Assembly: GCF_037975245.1 (NCBI RefSeq)
Contig: NC_092577.1
Span: 23,338,398-23,402,397 of the forward strand
Direction of reading: 5' to 3'
Length of the DNA: 64,000 nt
From: Apostichopus japonicus
Taxonomy: Eukaryota > Echinodermata > Holothuroidea > Aspidochirotida > Stichopodidae
Part shown: in pieces, positions 1-64,000 of the stretch
How positions within the stretch are numbered: position 1 is the stretch's first letter
How the letters are laid out: each line of letters starts with the position of its first letter
Program-made: the position numbers and the translations under genes
The notes under the pieces: generated by a model
Seen by the model: only the letters and a program-made list of their open reading frames with translations
Databases searched by the model: none
Told to the model about the DNA's origin: nothing

Positions 1-865
1 GAAGGGCAGGTGAATCACAATATCAATGAGGAAGAAGACGATTTACAGGATCCAGGAGATGCTCAAGAATTTTAGAATGATGGTGATGAATTTCAAGAAA
101 ATGATGATCTTCAGTGTATTGAAATAGACCCTGCTTATCAAGTTGCGAGTTTCCTTATAGGTTTGCGTGAAAAGTTCAAGGTACCACATTCAGCGTGTAA
201 CTTGCTGATGTTGATCCTGCAAATGTTAATCTGAATGATGCTTTTTCTCATTGCTTATGGCAAAATGCATTTGATTACTACAGTGATGCAAGACATGTCA
301 ATCAGTTCTGTGCAGTACAGTTTGATTTTGTAGAGCCTGTTGAATATGTTTTGGGGAGAACCTGAAGTGGAAAAGATAAGTCAATGCAATATGTCAATGT
401 ACTATCTTATTTGAAGGCACTCCTTAAAAAAGATGAAGTCTTTGCTGAAGTTTCAAATGGTCATTCCAGTGAAGATGAATCACTTTTGGATTTTGTGATG
501 GTAGTCATTCCAAAAACAATGCTTTGCTCTCGAATCCTCAAAGTTTGCAAATTCAGCTCTATAATGATGACTTTTGTGTGGCAAATCCTCTTGGCAACAA
601 AGCTAAAACAATGAAATTCTCGGCCTTTTACTTCTTGCTTGGAAATATATCACCAAAGTATCGATCCAAGTTAAGTATGATCCAGCTTGCCTGTCTTTGC
701 CCAACCAAATATGTAAAGGAATATGGATTACAGCAGGTTTTAGCCCCTCTTCTGTTTGACCTTAGAGTTGTAGAAAATTCAGGTGTAACAATTGAAAAAG
801 ATGCTGTACAGCACTCTTTTACTGGAATCCTTTCAATGGTTGTTGCTGATTATCAAGCGTCTTAG
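1..865 (+). pseudogene. Decayed CACTA-like transposase-related gene (copy 1, partial)
   Basis: Fragmented reading frames resemble the N-terminal to middle part of the intact 832-aa protein at 41,448-43,946. An acidic stretch comes first (1-130), then a segment aligning to the CDG..F/LYxDDFxVxNPL region (about 480-640), then an NISPKYRS block (about 645-680) matching NLPPKYRS in the intact copy. It stops just after a VVAD-containing segment at about 840-860, where the intact copy has its VGDNLG catalytic-type motif. Many stops and frame changes interrupt it, and the 5' end runs off the window. Its wording fits a lineage different from the copies at 41 and 60 kb, so it is not a recent duplicate of them. 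It lies upstream of, and on the same strand as, the SAMD3-like pseudogene at 11.7-17.5 kb, but about 10.8 kb away. Assignment to a transposase-related family is firm; the exact superfamily is less so. Confidence 0.75.
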
Positions 866-1312
866 GATATGATGATTATTTTCAGACTTTGTTATTATAA
901 ATGACAAAGATCTAAAGAAACAATTCCCATCACCTACTATTCTCCAAATATTACATGGTCTTGCAGTATTAGTATACAATATTGGACTGCAAATATTTGG
1001 GAAATTTGGATAAGAACTGGTATGAATTTGTTCGTTTTTGTCTGTTATTAACTGCTTTAATATAGCAATCTTTCCATCACGCCATAAGTCATCTGGAGGG
1101 AAGAAAGTAAACGTGTCATGAGTGTGTATACTTTGCAAGTTAATATCAGTAATGTTTGATTGACCAACTGAATGTTGCTCTATTGCTTTTTCAGAGAGAG
1201 TTTTATTAGCATATGTTTGTGACTGGCATGTTTGGTTTGATGTTATATTTTGCTTTGATTCTCTTCTTGTCTTGTTTCGCTGTCTGTAACTCAATTTTTT
1301 TGTTCGTGGCAT
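833..1312 (-). pseudogene. OTU-domain protein, N-terminal fragment
   Basis: A minus-strand frame of 159 codons starts MPRTKKLSYRQRNKTRRESK and reaches GDGNCFFRSLS, the catalytic Asp-Gly-Asn-Cys motif of OTU cysteine peptidases, at about residues 126-136. The basic N-terminus and Ser/Thr/Asn-rich linker are typical of stand-alone and transposon-borne OTU genes. The frame ends about 25 residues after the catalytic cysteine. The rest of the fold, including the catalytic histidine, is missing, because the sequence meets the transposase fragment at about 860. It is therefore a truncated remnant. OTU genes in invertebrate genomes often travel with mobile elements. Which element this one came from cannot be told here. 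Confidence 0.7.
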
Positions 1313-1572
1313 GACAGAATATTGTGGACAATCTCCTTTCAGACAACAGTTTCTGTGGGATAGCAGTGCATATAGTGAGTGATTGTGCTTTACATATGCT
1401 TTGTTAGTAATTTGTAGCAGTTCTTTTGCTTTATTAGTACTTTTGATATTTTTAGCTTTTTTCAGTGCTTGTCAGCAATTTTTAGACATCAAGTTTGGAT
1501 AATATTTGGCCTGATAAACTGCTGGTTTGATTGACCAAGTAAACTGTATAGTTATCTTAACATAAAGTTATA

Positions 1573-1945
1573 GCTAATAATTATCAACTTTAAACCACTA
1601 CTGTAAGCCCTGGGATGGCTTTATAGTTATCAACTTTCAACCAGTACTGTAAGCCCTGGGATGGCTTTATAGTTATCAACTTTAAACCAGTACTGTAAGC
1701 CCTGGGATGGCTTTATAGTTATCAACTTTAAACCAGTACTGTAAGCCCTGGGATGGCTTTATAGTTACCAACTTTAAACCAGTACTGTAAGCCCTGGGAT
1801 GGCTTTATAGTTATCAACTTTGAACCAGTATTGTAAGCCCTGGGATGGCTTAATAAATATCAACTTTGAACCAGTATTGTAAGCCCTGGGATGACTTAAT
1901 GAAAATCAAGTTTGAACCAGTATTGTAAGCCCTGGGATGGCTTTT
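1573..1945. repeat. 46-bp tandem repeat, about eight copies
   Basis: The unit contains TTATCAACTTTAAACCAGTA followed by CTGTAAGCCCTGGGATGGCT. Unit starts fall at 1581, 1627, 1673, 1719, 1765, 1811, 1857 and about 1903, an exact 46-bp period. The middle units are nearly identical and the last two more diverged. No coding potential is seen. Confidence 0.95.
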
Positions 1946-1954
1946 AATAAGATG

Positions 1955-2800
1955 GAACTTACACAGAACTTCAAGCCCTTGGGTGTTGAACTGGTATAGC
2001 TCACCTGCAAAATAAAAATACAGAAAAACAAACATGTTCTCAAGAAAAAAATGACTGTCTAGCTTTAAGATCAGCTTACATAGGGTAGCTTACACTTATT
2101 GTCGCTCACCCCTACTTTTTCGCACAGCATAGAAAGTGGTGCCTTCTGCCTTTCAAACATGTAAACAGAAAACACTGAGAAAAATTAGGCCTAATATTAA
2201 TGTAATGTATTTCTCCATATCTCATTAACAGACTTCAGCATACTACTGTTGGTATAAGTTACGCCTATTCCAGCCTGATTAATGTGTGGGTTATCTAACT
2301 TTAAAGTTAAGCCTATCCTAGACTACATAAATTACCCATGGGCCTAGCCAATTCTGTTCGAGTTATGAGTGGTCTTGATAAAAATCTAACTTGGTGAGTT
2401 ATTTTCGTAAACCACGCCTGGTAATTTCTCTTACATACCATCCAACCTGAAGATTTTATTTGGCACTGAATCTCGACAATTGCAAAATACCAAGGAAACC
2501 TTAAACAACAGAAGGAAAGATATGTATACCTTGATTTGGAACAATATCGTTGACTCTGAAACTAGAACTTGAAGCTCTTGGGTGTTGAACTACTGTAATA
2601 TAGCTCACCTGCAAAAAATACAAATAAAGGAAAATAAACATTATCTCAGAAAAAAAATGGCTGAGTCTGGCTTTGGGGCCAGCCAACATGGGGTAGCTTA
2701 CACTTATTTTTCTGATTTTCTCCCACCTTTACTTTCCGCATACTGCTTAGATAATGGTGACTTTCTGGCTTCAAAACATGTAAACAAACAACACTATTCT
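1955..2800. repeat. Diverged direct duplication about 600 bp apart
   Basis: About 200 bp from 1955 (containing TTGGGTGTTGAACT, TATAGCTCACCTGCAAAA and GGGTAGCTTACACTTA) recurs at 2555-2800 with substitutions and small indels. The shared phrase CTTGGGTGTTGAACT begins near 1978 and near 2578. The first copy abuts the 46-bp tandem repeat. Nothing else is recognised between them. Confidence 0.8.
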
Positions 2801-3964
2801 TGGACCGTTTCCATATTATTTTCATTAATGTAAATGACTGTACGTGCGGAAATTGATGAGAGGAAAGTACCAGGGGCGGAGCACAACTAAAACCTTCTTA
2901 AGACTAACAAGAGTAAGACATAGGCTAAGCCTAGATTCAATGAAGTGAACTTGAATTTTACAAACCTAGTAAAGTACTATGGCTTTTCCAAGGTCATTTG
3001 ATTTCTCATCCACCTGGCTGCTAACATTAGTCAAATAACAAATAAAGGCCAAGGCTTTTAATACATACATTTCCTTCCCTGAATATGAATACTCCTAGTT
3101 CTAGGCCTAATCCTGAAAACGTATTCAATATGTTTCTATACCCAACATTGCTGGTTGTTTACCCCAAAATTAACATTTCTATTACTATTTTTGTACTATG
3201 GTTGGATTCCCCCCATTAAATTTTGGTCCTCAATCAATTACAACAAAATTTGTAAAGGACTTTTCTGAAATGTTTGGCTGAACTGAAAGTCTGACAGTGG
3301 TACTGATCAAGTATAATTATATAGATTTACATGTTTTCAAAAATTTAAGTAAAGCAATGATCAAATGTGAAAGTAACATATTAGGTGGGATATACAGTAC
3401 CTTACAAATTTAAGATACAACAAAGGCCAGGTGTAGGTTGTTAATACTACTTTGAATCGATATAAAGAGGCTACAACAACTTGAACAAGTACAACTAGCC
3501 TAGCAATACTAATAAATTTGTAATAAATTGAAGAAAGTACATCACCTTTTTCTTAGATTGAGGGGTAAAGGTGTACATGCATACGTAAACTCTCGTTTAT
3601 ACGTAAGTATATTTAACCAATAGATGTTTTTTTAAGTAACATAGGCTTCATATATGTAGACCACAGAGTGACTGTGGAGACAGTAATAATAGTACAGTAG
3701 CCTATACAGTACTCAGTACTACTAGCCATTACTTTTAAATGAATAGTAGTGCTACTATAGTCTATACCTATGGTAACCTAGCAAACTGCTCATTGTTTAA
3801 ATTATAAACAGTAAAATCTTACAAAATGTTACACAATGTGACATGCTATACTAGTACTACCCTATACATACTTGTATTTATTTTTGGTGGGAATGGTGAG
3901 AGTCTGCAAGCAAGAAACTGATCCTAGTGTAACCCTCTTTTGCTGTCATTAGCTATAAACTATA
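2801..3964. other. No gene recognised
   Basis: AT-rich sequence with no long frame, no recognisable protein similarity and no clear repeat structure beyond short TACAGTA/CTAGTA-like words. Confidence 0.6.
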
Positions 3965-4916
3965 AAGTAAAAGAGGAAGAAAGAATCCTTGATTAAGAAA
4001 TCAGTCCAACATGTGTTTTAGCAAGTCACAAGTGTTTATTACTCATATCATCTTCAATGATACATCTTTACAATCCTATCTCATTCGATCTCTGATAATA
4101 ATCATCTTTACTACTTTCCCATTAACAGATCTTTCAGCAAACTCTTAACACTTTCTATCATAACCCTCATTCCCTCTAACTATGCTTCCTCATCTTAACC
4201 ATCATCTCATTGTTACAATAACAAATACTATTTAAACCGTCCACACACACAAACTCACACACACACCTACAGATATGCAACTCTGAATTAACCTCTACTT
4301 CCATCACCTTCCTCCTTTCCATTTCCACTAACCCTCAAATACCTGTTGAGCACACTGTAAACTTAACTAACTTTACCCAATGCATTAAACACATGAATCA
4401 GAGACATATTATCCTTTCCCCTGCTTTCGTGCTCAAAATAGAAATCATGGGTACCATCATCTCACTTGGTACCATGGAAACATGTAAATTACTTTTAAAT
4501 AACCAATCACATGTGTGAACAGATCAAAACCCTTGAATAATGGATCAGTCTAACTTAATGACATATGCCAATGACATGGAGATACAGACAATACACCTCA
4601 TATGCTCCCTGTGGTGGACCACAGCTTGCCTCCTGGAGTAGCATATATGTGCTAGCTCTACACTGCCTATATAATAACACTGTACAGGTTAAAGGTCCTT
4701 AGGGTATGGCAATAACTAGTCATAGAAATACTGAGATTTCTGGTGAATCTGACCATTTTGATTATACATAAGAATTACAATGGTATCTAGGGTATCTTAC
4801 CTAACTAGTATCATACAAATAATATGCAAACAACTCACCTATTAAGTAAAAGAGGAAGAAAGAATCCTTGATTAAGAAATCAGTCCAACATGTGTTATAG
4901 CAAGTCACAAGTGTTG
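3965..4916. repeat. Pair of 72-bp direct repeats flanking about 0.8 kb
   Basis: The segment beginning AAGTAAAAGAGGAAGAAAG at 3965-4036 recurs at 4844-4915 with a single mismatch (offset 879 bp). The enclosed sequence is rich in T and C and has no gene. It may be a segmental duplication or the remains of an element with short terminal direct repeats. No target-site duplication was found. Confidence 0.85.
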
Positions 4917-5420
4917 GCCTCCTTTCTGCTGGGTTCTTCCATTTCAGATAGGTAAACAAAATTACATATAACTACAAAAATTAAATAGGGGGGGGGCAGC
5001 TTTCCCAAGCTGTACTTCTGTCTGTACTTACTATCTATTTACAATGAGTATCCAGTATTACATTACCAAAGAAAATAAAGACCCTACTTATTTCAAAATA
5101 ATTAAAAGTAAGATACCTTTAATACTGTAGCCAAGACTGTCTTCTAGTAATAGTAGTGTTGCAATACAAATCTTCTTCAAACTATAAAGCAAAGTCGCTG
5201 TAAGTCATCAAAGCTGATTGCAATATGTTTCGATCGATCCAGATAGAGTGAAAGAATGGTTTTGAATGCTGCAGGCCTGAAATGCTGTTAATTATCTGAT
5301 TCTGAACTCCGTGTCAAGATGGAGAAATATCCTCTGTACCATTACGCTCATGCATGCATTCTATCAGTCATCACTGCTGACAATAATCTGAAGTGAAGAC
5401 TGCTGCTTGACCTCTCCATG

Positions 5421-5670
5421 ACAAAAGTAAGCAAATTGTGCAAAAGCTAAGTTCAATGTTTGGATAAAGCATGAAGTATCTCACCAGTGGTGGTATCAGC
5501 CTAAGTAAACAGGGAGGGGGAGAGATAACATAGATTATTGGGTGTGTAAATATCTATTTACCTCACAATGACAAAAGTTGGCAAATTGTCCAAAAGCTGA
5601 GGTAAGGTTTGGATAAAGCATGGTGTATCACACCATTAGTGACACCAGACTAAGTAAACCTGGATCGGGG
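5421..5670. repeat. 150-bp tandem duplication
   Basis: ACAAAAGTAAGCAAATTGTG at 5421 and ACAAAAGTTGGCAAATTGTC at 5571 open two diverged 150-bp units. Both end in an AAGTAAAC-plus-G-rich stretch. No coding potential. Confidence 0.8.
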
Positions 5671-5789
5671 AGGGGGGACGGGGGTAACCTGGAGGCAACA
5701 TAGATTCTTGAGGGTGTCAAAATGTATCAATTGGACAACTTTTACATATCTAACCTCTGAAAATATTGCAATTTTAAACCTGATTAGAG

Positions 5790-7061
5790 AAGTAGGGTCA
5801 CCCAGATGCGAGTCGACAATTGGATTACATTGAAGCAACTCCCAACTCTAACTGACAATTCGTTCTCAAGTTATCCCGAAAATACTTGTTTTTTTTTACA
5901 TTAATTGACCTTTGTCACCTGGGGTCAACCCATTGACATTTTTGACCGGTCAGACGTGAATATAGCATCAAAACTATAAAAATTCAAACATGTTTTTCTT
6001 TGCCCATTTTCTCCTCCCAAAGTACTAGTTTTTTAACATTAATTGACCTTTGGTGACCTCGGATCACATGACCGTTAAGTTTGAAAATATTCCCCTATAC
6101 CATTTGCAACTTGTCCGAAAATATCAACCATGTCACACCTTGGAACTGGGAGTTGTTGCATTAAATGTCTGAAAATTAACTTTGACCTCGTATAACTTCG
6201 CACACGAAGGTCACACGGGTGTCAACCCATTGACATTTTTGATCGGAAGGTACCTTTGATATCCAAATCTAGCATCAAAACCAAACATTTTCTTTTTTGC
6301 TCGTTTCCTCCCAAAATAAGCACATTTTTTCTAATGTGACCTTTGACCTTTTGACCTTGGTTTCAGATGTAGTTTAATCTCCTGATTCCAAAAAACAAAA
6401 CGACAAGTCTGTACAACCATCCTAACTCCGAGCGAAAAACTTTGACCCCATATAACTTCGCACATAAAGGTCACACGGGGTCAACCTGATGACATTTATG
6501 ATCAGAAGGTACCTTTGACATCTGAAAATAGCATCAAAACTGTAAAAATCCCCAAAAACATGTAAAGGTCACCAGAGGTCAAATTGAGGTCAAGGGTCAC
6601 CCAGATGCGGGTCGACAATTGGATAGCATTGAAGCAACTCCCAACCCTAACGGACATTTCGTTCTCAAGTTATCGCAAAAATACTAGTTTTTTATCATTA
6701 ATTGACCTTTGGTGACCTCGGATCACATGACCGTTAAGTTTGAAAATGCTCCCCTAACCAGTTCACAACTTGTCCCAAAATATCAATCTTGTCGCACATT
6801 GGCACTGGGAGTTATTGCAGTTTTAATATTTTTGGTTTTTGGACCATAACTGACCTTTGGTGACCTTTGTGGGCACCAGAAACAATAGGGCACACCCTTT
6901 CCATATGGCGGATCTATAGTCCAAGTTTGGCCTCAATCCAACATTCCCTTATTGAGATAGAGCGTACCCAAGCAAGTGTCACAGACACACACACACACAC
7001 ATACATACACACACACACGCCAACCTGACTGCATAGGTTCCTTTTGCTAAAGCAAGGAACC
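5790..7061. repeat. TGACCTTTG-type dispersed repeat with internal duplications, (AC)n and a terminal hairpin
   Basis: The block is dominated by TGACCTTTGGTGACC and AAGGTCACACGG words. GGGTCACCCAGATGCG occurs at 5795 and 6594 (offset 799). CTCGGATCACATGACCGTTA occurs near 6058 and 6718 (offset 660), so the block is internally duplicated. It ends with an AC microsatellite (about 6985-7018) and an inverted repeat at 7036-7061 (GGTTCC...TGCT / AGCA...GGAACC). The class is unknown; a non-autonomous element or satellite-like block is likely. Confidence 0.7.
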
Positions 7062-7435
7062 AAAAACTAAAACAATACCTACTGCATAGCAATCCATCTT
7101 AGTTGTACTTCCTGTTTTTTTTTCTCTTATGCTTCTTTTTCTTTTTATAACATTCTGACTTTGTTGGGGGTTTTTTTTGGGGGGGGAGGTGGGACGGGGG
7201 TTGGTGGGGTGGGTGTTGTTTTTTGCACTTTCTTTGTTACAAAGGGACCAGACCAGAAAAGTATACACTTATTTCTGGTTCCTCTACTTCCATCTCAAAT
7301 ATATAATATTTTAATACTCTATATTTACTGTTTAATGTATTTGATACCATCTATATTCATCATAAATTGTTCAAAATGTAAATGTAAATAATGGAATGTT
7401 GTTCAAATTGTTCAAAATGTAAATGTAAAATAAAT
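7062..7435. other. No gene; G/T low-complexity tract
   Basis: A G/T homopolymer-rich tract lies at about 7160-7230. The rest is AT-rich. Open frames here are low-complexity artefacts. Confidence 0.6.
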
Positions 7436-7439
7436 TCAA

Positions 7440-8750
7440 TTCACACATAAAGGAGCATACTGCAGTTGACGACTCCTTACAGGCAGTCCTTACATGCCTT
7501 AGTAATGGATGGCCTGAAGAACGAGATGATGTACCAGAATTGGCAAAGCCATATTTCCACATATTGTCACAAGATGGCATAATCTTCAAAGGTGAAAGAG
7601 CCATAATCTCGACAGTGATTAGACACGAGATGATGGAACGTGTCCACTCCTCGCATCTTGGGGTGGAAGGCTGTTTAAGACGGCCCAGAGAGTCCATATA
7701 CCGGCCTGGGATGACGTCAGCACTGAAAGACTACATCAGTAACTGTGACGTATGTACCACCTATGGGACGAAGCAGGCTGCTAAGCTAAGCAAGCAAGCA
7801 AGCTCTTGCCACACGATGTGCCTAATCGTCCTTGGGCTAAAGTGGGAACTGATCTCTTTTATTTTGATTAGAAGAACTATATGATCACAGTAGACTATAT
7901 ATCCAACTTCTGGGAAATTGATTTTCTTAGAGACACAACATCCACGACTGTGATCACAAAATTTAAAGGGAATTTTGCAAGACATGGAATCCCAGATATT
8001 GTTGTATCAGACAATGGGCCCCATTTCTCATCCGAGGAATCAAGAAGTTCAGCAACACCTGGCAATTTGAACACAAAACCTCATCGCCAGGATTCCCACA
8101 GAGTAACGGAAAGGCTGAACAAGCAGTAAAGATGGCCAAGACTTTGCTAAGAAAGTCAAAAGCTGCGAACAAAGACCCATATCTGGCAATACTAGACCTA
8201 CGTAACACTCCAACACAAAGATTACAGAGCAGTCCAGCTGAGCGACTGTTCCGCAGGAGAAGGAAAACTCTCTTGCCTACACATCAGAGACTGTTAAAGC
8301 CTAAAACTGTTCGTAATGCTCAACAAGAAATGGCAAACAACAAGAAACGTCAGGAGAAGTACTACGACAGAGGTGCCAAGGAACTTCAGTCACTTCGACA
8401 AGGCGACCTAGTCAGACTCAACCCCATGGGGCCGGAGAAGGAATGGCAGAAGGGACAGGCTACACCCAGTTGGCATCCGGTCCTATGAGGTCATCACAGT
8501 CGCTGGTCAAAGACTTCGGAGAAACAGACGGCATCTGAGGAGGATCCCTGGAACACAGTTACATAAGTCATTTGAGGAAACTGACATTCACACTGACACT
8601 CACACAAGTGATGACACACCTAACACGAGAGAATCACACATGGACAGCTACACACCTAGGCAAACTAGGTCAGGAAGAGCACACAAATTACCAACATACT
8701 TGAAACAACATTATGAAGTTTACACCAATGTAGCAATGTTAGTAATTAGG
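7440..8750 (+). mobile_element. Ty3/Gypsy retrotransposon fossil: integrase region
   Basis: Translated pieces in order match the C-terminal part of a Ty3/Gypsy polyprotein. First is an integrase zinc-binding module (HSSHLGVEGCLRR followed by CDVC). Next is part of the catalytic core (VVSDNGPHFSSEE). Last is a basic C-terminal tail with KYYDRGAKE and LRQGDLVRLNP. The copy is broken, with several interruptions, and no protease or reverse transcriptase lies upstream in the window. No pair of long terminal repeats was recognised. This is an old, incomplete copy. Confidence 0.85.
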
Positions 8751-9073
8751 TTCACTTGCACATAACATTGTAGGTTCATCCACCCATGTGTACAGGATTT
8801 TTTGTTGGTTTTTTCAACTCTGAAAACAAAAATTGGGAGGGACAGATTGTATGTGAACAGTTGGTGGTAATATGGACACTTCAAAATTTGTTGTGGAATC
8901 AAAATTGTTTCTTGGACTGAGTTTTTGGTTCATAGTGAAAAGAACACTGAACTGCATTAATTTACTTAAAATGAGCAAGAAACTGTAATTGACCTTGTTC
9001 ATACAGGTCATTTTTTATTTTGCATGTTATTGCTGATATTCAGCCAATGCTATTGTTTTGAGCTTGCATGAGT

Positions 9074-11362
9074 GCTTTTTACGTGACCCGCCATGCGGGA
9101 TACAAAACGTCACGGCCAAACGGCACTACCGAACCATCCCATTCTGACAAACGAAACTAAGGTCTAGCGAGCCAAAAAAACATACGCTCGCCGACCTGCA
9201 GAGACAAAACGCCCAACCCCCTCCCCACTCAAACATTCAAAAACGTACAGGACGACCCGCACGCAGCGAAACGAAAAACCCCTCCCCAGCACACCAGCGT
9301 CCAAAAAAGGCAGCCCCAGATAAACGGCGAAAATCGCCTTCAATCTGAAGGCGAATGTCAGACTTCACCGCCTCCAGGACTGCCTGCCAACTGGCAAATT
9401 TCCCCCTAAAAACCAAATTACATCTATTCCGCCAAACATGTTTTTTTACAATAGAGCAAACAAAAATGATGCGGTGCAACACAGCTACCGAACAAACTGG
9501 AGGGTCTACCCCATATAAAATAAAGCCCTGCCCTACCGACCATGAACGGTCTCCCGTAACACGGTCGGTCCAGGTCTGGAACCACTCCCATAAGTTGACT
9601 ACAAAGTAACAATGCCAAAAAACATGAGCAGTACTCTCTAAGCTGTCACAGCCGGTCCTAGGGCACAGTCCATCACCCAATCGCCAATGATATCTTTTTA
9701 GGTTGGTCACCAAGGCACCGTGTGCAACTCTCCATGCAAGATCACGGAGCCTGCAACCATTCAGCCTTGAATGCACCGAACGCCATACTTCTGCAGAATG
9801 ACGTCCCTGGACAAAAGTTGCATTCAAGGCCTTATCCCTCAACGAACTGTGAACGAGGGCCGGCTGTGACAGGTCAACAGGGGGCAACTCAATCAGCGCG
9901 GAGCAGATGACACGCACCGCCCTGTTTGGAGTACTACTATGCGGTTCTCTGTTGCTAAACAGCGCCGGGACCCATCGACGCAGGTGCAAACCGCCCCAAA
10001 AACGTACAAAATATGAACAAGGCAACCCTGGGTCAGTTACCGCTACAAACAACTGCTTAAATAACAAAAAGGTCAATTTACTTCCCAGATGAACCACCCC
10101 TAGTCCCCCCTTCTCCAGTTTTTGGTACAATACCGCCCTCTTGACAAGCTCTGTACCACCGGACCATATGCATGAAAAAATCGCCCTCTCCAACCGTACC
10201 AGGACGCGACGCGGAATAGGATACACCGCGCCAGGGTACCACAAGATGGGCGAAACGAAACGATTAATAACAGTGACTTTCCCCAAGATCGAAAGCCAGC
10301 GGGTGCCAAAGGTTTCGAGTCTGCTGTGAAATACCTCAGCCCTCTCGTTCCAGGTGACATCACAAGGTGCATCGTAGCCGAACCATATACCATTAATTTT
10401 GATATTCTGATCCGACCACGACGCACCGAATGGTAAGTTTCTGTATCTCCAGCTACCAACACGAAGGCCCTTTGTCTTTTCTGGATTCAACTTCGCCCCG
10501 GTAGCTCTCTCAAAAATAGATAGATCCTGCGAGAGTGCGCGAAAGGAGCCGAGACTCGAAACAATACATGTCACGTCATCTGCATATTGAGCGCATTTCA
10601 CTTTGGCACCCCCTGGCACAACGAATGGAACAAGTTTGGAGTCCCTTTCCAAAAGACGAGAGAGGGACTCGCTAAACAAAACATAAAGTAATGGAGACAG
10701 AGGGCACCCCTGGCGCACCCCCCTCTCTACGTTAAAAACCTCCGAACAAAACCCATTTACGATAACAGATCTGAAACTTTGTTCATACAAAACAGAAATC
10801 CATTTACGAAAATTTGGGTGCAACTGAAACGTCTCCAATACATTCATTAAAAAACCGCGATCCACCATGTCAAAGGCCTTCTGCTGGTCCAGAGACACCA
10901 ATGCACATGGCAGATCACGCTCAATAACAAAGTCGGTCAAGTCGCGCATCAACCACAAGTTCTGCTGGATGCAATGACCCTTCACTGCACAAGTCTGGAG
11001 ATCACCAACAAGATGCGGCATAGCCAGTGCAAGGCGGTTGCACAAGGCCTTAGCCAGCAACTTGTAGTCCACATTTAACAAGGTGATCGGACGCTTGGTA
11101 TGGGGATCCAAGGGGTCCCCAGACTTTGGCAGCAAAGTAATCATGCCCAGACGTTGACTTTCGTTTAACAGTCCGTTTTGGAAGGCGTCTTCGAAGACGG
11201 CTCTGATGTCGGGTCCTATTATTGCCCAGAAGGTTCGGTAGAACTCCCTCGGAAGCCCGTCCGAACCCGGGGACTTGCCATTCTTCATCTTCGAAAGCGC
11301 CTTCCAAAGCTCAACAGTGGTTATTTCGCCCCCCAAAATATCATTGACATCGTGGGGAACGG
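9074..11362 (-). mobile_element. 5'-truncated Tx1/L1-clade LINE with exact 17-bp target-site duplication (LINE-E)
   Basis: The insertion is bounded by TTTGAGCTTGCATGAGT at 9057-9073 and again at 11,363-11,379, an exact 17-bp duplication. That fixes the element at 9074-11,362 on the minus strand. Its 3' end (9074-9236) carries a conserved stem-loop tail: CGTGAC (9082-9087), CCCGC-CAT-GCGGG (9087-9099) and GTCACG (9109-9114). The 5' end is truncated inside the protein, so endonuclease and ORF1 are absent. The intact reverse transcriptase frame and perfect duplication point to a recent insertion. Further fragments of the same tail occur at 16,311 and 32,861. Confidence 0.93.
9237..11362 (-). CDS. 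LINE reverse transcriptase with C-terminal zf-RVT-like region (5'-truncated)
   Basis: An open frame of about 708 codons lies inside LINE-E. Visible blocks in order are MKNGKSPGSDGLPREFY, RPITLLNVDYKLLAKAL, a QKAFDMVDRGFL motif A, GVRQGCPLSPLLY, the YADD active site in CAQYADDVTCIV, and SGGTELVKRAVLYQKLEKGG. A C-terminal CPRTGCDSLESTAHVFWHC segment matches the cysteine/histidine region common at the end of Tx1-type ORF2. No endonuclease precedes the RT. The frame stays open upstream to an ATG at 11,432, but those 23 extra codons are flanking DNA beyond the insertion edge. They therefore form a chance N-terminal extension, not part of the LINE protein. No sign of inactivating change is seen in the retained part. 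Confidence 0.92.
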
Positions 11363-11680
11363 TTTGAGCTTGCATGAGTAGAGTTTGCGTTTTTACAATT
11401 TTTTTCTTTTCAAAAGAGAAAGGATGTAACAAGTAGTTGTTTTAGTTCGTGGCACCCGACGATGACTCGCCTGCCTAATAAACGTGTTTACTTTATGTAG
11501 CAGTTTTCCGAGTTTATATCTCCCTACCGAATCAGTCGCGGACACCTTCAATCGACTATACCGATTGAAACACATAAAGAGATAAACTGCACTGTTTGTA
11601 GGCTGTGGCCATTTCCCTTATACTTCCTGTTGGAAACTGTTAAATGATTGAATACAGTACATACTGTATGTTATTTTCAG

Positions 11681-14600
11681 ATTTCTGTTTATGTATGGAA
11701 ATTAAAAAAAAGGTCTTAATGGAGATTGAGGGAAGTGGTGCTAGCAAAGACATACTAACCGCAAAAGTAAAAGAAGTTTTCCACATAGAAGATTTCATCC
11801 TCCAAACATGGGACAGAGAGTTTGAGGAATGGATAGACGTAGAAGATGGGGATGTTGTGGAGAACAATGCCAAACTTATGATATCATCTGTTTGGATGAA
11901 AGCGTGGCATCATATGCGTCTTCGTTAACCTCATTGTAACTGGGTAAGATAATAGACGTTACAAATTACAATAGTACCTGCATTAACCAAACTTACTACA
12001 GTAGTACGGCAAGATAAAATGTACACTGTAAAGAAAGTACTCTCTAAAAGCTGCGCAATCTTAGGTGAACTATTGATATGAGTGACTGCTACTGTACAGT
12101 ATAAAAGTTTTCTGTGACATTTTTTGTTATCATTCTAAAATGTACAGTATAGTAAATGGCATGTTAAGGAGGTAAACCATCATACTGCTGCAGCTGATGT
12201 TCAAAAAGGATGAATTAGGTAGCTTACTGTATTTGCATGTCTGAGAATACTGTACCCTAACCCACCTAAATCGTGCAAGATTAAGTACAGTGTCACAGGG
12301 GTACTGTGAGAGTGAAATTTTTTAAGTATTCATGTGTACAGTGTATGCTGAAAGACAATGTGAGAAATGAGGCTAGTGTACAAAACTGTAGCTCAGTACT
12401 GTATGTGATGATGTGTGAGCTTCATGAAATTATAGCCAGCTTGCAGGAATCTGTATATGCAGGGAATCAGTTACTGTAAGTAAACTTGTGATCTCTCTCT
12501 GGACCTAAAGTACCCTCCCCCAATCATAAGGCAAAGATAGCACGGTAAAATGCCCAGGTCAGGGACCTGTGACAAAGTGGAATTTTGTGTACTGAAAGTT
12601 TAATTCATGTTGTTTCATTTGATGTTGGCAGTAGCTCAAATCATAATACGATGTGCTATTAGCATCTGTTTATTTGCTTTGAAGAGTTGAATACTAATGT
12701 ACATGCCTGTATTTTGCTCTTATAACATGATGGTGAGTGGGGCCAAGAACTTGATGATTTTCATTAATGGCCCTCTTTTATTGAATTTGAAATGTTTTTC
12801 CAGGAATGATCATGACCTTGATGATGATACAACTTCAACAAGTGCTGTAGATCCAGTCTCCACACCAGGACCATCACAAACTAATCAGCCAGAGAAACCA
12901 TTTACAGCTGCATCACCAAACTGGCATCTCATTTACAAGCTACCATCACTACCTTCTTCACTTGAAGTGAAGCTTACTACTGGACAACACCTGAAGGAAC
13001 CTGAACGTTCAGTCCTCCTTGAGGCTATCTACAACAGCGTGAAGATATACATATAGTAAGGAAAACAAGGCTTTAGTTCATTTGTGTCATTTGTGTTTTT
13101 GAAGTAGCAACAAAGTATTTAAACTGAAATGGAAACAACAGTGTGTGTATAGCCAGATCAAAGAACCCAATTATCACTGCACAATGAAGTTACTTCATGT
13201 ACCTGTTCTTGTTATAGCCTACAGTACAGTGTGTGCACATCTTTGTATCAAAGTATAGTGAGGGATTGCGTTATCGCATGAATATGAAGTGATGAGGCAA
13301 TAACGACTCACGACAATGCATTGAATATGGAATTGATGGACTTATATTATTGATTATTACTGTGCCTCACTTGTTCAACCTAGTCTGACTATACGCTTAT
13401 TGCCTGTTTCCTGGCTGATTGATTTCTCACAGGGAACTAATTTTACAATGTGTGCATCCCTCCGGGGTTGGACAACCAACTGGGTGTGGCACACAGGCCG
13501 TAGATTTGATATACCTCGGCAAACATCGAGGGCACGACACATTTTTGATGTTGGTTGTTCTTGATAATGTCAAACCCTGCCTTGGATGCAGCTCAATTAA
13601 ACTTTGTGTCAATGCTGTTTCTGCCTTTCAAGTGAATTTTTCCTGCTATACAAAAACAATAAACCCCCTTATCTTACCATACCATTTTTCTTTTACTTTA
13701 ACAGCTATCCTAAGACGGGGCAGTATGACTTCATCGTGAAAATACCTGAAACCTAACCAAAACGACATGTCATTTGCAGATACCATGGTATGAATATCTC
13801 CTTTTTTTCTCAAGTTGTTTTAGTGATAGCTAAATTACGAAGTTTGTAATCCAATACTCAGGAGGCAATCCTTTTTGTATCCAAATCTTAAATATCTTAT
13901 AGCAACAGTCAACATGAAGTGGCAACTTGGGCTTTCACTTCGATATATTGAATGGACCTCCATTTTAGTTAATACTATACACCTCTGCGGAAGAAATTTA
14001 ACAGAGCTGCCAAATTTTCTACAGTGTACATATACAAGACCAGATGCCACATGGACTGCTTTTCAGTTTGTAACTGGATAATTCCCTCAGCAATGGGTGA
14101 TTTGAAAAGAATAAATAAAACCTTCAACTGGGTAAGGATGAAACACGTCTTCATATATATCAAAGCTTGACATATTTTTGCCTGAAAACATCACAAAGTC
14201 CCCACCCCCCCCAAAAAAAGAATAATAATAAATTACCACTGAATAGGCGGTTTTACACCAAAGATATGCGTAATTCAGGATGATAGGTACTGCTCAATGG
14301 ACACATTCTTTCGTGACTTCTGAAAAGCTTGAAAACACATGCACAGTAATTTAGCAATTACTTTACAGTACATCGTTTGCTTACTTGCACTTTCAGTTTC
14401 GTGTTTGGTGTCATATGAGGAAGCGTATGACTAAAAGCAACAGCTAGTAGAATTTACTGTTATTCCTTCAGAGCTTATGGAAGTAGCGGCTTCAGAACAA
14501 GTTTGCAAATTCAAGAAAGAGAGAAGACAGCACCATTCCAGTAGTTAAATCAAGAAAAAGAAAGGGAAGCCAACTGCCAAAACCGACGCAAAAGAAGGGC

Positions 14601-17542
14601 GCAGCTCTGCAGTGGGGTATGGCAAATTACCCCCCCCCCATCGTCTTGCATCAGAAGATGATGCCTCCATATCCATTCATTTCATGTGGATGAAGAATGA
14701 GGAAAAGAACAAGCCGAACTATCAGAGGGTGGAAGAAGCAATGCAGGCCATCTTTGCCGACAGGAGGAAACTCATTATAACAGAGGCAGCGACAGTCACT
14801 GAAGTTAAAGAGGTGTATCCGTGGCTTTCAAAGAAGACGAGGTTTGTTGCACTTAATCATCAATTAAGAGATAAGGTCAGTTACCTTGCTTCTGCAAACC
14901 TAGTTTTTTTTTTAGGATTCAAATCTTAGTTAACGAGACCTTTTCTTACAGAAGACATTTATAATATTTGGGTTTTGTCTGAAAAGGATGGCGGTATCCC
15001 CATCATCCTGTTACCGTCCTTCTGTAGGTCTTGTCTTCCGTCTTGTCTTGTCTTGTCACCGTATTTGGAGAAAAGAAAAGCGGTTGCATGGAAATGTAAT
15101 CTGATTTTAAGATTTCTTCAGCTTTTATGCTACTGTACTTCTTTATGGTAAAAAATTCAAAGGAAGGCATACTATTTTTGGTTGTTTTTCTCATTTGTCA
15201 CACTCAGTTACTACAGGAATTTCAAAGGATTGATGGTCATTCCTCAAACCTCCCTGTTGGAAGAGGGCCTAAAGAAGTATGGAGAGGGGATCATCATCTA
15301 TGTTAAAGGATTGAAGAAGACAAAGATGTTTGAGGACAGGGTGGCAAACATTGCTTCGGAGAAAGAGAGTGCGAGAAAAGGTATGACCTTCATCGATGAC
15401 ATCCCTCGGTCCGTGATACTGGCACAAATCATTAAATGGGTTTTATTTTCTGTACGCCATTTTGTCATCTTTTCTTCTCCCTCCCCAATACCCTAAGTTT
15501 TCAATGTAATGTTTGGGTGTGTTTGAGTTCATTAGATAATTTGCAGCCTATTTAAGCTTATTTTGGGATGAAAAAACAGTAGTCCAACAGTTCTTTAAAG
15601 TTTACAGCAGCCATATTTGGTACTGAAAAATTTAAAGTAGTATGCCTTTACGTGAACGGTTGAAGGGTGCTGTTTGTATCAAAATCAATACCTCAAATTG
15701 TGTTATCCACGTAACTTAAAGATGGTGACAATACAGTCTGTTGAATTATTTTTTCAAAACCACTGTAGAATCGTTTCATATGAGTTTGCCCATTGCCTTA
15801 TGTTGGCTTATGTACATACCGATTAGCTATGTACATACCTCAAGAACATCCAGTGTTGATTTTTGATTGCAGAGATTTGTGCTTTGCTTATTTTGACCCC
15901 AACTTATAATTATGATGCATTGTGCTGTAGGGAGTACAATACCAGCCTGGATCTACATCATGTATTCGGCCTTTTGTTCAAGGATATTTGTTATTCTTCT
16001 TTTTTAGTCAATCTCCTTCCATTTTTATCTTTAGATAAATACTTCAAGCAACATGGAAAGAATGGAAAAATTCAAATGCGTTACCTTTCTAATTCTATTA
16101 CAGAGTCTGTTCAACATGCAGCCATTGTAGGTGTCCCAGTCATGTTCAATGAAAAAGTGGAACATATCATCGTGTGTGAAGATGAGATGGTAAGTCCTTG
16201 TAAGAAGGGTCATTATCACACTTTCAGTGCAAGCCCAACTCCGTAGGTTACTATGTGTAGAGAAATAACCTTCCGACCTGTGCCTACCACTTAAAGCTGT
16301 GATCTTTTGTACTTTTTACGTGACCCGTCAAACGGGAACCAAAACGTCACGGTCAAGCGGCACTAAACAAAACGTAAGCTTTTCTTTTCTTGCTTTTCTT
16401 AAGCCACTGAATATGTGTGTGTGTGACACCCACATTATGATCAGTACAACTTGATAACAGATTGATGTCATACTTTGGGCATATAAAATAATCATTATGA
16501 AAAAGTTTAGCCATATGGTTGGACCTGGTCTAAGTTATTATCATGCCAAACGTCAATATTCATGACTTGAAAGAACTCATATCTGATTTGGATTTTTTTA
16601 GAACTTGGTATTAAGTTATTGGTAATGTTAATCTGTACTTTACGCCCAAGGAATTTGAGGTCAAAGGTCACGTTTGATGTTTGAAAGTGACAAATGCTCC
16701 TTTCTGCAGATTTCCTTCCAAATCTGTAAAGTATGTGTTAACTTTGCAACAATTGTAAAAGCCTTTATCGATAATGGTTGCAAGTAAGAGCTTGTTAAAG
16801 CAAGTATGTCAAATTGTCAGTGTTTGATGAAGTATAGAAAAAAAATCATGGCAAGAAGACTAAATGAAAACGTGGACGTAATTTGATGTTAGTGATGTTA
16901 AGTTTTCTGTGTCTCAAAACAAAGAATAACAAGGGTCTCCAATGTATTGGTTGACTAATTATAGATGGTATAGAGATGAAGTGAGTAAATGAAATCTAAA
17001 AAACGAAATCTGAGATTTTTTCATAACTGTGTCATTCAAGTTTGAAATCATTGTGGATCATTCTGCTATACTTTTATCTCCCAGAGTTTGAGGGAATATT
17101 GGCATTTTTGCCCCTGTATGCTGGATTCAGGTTAACTTTAGGTTGTGCATCTCCCTTTGTTTATGTCTGTGGGCCAACCTCAGTCCACTTTCCTCTGCAT
17201 TGGGTTTACGTATGAAATTTGGAAATTTGTTTTTATTTTGTTTCAGGAAACGACAGACCTTCCAGTGTTCATCATGCAAAGTGGTGTTGAATGTCATATC
17301 CAATACGAGATTGGATATCACATACAATACATTCAAATTTCAACTGCTGACACATATTTAGCGGCCTTCGCCCACTATTTGGCTGCATTTTACTGTCTGA
17401 ATTTGGCCTACCCTGCCTGTTTGAGGAAGACTTTACATTTTTTCAGCGAGTCATTGTTAACATCCACGATACCTTGCCGATTGATAAAACCATAGTGAAA
17501 ATTATCGATAAAGTTAACAAGGCACTTGCACAAAGTAAATGA
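11681..17542 (+). pseudogene. SAMD3-like multi-exon gene with PB1-like N-terminus, decayed (copy A)
   Basis: Exon-like blocks with splice signals lie in the family's order. 11,681: after a TTATTTTCAG acceptor, ATG at 11,695, ubiquitin-fold/PB1-like segment MEIKKKVLMEIEG to NNAKLMI. 12,804-13,055: NWHLIYKLPSLPSSLEV, donor GTAAGG. 13,705: YPKTGQYDFIVK. 14,496-14,875: NKFANSRKRED through YPWLSKKTRF, donor GTCAGT. 15,208-15,380: LLQEFQRI then LKKYGEGIIIYVKG. 16,035-16,189: HAAIVGVPVMF. 17,247-17,542: terminal exon with LAAFYCLNLAYPACLRKTLHFF, aligning with the end of copy B. Disruptions: a stop at the end of the first block, a stop in the 13.7-kb block, a frame change at a ten-C run (14,630-14,639), one in the 15.2-kb exon and one at a T run near 17,440. 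Two fall in homopolymers, so assembly error cannot be excluded. A LINE-E tail sits in the last intron. Function is unknown. Confidence 0.72.
16311..16366 (-). mobile_element. LINE-E 3' tail fragment
   Basis: The extreme 3' end of the LINE-E family: ACTTTTTACGTGACCCGTCA onward to CGGCACT. The stem-loop is kept with a changed base pair (CCCGT-CAA-ACGGG at 16,324-16,336). The outer arms CGTGAC and GTCACG are also kept. It is a severely 5'-truncated insertion inside the last intron of pseudogene copy A. Confidence 0.85.
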
Positions 17543-19160
17543 AGATTACGTATTACATGTAATGAGGTCAACTTTGATTTGATTTTACAAAGACAGGGAG
17601 GTGCATTGATGCTTAATATCATTAACCAGCCTAATGGAATGTAAGTTTTGTCTCTATTACCTTAGGGAAGGAGGGGGTAGCGTTAATAATATTGGACAAA
17701 ATGAATGCTGAACGAGTAAAGTTCAACAGTGCATCTCCCTTTATTCCTTTGAGCAAATTGTTTCTATTCTGGGGGAATATTTTTTTAACTAAAGAATCAG
17801 GTTTTATGCTAAGACTTTTGTAGCTTGAAACCAAAAATGTACCGATAAGCTTAAAGGGTAAATAATCTATATTTTCAGTTAACTTCTATAATATCTGCTG
17901 GTTGTAATAATGTGTTTTGTGGTATGGATATGACCATGGAAACATACCTTTAAACTTTTTGTTCTCAGGAAAACAAATTTATGTTTCCAAAGTTGTCTAG
18001 TACTGTCATAAGTATGTAAATCATTAATATATATATAATACACTTGAGTATTACTTCCTGGGGCAAAAACTTTTGTATTAATTTCCTTACAAATTTTCCT
18101 TTTTCCGTCCAAAAGTGTTCAAAGTATTGTCAATACCAGCTCTCGTTTTCATTAATAACCTTTTCTACTTTCAGCAAAGAGGTATTCTTCACTTTTCACT
18201 TGTAAATATGTTCATCGTGGCTATTACTTGAACTGGAAAAGATGGTATATTTATTAAACGTTTTGATGCACCTTGCCAGTTTTGTTGTATAGCATTTAAG
18301 TTAAGATATTCCTTCTCTTTGCCAGTCTCTGCCGCCCCATTTCTTTACATACTACATCAGTTGTTGCATGCCTTGTTAGTTTTTACATGGTGTAGAACTT
18401 CACATGCCTTGCCAAAATGGAAATGCCTTGCCCTCTTTCAACTGATATGAATAGACCTGAAAACTATGAAGAGTTTTGTGAGGAAAATATGTGTGATTAT
18501 ATTTGTCTATTATTTTAAATGGTACCTCTTATTTAGACTTTCAAAAACATTCTGCAACTCTGATGCGATTTTTAAGATTGTGCAATTAGGTTTATTTTTC
18601 CCCTCAGTGGTTTCATTAGAACTTGATATAAAAATTACGGGTGTTATGTTTGTTATATGTCATTTATTTACTATGACATGGGTGTCAATTTGCAATCAAT
18701 GTGTGCTAGATATTCCTTTTCTTCAGTTACTGTCTCCCTCCAAAAATATAGCAAGCTTAAACGTTGCACTAGGCCCAACTTGCCAAAACAAGAAACGTTC
18801 ATGATTATGCAATTAACCATTGTCTATTAACCAGTTGTTTTATTTAAAATATGTTCTGTAAATTGTTCCACTAACATTGTACCTTGTTAGGAAGTTTATA
18901 ATACAATTTTGTTGTTAAATCAGAAAATGTGCGTTTGTTTTTAATTTTCTTTAAGTTCTTAACTAAGCTTGGTACTTGATTGTTGCTGTAATGAAATAAC
19001 CAGTCCGTTTTCTTCTTATGAGACAAGTAGACTAATTTTGTTGTTCTGCAGTTGCATGTGTACACATATTTCAATTTATCAGATTACTTGTTCGATTTTT
19101 GTCAAGTTTGAATTTTAATACTACCAACAAACCATTTTTTCTCTCATGAATTTCATGATT
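17543..19160. other. No gene recognised
   Basis: AT-rich DNA between the SAMD3-like pseudogene and the repeat nest. Small open frames lack similarity or codon structure. No repeats of note were seen. Confidence 0.55.
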
Positions 19161-19164
19161 TAGG

Positions 19165-19430
19165 ACCATTCAAATATCCTTTCATCATGACTAATTATCG
19201 TTAGTCGAGGTTCGCATGACTAATAATTAGTCGGTGGACTAAAAAGATAGGTCAATTCAGACACCCCTGCATGACTAAAAAAAGCTGGTCAGTAGGACTA
19301 GATATTGTTTGTCGTGTGACTAATATAACTTAGTCAGGGAACTAAGTATGACTAATAAAACTTCGTAAATTCAGACACCATCTGGACTAATTTTGTTTAG
19401 TCGGCTGGACTAAGTTATGTTTACAGTGTA
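19165..19430. mobile_element. GACTAA-array MITE fragment
   Basis: About a dozen GACTAA or TTAGTC words occur in about 250 bp, often as inverted pairs (for example GACTAATAATTAGTC). The block ends at 19,430 with GTTTACAGTGTA, the complement of a TACACTGTAAAC terminus common on small non-autonomous DNA transposons. The left terminus was not found, so the copy seems truncated or fused. It directly abuts LINE-A. Confidence 0.5.
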
Positions 19431-19432
19431 GG

Positions 19433-21955
19433 TATGATCGGGAAAAATCTGAAATTGAAAATTCGGAGCAAAAAGTCAAGGTTTGCCAAGTACTCCTGAA
19501 TCGGTGGAAATGACGGAATCTGTCATTTAAAGGCAGGCAAATCATGTAACATTAATTCACCGGTAATTTCTCGCTTGGTTTAGTGATTTTTATCTGGAAT
19601 GGCAAGAAGCCATATATTCAGTACACAACTCTACTATTACCAATTAACAAAGGGGGTCTTAATCTGAGTGATATTGATGTTACTCGTGATGCATTAAGAA
19701 TCAAGTATATCAGTAAGATTTTAAGTAAATATATTAATATGAAATTTAATAAGTTAATTATGCATTTTCTTAATCATTACAAAAACATGCAGCTAGGACT
19801 AAGTATATTCCAAGTCGTTCCCGACAACAAATCTATTCGGCTGCTCAGCCCATTTTATCGTGAAATGTTGTTAGCGTGGAAAAGGCTAACTACAGGTCAA
19901 CTAAGACCTCCACAAACGAGAGAAGATATTCTACATCAGCCAATTTTCCGCAATCCCTTCATTTGAAATAGCAAGGATTGCACTCTTTTTAATAGTAATT
20001 TTATTGATGGTGGAATTATCAGGGTTAGTGACCTTATGTATGAGATAATCCCTTCTCGCTTACCAGCTGAGGCGGTTCATTATTACATTCATACAACCAA
20101 TCCAAATAACCCACTCTCTAAAGAAGAAGTACAGGAGTATATTGAAATAGTAGCTAAAGCAATTCCCGAAGAATGGATGACTGAAATTTATTCTTCAGAT
20201 GTAATTGTTTCAACTCAGACATTGATATCGCGGTCACATTCACAGGTTATTGTAATATTATAACGAGCCCACGACTTCGGCATGTAATGTTATAAAGGGA
20301 CTCGCGAGAGAGAGTTACTGGGGTATCCTGATGCCGTATTTTACGCTTCTTCAGGAGACGGGCGATAGAGGAAAACACTGACAGTTCTCACAAAAACAAG
20401 TTGACAAGATATGATTTGATTAGTGATTCGTTATAATTTCTTCTCTGTCGATTCTCTTCTCTAATTAAATAAAATGATTAGTTTGCCGGCAAAATAAAAC
20501 AAAAATAGAAGGATCTGACTCCGTCAATTACGCAACTCGAAGTCACGAACTTGCGGGACCATGCCGCTTTTAGAAAACACTCCACCGAAAATCCCACTGC
20601 GCAAAGTCAGAAAGCAGCTGATAACCTGCCGATTCTGCATTAACTAACGATATAAAAATCAGTGCATAAAGCACTGATCTGTCCTGATTGGTTGGGAGTT
20701 TGGAAGTGCACCCATTTTAAGGAAATTACCCCATACCACGTGAGAGGAGCCTTCTCGAATGTTCGACAGATACATCGGATCTATTTTGGGAAAAAGGCCC
20801 TGTAACATGATTCAATAAGATAGCTAAAACTTCTCGTGGGAAAACTGAATCCTCGACCCAGATAAATATTTAAAGGGCCTGTACGGTCTCTCGATGGATT
20901 GTTCCAGGAACATCAAAGAGGGCATTATTACTATTTCATAACATTATAGACACTTTTAAGCTCACGTGCAAGCAAACGTCTAGCCTGTTACGTAACAGTG
21001 TTGGCAAACCCCCTAAGGGAGAAAACCATTGCAAATAACGTGTTTAAAGGTATCGACTTTGATAATCGCTGGAAAAACATCTATAGGAATCCAAAGTGTT
21101 TGACGATGCTGATATTGACTTTCAAATTATGCACAATATTCTCTGTACGAGCGATAAACTCTGCAAGTTTAACATTGTTGACACTCCAGATTGTACGTTT
21201 TGTGGTAAATCTATTGAAACGGTCATCCATCTATTCATTGACTGCCCAATTATTTCCCCGTTGTGGATTACCGTGATAAAGAAACTAAACTGTATTTATA
21301 GCATCGACGAGGTCAATCAATGGAGACCCTCTACTCTTCTCGGACTGGGGCTTAGCAATAATCGCAGGGAAGGAATTCTTTGCGACTTTCTGCTAAATGC
21401 ATATAAGCGTACAATCTGGAAGAGCCGAGTCATATGTCTTAACAAAAATGACATATTAGTATAGAACGTTTCTTTAATAAACCTCCTTTATAATGTGTAT
21501 AACAGAAAGAATAAAACTGAAAACTTTTTCGATACATTTGCTCGAAGAAAGGGTGCTCTCTGAATGCAACTTCACGACCTATACGTTCACTTTCGACCGA
21601 GGTTAGTGACCATTTAGTTCGTTTTTATCGGAAATAGTTCTTAACTCTGCCTTCATTATTCACTGAAATTGTGTTATTTATCTCTGAATTATGTTGATAT
21701 GAACACATTCTCATCTTCGAGATTAGTCCACTGAGAATAAACAACAAAGTATTAAACGACGTATAACACGTCTCGAAAACTTAGTAACCGTAATTACAGT
21801 ATTCAAATTTCAAGTGTCGCTTAAAAAGCAACATTTGCGAGATATTACCATTTCATTTTATTATTATTTTCACATTTCTGTCAAATCTATAATATATATA
21901 CAGTTTTGAGATGGGTGAGCCAGTGGGCTCGCCTACCAATAAAAGAGAAACAAAA
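19433..21955 (+). mobile_element. 5S-targeted Tx1-type LINE, 5'-truncated (LINE-A)
   Basis: Protein pieces match the C-terminal half of ORF2 of LINE-B: NRWK.RNLSFKG near 19,500, WNGKKPYIQYTTLLLP (19,600), GGLNLSDIDVTRDALRIKYI, YEIIPSRLPAEAVHYY (20,036), then CTFCGKSIETVIHLFIDCP (21,195-21,250), the terminal Cys/His region, ending at 21,464. About 750 bp of unrelated sequence (roughly 20,250-20,995) interrupts it. The 3' UTR ends in an A-rich tract at 21,955 and joins directly to 5S rRNA sequence starting at 5S nucleotide 26. The frame is disrupted, so the copy is inactive. Confidence 0.85.
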
Positions 21956-22050
21956 TACCGGTTCTCGTCCGATCACCGAAGTCAAGCAACGTAGAGCGCA
22001 TTCAGTACTTGGATGGGTCACCACCTGGGAATACTGGGTGCCGTAGGCTT
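21956..22050 (+). rRNA. 5S rRNA gene, 3' portion (nt 26-120), joined to LINE-A
   Basis: Starts TACCGGTTCTCGTCCGATCA and ends GGGTGCCGTAGGCTT, matching nucleotides 26-120 of the complete copy at 22,123. The first 25 nt are replaced by the LINE-A 3' end. The internal control region (AAGCAACGTAGAGC, then TACTTGGATGGGT and GGGAATACTGGGTG) is kept, but the transcript start is lost. Confidence 0.88.
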
Positions 22051-22122
22051 GTCTTTTCATAACTGATTAAACAATGTTGCCACAACGATGAGATATTTAA
22101 ATAGCCTACCTTGACCTCTTCT

Positions 22123-22242
22123 GTCTACGGCCATATCACGTTGACTATACTGGTTCTCGTCCGATCACTGACGTCAAGCAATGTAGAGCGCATTCAGTAC
22201 TTGGTTGGGTGACCGCCTGGGAATACTGGGTGTCATAGGCTT
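22123..22242 (+). rRNA. 5S ribosomal RNA, full-length copy (120 nt)
   Basis: It begins GTCTACGGCCATATCACG and ends GGGTGTCATAGGCTT followed by a TTTT-rich terminator. The 120-nt length and the internal promoter blocks (A-box-like AAGCAATGTAGAGC and C-box-like TGACCGCCTGGGAATACTGG) match animal 5S rRNA. ATATTTAAATAG lies about 20-30 bp upstream, where a TATA-like element is expected. The spacer to the previous unit is 72 bp. Some changes from the usual sequence (for example CACTGACGTCAAG and TTGGTTGGGTGA) leave open whether this copy is functional or a relic of the array. Confidence 0.88.
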
Positions 22243-22437
22243 TTCTTTTCATAATTAAAACACTGTCTTGCCACGAGCAACGCGATTTTAAAATGGATTA
22301 TATTAATAAATAATTCGATTGTTTTATATATCATAATATTATAAATATATATGTCAAATATAGATTAACGTTTATATATATTAAATCCATTGATAATAAA
22401 CTAGCAAACAAATATCCTACATTTGACCTCTTGTAAT
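22243..22437. other. 5S intergenic spacer with AT-rich expansion
   Basis: Its ends match the 72-bp spacer before the full 5S copy: TTCTTTTCATAA at the start and TTTGACCTCTTGTAAT at the end. Its middle is expanded by an (AT)-rich stretch of about 120 bp. This indicates remnants of a true tandem 5S array. Confidence 0.7.
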
Positions 22438-22904
22438 GTCTACGGCAGGGTTGTCCAACCTTTTGCAGAGGAGGGCCACATGGAATGATTATGATGGAGG
22501 AGGGGGCCGCATGAACCCTACGCTCGATTTTTTGCGCGAAGCCCAAGGCAACAAAATGTGAGCACTGCGCGCACTGATTTATTTTCCTTCCTGATAAAAC
22601 ATGAATAAAGTCCAGCCGGCACCCCCCCCCTCCCCTCCGCTGAGAGAGTGTCACACAAACTGACCTGTATGCAGTTTTTTTGGACCAAGATGGTTCGAAT
22701 GATTGATTATATAGCTTCAAATTGTTATCAATAAATCTGCTCACTAAATTTCACACCGTAGAACATCTCTGGCGGGCCGGACGCAACCCTTCGGCGGGCC
22801 GGACTGTGGCCCGCGGGCCCTAGGTTGGACAACCCTGGTCTACGGCCACATCGCGTCGACTATACCGGTTCTAGCGTCGGCTATACCGACTATACCGGTT
22901 CTCG
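22438..22904 (+). pseudogene. 5S rRNA 5' portion (nt 1-37), split by a hAT MITE and joined to LINE-B
   Basis: GTCTACGG (22,438-22,445, 5S nt 1-8) is followed by a 392-bp MITE, then repeated as the start of GTCTACGGCCACATCGCG at 22,838. The 5S match runs to ACTATACCGGTTCT (22,872). A partial repeat of nt 18-37 follows (22,873-22,904), ending TATACCGGTTCTCG at the LINE-B 5' junction. The unit is broken by both insertions. Confidence 0.85.
22446..22837. mobile_element. hAT-type MITE with exact TIRs and 8-bp TSD
   Basis: A 392-bp element with 16-bp perfect terminal inverted repeats CAGGGTTGTCCAACCT, flanked by the 8-bp direct repeat GTCTACGG (22,438-22,445 and 22,838-22,845). CAGGG-type termini and an 8-bp duplication identify the hAT superfamily. 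The interior carries the GGGCCGCA/GCGGGCC-rich subterminal sequence common in such elements. No transposase is encoded. The target is nt 1-8 of a 5S unit. Confidence 0.95.
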
Positions 22905-22911
22905 TATGAAT

Positions 22912-22956
22912 GGTCCCATGGTGTAATGGTTAACACTCGTCCAGGTTCTCGAAACC
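22912..22956 (+). promoter_or_regulatory. tRNA-Gln-like 5' half with A box and B-box-like sequence at the LINE-B 5' end
   Basis: Positions 22,912-22,938 match the first 27 nt of a metazoan tRNA-Gln with about one change (GGTCCCATGGTGTAATGG, then TTAACACTC). They include a canonical A box TGGTGTAATGG (22,919-22,929). GGTTCTCGAAACC at 22,944-22,956 resembles a B box with two extra bases. The rest of the tRNA is absent. It lies just inside the LINE-B 5' junction, so it may be an internal Pol III-type promoter or a captured tRNA fragment. Confidence 0.6.
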
Positions 22957-23176
22957 GCTGCCGTGGTGCAGTTGATTGTGCTCTTTCGATTTTCGAGGTT
23001 CTTTCTTGTATTTTAATATTGTTTTTGTCAAATCTTCATTTAAGTCGATTCAGAGGAGTTTAACTTTCTATTATTTTGTACTTTTGGAGAACTACTTGTT
23101 ATTCTACTGTTTTGGGGACATATATTTCGACAGTGAGTGGCGCCCGTTTTGGCGCGCCTCTTTTCCTAACATCGAA

Positions 23177-24272
23177 ATGAGTTACGCGAAAGAGGGAAAT
23201 ATTTCGTCAACCGAGGATCGTCGTGGCGGTTCGAAGAGTGACAAACTGAAAGAGAACAGTATATATGTTATATACAGCAATAGTGATGCAGATGATGTTA
23301 TTAAAGCTGTTAAAGGAGCAATTGGAAGATCTAATATACTTGGATGTGTGAAAGTGGTCGGTCAATGGGTTATTACTTTCAGTAATGATGGAGATGCTCA
23401 GCTTTCACAAGGAACAGGTCTCCTTATCAAGGAAGATGTATGTGAAGTGATTGGAGTCGGCAGAAGTATTGTGACAGTAAGCTTTTTTGATGTACCTACA
23501 TTTGTAAATGACGAAGATCTGTCTGCAAAACTAATTGAACTGGGTTGTGGCATAAAATCGTTATGGACACGTAAACACTACGCAAAGTTTCCACATATCG
23601 AGAATGGTATACGATACGCACTAAAGTATGTAACAATTGCCTTAGCGAAGGACACATATATGCGGAACTGCTCTGATTACAAATGTAAGAACTGTGCTCT
23701 CCGAGGGCACAGGGATTCAAGGTGCCCAAAAACGCAGTGCTATAAATGCCACCAATTCGGACATAAAAGTTTCCAGTGCCTTGGTGACAAACGTCAACAA
23801 AACGAAGATGACTTGAATTATCTGGTCGAACACATGGAAGCTGAGAACTTAGATACCGAAGCAAACGTTGAAGAAACCGAAAACGTATCCCAGACAATAG
23901 ATAACCAAAATAGTGAAATCGGAGAGCAGAATACTAGCACTTTTGCGGTGCAGAAAGAACTCCACACACAGTGTCGCCGGACAAGAGATATATAAATACT
24001 CCAAACAGAGAAGGAAATCCAGATCAACTGCCTCTTTCGGAGTCCAGGATACCCTACCCATCCCTGACGGTAAAACAGAAACAGATAAACATAAAGTGAA
24101 AGACAACCCAAATCAGCCACTTAAGAGAACTGTTTCTATAGACGAAGATGATTTCTCGCAAGTCACACCAAACCGCTTCCGAAGCTCGGCTAAAAAGCAA
24201 ATAGTCCCGCACTTAACCAATGCACGGAACGGACCACCCAATGATCAGCCGCGAAATCTGAAGTCAAAATGA
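23177..24272 (+). CDS. LINE-B ORF1 protein, zinc-knuckle type (frame changed near its end)
   Basis: The likely start is ATG at 23,177 (MSYAKEGNISSTEDRRGG). An RRM-like or trimerisation region (NSIYVIYSNSDADDVIKAV onward) precedes two CCHC knuckles: CKNCALRGHRDSRC and CYKCHQFGHKSFQC. An acidic, Glu/Asn-rich tail follows. This frame stops at 23,995. The neighbouring frame continues with YKYSKQRRKSRSTASFG through QVTPNRFRSSAKK to a TGA at 24,270-24,272, so a frame change lies at about 23,940-23,990. The final codons overlap the ORF2 start as ATGA (24,269-24,272), an arrangement known in LINEs that translate ORF2 by termination-reinitiation. The role is nucleic-acid binding in the LINE ribonucleoprotein. 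Confidence 0.85.
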
Positions 24273-24956
24273 TCCTATACACTTATGTACTCACTATGAT
24301 TTCTTTCACTAGTCTCAACTGCAAGGGACTCAGGAATCGTACGAAAAGGGATGAACTATTCACATACTTCATGAAAAAAAATTACGTTATTCTACTGCAA
24401 GAAACATTTACAACAAGTCTGTTTATGATCAAGCATGCCAAGTTTGGAACGGAAACATTATTTCATCCTTGTTCTGAGATTGCAACCGGAGAGGTGTTTC
24501 ATGTCTAATCAGTAAAGACAGCGACGTCGAAATTATCAGCCGTCAAACCTATAACAACGGTCGTTTACTACAAATAAATGTTAAAGCTGATGAACAGTTT
24601 CTCTCTATCATTAACGTTTATGCTCCAAATGGTCCCGGTGAAAGGAAACTCTTCTTTAACGTTTACACAAAATAGTCGCCGATATTCCACAGCCACTTTT
24701 AATCGCTTGGGATTTCAACACCGTTCTAAACACGTACTTGGACAAGTACCCTCCATTTCCCACTTCAGATGTCTACAGGAAAACTCTTAAGGATCTCATG
24801 TGAGAAAATAACGTTGATATATGGCGGGATCTCAATGAATAGAAAATGGCATTCACAAGATCACGGCAATCTAATAATACAACAACAGCATCCCGCATAG
24901 ATCGCTTCATAATTTCCAAGACACTATTTCCAAATGTGAAGGATTGTAATATTTTA

Positions 24957-25138
24957 AACTATCCCAACTCAGATCATGACATTGCTTATTTAAATTGGAC
25001 CTATCGCTATTACCACATGGAAAAGGAGTGTGGGTTTTATATTTCATTTATATTTTAAACTATCTCAACTCAGATCATGACATTGTTTATTTAAATTGGA
25101 CCTATCGCTATTACCATGTGGAAAATGAGTGTGGGTTT
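24957..25138. repeat. 101-bp tandem duplication inside LINE-B
   Basis: CAACTCAGATCATGACATTG...CCTATCGCTATTACCA...GAGTGTGGGTTTT occurs at 24,966 and again 101 bp later, with a few substitutions. It duplicates part of the endonuclease-RT linker. Confidence 0.88.
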
Positions 25139-25561
25139 TTAAGAACTCTCTTCTAGACGATGATTACTTTTTGCCATGATATGAAAGAATTACTTGACTG
25201 TGCCAAAACTGAGGATGTGTATAAAACTTTCATATCTAAAATTACAAAAATATCTATTATGTATAGTAAACGCAAACAAAAGACTTCAAGGAAACAGAAA
25301 AGAGTTCTTGAAAAGCAAATTACTTATGAAAGGGTTAAAATGCAAAAAAGTTCGGATTACGACGAGACTAGACTTAGAGATCTTGAGGACCATCTGGATG
25401 TCATTATATCTGACGAAATAAAAGGCGTGGCCATTGGTTCGAAGAGAATGAAAAATCTACAAAATTCTTCCTAAATCTACAAAAGTCAAGACAAAAGAAA
25501 AAGGTCATGAGGCCTTTGTTGAAAGATAATGGTAATATCATATATGACCAGGAACAAATGG

Positions 25562-26519
25562 TGTTACACCCTGGGTTGTTCGGGATGCGTGTACCCAGTA
25601 TTTCGAACACGCCCAGGGCTACTGAGAATGTTTCCCCGATTTGTTACCCCGCGATATGTTGCCCATTCACTCAGCATTCCATTTACTTTTGTTTTATTAT
25701 GCAGGTATCTCTCGCTCCCCCCTCGTCTGCCATCACCAGCATTCCAGGCATTCGCTGTTTTGTCACACGAGTTGTTCTGTTTAGAGTTTATCTATTTTAC
25801 TATCACTTGCTCTCTATATCTTGTTTAACTAAGACGGTGTTGTTTCTTATGTATTTTCGAAAACTTCATTTATTTCGTTGAGATTCGGGCAGAGATATGG
25901 AAACCAGCGGTGAGCAGCACGGCTATTACAGTATAGTATTGTTTTAAAGGCAAGGTTTATGTATTTTACAGAGCGGGTCCGGGAGTGAGGGCTGACTGCG
26001 GGGCGCCATTTCCTATTGTATTGTATCACTAATAACTTCCCGTCCTGGTTGGCTTCGTTGCATTTTATAGAGGTAGGGTCAAACTAGGGCTCTCCCCGGA
26101 GGTATTGTAGAAGTTAATCGGGGCGGGACCACGTTAGGCAGTATAAGTTCAGTCTGCCGTTGGCGCCCCGTGTCGGGTATTCATTCTCGTGATTCTTAAG
26201 AGCCGTGCTGCCCACGCCCTGGTTACGTAGTTTATTCGTTATTTATTGAAATTGAATCTTTGCCCGTTGTTTGCTTTTATTTGTGTACGGCAGAAAGACA
26301 CTGCCTTATTTTTGTTAAGTGTATGTTTAAAGTTAATTAATGAAACTTTTTATTCAGACCTACTTCTCTAAACTACATTCTTCTCTATTTTTATGTGTGT
26401 TGGTTGAAGCCCGGCTAGCAGAAGTCTTCGCCTCCCCCTTTCCCCTGCCCTGACATCAGGTGGCCTCCAGCTGCCTGATTACCCACGCTACCGCTCGGCC
26501 GGGGTACAGGGGCGTTACA
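25562..26519. mobile_element. LTR-like insertion (possible solo LTR fossil) inside LINE-B
   Basis: A 958-bp block without similarity to the LINE interrupts ORF2 between DQEQMV and FKQEVDLYKELY. It starts TGTTACACCC and ends GGGGCGTTACA, giving a TG...CA style terminus and short inverted ends. No clean target-site duplication is visible. The family is not recognised; solo LTR is the best guess. Confidence 0.45.
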
Positions 26520-28080
26520 ATATTTAAACAAGAAGTTGACTTGTATAAAGAATTATACACGTCTGGTAACACCGTTCTTGAAGCTCAAAGGCAAATAATA
26601 TCAGCAAAAGATTATCTGATTTTAACAAAAAAGCTTGTGATTCCGATGTAACTTTGAAGGAGTTACACACCGCCCTCTCTTCAATGAAAAACAATATTAG
26701 CCCCCCCGGTCTTGATGAGCTTACCCCAGAGTTCTGCGAAACATTCTGGGACGGGTTAAGCAATACTATTTGGAAGCTTGCTTGTGAAATCAGTAATGCT
26801 GAGCAATTACCCCAAACAATTGAGGACTGGATTGATGACCCTGATTCCTAAAAAGGTGATCTAAGAAAATGAACTCATTGTCTTTTAAATATTGATTATA
26901 AAATAATTACTAAAAAACTTGCAAATAGAGTTTCAGAAGTTATTCACACGCTTATTTCCGAGGATCGATCATGTTGCGTCCCCGGTAGAAGTATTGCAGA
27001 TAATGTGATTCTTATAGATAATATTATTCAAAGCCTAGAGGAAAACAATACGAGAGGTTACATTCTTAAGATAGGCGTGTTCCACTCTGTCGAACACCTT
27101 ATACTGGTCTATCTGTCCAATGTCCTTGAGAAAATGGGTTAAAATACTGTACACTAATATACAGGCTTGTATTAAGCAAAATGGATTTGTTTCCGACATT
27201 TTCCCTATTGAAAGAGGTGTTAGACCGGGTTGCCCTCTGTCCGCTGGTTTTATATGTTCTTAGTGCCGAACCGTTTAACGAAGTCATCTCAAATTGCAAT
27301 GATATTTCGGGAATTCAATTATTTGACAATCAAGCCAAAATTTTCCAACATGCGGATGATACGACTTTTGTATTTACTGATATGTCTAGCATGGATTATA
27401 TCTTCCAAATTATAGGTATGTATGAAAAAGCCTCAGGTTCAAAATGCAATAGGCATAAAACTGAACTTGTATCGAAATATTAGGTATTTTCCTCGGTAAT
27501 AACCGATCTATTGCCGAAAATAAGAATTGGGTTGATAAAACCGATGCTTGTGTAAATTTTCTCAAAAGGTGGAAAAATCGGAACGTATCATTCCATGGCA
27601 AGGCACTAGTGATTAATTCCTTGGTTATTTCACGCCTGGTTTACCACGCATCTATCCTCCCTGTGACACAATGGGCGATCGATGCTATTCAGAAGGGGAT
27701 TAACACTTTTATGTGTAGTGTTAAGAAACCCTCTATTGCCTTCGATGTATTAGCTCTTCCAGAGGAAAGTGGTTTAATATTTGTAGTTTTAAATGTAAAA
27801 GGGATTCTCTGAGAATCCGCTACGTCAGCCGTTTAGTTAGCAACGAAATCAATAATAAACTGGGTGATATCATGCTTCATAATCTCAACCACTATAGTGA
27901 TGCGATGTTAGGATTAGATATTTCCGTACCCTACCACAGTTAAATTTTATTCGTAAACTTCCTAAGTATTACCAGGAATTGTGCGCATGGAGACAAGTAT
28001 CAACTGGAATACTTGTTCCTCCTATTTCCGAACTTAAAGTTTCAGATAAGTATCATGCTTCTGAAATCTTTAGTCAACCA

Positions 28081-28900
28081 CAAAGCCCCATGCCCACCCA
28101 CAACCAAAGTTCTCATAGCTGGGGACTCGATCTTGCGTGATTTTTCAAGCAATGTCAATGTGTTGTCTTTGAGAGGAGCGACGATCAGTGACCTAAAGCT
28201 GCATATCAAAGAACGTCAAGCCTGCCGGGACACCAATCACGTCATTTCACATGTTGGAACTAATGATATAAATTATAAGCGATTATGAAGGTCTTGTAAC
28301 TTCAATACAGACAAAGAATACATCCCGACAAAGTAGCCATCTCATGTCCCTGCCCAAGGACGGATCCACACTCCGAATCTATCAAGGAATTCATTGAAAA
28401 CATACCATCGTATTCATATGGTGATGGTAAAGTCGACACATCCCTATTCTGTGATGATGAACTACACCTTAGCCAGCTAGGCAGTGATAAACTCAAATCT
28501 AAATGCACGTCAATTGGACCCGTTTGTCTCTATCGTCAAATGAGGGCTAAAACTCATAATGGAACATGCCATACCTATAGAAGACTTCCCGTCAGCTTCA
28601 ATAACCAGAGTCGCCGACATATGATTTTCTCGCATCATCAGACTCAGCCCTACAACCCTCACCACTCCAATGAAAAGAACAGACTAAGTATGAAAGATTA
28701 CCCACACCAGTTAAACAAGAGGACCAACCATGAGTTCTTCAGAAGACCGTATAACAGATACGAAAGGGGTTGTTACAACTGTGGGGAAAATTACCACAAC
28801 TCAGAAAGATGTCGGTTTGACCGACCCATTAAGTGTAAAGCATGTGGTCGTCATGGCCACAAGGAACGGTCATACTTTAACACCACACCCATTTATTAGA
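28081..28900 (+). pseudogene. LINE-C ORF1: SGNH-hydrolase-like domain plus zinc knuckle
   Basis: VLIAGDSILRDF carries the GDS block of SGNH/GDSL hydrolases, and HVGTNDI near 28,250 matches the GxND block III. A second part ends with CYNCGENYHNSERC and CKACGRHGHKERS, which are CCHC-like knuckles (the last lacks its final Cys). Esterase-like ORF1 proteins are known in CR1/L2-group LINEs of invertebrate deuterostomes. The frame breaks between the two parts. Confidence 0.75.
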
Positions 28901-30820
28901 TTATTGGCCAAGATGAGGGTGCCGCTACACATGAACCCTGCCCTGTGATTACCCCTGACGACACCCATAATGAATCAAACAAACTAATCCATTATAAACA
29001 CATGAATAGTGCACACATTGATGAAAATAAGAGCTTTAACAATGTTTTTAATAAATTTTCCAATTTTATATTCGTAAAGACAGGAATGATACATAAAAAC
29101 AAGACCAGGTTTATTCGACAATCCATATTTGAAAGAAATAGAATTGAAGGGATCTGGGTCGAAATTATTTTACCTCATGTTAAAATTTTGTTATTATGTG
29201 TTTTGTATCGCCCCCTGATTCAGCAGCCGAGTGGACTGATCATGTTCATGACATGTTAGCTGCCCCATGTAATTCTTTTTCCGATATAGATATTATCGGG
29301 GACTTTAACATAAATCTACTAGGTGGTGGTAACAAAAGGCGGATGCAAGACATGGAGATTTACAACTTGAAGCAAATAATAAAGGTACTAACTAGTGTAA
29401 GTAAATTATCGTGCACATTAATTTATCATATTTATACGACTAAAGAAAGTCGAATTGTCAATACCGAAGTTCCAAAAACGATATATTTCACTTGGAAACA
29501 ATGCCTCACACCAACCATCATCAAAAAAGACTGATCACGAAACCATGAAATATCGTGCGACAAATATATTAGATTTAATGCGTTCAAGCAAGACCTAAGG
29601 TATTGTTCTTGGCCATCTGTGTTGCAGGCAGCAGATGCAAATTGTTTGTTAGAAACTTGGGAGAATATTTTTTCTTAATATTGTTAATAAGCATGCTCCC
29701 CCAAAAAGAAAATAAGGTCAAAATACCAAATCAGCCCAAGTGGTTCAATGGTGAGATAAGTCATGCCATTAAAATGAGGAATTCGTGAAAATTCAGAGAT
29801 CCAGAGACATATCGATTGTGGAGAAACAAAGTTGTAAGTTTAATTCGATCGGCTAAACACAGTTATTTCAGAGATTTTATTGTTAAGGGCAGGGCGATTC
29901 CAAAGCTATTTGGCAAATCCTTAGAAATGTTCAGTCCAATGATACTAATATGAAAAGTCAGCAGAAAATAAGCACGATAATCAACAATGGTAGTAACCTA
30001 CAAACAGATCCAATCGATATCGCTAAGTCATTTAACGAATTCTTTACGTCTGTATCATCTAAGTATCTTGTTGGTATTAACAACAATGTGGATAATGATT
30101 ATTTAGCAAGTGTTAAAGAGTTTGTTTGTTCCAAATTACGCAATGGTGTTGCATTCCAAATTCCAGAGGTAACTGATGAATTTGTCTACAAAACACTTAT
30201 TTCAATGGATGCTAATGAAGCCACCGGTCTGGACGGGATTAGCTGATATCTTCTAAAGTTATCTGCTAGTGAAATAACAAACAGTATCAGCCATGTACTG
30301 GATAGTAGCATCTGAAACTCTGTCTTTCCTACGAAGTGGAAGAAAGCCAATGTTGTCACCATTTACAAGAGTGATTCAAATCTAGAAGTATCCAATTATC
30401 GACCCATTTCAATCTTGCCTGTATTATGTAAGATATTAGAAAAACACGTTGATGGTGCTTTATCCAAGTTTTTAAATGCATTTGGTCTAATAAGATCATC
30501 TCAGTCAGGTTTTAGAAAAGGGCACTCTTGTGAAACTGCATTATTAAAGATAATCGACGACTCGAATAAATCTATTGATAGCGGACATCTTATAGGATCT
30601 GTATTTATAGACCTGAAAAAAGCATTTTACCTAGTACACCATTCTATTCTAACAAATAAGTTATCTCTATATGGTCTATCCGAAAGCTCTGTTGCACGAT
30701 TTAAGTCGTATTTATGTAATACACAACAATCTACATGTATTCTCCCCCCTTACTGCCAGTGACATGTGGGGTGCCACAGGGGTAAATTCTGGGCCCGTTG
30801 CTCTTTGTTTTGTTTATACA

Positions 30821-32610
30821 CAACACAATAGAGGACAGGACAGCCCGTTGAAACCGGCTCTCCAATCAAATTGCAACCATCAATGAAAGACGTCCTCAAC
30901 ATCACAACATAGGACAGCGCCGCCACAACCAGTCCTCTCATGAAAGTTATAATATCAATGAAAGACGCCATCATCATCAGAACTCATCTGTGAATACGAG
31001 AAGGCGTGCTAACTTTCGCACCACAGGCATTATGACAACCGATCCCAAAGGCAAGACACAAACTCTGACATCTCCAATTACAATGAATGCTACAACTGTG
31101 GGGAAAGAAACGACAGTGTAGCGGTATGTAGATATGACAATAACATAAAATGTTTTCAGTGCAATATGTACGGCCACAAAGCAACTAATTGCTACTCATA
31201 CTAGGTCGGGCCGTCATTGAACTAAGGTCCAGCAGAGATAATATTCAAAAATATGGTAGAGACGATAGTCCCAAGCACTTGGTAAATGGTGCTATTGACC
31301 ATATGTTTATTCATACATCTGATTCCAGCATACTTAGTCAAAATCGTTATAGTATTTTAGATGGTATTTTAGATATCAGAAGGTATCAATGGGGGTTCTT
31401 TCTCTGACGCACATAATTACCAAGGTATCAATTATGTCCGAAGCCTAGCTAAAGACAGCACCAAACAGGTACAATTTCCATCTCTACTGTCAAGTCAAAC
31501 TGATGCTCATGCTTAGCTAGAACATGGAAATAACCACCCGAAATATAATGTGTCACTTGAAGAATACGTTTAAAGAAAAGGGATTAAAAATCGGCCATCA
31601 AAATATCAGAAGTTTGCCCAGTAAAATAGAGGAATTACGTCATATTATGTATCTCACAAAGTTTTTGTGATGATACAATATGCGAGGAAGTGATAAATAT
31701 GCCAAATTTTCTTTCTCATCGGAAAGATACAAATCGAAATGGTGGCGGTATTGTAGTTTATATAAATAGTGGCATTAATCACATCCGAAGACATGATTTG
31801 GAATATGAAGAACTTGAAGTGGTTTGGGTCGAAATTAAAAGGGCTAAAAGTAAATCACTTTTGGTTTGTGCTGTACAGATAGTTTTTTAAGTTTTCACAA
31901 CCATGTAGAGCAGATTTGCAGTAAAGTCTCCAGAATGTTAGGTTTCTTACGCAAAAATAAATCATTCCTTTCTTTAGATGAACTTCATATTATATAGAAG
32001 AGCATGATTCTACCACATTTTTTATGTGTATCCACTGTATGATCTGAACATTACGTAACTGATATGCAGAAATTATGTAAATTACAAGGCAGGTGTGCTC
32101 GTATTTTAACTGGTTCGTGATATGATATCCGAACAAAAGATCTATTGAAATCACTGAATTGGGACTCTTGATATGATTTTTAGAAAAATCAAAAGCGCAT
32201 AATAATGTTGAAATGTTTGAATTATCTTACGCCAGAGTATCTCTCAAAGTCAATTAAAAACCCCGTAAACCATGCATACCATACAATCTCTTTTTATTTA
32301 GCTTGTGTTATATTGTTATTGTTTTTTCTTTTGAATATTTCACAAGCTTTTGCTAATTCTTATTTTGTAAATAATTTTTATATTTTGATAATTCTTATAT
32401 TTTAGATTTTTCTTACATTTTTTAGAATTCTTTTATTTCGATTTTTCCCCATTTTTATCTATTTGTAGTTGTCTCCACTTTAAAGCTTGAATTGTTTTGT
32501 ATCTGTACTTTGTATTGCCATGTTTTACTTTTTATGTATAACGTTTAATGTAAAAAGCAGGGCCTTATAAAATATAAAAAACAATAAATAAATAAGAAAT
32601 AAAATTATTG
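30821..32610 (+). mobile_element. Second CR1/L2-like LINE nested in LINE-C, internally deleted (LINE-D)
   Basis: It enters after the GVPQG...LLFVLFI block of LINE-C. It shows a zinc-knuckle segment ECYNCGE...KCFQCNMYGHKATNC (31,090-31,195), endonuclease starts LKIGHQNIRSLPSKIEELRH (31,585) and GGGIVVYINSGI (31,745), then a jump to the RT C-terminus: GFLRKNKSFLSLDELHII (31,945) and LKCLNYLTPEYLSKSI (32,205). The RT core is missing. It ends with an AATAAATAAATAAG tail near 32,600, after which the LINE-C frame resumes. Confidence 0.75.
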
Positions 32611-32860
32611 ACACGGGTCAAAGTATTAATTATTGCAATGCGGACATGTATGCAGACAATACAACATTTCATATGAAGGGCAAGTCTATGGATGATTTAA
32701 ATGTATTATCTTGGAATGAACAAGTCGTTTCTGTTTGCAAGCTCGTTTCCACTAAATTTGCTCTTCTTAGACGCTTAATACCATTCATTGATACCAATAC
32801 TTATATTCTGTTTTATAATGGATATATTTTACCGATGGTTGAGTACTGTAGTATAGTATG

Positions 32861-33055
32861 CGTGCTGGTCGTCCTTTTGTGTTTTTTTTTAATGTTTCAG
32901 TGGGTGGTTGGGCGTTGTCTCTGCGGGTCGGTGGGCCTATGTACCTTTTTCGGCTCGCTTGACCTGAGTTTCGTTTGTAAGAATGGGATGGTTCGGTAGT
33001 GCCGTTTGGCCGTGACGTTTTGTATCCCGCATGGCGGGTCACGTAAAAAGCAGTT
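32861..33055 (+). mobile_element. LINE-E 3' fragment (195 bp) with 7-bp TSD inside LINE-C
   Basis: It starts in the last LINE-E codons (CGTGCTGGTCGTCC) and runs through the 3' UTR to the CCCGC-ATG-GCGGG stem-loop (33,026-33,038) and ACGTAAAAAGC. TAGTATG flanks it at 32,854-32,860 and 33,056-33,062. Removing the insert plus one duplication restores the LINE-C frame YCSIVWGNSNA, which confirms the edges. Confidence 0.9.
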
Positions 33056-33940
33056 TAGTATGGGGAAATAGTAATGCCATAAATGTTGTTAGACAGTCGT
33101 TCTCAGAATTAGTCGTTTACAGAAAGCTGCAGCAAGCATTATTCCCAAGACCTCTTTAAAACTTTAAACTGGTACTCACTGGAAAAACCTTTAAAATGTA
33201 AAAGATTGACAATGGTGTATAGGTCTTTAAATGGTGTGGCTCCACAGTATGTTGTGGAAATGTTCCTCTAAGGTCCACCACACGAAATCATTTATTTTTA
33301 GAGGGTGGTAATACCCAGTATCACCCAAAAACATTTTGATATGTTGCTGCTAAGGAATGGAACGAATTATCAAAGGAGTGTAAGAATGCGAAGCCTTTGA
33401 ATACTTTTAAACGTTCTATGCAGGACTTTAACTAATTTATTCTGCTTTTAATTTCTTTTAATTGATTGTTCCATGTTGTATTTTATGCCATAGCCAAATC
33501 GTATTTTTATTTTCATTGTCGTCTTATTTGTTTTCTTATTATTTTATGATTATATTTTTTCTTTTCACTATTAGTTATTTGATTTCAGGGCCTCGGGGGA
33601 GATTAGCTTTACGCTAACCGAGTATACCCTCTAAATAAATAAATAATTTCATAACCTTCCATTACAGATAAAAAAAGGAAAAAGTTTTCCATAACTCGGA
33701 TTTTATTAAAGGTGGAATTGCTTATTGCAGTGATGTTATGTACGAGATGATACCTGCCGAAGCAATTTAAAAAAGTATTATGTCATATCCCGAAACCAAA
33801 AGCAGCTTAAGTAATATCAGTAATTATCTTGATAATCTAATACGATCCATGCCGTCAAATTGGTTAGATGAGATATATTCTGGCGATTCCATCGTCAGTA
33901 CCACTGATGAGAGTAATATCATTTTGAAGCTGAAGTAATA

Positions 33941-35150
33941 ACGATACTTGGATTAACGCAAGTAACCTGTCAGCCAAATTTGCTTCAATTTTCCTACACG
34001 CAAAAACATGGAGTGTTAAATTTGTACTCTTTCGAGGTGTAACTGTTCACCCTACACCTGACGGGTTACTCTGACCCTGAGTAGGGTTACATAATTTATG
34101 CAGCGTGGATTTTTAACACCTGCAGAAAGTGTACTTTCAGTTCCAGCATTCCGATTGGTCAAACTTCCCGCCAGCTGGATTCTTAGTGCAAGTTAAGTGT
34201 TTAAAACGGTACCACCGTACCGTGAACACCCATTGTACCGTACCTAGCATGTAACTTACGTATTACGTATGTACCGCGGATATACATACACGTGCCGCCT
34301 GTCAAGTAAGCTGTGCGGCTAATGGCCTAAAGGTGAGTTTCATTCTGTCGTTTTGCCTGCTCCTTCGTATACACATGGCTCTATAGAAATGGGGCTAAAA
34401 ATAGAAATGATATATAAGTTGCAATTGCTAGCAAGAAATAGGCTGGCGCCCACGCTAACTTTACGTTAGGCTCTATAGGCTAGATGCTAAGTTATACCGG
34501 CCTAGCATCGGGCTTTAGCATGCAGTGTGATAGTACTGTTGCTCCATGTAGCCTAACGTTATTCTTGGAAAATTGTACAGCTGCAGAAGTTAACAGCCCA
34601 TTAGTTGCATTACCATCACTATTTTAGTGCCATGTTCTAATTGCTTCTCTTGCAGAACAGGTTGCATCACTGATCACCATATTTGGTCAGTAGGTTACTA
34701 TAAGGGTCCTAGAGTTAGGATATTACTTAAAGGAATTGTCTGGTGGAAGATTTTGATACATTGTCTTTGTAGTTATTATTTTTCTCTTTCTAACCATGTA
34801 AAAATTGTCCCCATTCGACGTTTTCTTCTTGTAGAAATCTGGTTTTCAAATTCACCAGTTTCTCACCAAAAGTACCGTTTGTTCGAACGCTTCAATATGG
34901 TGATTGACGTAGTGGTTGCAGATAGGCAAAACAGGCGACTTGAAGTTAGCACTCCCAATTCCGCACCAAATAAACTCACGTGTAAGCACATTGGATTGCC
35001 TCATATATATAACGTACATACTCGCGAACGTATATACTACGATGCTCAGTTGGTGTACTTGTATAGCGTTACACATAGTACACTCACACTCAAACCACAG
35101 TTCATTAACTGTTCTTCGAAATCGCTGAAATAAAATTCACGGATCAAATT
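33941..35150. other. No gene recognised
   Basis: This holds a 168-codon frame (34,627-35,133) without recognisable domains, and a short inverted GTGTTAAA pair near 34,013/34,103 that may be a MITE remnant. Words of the TTACGTTAGG/CCTAACGTTA type appear near 34,460-34,560. None supports a gene call. Confidence 0.5.
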
Positions 35151-35194
35151 AACAGTAAAAGGAAACTTGTAAAGTATTCGTTAAACCGAAAGAT

Positions 35195-35700
35195 GAAACT
35201 TGGCGGAATCGATGTCATCGCAGAACTGTCCGATTGTAAACGTTAGAGTAGGCTGTACACGCGAACATTCTTAGCGCTGGAGCTGGATACCGCGATGTGT
35301 AAACAACGAAGAGCCTGCTGTTAAAAGTTATCTTGTGTTTCACAAAGACCACGAAACCACCGATCTACTACATATATGGCGGCTTAAGGAGTTTTTGAAA
35401 TCATATCTAATTTATAAGAAATTTCACCGGAAATTATTGAAGAAATTGATCGAATCGTTGTCAGAGCAGAATGTAGCACTAAGAAGCTTAGGCTTCGCAG
35501 AACTGTCCGATTGTCAACGTTTGAGTATAGCCTACATGCGAACATTTTTCGCGTTGGAGCTGGATAGCGCGATGTATAGCCTGAACAACTCAGAGTCTGC
35601 TGTTAAAATTTACCTTGTGTTACACAAAGACCACGGAACCACCGATCAAGTACATGGCGGCTTAAGGAGTTTTTGAAAACATATCTAATTTGAAAGAAAT
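35195..35700. repeat. Direct duplication, about 287-bp offset, with coding-like residues
   Basis: CAGAACTGTCCGATTGT occurs at 35,221 and 35,508. Similarity continues through ...GGAGCTGGATA...GCGATGT... to TGGCGGCTTAAGGAGTTTTT. Both units read as AELSDC.R..S..Y.RTF.ALELD.AM in the same sense, yet 287 is not a multiple of three and stops interrupt the first. This suggests a tandemly duplicated, decayed coding segment of unknown family. Confidence 0.65.
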
Positions 35701-36890
35701 TTCACCGGAAATTAAGGAAGAAATTTATCTGTATACAAACGCTGTTTTTGTTGTGATTACCGTATAGGTACTGTGCGGAGGGTGGGTTATGACGCAATCT
35801 GCTATGGCAGAGCTGACGTCACGTATTGTACTGTTCAAATCATATTTGAAATGTCTATCTATAACGGTTAAAAAATCGTTTCTCTGTCAAACGCAACATA
35901 TTAGCGTTCTCATACTTTGACAACATGTTTGGAATATTATTTACTATTTTTTAAGCTAACTTCTTTGGGCCACCAGACAATCCTTTTAACTAGGCCTATA
36001 TTATACTAGGCCCTGTGCAGTAGCCGTACGCCCATAGCGATAAATGACATTCATGAAGATATTCATGAAGAAATTCATGAAAGGCCAAAGGTTTCCTGTT
36101 CTTCAAATCTTCTTGATCATGTTTGTTATGTTCTTTCCACAACACAGCTAGTATGCTCTCCCAGGTCCTGCAAAACCTCACAAAAATCTGTTAAAATAAA
36201 ATTGTACAATAATTACTAGCTGTAGTTTAACCATGCAATTTATTATCCATTAGATTTTCCATTTTCTAAAACACTAAATCCCCCACTCCTTCCCCTTCTT
36301 CAATTCTGGTGTTCCACATATGCGTTCCATACACAGGGTTCCCGCAGCCTGGAAAATTCAAGGAATTTTCTTTTCACTTTCCATGCCTGGATGAGTCATG
36401 GAATTGTGTAAAAATGTCAGAATCATGTAAATCATTAAATTTTGGGAGAACCCAAACTCCCGCTTCTTGGTCTAGCTTAATATATTCCCCACATTTAATC
36501 AGTGATTTTTTCCGACATGAATCAGAAAAATAGCATGGCAAACTACAATTATGATATAAATACGAGGGTGTAATTAGGCCATAAAGATGCCATTTTCCGA
36601 TGTAATGTTTCATAAATTTATGCTTGCTTTTTAGAAATATATCGAAATGTGTAACAGCAGTAAATATCGGTTGTGTAGAGCATGAACGTGATTCTACTTT
36701 CCTGAACTATCTGAAAATAGCCTTTGTACCCTCCATCTCATATATAAAAAACGTGATTAATTGGTGTTAAACAAATCACTGCTTTGTTTCATGGCCTAAT
36801 TTGTCATTTTCTTTGATTTAGTTCATTGTACGTCGAAATGGTTCTAAGACTACCATTGTTTTCACGGAATATTAGCCATCCCTCATTACA

Positions 36891-37043
36891 TACACTCTAA
36901 TAAAGGCCGGTTCAATTTTTTGAACCTTTTCCCGGTTCAGAATATTTCGAACCGATTCGGTTCATATTGACCCCGGTTCTGTTCATCCCTCAAGGATCAT
37001 TTTCAAACCAGTTCAAACGTTTACGGTTCAATAACTCGTTTAG
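36891..37043. mobile_element. GAACCG-array fold-back element, partial
   Basis: It starts TACACTCTAA and contains repeated GGTTCAA/TTGAACC and CGGTTC/GAACCG words, like the longer copy at 58,808-59,113. Only one terminus is evident. It lies about 200 bp upstream of the SAM-domain gene start. Confidence 0.6.
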
Positions 37044-37249
37044 AGGTATGATTGGCTTGTTTATATCACGTGTATGCAGATGTTGGCCTGCAGCATATGT
37101 ATGTGTCGCGTCGGTAGAATTTAACTGCATTTACGCGGCAACTGTATATCAGCCCTAACTTTAGACGACTGTATCACCCGCCGTTATCCTGTTTTTTCGT
37201 GTTCGTTCGGTGTTGTTGTAGCTTGTGTTTCTCCGAAATTTTGAAGTTC

Positions 37250-40200
37250 ATGGATTTCGTTGAAGAAAAACTTCGTGAGTGGGGCCTAGAGAGATTCCTG
37301 CCAGCCTTTCAAGGTAATTTTTTATAAACATTAGAGCGGCGCTAGGCCGAACGCCTAGCCTAACGTTGTTGCCGTACTTACTTGTTGCTGCAACAAGTGT
37401 AGGCTACACACAGTAAAGCACTTGAGTTGTAGGCCTAGCCTAACGTTACGTTAGGGCCTCCATTAACCCTTTCCAGGCCAGCCCTAACATGTACAGTGTG
37501 CATTGGCTAGCCAGAGCACTTTTCAAATATTTTAATACTGTCAAACAGTTTCAGGAAATTATTTATAGAAAAAAATTGGTTGCTTGGATTCATTCGAGGT
37601 CTAGGCCTAGGCCTACATCATTTTTGAAGATAAAGACCTTGTCTTTCCATTTCTGGAGGTGAAAATGAGCTAGGCCTAGTAAATGATGTCACACCAATCC
37701 AAGATGGCCGCCGAAATTAAAAATGGTGGACAAAATTATACTGATGTTGCACTTAGCACCAGGGCTTTAGGTAGGATTGTGCTGGTACTGGCAGTGGTAG
37801 GGTGTGGTTTATGGAAAGCAGGGTGTTGCACTTGTTGAACGCTTTGCGCAATAGCGTGGGGTCAAGGGGCCCGCTTAGGGCCCCTTGTGGGGTCCAGGGG
37901 CGAAGCACCCTGGAAATGAAGCGATTTGGTGCACTTTACAGGCCTGAGATGGCGTTAAAATGTGCTCTGAAAGTGCAATTTTTTGGGGAGCAATATTAGT
38001 TTTAGCAAGAAATAAGACATACTGTACATAAAATGAATAAAAGGTTTTAAAAGAAATTACCTTGTCTTAAATGTTGACCTCTGTCAAAAATGTATGTATA
38101 GTAAATTATAGTACACTAGTACAGGTAAAGGCTTTGTCATGGCTTAAGATGTTAAAAAACAACTTTAAATAATAATGAATCGTAACATATTTTTATGTAA
38201 ACTGCAATTTTTTTATTTTGCTCTTTGCATTTTACTTGTCTCATAACTTATTAATTTATTAAAAGAAAATAAAACGTCGAGAAGAAACTCCACTATTTCC
38301 AATGCACCAATTCACATTCTTTAAAATATCATTGAGCCATGTCCGGTTGAAATTATAAAACCAGCAACAAAATCAATTTTTATCGCGCCCGTTGTCAGTT
38401 TGCACACCATAAACTGCGCGAAAGTAGTTTAAACCTACCACAGAAAATCTTTAATTATTTCACATAATTACAACACAGGTACATAAAGGTATTCAAACTG
38501 TACTACAAAAATTAAATTCAGTCAGCAAAACAGCCTGAATGAGTGAAGGTTAACCGTTTTTTGAAGTTAGGCTCCCAGTTTAGGCTAAGCATTTAGTACC
38601 CTATTGCTATCTTTGGGGCGGTAAAGTGCGCAAACTTACGTCGGTTGACAAGCAACAATAAAATTTCGTCCACCAACCTCTAATAAACTATCTATCGTTA
38701 AATCGACAGGTGGCTTGCTTGGCCTAGCCTGGGCCCTAGACCTACAAAAGGACGTAAAGTTATGCATTGCGCCATGAAAATAGCATCACCTAACCGGTAC
38801 TTTCAGCCTACATACTTCGGTTAGAATGAGTTGTTCTAACCGCTCAGTGACCCCATCTTTTAGACATAAATTATACCATACCTTAGTAAAAAAGTGAAGC
38901 ATAGTCCGTTTCATTTTGCAAGCCTGCGTTCTGGACTTCTCGTTACGAAAAAAATGTCTCCGACTGACACTGTTCGACTCGATAAAAATTCGGCCTATAG
39001 CTTGGCTTAGTAAATAATAGTACCATACCTTGCGAATTTTATGTGTTCCGTCCTGGAATCTCCCAGCGGATCTCTTAACATTCCAATCCGCGAGGCCAGA
39101 TGATTTATATACACAACTTTTAATTGGTTGCTGAAGTTGGTTTATCTCCGTACAAAAAAACCCATCCTAACCGGGGAAAAAAAACGAGCCACTCCAACTG
39201 GTGATGGGTGATATATACAGATTTGGACTGTGATCTATCATATGCAACAGTGTCTGTTTCTTGATCGAGGGAAACTACACACTATATCAACGGGGGTTAA
39301 CTTCGTGTTGGTCGTCGAGCAAAAAATTTACATCGCCACTCGCGATTTTGTTTTTCATGGTACAGTTAGGCCTTGCCGTATGTTGTTGTATCCGGGACTC
39401 TTTGTATTTTTATTACGCACGTGGTAACATTTTTGAGAAATGTCACATCGCTCGACGCTCGGTGTATGAAGAATGTACATAGTTTTTCTGTGAATTCCAT
39501 AATTTTGTGCAAGTAGTAACGGCAGCTGTGTTTTTTCGTTATTATATATTTATATATTTATTTTTGAACAACTCAATTTAGCACGGCTTGGTACAATATA
39601 GTAAGGCCGTGTTAGGGATTATAGGCCGTGTTTTTTGTTAGTTAGGCCGTGCCAAACACGGCCGCGCGTCCGGCTGCCTAAAGCCTTGCTTAGCACATTT
39701 ATAGGCCTAACTGTAAGTGTTTGATTACCACGGGCCCCGGGGCCCTGTTGCCTGTTGGTCAACATTGGATCTCCTAGGCCCAGCCCTAATTTGCTCAGAT
39801 CGTTCGTCATCACTGCTTTCAGACTCACCTGGTCCTCCCTGTGTCGCGTTTTCCTCTCCACCCTCCACATCGAAGCTATCATCCCCAACTTTCCGTTTTT
39901 TCGCGGAACTGGTATGCACAAAACCTACACTAAAAACTACATCAGAATCTGATGAATTGTCGCCGGAATCATCTGATAAGGGTGTCCAAATCAAAGTTAT
40001 TTTCGTCAAAGTTCTCTGATTCATCACCGCTAGGCTCGCTACTTCCACTTGAATCTCGCTCACTACTACTATTTTCCATCATTCAATACCGTAAGATTGC
40101 CGAAACACATGGCCAAAGAACGTAACATGCGACCAAAGATTTCACTTCCGAGTTGAAGCAGGTTCTGGTTGAAGTCAGCAAGCATTTACAGCCTGACTGG

Positions 40201-43200
40201 TGCACTAGAGAGACTAGGTGTCAATGTATCCACTAATGCTGAAATTGTCTACTATCGCGCTATGGTGATTCTGTGCAAATCGGATAAACTATCACAGAGC
40301 TATGGGAGGTAGAAGAGGAGCAAGTGGAAACACGTATTATTACGTATTTGGCTAGCAGCGGTAATATGAGTAGCCCATATTATTACGTAGTTGGCCTGGA
40401 AAGGGTTAACAAATGTGCGTAGGCGTACACAATCCTTTGGTTTTAATACGCATGAATGTACACATCAGGCCCATCCAGAGAATTGACTTCATTTTCAATC
40501 ATGAATTTTCATTCTTTCTTATCTCTGACAATTTTTCAAATTACTGAAGTAGGCCTAGGGGCCTAAGTAAAAAAAAAGTTTTAGGCCTAGGCCTAGGGCC
40601 TAGGCTATAAGTATAACAAAAATTATATGGTCCCAATTTTGTTTGTTATGACCATTCTGCTAAAATATTTGTTAATTCTTCTCTTCCTTGCTCAACAGAG
40701 AATGAGATAGATAGAGAAGGATTCTATCTCCTTGAAGATGAGATTGAATGCTTGAAGGAACTAATTCCTGCTGTTGGACCTCGATTAAAGTTAAAAAAGG
40801 AACTGAAGTTACTGAAGGTTAGTCTTTAGCCCCCTCACCATGATCATTTGTTATGGAGTGCTGATCATGGTTCACTGCACAGTAAATTATGCCTAACATC
40901 AGATTATGTTATGCTGCAAGCTTGACAATACATGGAATTTTTCTTCAAACCATAGAATTTCCTTGTGACCGATTTGAAACATTAAAAATATTACATATTT
41001 GGCCTAGTTACGTTAGGGGCTGTGTGAAACCTACACCCCCCCCCCCCAAAAAAAAACACTGTGAAATACCGGTATTGTACCCGATACCGGTATTGTATTG
41101 TCGGTAATACCGGTGCTCAAAATTCACAGTACCATCCAACCCTAATGTGATATTCCACCCGAACCTTCAATATTTTTAAGGCTACAGGTATACTTTAACA
41201 GACTGCAAACGTATGACAGAAAAAATGATGTTGTCATCACCCACAATTTGAAACTTGCAAACAGGCCAAGAATACAGCTGACATGAGTCACAAAACATGA
41301 ACTTAACAGTGTTCTGTTTTGTTTTCTTGTTATAGATCATGTCAGCTACCCTGGAAACATTGTTCCTGTAGAATGCTTTTATCCCATTTATACTGTACTG
41401 TATGTGAACTTGATTTGTGACTTGTACTGACTTGTATCTTGTTCAATATGGGTTTCGTTTGCTCACAATGTGGAATTGTCATAAATGGGTCGCCAAAAGC
41501 ATTGTTGTGGCATCTGCGAATTGCCCATCACCTAATTAATGGGCATGTTTTCACCAAAAGCATCGCTTGTGGTCAAAATGGATGTGAAAGATCGTTTTCA
41601 GGACGGACTGCTGCCTTTCGCAAACATTTGGGCACTCACAACTATGACAACGATGATGTTCCTGTACACGTGCCGGTGCCAGCACCACCTGATGCTGATT
41701 TTGCAGATGTTCCCGCAGACAATTTGGATGCTGACCACGATGAGGTTGAACCAGATGAGCCAGAAGGCGAGCTATGGGATGAATTGACTACAGAGGAAGT
41801 TGAAAACCGTGCAGCAATGCTTGTTGCAGGTTTACTAGCATCTAGTAGTACAGTACACTCCACTGTTACACAGGTTGTGGAACAAGCATCAGACTTGATT
41901 AATGACATGTCCTCTTTCATGATGCAGAGAGTGAAACAATTTGCCACCACTGTAGGCATTCCCCATGATGACCAGCACTTGCAAGCCTTGTTGACAGATA
42001 TTGATGGAGTTTCACATCCCTTCAGGAATGTTGGGAGCCAGTACAAGCAACGTAAATTTTTCCAAAACTGCAAAGCTTTTGTTGCTGCAGAAGAACTGCC
42101 CATGGGCGTGGCATATTATCCAGTGAACAATCCTTCAACTGGTAATGTACAGCAACATATGAAAACAGTCACCTTTCAGTACATCCCAATAAAGCCGCTC
42201 ATGAAGATGATCCTGGAAGAGACCGATGTCCTCAAAATATCATCTACCCACATGATGAGTGAAGATGGTCTCTTAAGGGACTTCCAGGATGGATCGTTCT
42301 GCCGTGAGAGTCCCCTGTTGTCATCTTCTGCCACCATCAAACTGATTCTGTATGTGGATGACTTTGAGGTGTCGAACCCTCTTAGTCCAAAGGCTGGTAT
42401 CCATAAACTGGGGGCAGTGTACTTCACAATTGCTAATCTGCCACCAAAGTATAGATCAACATTGTCCAACATGTTGTTGCTCATGCTTTTCAACTCCGGT
42501 GATGCCAGTTTGTATGGATATGGTGCTGTGTTTGCTCAATTCATCCAAGATATCAATGAACTCATTGCTGATGGATTGCACATTGTGACAAACTTCTTTA
42601 ATGGTAACGTGAAGATAGCAATAGGACAAATTGTTGGTGACAATTTGGGAATCCATTCACTATTTGGATTTGCAGGTGGTTTCACAGCTAACTATCTCTG
42701 TAGGGTGTGCAAGCTGCATCGGGATGCTATCAGGACATCTGTAAAAGAGCAACAGGGTCTTCTCAGGACCTTGGAGAACTATCAAGCTGATGTCGCCCAA
42801 GATGACTTACAGCAGACAGGAGTCAAGTCGCCATGTGCTCTAAATGACATCTCACATTTCCATGTTATAAACAGTCGTTCGCCAGACATCATGCATGATA
42901 TCCTTGAAGGAGTTTGTCCACTAGAGTTGAAGTTAGTTTTACAACAACTGATCCACAAAGAACTCTTAACCTTGAATGAACTGAATGCAAGGGTCACTAG
43001 CTTTAATTATGGCATTCCTGATAAGCGCAACAAGCCAGTACCATTCACTGCGAATGCTCTTCGCTCTCCAGATGGGGCCCCAGGACAGAACGCAGCCCAG
43101 ATGTGGTGCCTAATCCGTCATGTTGCAGTAATGCTTGGAGATCTTGTACCCGAAGGAGATGAGCATTGGGAATTGCATTTGGCACTACTGGATTGCCTTG

Positions 43201-46200
43201 ACATAATCTTCTCACCAATTATTAGCAATGGGGATACTAAGTATCTTTCTGAACTCATCAGTGACCACCACCAACTTTTCCTGGAATTATTTCCCGAAAG
43301 ACACCTGAAACCCAAGCATCACTTCATGACGCATTACCCCTCTGCAATCCGCCTGAATGGGCCACTAATTCACTTATGGGTGATGAGGTTTGAGGCATTC
43401 CACAATTTCTCACGGCGACTATCACACATAGTGTGCAACTTCCAAAACATAGCAAAAACTCTTGCCTATCGGAATCAGATGTTGCTATGTTTCAATATCC
43501 TGTCCAAGAAAGCTTTTGGAAGTGAACCACTAGAGGTCGGACCTGGAGAAACTGTTATCATCGCCTCTCTTGACAATGGTGCTGTGATTGCCCGAAATAT
43601 GCACATGGCACTGTACGATGAAATTTTTGTCTGTAAGTGGTGCCGGTTCCATGGCGTGGAGTATCGTAAATATCTGATGGTAGTCGTGGGGAAAGAAGAT
43701 GGTCTTCCAGTTTTTGCAAAGATAATACAGATATTTGCTTATGAGTCTATTGCAACTTTCATGTGTGAACTATGGCACACTGTGCAGTTCTCTAGGCACT
43801 ACCATGCTTATGTTGTAGAGCCACTGGGTGCCAAGGACATCGTATTCGTTGGTGTCAAAGACCTACTCGACTTTCACCCTCTGCATGCAGTGAAGGGGAG
43901 GAATTGCTCGAAGTTCCTAATTTCTCCACGTCACATTATCGGATAGATGGACTTTGTTATACAGTAGATGTCAAAGTTAGGGATCGGACAAATGCGCGAT
44001 TGCGTTTTTTGCGGCGCAATTTGCGTTTTTTGAGGTTTATTGCGTTTTTTGAGGTTTATTGCGTTTTTTTAAGATTTATTGCGTTTTTTTTTTAAATTCA
44101 CCAAAAAATGTATTTTTTTATGCCCAGATTAAGTCATTGAGAATTCATTCTGAGTAATGCATTATTTAATTTTGTTCTGAGCGTTGTTTTACAAATCACC
44201 CCACAAATATTTTCTGTGAAACTAGGTCCCGTAAATAATCCAACATCGTAAAATGGCACGGCCTAACGTTAGAATTAGATCGAGCTACATACAGTCCCAC
44301 ACTCCTACTGTAACTAGCGACCACAGCGAGCGAGCAACAAATTATGCACACGGTAATTAGAAACAACAGTTTTTTTTATTCATTTCATAAGAAAACTTCT
44401 CTTATCCAATGCAAGCACTAAATGATATATCCTGGAAGAGAACTCATCGGGCATTCTAACCGTATTATCCCAGTGGCTGTACTCCCGACAAAATCGGATG
44501 ATTATAAATCCAAAAAGTTTCGTGAATAAAATATTACAGCAATGGTGGGAATACAGTGAATAAGTCAAGTGTACATCAGCTGGATACATGTATGCATAGT
44601 CATAATGTCATTGTCTCTTCACACAGTAAACTTTATTGTACGTTCATTGGCTAACACTGTATGTTTCTCATACCTACACAGCAAAGAAATATGGAATTGC
44701 GCAATTCGCCGGGAGGGTGTCTCGCTATTGCTTAATCAGTAAACACCCAAGGATGTTGCCACCTAGAGTCGTAGACCAAAGTTTCTGAAATTGCATGGTT
44801 GTTGTTGTTGTTGTTTCAGGCGATAAATTTCAGAGTATTTATAAATTTAGCATTTTAATAGATGTATTATTTCTAACTATTATTTTGGTTAATTATTAAT
44901 ATTTTGAGGGATTTTCTTCTCACTGAAAATTACACAAAAAGTTGTAAATTTGAAGTGGCACCGCTGCCCATATTTTTCAATTTCCATGTGCTTTCACTGG
45001 TCATTTGTAACTCTGTATCGTAACAACATGGCTCCTGACCCACGATCTCGCTGCCTCATTAAATTTCCGATTAAGTAAAAAACTACACAGCAACAATAAG
45101 AGTGATATAAAATAAAAACAACAAAACTTACAACTTAAAAACAGCTTTTAAGACTTAAGTTCGTGTTTTAGAAGAAATATGATTATTTTTTCCAGTTTTT
45201 CTTCTTTAAAGTTTGGAGACCATTCAGCTTAAAATAATAATAGCAATAAAAATTATTGTAGAGACGAACATGCCTGTCGCAATTCAGACTTTCGGCAGCG
45301 CACTGACCTACCGGCGGAATACGCAAAAAAATGTAAACTGATAGCTAGTTTACGTCATAATTATTCCCATTTTCTTCGTTCTTTTCGTGACTTTTTAACT
45401 GGGATTGAAATGCTAAAAAAACAGCGCTGTTACACGTGCATAGACAGGTCATAAGTAACGTTACGTAAGTGCGTTTTTTTAATGCGTTTTTTTGCCATTT
45501 CGATTGCGTTTTTTGCGTTTTTTGTTAATTTAAGGTGCGTTTTTTGGTCTTGAAAATCGCGCATTTGTCCGATCCCTAGTCAAAGTGCATTCCCAATTTC
45601 ATGTACAGTGCAGTTATAATGTGGGTACAAGCTGCCACCAGCAACACTTTCCAGAGTAAAAATCGTGGCTACTTGTGTCAACCAGGGCTTTACCAACTCG
45701 AATGACTGCAGTGTTTCATCATTCCTCATATAGTAAGTTGTCATTATTTAGTACAGAAGGAATGTTGATGAGAACCATATTCAATGTGTAGACCGTCTGA
45801 CCAGGGGTCAACAGACTTTTGGTGGCCATAGGCCTTGTTATCTTGGATATTTTACAAATGAAATCATGGGAGGTCGCATATTAAAGGGGGGGGGTACTCG
45901 CATAATATGAGTATACAATTTGGAAGTAAGCAGTTTGGCCCCAAGATACACATGGGTCTCTCACTCTCTCACTTGCTTGAATTTTGAAGTCAAAATTCAA
46001 AACAACGGCCATAATAATATAATAAGAATATGCAACCTAGCAGTCCGCTAGAGTCTAGTTATGTGTCTGTATTTTATGAAACAGATCCACATTTGAGGGA
46101 ACATCATTATACTGTACATGGGTACCCTTTTCCTTAGAAATGACCCCCAGAAATGGATATGGGTTTTTAGTCTGACATGGCACACCCCCGACCAGGCGAC

Positions 46201-49200
46201 CAATTGCAAACCGGATCAAATAAGCCCACTGGCCTGATTCCTCATGATCACAGGCCGGACCTGGCTCACTGGCTTCATGTTACTGACCCATGGTGTTGAT
46301 AACAACAATCAAGTTGCACAGGAGTTTCAATAAGAATATATATGGACTAGTAATTCATGTTGTTTTCTTTTACATGCGGCAAATGGTCTAATTTGTGTAC
46401 AACAATCAAGTGTATAGTACATGTACATGAGTTATAGTGACATGCCCAGGTAATCTTGACTGCCAATTGGTCCTGACTGATAGTGGAATTGCTAGAAAGT
46501 GCCTGCAAAGTACACTATGTATGAAAACTAACAGTTAAAAAGCAAAAGAGTGCACATTAATATTCTTGAGAATCAGACATTAATGGCTTGAAGGACTGTT
46601 GATACAAAGGCAAAGGAAGCCAGAGCAATTAAACACAGCCATGGCTATATCATCTTATCCTGTAACATAATAAATAGTAGGCATCGGACAAATGCACGAT
46701 TTCAGGAGCCAAAAAAAAGCACCACAATTTTTCAAAAACGCAAAATCGCGGCCGAATTTTATGCAAAAAACGCACTGTAAAACGCACTTGAAAATACACA
46801 TAGATTGGCTCCCTTTTTATGTTAAAAATTCCCATTAAAATCACTCCAAATATCGTAAGATATTACCCAATAAAGTAGCGAACTAGCACTGTTGGGTGTA
46901 TTCCAATTGAGCAATTGCAATAAACCCTCCCGTAGGCCCCATGTCATCTTACCTGCACTGGCCGGCTGGACTGCACTGCGCTTGTTTGTACTATCGTAAT
47001 CACAACATTATGACACATGCCGTAAATTTGTATGGAAGCGAAGCTGGGCCGTGTATACGCGAAGACAGAACACTGTGGAGGTTTTCGTGTGAGAAATAAA
47101 AAATAAAGCTGACTGCTCTACCTGGCGATCACAATGTTTTGGACGCACAGAAATGATTTTGTACCTGGTTTATAAAGGCATAAATAGATCAAGTTTCGTA
47201 ATTTAAAAAATCCTAAACATCATACATTTAATTTCGACAGAAAATGCTTCATTTTTTATTCAGACATTGAAATTTTGCGTAGCTGACGGAGATTATAAAA
47301 AACCGCAGTGAAACACCAGAAAAGCGCGATCATGCAGTTGTTCGATGCCTACCTAAGAGTATAATAGCTCTAAAATTATCCATGTTGATTTGACAGGCTA
47401 GTGATGATGCCAGACAAGCAAGTGGTTCCAAACTACTATCAAGCAGCTCATGTGACTCTGACAGCGGAGGCTTTACCGATGATGGATCATTGGTATCTGA
47501 TAACCTGTCAGAAGCAGAACCAGACCCATCGATACATACACCGGTGAGACCAGGTTCATCATCAACCCCGACGGCAAGCGCAGGCAGAGGCCATATAAAA
47601 TCTAATGGACAACCCTCAAAGCGAATGAGAATGGATTTCGTAAGTGTTATATTTTCATCATGTTTCACTTGGGTGACATCAGGGTTTAATATGGCAGTGG
47701 AATATTTACGGCTAGTCAAAATGTTTACAATTTGAGATTTACATCATTGTTTTTACCGTTTCACACTACTGAAATCCGGCACAAGATCCCCCATCGTGTG
47801 CGTCTTTTGGGTATCAGTTCGTAAATTCCTAACCCAGTCAGATTCAGTTATCTGCTGCTTACTCTTCCTGGTACCAGACAATGCACGGTGTCAAGCATGC
47901 TCCATGACTTTTTTATGTTTATCTGCAAATTTTATTCAGTCTCAAACATATGTGATGCACAACTTGTAGTCTAGCAAGTTGAATTGTTCTGTAGATAATA
48001 CTGTATAGTTTAGGAATGTCCAAAGTTCTCCAACCCTTTGCCCTGGCAGGGCTATGTGATTCCTGAACCAAACTGATTAAAATCATAATTTCCATTGATT
48101 TATTTCATTTCAAGTCAGGAATTATCCAGCTTAATGCAAAATTACCAAACTTGACCCGGGCTTATATGTACAGTAGGCCTATATGTGCAGAGGACAATTT
48201 GAGAACTTATTTTGTTTACTATTTTGGTCACACAGTAGAAAGGATTAATTTCAAGGGGATGCCCTGGTTCATACAGATTCCGTCAGATTCATCCTTAATT
48301 TTGGGCAAAAGCCCCTGGGGCCCCATTTATGAAACCTTGTGTACATGTCAATATCATTGCCTGTTCCTTCTCAGTGCATTGCTTTTTCTGAAATGCTTTC
48401 ACAGAACATAACAGAAATCCTGAAAGCGGTGCATGGAGGTGACGAGCTGGTGGAGGAAATGTCTTCAGGCCTACTCTCTCCTAAGACAAGAAAACGTGTT
48501 GTCAACACACTGGTTTCATGTTTGATTGAGAAGCATGGAAAGCAGTGAGTATATACACTTGTCCAATCACAAAAGACAAAACCAATTTTTAATAGTTAAT
48601 CCTTATCACTCCTGTTTCTCAAACCCTGATGGTGGTGATTGATCACAATAAGCACATTCTGCAAGTTTGCAGTGTCAACTTGTGTGCATGGTACAACATG
48701 AAGATGAGAAGGCTGCTTGGACCTCAACCAATACAAGAGTTAGCTCGTGAGCCCCCCCCCCCCCCCCAGTTTTCAGAAAACCCTTGGTCTATTACACTGG
48801 ATTCTTCATTGACATACAAGTCGTTAAATTGGTTCAGACGGGGCTTTTCACTTTGGTTAACAGCCATTAACCTAGTTGGACTGATCATTCAAATGCACAG
48901 TGGTCACTCATCTTCCAGACTGCCAACCTTTATTGTGAGGAGTGCTTTGGTTTCTGGCAAATTTAAATGATTCATCTATAAAGGTTAAGATTATGGTTAT
49001 TTCTTAGTGCTGGGTGAAGCATTCTTGCAGTCATTCTTGCAATCATTCTTACCTTGTAGGCAGTGGCGTGTCATCCTCTAAGCGGATAGCTGCATTGTTA
49101 ATTCTTTGTATCTGCAAAAGCCTGTGTAGGGTTTCCTACACCTCGGATATGGCGAGGCATTTGTTTCTCTTATATGGCAGTTGCTTTTACGTAATGTACA

Positions 49201-52200
49201 ATTCTCACTGGTTGCTAATGTCACTATAAACTTGTATTTTCATTCATAGCCCTCCAAAGGATGTCAAGATGTTGATGACAAAAGCGATCATGGCAGAATT
49301 TCCATCACTTGATAACGAAGATGGTGATGGACATGTGAGTAGTCATTGTGATTTTAGGCTACAGTATAGGCTTGGGGATTGATTCACATACACACGAATC
49401 ACACACAAGGAAAGGAGATGAAATGGAAAGCATATGTTAGCAAACACAGCATACGTGTGTACTATAAAAAAAAAATTGCATGGATGGTCATGTGAGGTAC
49501 TCAGTGGCAAATGCCTGTAGCCCATGCAGGGAACGGAAGAGATAACACAAGTAGTAAAATATGTCAGTGACCATATTCAGTCCAAGTCATCTGATGCCTG
49601 CAATGGATACTTTAAAAAAGACTGTCCTAATGACAAGCTACTTTTTGGTGTGACACAGTAAAGCCTTAGTATTGAAGTGATATACAGAACCAATGTTGTA
49701 TATGAATATTATTATATAACTAGAAATGCATTTGCTACGCAAACACTACAGTATATCCCCGGGACCAGGGAGTTCCAATCAGCCACCAATGACCTTAACA
49801 AAGGTACAAACCTCTCAAAAGAAAGTTTGTTTGGACCCATTGGAGAATGGAGATGACATCCACCAAGTTTCCTTCCAATCCTACCAACTTGAAAAAATTT
49901 GCCAAAATCCAAAATGGTCGCTGCTATGAACTTCGATGACCTCCAAACTACATGAACTTCATTCGGGACCCAATGTAGATCACATCCACCAAGTTTCATT
50001 CAAATCGGACAAACTTCAAACTTCGCATAAATTATGCAAATTAGCGGTTCCCTGGGGGCCGACACTGCCCAATTTCGAACTTGTCCGAGCTTTCATTATG
50101 GTGAACATGTATACCAGGATTGAAGTCAATGGGGGTATGCGCTGAAGCGTGAGAGTGCTAACGCCTAAAGTTTCCGACGGCGACGGCGGTGAGGCCAAAA
50201 ACATAATATTCCCGGACTTTGTCCCAGGGATATAATCACATTTTGAGAAAAGAATTTCCTGACATTCAATTCAATCTACAGCGTCGGCCTATGATCGTTC
50301 GGCCGAGTATTGGAAATGTTAGCGCTCTCACGCTCAAGCACATTGACCGATTAACTTGCAACTTTGCAGATGTGTTTGTTCTACTAAAATCTCGGATGAG
50401 TTCGATTGTGGGTGTCGTGGCGCACCGGGCACTGCTAATATGCATAATTTGCGCCAAATTTTTAAGTTTGTCCGATTTGAGTGAATTTGGTATATGGGGG
50501 GGGGGGACTTTGCGTGCTGAAAAAGATGGCAATATTTCAAGGTCAAATTGGGCTGTTAATTTGCATAATTCACGCCAATTTTCCAAGTTGGTCCGATCTG
50601 AACGAAGCTTGGTGTACGGGAAAAGCTTTATGTACAAAAAATGGGGTGGTCATTGCTAGGTCATCGGAGGTCAAATTGGTGGCCATTTTGATTTCTTTGC
50701 GAAACAGGTGTGTCGCTGATTTGCACGTTTCGGAACATGGCGATCGTTTTGGGGCCCACTTGCAGTTTCGCACCATATCACCACCACCCGGCGGCCATTT
50801 TAGTGCGGTATGGTGTATCGGGATCGAACAGCTCGAAAAGTACACGGAAGTGTGGGGTTGACTAGTTGACTATGACCAGGGTAATATCTGTGAAGCGCTT
50901 TGAGACTGGCTTCGTCGGTATAAAGCGCTAGCGAGATATTATTATTATTATTTTTTTGGATTTTTTTACGAAACTAGTTTGTTGCTTATTTGCGCGTTTT
51001 GGGACATGGCAGTCGCACCCAGTTTCGCACCCATGTGACCCCACCCGGATTGCTCAGATGTGGGCATATACACGTTGGCGGTTTACCCGCCAGCTGATGT
51101 CTAGTTATTTATGATGAATATTATTAAGCATTCCGTTCTTACAATATGGTGGCCTAAATGTAGTAGTATTTTCAAAGTTTTGTTAATTGCAATACCATTT
51201 TCCAACGATCTTCAGATTGCAAAAATATGTTCATCATATGCAGTAATCATTTTATGTTAACTTATACAGCTAGCTTGGTACACCCCTGGAATCTGTGGCC
51301 ATGATGCATCTGGACTCCTTGAGAACAGATTAAGGAATCTCCGGAAGAGGAACCTGTGCGAGAAGGCTGTGACTTCACTCAAGGAAATTCCAAAGCCGAA
51401 CCTAGTCAGTACAGTTGATCTAGCACTCTCTGAAGGTGAGTCTGAATTGATTTTCAGCCAAGTCACAAGAGAATCCCTTCAGTCAGGAATGTGCCCGAAA
51501 AAGTGCAATGCAGTATTGGAACATGCACCATATAAAACAACCTGGATAGGTTTTTATAGTAATTTTACAGTAAAAAGTTACCAAGTGCGTGGGAAAATGG
51601 ATATACCCACACAAGTACCTCGGGAGAAAAACACGAGTGCACTGCTGGGTAGTGGGTACTGACACCCATTGCCGACTGGCAGGGGAGAGCGGATGGCCGT
51701 GTAGTACGGATCTGAACTCTGGATCTTAGGATAGCTGGTTCGGGTCCTCCTTGGGGCTTTTCGGTGTGTCTCATCGTCGCTCAGTTGAGTTAGTTCAGTA
51801 CCCTGTAAAATTTTATCTCTGCTTCAGCAAATTGCGACACCCCCCACCCCCCCCCCTCCTGGCCGCTGTCAGTTGGTGCAAGCTAGAGAATATCATCTCC
51901 TCATTTTATCAAGCGGTTAGCTCAAATGGTAGAGCACCCGCTTTCGCCTGAAATTCAAACCCAGAACAAGTCTTGCTGAAGACTTTAAAAATGGAACATA
52001 CTGCCAGCGTTCATGGTGCTCAGCATTAAGTACAGAGTATGAAAGACGAACCAGTGATGGAAAAAGATGGCGCAGATAAAACCATGACGAGTTAAAAGTG
52101 AGCTCAACTTAAGAACCAAACCTTTCATTTTAATTCATGAACCCTTCAATTCCGGACCACAATTTGGAGCTTCTTTGAAGGCCGCTAGTCTGTTTAATGG

Positions 52201-55200
52201 GAATTATTCTTTATCTTTCCTAAGATATGCCTGAGGATGCTGACATGACTGCTATGATTAACTGGCTAAAGCACCACAATGCACCTGCACAACAGGTCAC
52301 TGAAATGATGAAGCAGACTTGCCGGTACCGTGCTAACAAGATACGGACTGAAAAAGAAAGGCCGCTGCGTGAGCTATTGAAGGAATATCCACGGCTCATC
52401 GATACGGATGGAATGGTAAGTGTGACAAATTTCAGTAAATCATAGGAGCATTGGCCAGAAAGACCCCTAACTGCACCAAACTTTTGCCTATAAACACTGG
52501 TCTACTCTTGGTGATCAACCACAAGGGTATCTACCTACCTGCATCAACTATGAGCTATGAAACTATCTTGGCGGTCTACTCCCATGTTTTTTCACTGCAA
52601 CATCCCCATACTTTTCAAAATGTTACAAGTAGTTTCTCGAGTTAGACATTAACTAGTCGGAGAAAATAAATTTATTACACTGGGTGGTTTTTACTTCTTT
52701 GTGACTTTGTTCAGCCTGGTTGCCCTATTTTATGACCATTTTGTTGTCACGAATAAACAATTCTGTGCCCCTTCACTTGCCCGACAAAGAATACGCATAC
52801 TATGAGGAGGCCTCTTAGTAGGCTTCTGCACAGCGTTTGGCTAGTTCGTAGAGTCAATCAAACTTCATTGAGCGGCTAATATAGTGGTTAAATCTTGGCT
52901 TCCAAAATTCTGAGGGTGGACTGCTGACATGCCAGACATTATAAAGTGCACTTGGTTGTCTGCCAGTTGGCATGCCATAAACTGCATAAAATGCCAAACC
53001 GCATCGGGGGTGTTCAAAGAATCAGACAGCTACGCCAGTTAAAAGGTCTACGTGAACTATGAATGATCTGTGACAATTCATGTCACCCTGGGGCACGAAG
53101 GGTTAAATATTGGCGCAAAATGTATGTGATCTGTTTAGAATTACAACATGTTTTCCCGTTGTGCTATCTGTTACAGGTAGAGCAGGATTTCAGGATTCTG
53201 TTCCCGGAGCTGTGCGATTCCCTCTATATGAAGTGGCCGGGATTCTGTACAAAAGTCATACAGTATGCCGACCGGCAACTGAAGTGGAGACCCCTGTTGA
53301 ACTTACGTGGGATGACAGATGGGGGTGAGTAAAGCATTATCTCAACTATAACGTTTTCCCTGGCAGGAGACCTCTTAGCATGTGATATATTTCTACCACA
53401 CTTGTATGGTGAGCTCTTCTATCAGGTTGTGTTCATCAAACAACCTGAGAGCGTTAAGGGGCATGTGTTCTAACTAACTTGTTGGTGGTGGTTACATTCC
53501 TTCCCACCCAACCCCCTATAATTGTGTAATGTTATTAAGATTATTCCTAGAGCTGTACAATGCACCCATTCCTTTGTTCCATGGAACCACTAAATTGTAA
53601 TCACTTGCTAATGGAGAGCGGTTTGTATATTTGGTGTATAACTTTCGAACCAATTCTCAGCACTTTTTGTCGATCAGATGCTCTCCAATAGCCTAATTTC
53701 TCAAATTGCTAGCCTTCTTGTTTCTTTGTAGTCTTCATATTTATTAGCAGCCTTTGTGTGAACGACTGACAACAGATTATTTCTAGCTGAATGAATATTA
53801 CTATGCAGGGACAAACTTACAGACCTGAAATGTTGGTATGTCGCACAATATCGGCAACTCCATGTTGCAACAATTGACAGTGTCCAGTTGGTTTGGTTGG
53901 AGTTTATTTCCTGTTGGTAGGCCTTGAACTCGCACTGCAAACATTATTTTTTTCTGAAGTTTTATTTTCATAACATATGCAATGGCAATTGTATAATTGT
54001 TTCCTTGTATTACAGATGACGAGGAATCTAACGTTGCACTTCAACTTTTGGGCCTCCTCTTCCCTACTGGAAGTCAGCGGACAGCTGGAAGAAAAGGGCC
54101 CGACAAGAGAGCAACAGTAGAAGAAGCTCTTCAGTCTTTCATTCAAATTGAGGAGGTGAGACATGAATCGCTCTTCTGTATTTGGAAAGTAGTTTATTTT
54201 CATCTTGTGCTTTATGTACTATAGCAATGTATGATGCGTGCTTGACATGATGATGGTACGATAGGTACTGCTGTTTGTGACAGAGAAGCTGGTCATTGTG
54301 AGTGAGTGCCAGTGTAAGGCTTGGGACCTATAAGGTTTTTTGATGATGGAATGTACTCTGCAGTACAATTTTGACATGGAGATTGCATAGAAACAGACAG
54401 ACCACACCTTGAATGAATCGGTAATGCTTAATGTCCAAATGTCATTCAAAGTGTGAATGGAGACATTGTTTGAAATGGGTTTTATTCATTCATTTTTTTC
54501 ATTCAAGGCTAAGATTGCCACAAAGTGCCCTTCAGGATAATTGATATGTGCAACAGCCTATGCCAGTAATGTGGGGAAGAAATCCACAATTAGTATGTCA
54601 TCAGCATCTGTCATTAATATAACTCGTATTTTAGTGGCAATTGCTTTTCCCCACCCCACCCCTAAAGCAATGTTGTGGGTGAAGGAAACATCTGCAACCT
54701 ACCTGACGGGTAACCCGGTACCCTCGTTCCATTATTCTACCCGATGCAATCACTACTTATTAGGGATATCGCTCTTTCTAAAGACTGGAAGGTGTCGATC
54801 AATATGCAGTGGCGGGAGTGTGGCTTAGCGGTACAGTGCCTGCTTTGCATGCGAGAGGTCCCCGGTTCGATTCCTGCCTGTCAATTCTGGGTAAATTTTC
54901 CAGAGGTGGCTGCAACTGCAGTTGTGATGGACGAGGTCTTCGACTTGAATTCCTGGTTCTGCCGAGGTCTGGTGGACTTGTGAAATGGTTGGGGTTGGTG
55001 AACGGGGCTCTTGAAATAAGTCTCGCTCATCAGCTGTAAGCAGTGACGCTGGACAGCTCCCGCTCCTCCGGGTTCTGAGAAAGTGGTCAGCTCCTGGAGT
55101 GCACTGTCGTCCGTCGGATGGGGACGTTAAATGGCGGTCCCAAGAGCAGGATGGGATTGGATTGGTTACACCCCTGCCTCGACGTCTGGGCACTCTTCGA

Positions 55201-55631
55201 AAAGAGAAGGCGAGTTATCATCCACGCCCAAAACCAGCCAAGGTTCCTCGATGAGCCTTCAGGCTTTCTGAACCCTTAGTAACTAAACTAATATATTTTG
55301 TTCTATTGTCTTCCAGATTGGTACCAACATACCCACATTTTTGGAGGGGAACAAACAGACGCAGCCGTTCATCCTAGCCCTTGGGGAGAGAAAGTCTCCG
55401 GAACAGTTGTTTGTAGTGGTTGAAGGACAGACAGTCTCATGCAGTAGCTTATTGCATGCAGTGGACGTGTGTTTCAAGCTTTTTTATTTGTTAGACGTCC
55501 ACTACCCATGGCAATGCTCCAATACGTGGGATTTTGTCCAGAAGTTTATATATGGGATAGGAGATGGCAAAGGCAAAGGACGTAGTGCCTCGGCAGTCAC
55601 ACTGCTTTGTAACTATCTGAAGGCAAAATAG
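37250..55631 (+). CDS. SAM-domain protein, SAMD3-like (copy B), ten exons, 536 aa
   Basis: Exons: 37,250-37,313; 40,699-40,817; 47,397-47,639; 48,405-48,544; 49,250-49,334; 51,270-51,435; 52,225-52,415; 53,177-53,324; 54,016-54,155; 55,317-55,631. All introns are GT-AG and phases match at every junction, giving 1,611 nt with one terminal stop. Residues 1-61 form a SAM domain (MDFVEEKLREWGLERFL through LKLKKELKLLK). Residues 62-142 are a Ser/Gly/Pro-rich linker ending in basic KRMRMDF. Residues 143-432 hold helical segments typical of the SAMD3-like family (INWLKHHNAP, LLKEYPRL, LFPELCDSLYMKWPGF, VALQLLGLLFP). The terminal exon carries the conserved block VDVCFKLFYLLDVHYPWQC and IYGIGDGKGKGRS. 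Length is close to human SAMD3 (about 520 aa). SAM domains usually mediate protein or RNA binding; the true role is unknown. Intron 1 holds a piggyBac element; intron 2 holds a transposase-like ORF and two hAT elements. Codons are ordinary and no disruption is seen. The family name is from memory of sequence style, so moderately sure. Confidence 0.88.
37467..40405. mobile_element. piggyBac-superfamily element with TTAA TSD (non-autonomous derivative)
   Basis: Perfect 14-bp terminal inverted repeats CCCTTTCCAGGCCA (37,467-37,480) and TGGCCTGGAAAGGG (40,392-40,405) are flanked by TTAA at 37,463-37,466 and 40,406-40,409, the piggyBac hallmark. It is 2,939 bp long and sits in intron 1 of the SAM-domain gene. 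Only a remnant of a transposase N-terminus is seen (minus strand, 39,725-40,079). The central part has no transposase and includes two GC-rich hairpins at 37,864-37,913 and CCGTG-rich sequence at 39,600-39,665. Perfect termini suggest it was moved by a transposase supplied elsewhere, fairly recently. Confidence 0.92.
39725..40079 (-). pseudogene. piggyBac transposase N-terminal acidic region, remnant
   Basis: From ATG at 40,079 the frame reads MENSSSERDSSGSSEPSGDE then DENNFDLDTLI and stops. A neighbouring frame continues PLSDDSGDNSSDSD...SAKKRKVGDDSFD...GESESSDDERSEQ. Asp/Glu/Ser-rich N-termini are typical of piggyBac transposases. The position inside exact piggyBac ends supports this. The catalytic domain is absent. 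Confidence 0.6.
41058..41130. repeat. Small inverted-repeat element with TACCGGTA palindromes
   Basis: ACTGTGAA (41,058-41,065) and TTCACAGT (41,123-41,130) bound a 73-bp block holding three copies of the palindromic core ATACCGGTAT or a close variant. A C/A homopolymer run precedes it. It may be a minimal MITE or a fold-back relic. Confidence 0.6.
41448..43946 (+). CDS. C2H2 zinc-finger, CACTA/Tnp2-like transposase-related protein, intact (832 aa)
   Basis: A single open frame of 832 codons begins MGFVCSQCG at ATG 41,448 (context caatATGG). Two N-terminal fingers are visible: C5-C8-H22-H27 and C41-C46-H60-H64. An acidic/proline linker follows (about 70-115). The body has motifs expected of an RNase H-fold Tnp2-type enzyme: LYVDDFEVSNPL, VGDNLGIHSLFGF (D398), SPDIMHDILEGV (D480/D484), QMWCLIRH, KPKHHFMTHYPSAI (H624-H629) and MRFEAFHNFSRR (E649). 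A D..D..E triad of D398, D480 or D484, and E649 is an inference from spacing and conservation with the 60-kb copy. No intron or disruption is seen. It lies in the sense orientation within intron 2 of the SAMD3-like gene; its own ends (TIRs) were not found. It could be a live transposase, a host-adopted gene, or part of a paired system. Confidence 0.88.
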   Translation: MGFVCSQCGIVINGSPKALLWHLRIAHHLINGHVFTKSIACGQNGCERSFSGRTAAFRKHLGTHNYDNDDVPVHVPVPAPPDADFADVPADNLDADHDEVEPDEPEGELWDELTTEEVENRAAMLVAGLLASSSTVHSTVTQVVEQASDLINDMSSFMMQRVKQFATTVGIPHDDQHLQALLTDIDGVSHPFRNVGSQYKQRKFFQNCKAFVAAEELPMGVAYYPVNNPSTGNVQQHMKTVTFQYIPIKPLMKMILEETDVLKISSTHMMSEDGLLRDFQDGSFCRESPLLSSSATIKLILYVDDFEVSNPLSPKAGIHKLGAVYFTIANLPPKYRSTLSNMLLLMLFNSGDASLYGYGAVFAQFIQDINELIADGLHIVTNFFNGNVKIAIGQIVGDNLGIHSLFGFAGGFTANYLCRVCKLHRDAIRTSVKEQQGLLRTLENYQADVAQDDLQQTGVKSPCALNDISHFHVINSRSPDIMHDILEGVCPLELKLVLQQLIHKELLTLNELNARVTSFNYGIPDKRNKPVPFTANALRSPDGAPGQNAAQMWCLIRHVAVMLGDLVPEGDEHWELHLALLDCLDIIFSPIISNGDTKYLSELISDHHQLFLELFPERHLKPKHHFMTHYPSAIRLNGPLIHLWVMRFEAFHNFSRRLSHIVCNFQNIAKTLAYRNQMLLCFNILSKKAFGSEPLEVGPGETVIIASLDNGAVIARNMHMALYDEIFVCKWCRFHGVEYRKYLMVVVGKEDGLPVFAKIIQIFAYESIATFMCELWHTVQFSRHYHAYVVEPLGAKDIVFVGVKDLLDFHPLHAVKGRNCSKFLISPRHIIG
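43978..45578. mobile_element. Non-autonomous hAT element, 24-bp TIR, exact 8-bp TSD
   Basis: The termini are perfect 24-bp inverted repeats beginning TAGGGATCGGACAAATGCGC, flanked by GTCAAAGT at 43,970-43,977 and 45,579-45,586. It is 1,601 bp long. Both subterminal regions hold five direct GCGTTTTTT words (44,004-44,090 and 45,470-45,547), probably transposase-binding repeats. No transposase frame was found. It landed 31 bp after the stop codon of the transposase-like ORF. Confidence 0.94.
45587..46677. other. Intron sequence, no gene recognised
   Basis: Part of intron 2 of the SAM-domain gene between two hAT elements. No frame or repeat structure is supported. Confidence 0.6.
46678..47351. 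mobile_element. Second, diverged hAT element of the same group
   Basis: It starts TAGGCATCGGACAAATGCAC and ends GCAGTTGTTCGATGCCTA, imperfect inverted termini related to the element at 43,978. AAAAACGCA-type words (the complement of TGCGTTTTT) recur near the left end. The flanking 8-mers do not match well, so it is older. It ends 45 bp before exon 3 of the SAM-domain gene. Confidence 0.8.
49715..51113. mobile_element. Unclassified 1.4-kb insertion with 13-bp TSD in intron 5
   Basis: ATGAATATTATTA occurs on both sides (49,702-49,714 and 51,114-51,126). Just inside are ATAACTAGA (49,716) and TCTAGTTAT (51,100-51,108). The interior holds repeated phrases of the TCCACCAAGTTTC/TCCGATTTGAGTG type and a GCGCTTTGAGAC...AAAGCGCTAGCGAGATATTATTATT segment. 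No protein is encoded. The long duplication with short inverted ends leaves the class open. Confidence 0.7.
51905..51965 (+). repeat. tRNA-like fragment, possible SINE head
   Basis: GCGGTTAGCTCAAATGGTAGAGC gives an A-box-like segment; GAAATTCAAACCC about 30 bp later is a weak B box. No full cloverleaf forms. It lies in intron 6 of the SAM-domain gene and may belong to a longer SINE. Confidence 0.4.
54813..55215 (+). mobile_element. tRNA-derived SINE
   Basis: The head resembles tRNA-Ala: A box TGGCTTAGCGG (54,821-54,831), a TGCTTTGCATGCGAGAG anticodon-arm-like segment, and a canonical B box GGTTCGATTCC (54,864-54,874). A tRNA-unrelated body ends with GGACGTTAAATGGCGGTCCC (about 55,122), a module seen in several invertebrate SINEs. 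It is located in intron 9 of the SAM-domain gene. Confidence 0.82.
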
Positions 55632-55707
55632 GGCACATAGGAGTGAATGCTTCGATCAGGAACCTTGCATTGGGTTCTACAATTTAATTGTTCATATTTA
55701 GTTGTTG

Positions 55708-56640
55708 TTAGGCCAAGTAAAAAATAAACATGTTTCTCGTCCCCGCCCGCTTCCATTTTTGGGGACGCGTTTTTTCTATTATTTTTTATTCATGACAACT
55801 TGGGGTCAAACCAGGAAAATAGGCATATTTAAGCCTAAAAATATCAAAATTAAATAAAAATTGCAGAAATGATTTAAGTCATCCCTTAAAAAAACCCATT
55901 AAAACGTAGTATAGACAGTGACACCACATATTTGCATGATTTTCAACGACAAAATGCTCTTAACGTTTTTTCGAAATGGTCAGAAAATTCCAAATGCACA
56001 ATCGAATGCGACAAAAAAAAATCACAAAACTGGTATGTGGCAATTACATACAAAAATCGTCATGACAAGCAATCTCGATTTGGTGAAAACCAGTTTTAAA
56101 ATTCACACTATTTAGTAAAAGAAAAAGTATTCAAATACCCCATCAACTATATCCCTGTATTAAAAATTTATAACTCGCATTCGAGTAATTTATGACAAAT
56201 AAACAAATTTCTTGTTTTTAAGCTTGGTTGGTTTGGTTCACAAAATCACAATTGGCCAGGCCCTAGACAAGGCTCAGCTAGTCCATGAAACTGTGGTTCG
56301 GTAATTGTACCTCATACATCAGTCACAAACCAGTATTCTTCTGATAAAACTGCCAGCATCAACTCGACGGCTCTCCTTTTGCGATTTGCGATTAGGGGCA
56401 AGGCTAAGCCTATTAATAGACCCTGAACATTTTGATTTGAAGTACATAGCCGCAGCTATCATCAGATAGTGCTCATTTTGATTTTATTATGAATTTGTAA
56501 GATTGAAATGCGTGATGGTTCAAAATTTAAAATGCGTAGCCATACATAACCTTGCACAGTCTCAAGCAGTGACGCCCCATCTCCTCCTCAGCTTAGAAAA
56601 TTCGGACGGGAAACATGTTTTTTCTTCTACTTGGCCTTAA
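55708..56640. mobile_element. Non-autonomous DNA transposon with about 33-bp imperfect TIRs
   Basis: The left end (TTAGGCCAAGTA, then AACATGTTTCTCGTCC) is mirrored at the right end, whose complement reads TTAAGGCCAAGTA then AACATGTTTCCCGTCC. It is about 930 bp long with no coding potential. The target-site duplication is unclear; TTA or TTAA is possible. Confidence 0.75.
55723..55728 (+). terminator. Candidate polyadenylation signal AATAAA for the SAM-domain gene
   Basis: AATAAA lies 92 bp after the stop codon of copy B. It sits inside the left terminal repeat of the 55.7-kb transposon, so the gene's 3' end may be supplied by the element. No other AATAAA lies closer to the stop. Confidence 0.55.
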
Positions 56641-58230
56641 CCTTCCGTTGTATATATATACAGGGAGTCTGGGTAGAATTTGTTGTTAAGAAATTTTGAA
56701 TTGGCATAAACTAAAATACTTACTGCACATCAATTATTGCAAAACAATTGATGAACGCAACCAGTGCCTCGAACATCTTGGAGACCTTGTTTTGGTGGAC
56801 AGTGTTTTTCTGTAATTTCTGTAACATGTCTAATATGGACTAAATGAAAGATGATGCTCACATTGCTACCCTAATAGTTCCTTGGAGGCACAATGCTTGA
56901 TTTAAATTTCATGGATGCAAATGCTATCATCAGAATTTCAGTATGAAGTGTTTGAAGGGTTGGATTTTCATGACTTTAAAGCTGTAGTTATTTAGTTGTA
57001 GTGTCTAATTGCACAGTTTAGTATCTAGTTATTTTGACATGGCATCGTAGCTGTGGTTTGTTCTTGATCACCACAGATTTTCCTTCAGATTTATTGTAAT
57101 ATATTGCACAGTTGAGTTACCATGGCAACATTCCATGGGGGGGTGTGGGGGTGGGAGTTAAGTATAATTGCACCAATTCTGGTCAATGCTTTAAAACTAC
57201 AAATACACATTTATCTACAAACTCTCTAATGCCAAAAGAAAATATCCAATATCTTATTCGGAGTGCATCTTTTTCACTTTCTTGATAATAATCCTCCATG
57301 TCAACACGGCGCAAGTTGAATGTTGTTAAAAAATACACTTACATATGTGGGTAAAACTGTAGAACTACGACATGTGCAATCGCAGTGACACATCCCGTAA
57401 ATGTAAATGAGAAAATCACTTAGTCTCAGAAACATTAATTGGAGGGATAATTCTGCCCCATTCATTCTTGGTTGGTAAATAATAGCCTCAAAATTGGTAC
57501 ACTGCCTGCCCAATGTTATCAAGCCGACCGCCCAAAAACATTTGTGGGCCTAGGCTAGGGCCTAACATTTTTCACTACAGACCAAATGTTGAATAGCCAA
57601 GGGCTCCCTTCTAACGTAACTGAACAAAATTCATCTGTTAACTTCAATAAATTTATTCAGTATGAAAATTACATGTTAAGTGCAAGTTTTGAAAACCAGT
57701 ACAACTTTTGCTTTTGAAACCATAGTTACATACTTCACACTATTTTGCTATAGATGAAGTAATCCTATAAGAAATAAATAGTTAAACATAATGTTCTGAA
57801 GTTGCCCTTTTACTTGAACTGTTTTCTTATTTTTTAGGCATGACTGTAGAGATATTTTAGTTTGACCATGTGTTAGTCCTGTGTGGTTTATCACATGGTA
57901 AAATCAGTTTTGCCGTTGATGCCCTGCAACCAGTTGTCAATATCAAGGGTGTGTGAATGCAGCCAACTAGACGAGGGAAGAGCCATTTCCTGCAACCTAC
58001 GCAGTATATGAAACCCAAAATCTTCTGATGCCCTCCGGGCCAACCGATGGTGGCACTCCACTTGGATAAGTCTTGTCGGCAGTCAATTTGTCCTGGGCAG
58101 AGAACCCTGCACCAGGGGTCAACAAATTTTGTCCATCGAGGGCAAGGTTGTGTACATTGCCAGGTCATAAGTGCTGCCCTCTGCCATACCTGAAATTTTC
58201 AAAACTCCTGTTTGTTTTTCTGATAGTTTT
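56641..58230. other. No gene recognised
   Basis: AT-rich intergenic DNA. A 103-codon minus-strand frame (57,857-58,168) lacks recognisable motifs and was not called. Confidence 0.55.
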
Positions 58231-58234
58231 CTAT

Positions 58235-58415
58235 TTTTTTTTCTAAACGCTCCTGACGGGTACTGAAGTTGCTCCTAATGGGGTACTGCACTTAACTGAG
58301 CAACGGGGAGATAAAGTGCCTTGCTCAAGGAAACAACACAGCGCCCCTGGATGGACTCGAACTCGCAATCCTATGATCTCAGGACTAGAGTCATTACCAC
58401 TAGGCTATGTTACCA
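58235..58415 (-). mobile_element. tRNA-derived SINE (minus strand)
   Basis: On the minus strand a head with A-box-like TAGCCTAGTGGTAATG and B-box-like GAGTTCGAGTCC is followed by TTTCCTTGAGCAAGGCACTT, a common SINE body module. It is probably truncated at its 3' end near 58,235. Confidence 0.75.
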
Positions 58416-58807
58416 CGATCCCCTGATAGTGATGCATTTGTTAATAAGATAATGGGACAACCATGACACACATTACTTCTTGTTCAGTCTTTCTAGTGAT
58501 AAGCGCCTTCATATACCCCCTTTTTTTATACATGTATCTATATGGTTTCCCCTGGTAAATTGTGGTTGAATCTATGTTATATTTGCTAATGTGTAAGGCT
58601 ATACTCTTCTAGGTTCTGAGAGTAACATGCAAATTTGGGAGGCATGCCTTACCTGAATGTGATCAGAAGAGATTTAGTGATCAATGTAGACTGGAACGTC
58701 ATTTGGCTTGCATTTTCAATGTCGGCTTTTGCCTTGATATATGCATCACTCTGAACTGTAATCTGGTTATCTGAACCACATAGTCGTCCCACCAATGGTT
58801 TAAACCG

Positions 58808-59113
58808 TACACTGTTCATTCGGATTGAAAAGCCTGTTAAAAAATGAACCGAAACGGCTCAAATTTGAACCGAACAAATGATCAAATGTGCACTCAAAAC
58901 TTTGAACCGATAAATCGGTTCAAAATGAACTGAGACTGTTCATTTTGAACCGATTTATCGGTTCAAAGTTTTGAACCGGCAAATGGTTCAAAATTTTGAA
59001 CCGGTAAACCGGTTCAAAATGAACAGAGTCGGTTCAGTGCCCATTTGATCCTTTGTCCGGTTCAAATTTGAGCCGTTTCGGTTCATTTTTGAACCGGTTG
59101 TTTTTAGAGTGTA
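58808..59113. mobile_element. GAACCG-array fold-back MITE
   Basis: About 306 bp bounded by TACACTGTTC and its counterpart TTTTTAGAGTGTA. The outer 80-90 bp of each side are inverted copies (both contain AATGAACCGAAACGGCTC). The whole is packed with more than a dozen GAACCG/CGGTTC words, such as TTGAACCGATAAATCGGTTC. TA or GTAC may be the target-site duplication. It is non-coding. Confidence 0.85.
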
Positions 59114-59807
59114 CGGTCATTGATAAACAATGCTCTAAAGAAATGTGAGTTCTTTTTACGGAAATAAAACACGATTAAGTAGTTGTTTTGTCTTTTTTAA
59201 CAACCTTAGATAGACAGAAGTTTATGACTCAGAGAAGTTAAGTATTTGAACTTCTTTACAGATTTAATCAAACTTGGGCCAAATGAGTAGATAATTCCCT
59301 TTTCGCGGTAAAGTTTTCCACACCAATACCTTTGGGAGCAGCCCACCACTATCGGTTTATCCTCACAATTTGCTAACTCTTTGCTTTGTACCTTACACTT
59401 CTGTTATCGTCTACTTCTTGAGCGTTTATCTTTAGCTCTGTTGTAACCAGCTCATGCAGAAACACCTATTTATGGTATTTTGTCTTATTCGTTGTTTCGA
59501 ATGGCAACCGATTTTCCTTGCCGCGACACGTTAGTAAGTTCTTGGAAAATTGTTTTGCCATATGCAATGACCCAATTAGCACTCCCCCCCCCCAATCTAA
59601 AATGGTATTATCTAAAATGGTATTAAATCATACCTGAACAGCAATTTCGTATTATATCTTGAACGTAGCACAGCTGCATGTTCGACTAGACCACTGCTGA
59701 CATGTGTACATTTATAAGTAACAATCGGTACAAAGGTCAACTAACTCGTGTAGGTTTGCTCAGCGGTCTTTCGGCTCAGAGTGGCGAGCCGCGTTACTTA
59801 ACACTTT

Positions 59808-59976
59808 GCACTGAGAATTTGTGTAGAAATCATGAAACATTGAGGAATGTAGAAAAGAAAGTTGTTCGAACTGAAGTCTGACAAGCGTTTCTGTCATAGG
59901 AGTTTGACTTCAGTTCGAACAACTTTCTTTTCTACATTCCTCAATGTTTCATGATTTCTACACAAATTCTCAGTGC
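59808..59976. repeat. Perfect 71-bp inverted repeat with 27-nt loop
   Basis: The left arm (59,808-59,878, starting GCACTGAGAATTTGTG) and right arm (59,906-59,976, ending CAAATTCTCAGTGC) are exact reverse complements. The loop is 59,879-59,905. CTGACAAGC at 59,878-59,886 is also complementary to GCTTGTCAG at 59,975-59,983. A long dsRNA-like hairpin would form if transcribed. Confidence 0.96.
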
Positions 59977-59984
59977 TTGTCAGT

Positions 59985-60600
59985 CTGGGCATACTAACAT
60001 ACAAAAAATGTGGAATCAAATAAATTGTTCAAAACATTTCCCGCGAGGCTGATCACAAAAGCCAACATAACAGAGCTCTTCCCGTGCTGGGCTGTCCGTG
60101 TGACACGTATATACCTTGTAGTGTGAAAACAGGGAGTTGTTGTGAACTCCCTGGTGGGACATTGCCTTGTTTGTAGGATGGGAATGCATCATTACCGTAC
60201 TTGAAGTGAGACGCCCAATTTTAAAATCATGGCCAAGGCTCTACCTCTGCCTTATTAGTAATCAGTGGTACATATGGGGTGTCCATGATTTCTGGTCAAA
60301 GGTCATCTAGGGGGTCATTTCTATCCCAAACAGACATATTGAATTGAATAGTTAGGTCTATGACTTTAAATGTATGTCTGTGTACTGTCCAGCTGCATAC
60401 CAGTAATACCAAATTATTTTTAACCATCAGACTGTACTGCCCTCCATTAATTAGTACCTGATTATGATTTATTCTGTTCATTTCAGATATAAGTGCCAAT
60501 AACAATCGTGGATTGAGTGTGGAAGTACAGTACTGTTTCGTGGACTAGTATTATCTGGCATACCCTTCTGCAGGTAGGCACTATAGGGTACTCATGTGAA
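59985..60600. other. No gene recognised
   Basis: Sequence upstream of the third transposase-like copy. Possible 5' UTR or promoter of that gene, but no supporting signal was identified. Confidence 0.5.
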
Positions 60601-60601
60601 A

Positions 60602-63100
60602 ATGGCATATTCTTGCTTCCTTTGCCATGTTATTATAACTGGGGCTGCTTCACAATTGCTACAACATTTACATTCTGCACATGCCTTGTATGATGGGAAA
60701 GGTCTGCTTCTTCATTGTGATCAGGGTGGTTGCCCTGCCACATTTAGCACATTCAATTCCTTCCGAAAACATTTAGTCCGGTGACATCAACAGCAAGGAA
60801 TGGGTTACCCAAATCAGCCTCAGAATGCAGTATTTGTTAATGTTGAAAATGATTGTCCTTTCGATGTTGCCGAGCCAGGGCAAGACAATTTTGAAATTGA
60901 TCAAGAAGAAATTAATGATTACAACAATACATTTCTGGAGAAGATGAAAATGCAAGCTGCCATGTTCATTGGCACCATGCTTTCTGATAGAAATATGACT
61001 CATGCATCCATTCAGAGAGTAGTGAATGCTGTCACAGATTTAACATCGAATACATTAACACTCTTGAAAACCAGGATGCAGTCAGTGCTTACAGGATTTG
61101 ATGTTGATTTATCGACTCCACAGTGTGAAAGGCTTTTTTCATTGTTTGAGGCAGTTGAGAATCCCTGTCTTGGGCTGGAAACCCTCTACAAGCAGGAGAA
61201 ATATTTTGAAGAAGACTTCAGGATTCTTAAACCAAAAACAGTTGCCCTTGGAATTAGGTATGATACAATAACTGATAGTGATATAGAAGGACACATTTCA
61301 GTACGTTTCTGTCATAAAAACATTGGAAATGGTTTTAGAACAGCCGCTTGTAAGAGGATTTTGTGAGATGGGGCATGTTTCAAAAGATGTGATTCTTAGA
61401 GACTATTGTGATGGTAAGCAGTTTCAAAAACACTTTCTATTAATGGTTGATGCTAAAGCATTACAGCTGTGCCTTTACTTTGATGAAGTGGAGGTCGTCA
61501 ATCCACTTGGGTCAAGGAGGGGCGTCCACAAGCTTGGGGTTTTGTATTTCACTCTGAAGAACCTTCCACCAGAATACAATTCAGCGCTTGATAACATCCA
61601 TTTGGTAGCAGTATTCACTTGTATAGACCTAAAGAAATATGGCTTCTCCAACATACTGGCACCCTTCATGGAGGAACTGAAGCTCTTAGAGTCAGATCAT
61701 GGTGTTGAATTTCAAACAAAGAGGGGTTTTCTTTCGAAGCGTGGAACAATAGTCCAAGTTACTGGTGATAACTTAGGACAACATGCAATTTGTGGATTTG
61801 TAGAAAGTTTTTCTGCAAATTACCCATGTCGTTTTGCCTTTGTTCTAAACAGGAAATACAGTATATGTTCTCTGAAAGTGGTTTTCAGTTACGTACAGTG
61901 GAAAAATATAAACAACACTTGCAGATGGTACTTGAAAATCCCCTCATGGTTTCTCGCACAGGTGTAAAAATGCCATCACCACTAAATGAATCTCGGTACT
62001 TCCATGTGACAGCCAACCTTAGCGCTGATATCATGCATGACATATTACGAGTTTCACCTATGGAAGTGAAGCTTCTACTAAGTCAATTGATACTCCAGGA
62101 ACATTTATTTGAACTTGGTGTACTGAACATGAGACTCTCAAATTATGACTACGGGTTTGTTGATAAAGGAAACAAACCATCAGAAATCACACTGGCTACA
62201 CTGAAGAGCTTAGATCATGGACTGAAACAGAAGGCATCTCAGATGTGGTGTCTGACTAGAGTATTGCCTGGTTTGGTAGGAGATTTGATACCAGTAGACC
62301 ATAAACATTGGCATGTTTACTTACTGCTGAGACAAATAATGGATATATAATCTTTGCAAAGTGCATTACTGAAGGAATGTGTCATCAGTTGTCATATCCT
62401 ATAGAAGAGCACCACCAACTAATGCGCAAGTGCTATCCAAATGTCATTCTAACCCCAAAACATCACTTCATGGTGCACTACCCCCGTCTGCTCTTGGAGT
62501 CAGGGCCATTAGTTAATACATGGTCTATGAGATTTGAAGCCAAACACTTGTTTGCAAAGAGATTAGCTAATGTAGTGTGCTCTTTTAAAGACATTTGTTT
62601 CACAGTAGCATCCAGGCATCAGGTGGATCATTGCATTAGGTGGCGAGCAGGAAGCTGTATTCATGCTGAACTAGAAACTGGCAACAGACACCTGAAAGCA
62701 ACTGAGGTTTCCAGCATTAATGACTATCATGTCCTCCTGTAGAAAGTGCCTGGTTTGTCACTGCACGATGAAGTTTACACTATACAACTGTAACAACATC
62801 TGGAACATGCTACCGGAAGTCCATGTTTGTTGTAATTGACACTGACAAAACATCGCAGGATCCAGTATTTGGACAAATTGAAGACATAATTTTGATTGGG
62901 GAAAATGTGTTCCTACATGGGGTAGTGTGGTGTGCTCAGTTTTTTTGTCGTCATCATTATGCTTTTAAAGTTGAAAGTACTGGCACCCCTTTCTTTTGCA
63001 ACCTTACAGAACTTAAGAGATGTTTCTCCTCTACATAAGACCAAAAGTGCCACTGATCAAGATTTTGCAACATTTGCAAGAAATTTATTATCAGAGAACA
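60602..63100 (+). pseudogene. CACTA/Tnp2-like transposase-related gene, broken (copy 3)
   Basis: From ATG 60,602 the frame reads MAYSCFLCHVIITGAASQLL with two C2H2 fingers (CFLCH...HLHSAH and CDQGGC...FRKHL), then a stop. Later pieces in neighbouring frames align in order with the intact 832-aa copy: MQAAMFIGTMLSD, RDYCDGKQFQKH, LYFDEVEVVNPLGSRRGVHK, KNLPPEYNSALD, TGDNLGQHAICGF, ADIMHDIL, MWCLTRVLPGLVGDL, TPKHHFMVHYPRLL, MRFEAKHLFAKRL and a C-terminal LRDVSPLH. At least six stops or frame changes occur. Divergence from the 41-kb copy is considerable, so the two are separate lineages. The conserved Asp, Asp and Glu positions are retained. It lies directly upstream of the PB1-like exon at 63,260. 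Confidence 0.85.
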
Positions 63101-63259
63101 TACTGCATGAGGCATCTAAAACATCAATTTTTTTTAGTTCAGAACCGTACAGCGATTCTGTGAAAACTGGGGGCGAATTGCCCGTCGCCCCGCTTAAATC
63201 CGACCCTGGAACCGTAGTTCATATTTTTCATACATTTTCTCAAATTCAGAATGGAGGTG

Positions 63260-63571
63260 AAAAGGATTTGTGTTACACATGGAGAGAAAACAAAACTTGT
63301 GTAAATGACACATTGGAAATCATCAGAAAGACGTTTTCAATACATGGAGACTTAAAGCTTCTAGCCAAATATGATGGCATTACCAAGTTTGTTGATATCG
63401 ATCCAGATGATGAAGATGATGTTTATGTCTTCGAACAAAGTACAGAGCTCCTAGTTCATACCATCAGTCAGGAGAATTCTTCATCCAGCAGCGGCTCGGC
63501 TGACACCAGGGCTCATTTTTAGATGAAGATGGATGTTCCCCCCCCCCCCACCAAGCAAGCGCTCGTGTAGG
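63260..63571 (+). CDS. First coding exon of a third SAMD3-like/PB1-like gene (copy C, partial, frame-changed)
   Basis: After a pyrimidine-rich stretch ending CTCAAATTCAG, ATG at 63,261 opens MEVKRICVTHGEKTKLV, resembling the start of a PB1-like ubiquitin-fold. The neighbouring frame continues VNDTLEIIRKTFSIHGDLKL, then FVDIDPDDEDDVYVFEQ, the acidic OPCA-like region typical of PB1 folds. A Ser-rich tail follows. A frame change lies near 63,303, and another near a C run at 63,539-63,549. A GTGAGT donor at 63,572 would end the exon. Copy A begins with the same kind of domain. The remaining exons would lie beyond the window. Whether the gene is live is uncertain. Confidence 0.6.
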
Positions 63572-64000
63572 GTGAGTGCATATTTTCATCTTTCAAGTTT
63601 ACAATATGAAAAACACTGGAATCAACTCTGCATAGTTGTCATGTAAACCTTCATATTTGTGAGGAGTGCACATGTACACAATTTGCTCATATTCAACAAG
63701 ATGTCTGATGTTTGTTTGTTATTCATGCTATGTATATACTAGTGTATACCGTCCATTGTAAAGGCCATCCCCAGCTTTTTGGTTATTGACTCATTGCTGA
63801 AGAAGCATTTTCTTATATTGATTCAAACTTGTCATAGACACCTGGCAACCAATTCTTAGTTATAATTGGGAGAAATTGACAGTTTAGATTGGATTGATTG
63901 CTAATTGTTTTCTTTTATAGTTTTACTAGTTTTGGGGCAGTCCACTTCACAAAAATATCATGGGTAGCTTGCATTCTGTTCCTGGGACTGCCATTTACCA
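63572..64000 (+). other. Probable intron 1 of copy C
   Basis: It follows a GTGAGT donor and contains no further exon-like block before the window ends. Confidence 0.45.

Follow-up and report, generated by a model that had tools for sequence, protein, structure and literature searches.

Do transposase genes and SAM-domain genes that lie side by side belong to one mobile system, or have members of two multi-copy families come together by coincidence? The question is posed by a window of 64,000 nucleotides (the whole stretch of DNA analysed here) from Apostichopus japonicus, in which a sequence-only reading had noticed three CACTA-like transposase genes and three SAMD3-like genes and had suggested a two-gene mobile system. 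Spliced genes and LINEs give the window the look of animal DNA. The two kinds of feature, the transposases T1, T2 and T3 and the putative accessory (S) genes A, B and C, alternate along the window, with T2 placed inside B, and all six lie on the plus strand, as that reading had it (Table 1).

Table 1. Coordinates of the transposase copies, the putative accessory genes and related features in the window
Feature	Position	Strand	Basis
T1, transposase fragment, frame-shifted	~372-850	+	tblastn with T2, E=2.9e-14
Gene A, decayed multi-exon gene, ATG at 11,695	11,681-17,541	+	chained alignment to B
Gene B, SAM-domain gene, ten exons, 536 aa	37,250-55,631	+	splice sites, open frame, SAM_1
Gene B, exons 1-5	37250-37313, 40699-40817, 47397-47639, 48405-48544, 49250-49334	+	
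Gene B, exons 6-10	51270-51435, 52225-52415, 53177-53324, 54016-54155, 55317-55631	+	
Intron 2 of B, containing T2 and two palindromic hAT-like insertions	40,818-47,396	+	
T2, transposase ORF, single exon, 832 aa	41,448-43,946	+	ORF list, tblastn
hAT-like palindromic insertion, TIR TAGGGATCGGACAAAT, 8-bp duplication GTCAAAGT	43978-45578	.	TIR scan
T3, decayed transposase	60,602 to ~63,090	+	four tblastn segments and two short C-terminal matches
Gene C, frame-shifted first coding exon of a third putative accessory gene, remainder past the window end	63,251-63,523	+	

T2 is the intact transposase copy, and its single uninterrupted frame of 832 codons, found at the place and on the strand given earlier, suggests that the copy is young or under selection. 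By eye, its N-terminus appears to hold two C2H2-like fingers. Under the CMC(T) motif definition in the accessible text of PMC12730594, the catalytic residues would be D304, D398 and E649, with motif positions computed and the assignment made by eye; the zinc residues, likewise assigned by eye, would be C418/C421 for C(2)C, then H483, and H624/H625-H629 for H(3-4)H. T2 also resembles the animal TRC elements in a CXXC near the second D and in a D-x-M-H motif, but differs from them in that no Transposase_21 match and no CCC-type ends were found. Compared by eye with the TRC boxes in the accessible text of PMC1636069, it has DD for DG and no WP in box I, which is a misfit, and in box A it has P for the first residue and E for L before G. 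Because the CMC(T) residues are present, whereas box I misfits and box A is partial, we class T2 by motif, as judged by eye, as apparently CMC-type (CACTA/Mirage/Chapaev), short of a proven member of CACTA or TRC. By motif, the earlier designation as CACTA-like survives as far as the CMC group.

Pfam, Transposase_21 included, gave no match to the whole T2 ORF at E<=1 or to 395 aa of its core at E<=10. No relative was found in the PDB by sequence, and a profile search there brought up nothing beyond two sequences of a single unrelated protein (E=0.55). The structure model, which bears on the RNase H-like core fold expected of CMC/CMCT transposases, was poor (pLDDT 43.9).

The other two transposase copies are degraded. 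T3 aligns with T2 over 60,602-62,778 in four tblastn segments with frame changes, the best of them at E=2e-53 and 1e-51, and it is extended to ~63,090 by two short C-terminal matches, for which 1/500 and 0/500 shuffles were as good; the start and strand given earlier for a gene ending at 63,100 hold, for a copy that has decayed. By eye, it retains the CMC residues of T2 minus the second C of C(2)C. T1 had been read as transposase-related from 1 to 865, and its relationship and strand stand, but tblastn detects it only over ~372-850. Its ORF at 479-862 matches T3 at E=3.4e-17 and T2 at E=5.6e-16; in an alignment read by eye, the first catalytic D (LYNDDF) is kept and the second apparently falls at the broken end. 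The three copies are mutually diverged, as had been stated: T2 and T3 are 38, 47 and 46% identical over three core pieces aligned and ~25% near the N-terminus, and T1 shares 39% identity with T2 and 33% with T3.

Meeting the broken end of T1 is a minus-strand ORF of 212 aa (833-1471) with an OTU/otubain-like GDGNCFFRS motif, for which the Pfam Peptidase_C65 match (E=0.00066) is under the cut-off, and a 46-bp tandem repeat with eight copies and 94% matches lies at 1577-1944. Upstream of T3 are nested palindromes with many TTTGAACCGGTT-like units (58828-59102) and an inverted repeat (59808-59976), perhaps a young hairpin, with 71-bp arms that are 100% complementary and a 27-bp spacer.

Among the accessory genes, B is intact. 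Its exons were picked by eye at consensus splice sites; the introns are all GT...AG, the ten exons, once joined, read through 536 aa without interruption over a span of 18.4 kb, and an AATAAA stands at 55,723. Residues 1-61 give a match to Pfam SAM_1 over profile positions 8-64 of 64 (E=0.002; 18.9 bits and so under the curated cut-off of 23) and to SAM_2 at E=0.028, and a scan of the whole protein gave SAM_1 at E=0.13. Eight of the nine PDB sequences matched are SAM-domain proteins (best E=0.01). The C-terminal region is presumably SAMD3-like, and B would thereby share with the SAMD3-like proteins of fish and invertebrates both an N-terminal SAM domain and a C-terminal region. What had been called a SAMD3-like gene is upheld as a ten-exon frame with a SAM domain, and the SAMD3 label is putative.

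Provided that the exons picked by eye are correct, T2 is truly nested in B, within intron 2, in agreement with the sequence-only reading. One alternative is an artefact of the gene model, in which exons 1-2 and exons 3-10 of B would be separate genes, T2 would be intergenic, and A and C would have been misread. Such an error would be compatible with a model drawn from genomic sequence alone, with the weakness of A and C, and with the phase 0 of the junction between exons 2 and 3, which arises by chance in ~1 of 3 cases. However, ten exons with consensus sites form a single open frame, and a SAM domain ahead of such a C-terminus fits SAMD3-like proteins, and we consider the artefact quite improbable. 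On the reading that we tentatively prefer, exons 1-2 and 3-10 of B would be joined in one mRNA, and T and S would share a transcript and move together.

Intron 2 also holds a hAT-like insertion that starts 31 bp past the T2 stop and has a perfect 8-bp duplication, as well as a second, related palindromic hAT-like insertion (~46,680-47,355, by eye). SINE-like, tRNA-like stretches were seen by eye in introns 6 and 9 of B (51915-51980 and 54815-54890), and ARAGORN found no tRNA in the whole window.

Gene A carries stops and a frame change. In a tblastn search with B nothing in gene A fell below E=16, and four pieces of A had no Pfam match at E<=1. When A and B were compared piecewise, with one of the seven pieces in the wrong frame, one piece stood above chance (13/1000 shuffles as good) and the other six did not (168-942/1000). 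A chained alignment, which used the right frame, was equalled by 1/500 within-piece and 11/500 order shuffles at one gap setting and by 4/500 and 14/500 at a second, but by 43/500 and 500/500 at the strictest. Given these results across gap settings, gene A probably, not certainly, belongs to the family of B as a distant member. The locus (claimed as 11,681-17,542) and the strand are accordingly retained, but the gene is decayed and its kinship to B is modestly supported.

Of gene C, proposed as a third SAMD3-like gene from 63,260, we find a plus-strand exon, but one exon only and a frame-shifted one. It lies ~160 bp downstream of the last T3 match, and not ~200 bp after the transposase C-terminus as had been put forward. 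A 198-codon plus-strand frame (62926-63522) runs without a stop from the T3 C-terminal match into the C exon, with ~53 codons between the two, and could be due to chance. The PB1 label once attached to the first exons of A and C finds no backing: Pfam gave no match to either exon at E<=10 (for C without its first residues, which lie in a different frame), the two exons do not match each other above shuffles (135/1000 as good), and a single-sequence model of the first exon of A is all-helical with a pLDDT of 59.

Ahead of gene A, a long LINE ORF lies on the minus strand (9237-11441; reverse transcriptase E=6e-31), and a stretch immediately past its 3' end (9073-9265) recurs at 32859-33052 and, in shorter form, at 16309-16365. 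Two plus-strand 5S rRNA genes or copies, 192 bp apart (21931-22049 and 22123-22241), score 51.5 and 82.1 bits with Rfam, and the surrounding repeat is 91% alike.

The arrangement of transposase and accessory gene differs from pair to pair, with T1 ~10.8 kb before A, T2 nested in B, and T3 160 bp before C. When T2 is counted as standing before the body of B, the chance of a common strand together with the order T, S, T, S, T, S is ~1/640 with even strands, ~1/220 if the plus strand has the probability of 4/6 seen in other fragments with a Pfam match, and ~1/90 if it has the 7/9 seen in other long ORFs; the figures are hand arithmetic, made post hoc on a pattern picked by the reader. The Pfam fragments (E<=0.01; 11 scanned, with 9/10 of the hand-chosen ones on the plus strand) lie at 7,429, 26,873, 28,300 and 30,316 on the plus strand and at 836 and 9,240 on the minus strand, and the long ORFs are those of at least 150 aa other than the T and S pieces and an ORF antisense to T2. 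Because both sets also lean to the plus strand, the shared strand carries little weight. The state of preservation is concordant in 3/3 pairs, T1 and A being decayed, T2 and B intact, and T3 and C decayed, which has a chance of ~1/3 and depends on calls made for A on by-eye exons and for C on one exon. Three pairs from a single window, of which two are degraded, are the basis for the claim of a recurrent two-gene mobile system.

The same order and strand occurring three times would also suit T-S units duplicated in tandem at a host locus, after an ancient joint capture or domestication of a transposase and a SAM gene, with one unit still intact. T2 and B are indeed intact without visible element ends, and in the accessible text of PMC1636069 DeMarco et al. 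bring up domestication in connection with animal TRC copies that lack recognisable TIRs. For neighbours, however, the units would have to be very old, as the T copies are 33-47% identical in the core and the resemblance of A to B is barely detectable, and by eye all catalytic residues are kept in T2. We regard such a locus as unlikely.

Element ends were sought in five scans for terminal inverted repeats (TIRs): ungapped inverted repeats, without a shuffle control; CAC..GTG with a 2-3-bp duplication (10 shuffles); TIRs of any start, 13/16 matching, with a duplication of at least 3 bp (20 shuffles); CA..TG, TGT..ACA and CAC without duplication (20 shuffles); and CCC-start TIRs with a 2-bp duplication (30 shuffles). 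As a positive control, the any-start scan found the first hAT-like insertion of intron 2, against 0 in 20 shuffles. None of the five scans revealed convincing ends, whether for T2 by itself, T3 by itself or B with T2, and hence the TIRs and 2-3-bp duplication that would enclose both genes, as the two-gene proposal envisaged, did not emerge, nor did any around the transposase alone.

With both ends in intron 2, T2 had 0 pairs in the CAC, any-start and CCC scans with duplication. A single CA..TG pair in intron 2 (shuffle mean 0.55, maximum 2) has its right end in the second palindromic insertion. When the left end was allowed from intron 1 on, the any-start scan with duplication gave three pairs in two places (mean 0.70, maximum 2), a count above all shuffles that we rejected because the right ends lie inside the two palindromic insertions. 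For T3 there were 0 pairs in scans other than that for CA and TGT starts without duplication, which gave 1 when the right end had to fall in the gap (mean 0.25, maximum 1) and 3 when it could fall anywhere (mean 2.00, maximum 4). For B with T2, the scans with duplication gave 1 pair for CAC (maximum 2) and 2 for any start (mean 1.20, maximum 3), and the scan without duplication gave 1 (mean 0.20, maximum 1) and 4 (mean 1.35, maximum 5) with near ends and 3 (mean 1.15, maximum 4) and 21 (mean 13.85, maximum 21) in the wide setting; in the shuffle-controlled scans several of its counts were above the mean and none was above the largest shuffle. Counts of CAC..GTG pairs, the CACTA/EnSpm type, never exceeded the largest shuffle for T2, T3 or B with T2, and decayed ends are possible; for CCC TIRs with a 2-bp duplication, the TRC type, no pair turned up at either of two settings in any of five intervals. 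The two flanks of B share six 10-mers, a number reached by 109/454 random pairs.

The absence of ends cuts both ways, as it weakens the case for a young stand-alone T2 in the intron and leaves an element made of B and T2 unsupported. In a further explanation, two unrelated multi-copy families are present, ordinary CMC elements and expanded SAM genes of host or other origin; T2 would have inserted into an intron, and T3 next to a relic, by chance, and the ends of T2 would since have decayed. No convincing ends surround both genes, the window is full of other insertions, and an intronic single-ORF CACTA relative has a precedent in SmTRC1, which according to the accessible text of PMC1636069 was first seen inside an intron of a gene. 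Harder to reconcile with two independent families are an intact T2 with no pair of TIRs and duplication in intron 2, where the neighbouring hAT-like insertion was found at once, and the concordance of order, strand and state in three pairs. We take this coincidence seriously, as an explanation that ranks close behind the one to which we incline.

Our own preference, which is tentative and falls short of an even probability, is that the T-S pairs are remnants of CMC-type transposons with an En/Spm-like two-protein layout. In such elements, a single-exon DDE transposase T would share its strand with a multi-exon accessory gene S and would sit either within one of the first introns of S or upstream of it, and the two proteins would be produced from one transcription unit, as in En/Spm. 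T would cut and paste the element, and S, with the SAM domain seen in B, may oligomerise and help to assemble or regulate the transposition complex, a part like that of TnpA. It is by this analogy that we infer for S a role as the oligomerising partner of T.

Splice acceptor-like sites bear in part on the putative shared transcription unit. Sites with a score of 8.5, at least as high as six of the nine acceptors of B itself, lie 112 bp before the ATG of T2 (at 41,336) and 115 bp before that of T3 (at 60,487), and sites of this kind occur ~0.8 times per kb. The best acceptor-like site of T3 is another, 28 bp before the ATG, with a score of 9.9. Compared with random intervals, the corresponding sites ahead of A and C are not rarer (0.42 and 0.27), and the first exon of B, taken as a control, has a value of 0.40. 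The sites before T2 and T3 do no more than hint at splicing from an upstream exon.

We favour the two-protein layout because of the CMC residues, the nesting of T2, the agreement of state in 3/3 pairs, the order and strand (~1/90-1/640), the acceptor-like sites of score 8.5, and the lack of TIRs for T2 or T3 alone. Counting against it are the lack of TIRs above shuffles for B with T2, the plus-strand bias, the three differing arrangements, the weak kinship of A and B, the single exon of C, the ordinary acceptor sites of A and C, the better acceptor of T3 at 28 bp, the lack of a Pfam transposase match for T2, and a sample of three pairs in one window.

Relatives were also sought beyond the window by searches seeded with short peptide patterns, which may miss distant ones. 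None was found for T2 or its pieces in viral contigs, for T2 in phages and plasmids, or for the last exon of B in viral contigs, the sole collection searched for S. A degenerate pattern picked out 22 bacterial stretches in prokaryote contigs, which we take as chance because tblastn of T2 gave one match among them, at E=0.23. For an animal family, the lack of relatives in viral, phage, plasmid and prokaryote collections is unsurprising. A literature search by title with SAM and SAMD3 terms returned no link to a DNA transposon; Repbase, in which animal EnSpm elements are described, was outside its scope and may hold one.

It is possible, and in our judgement more doubtful than probable, that animal CMC transposons carry SAMD3-like genes, which would supply a second protein of TnpA type, and that the transposase sits inside one of their first introns, as in maize En/Spm. 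SAMD3-like genes have undergone large expansions in fish and invertebrates. If they are of TnpA type, these expansions would be transposon genes and vertebrate SAMD3 would be a domesticated accessory protein, and a large family of SAM-domain genes, so far unexplained, would turn out to have come from mobile elements. The gene-within-gene layout of En/Spm would then extend to animals. In RAG1 and RAG2, a CMC-type transposase acts together with another protein encoded by the element, and the present system would stand beside them as a further case.

Several characterised elements invite comparison with B and T2. Fungal CMCT transposons carry TET/JBP genes according to the accessible text of PMC12730594, and as CMC-type transposons with a further gene they are like the arrangement proposed here; unlike it, their second gene is a different one and complete elements with their ends have been characterised. 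In the flatworm CACTA relative SmTRC1, the transposase and other proteins come from one alternatively spliced unit, and as far as the accessible text of PMC1636069 goes, its authors found nothing similar to the non-transposase proteins in other TRC elements and describe no SAM protein for TRC elements, whereas B has one. CACTA elements generally combine a transposase with a second ORF (accessible text of PMC4158355). The maize En/Spm element comes with transcripts of one unit that are alternatively spliced and with a TNPA that binds subterminal repeats (accessible texts of PMC2613891 and PMC1636069). B and T2 are unlike it in that no CACTA ends or 3-bp duplication were found, the intron is the second and not the first, the first exons of B encode a SAM domain, and shared transcription is only putative. 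Nesting of the En/Spm kind is seen, on the by-eye exon model, for T2 in B and for neither T1 nor T3. The tnpA gene of En/Spm, with 11 exons and a 67-kDa product, carries the tnpD ORF in its intron-1 region, and the related elements described include ones of 17 and 20.5 kb (accessible text of PMC2613891). En/Spm and B with T2 appear alike in that each has an accessory gene of many exons with the transposase ORF, in the same orientation, inside one of its first introns, and the accessory proteins are similar in size, the ten exons and 536 aa of B standing beside the 11 exons and 67 kDa of tnpA. Since the transposase ORF of En/Spm is also intronic in its accessory gene, B with T2 comes closer to En/Spm than the sequence-only reading had said.
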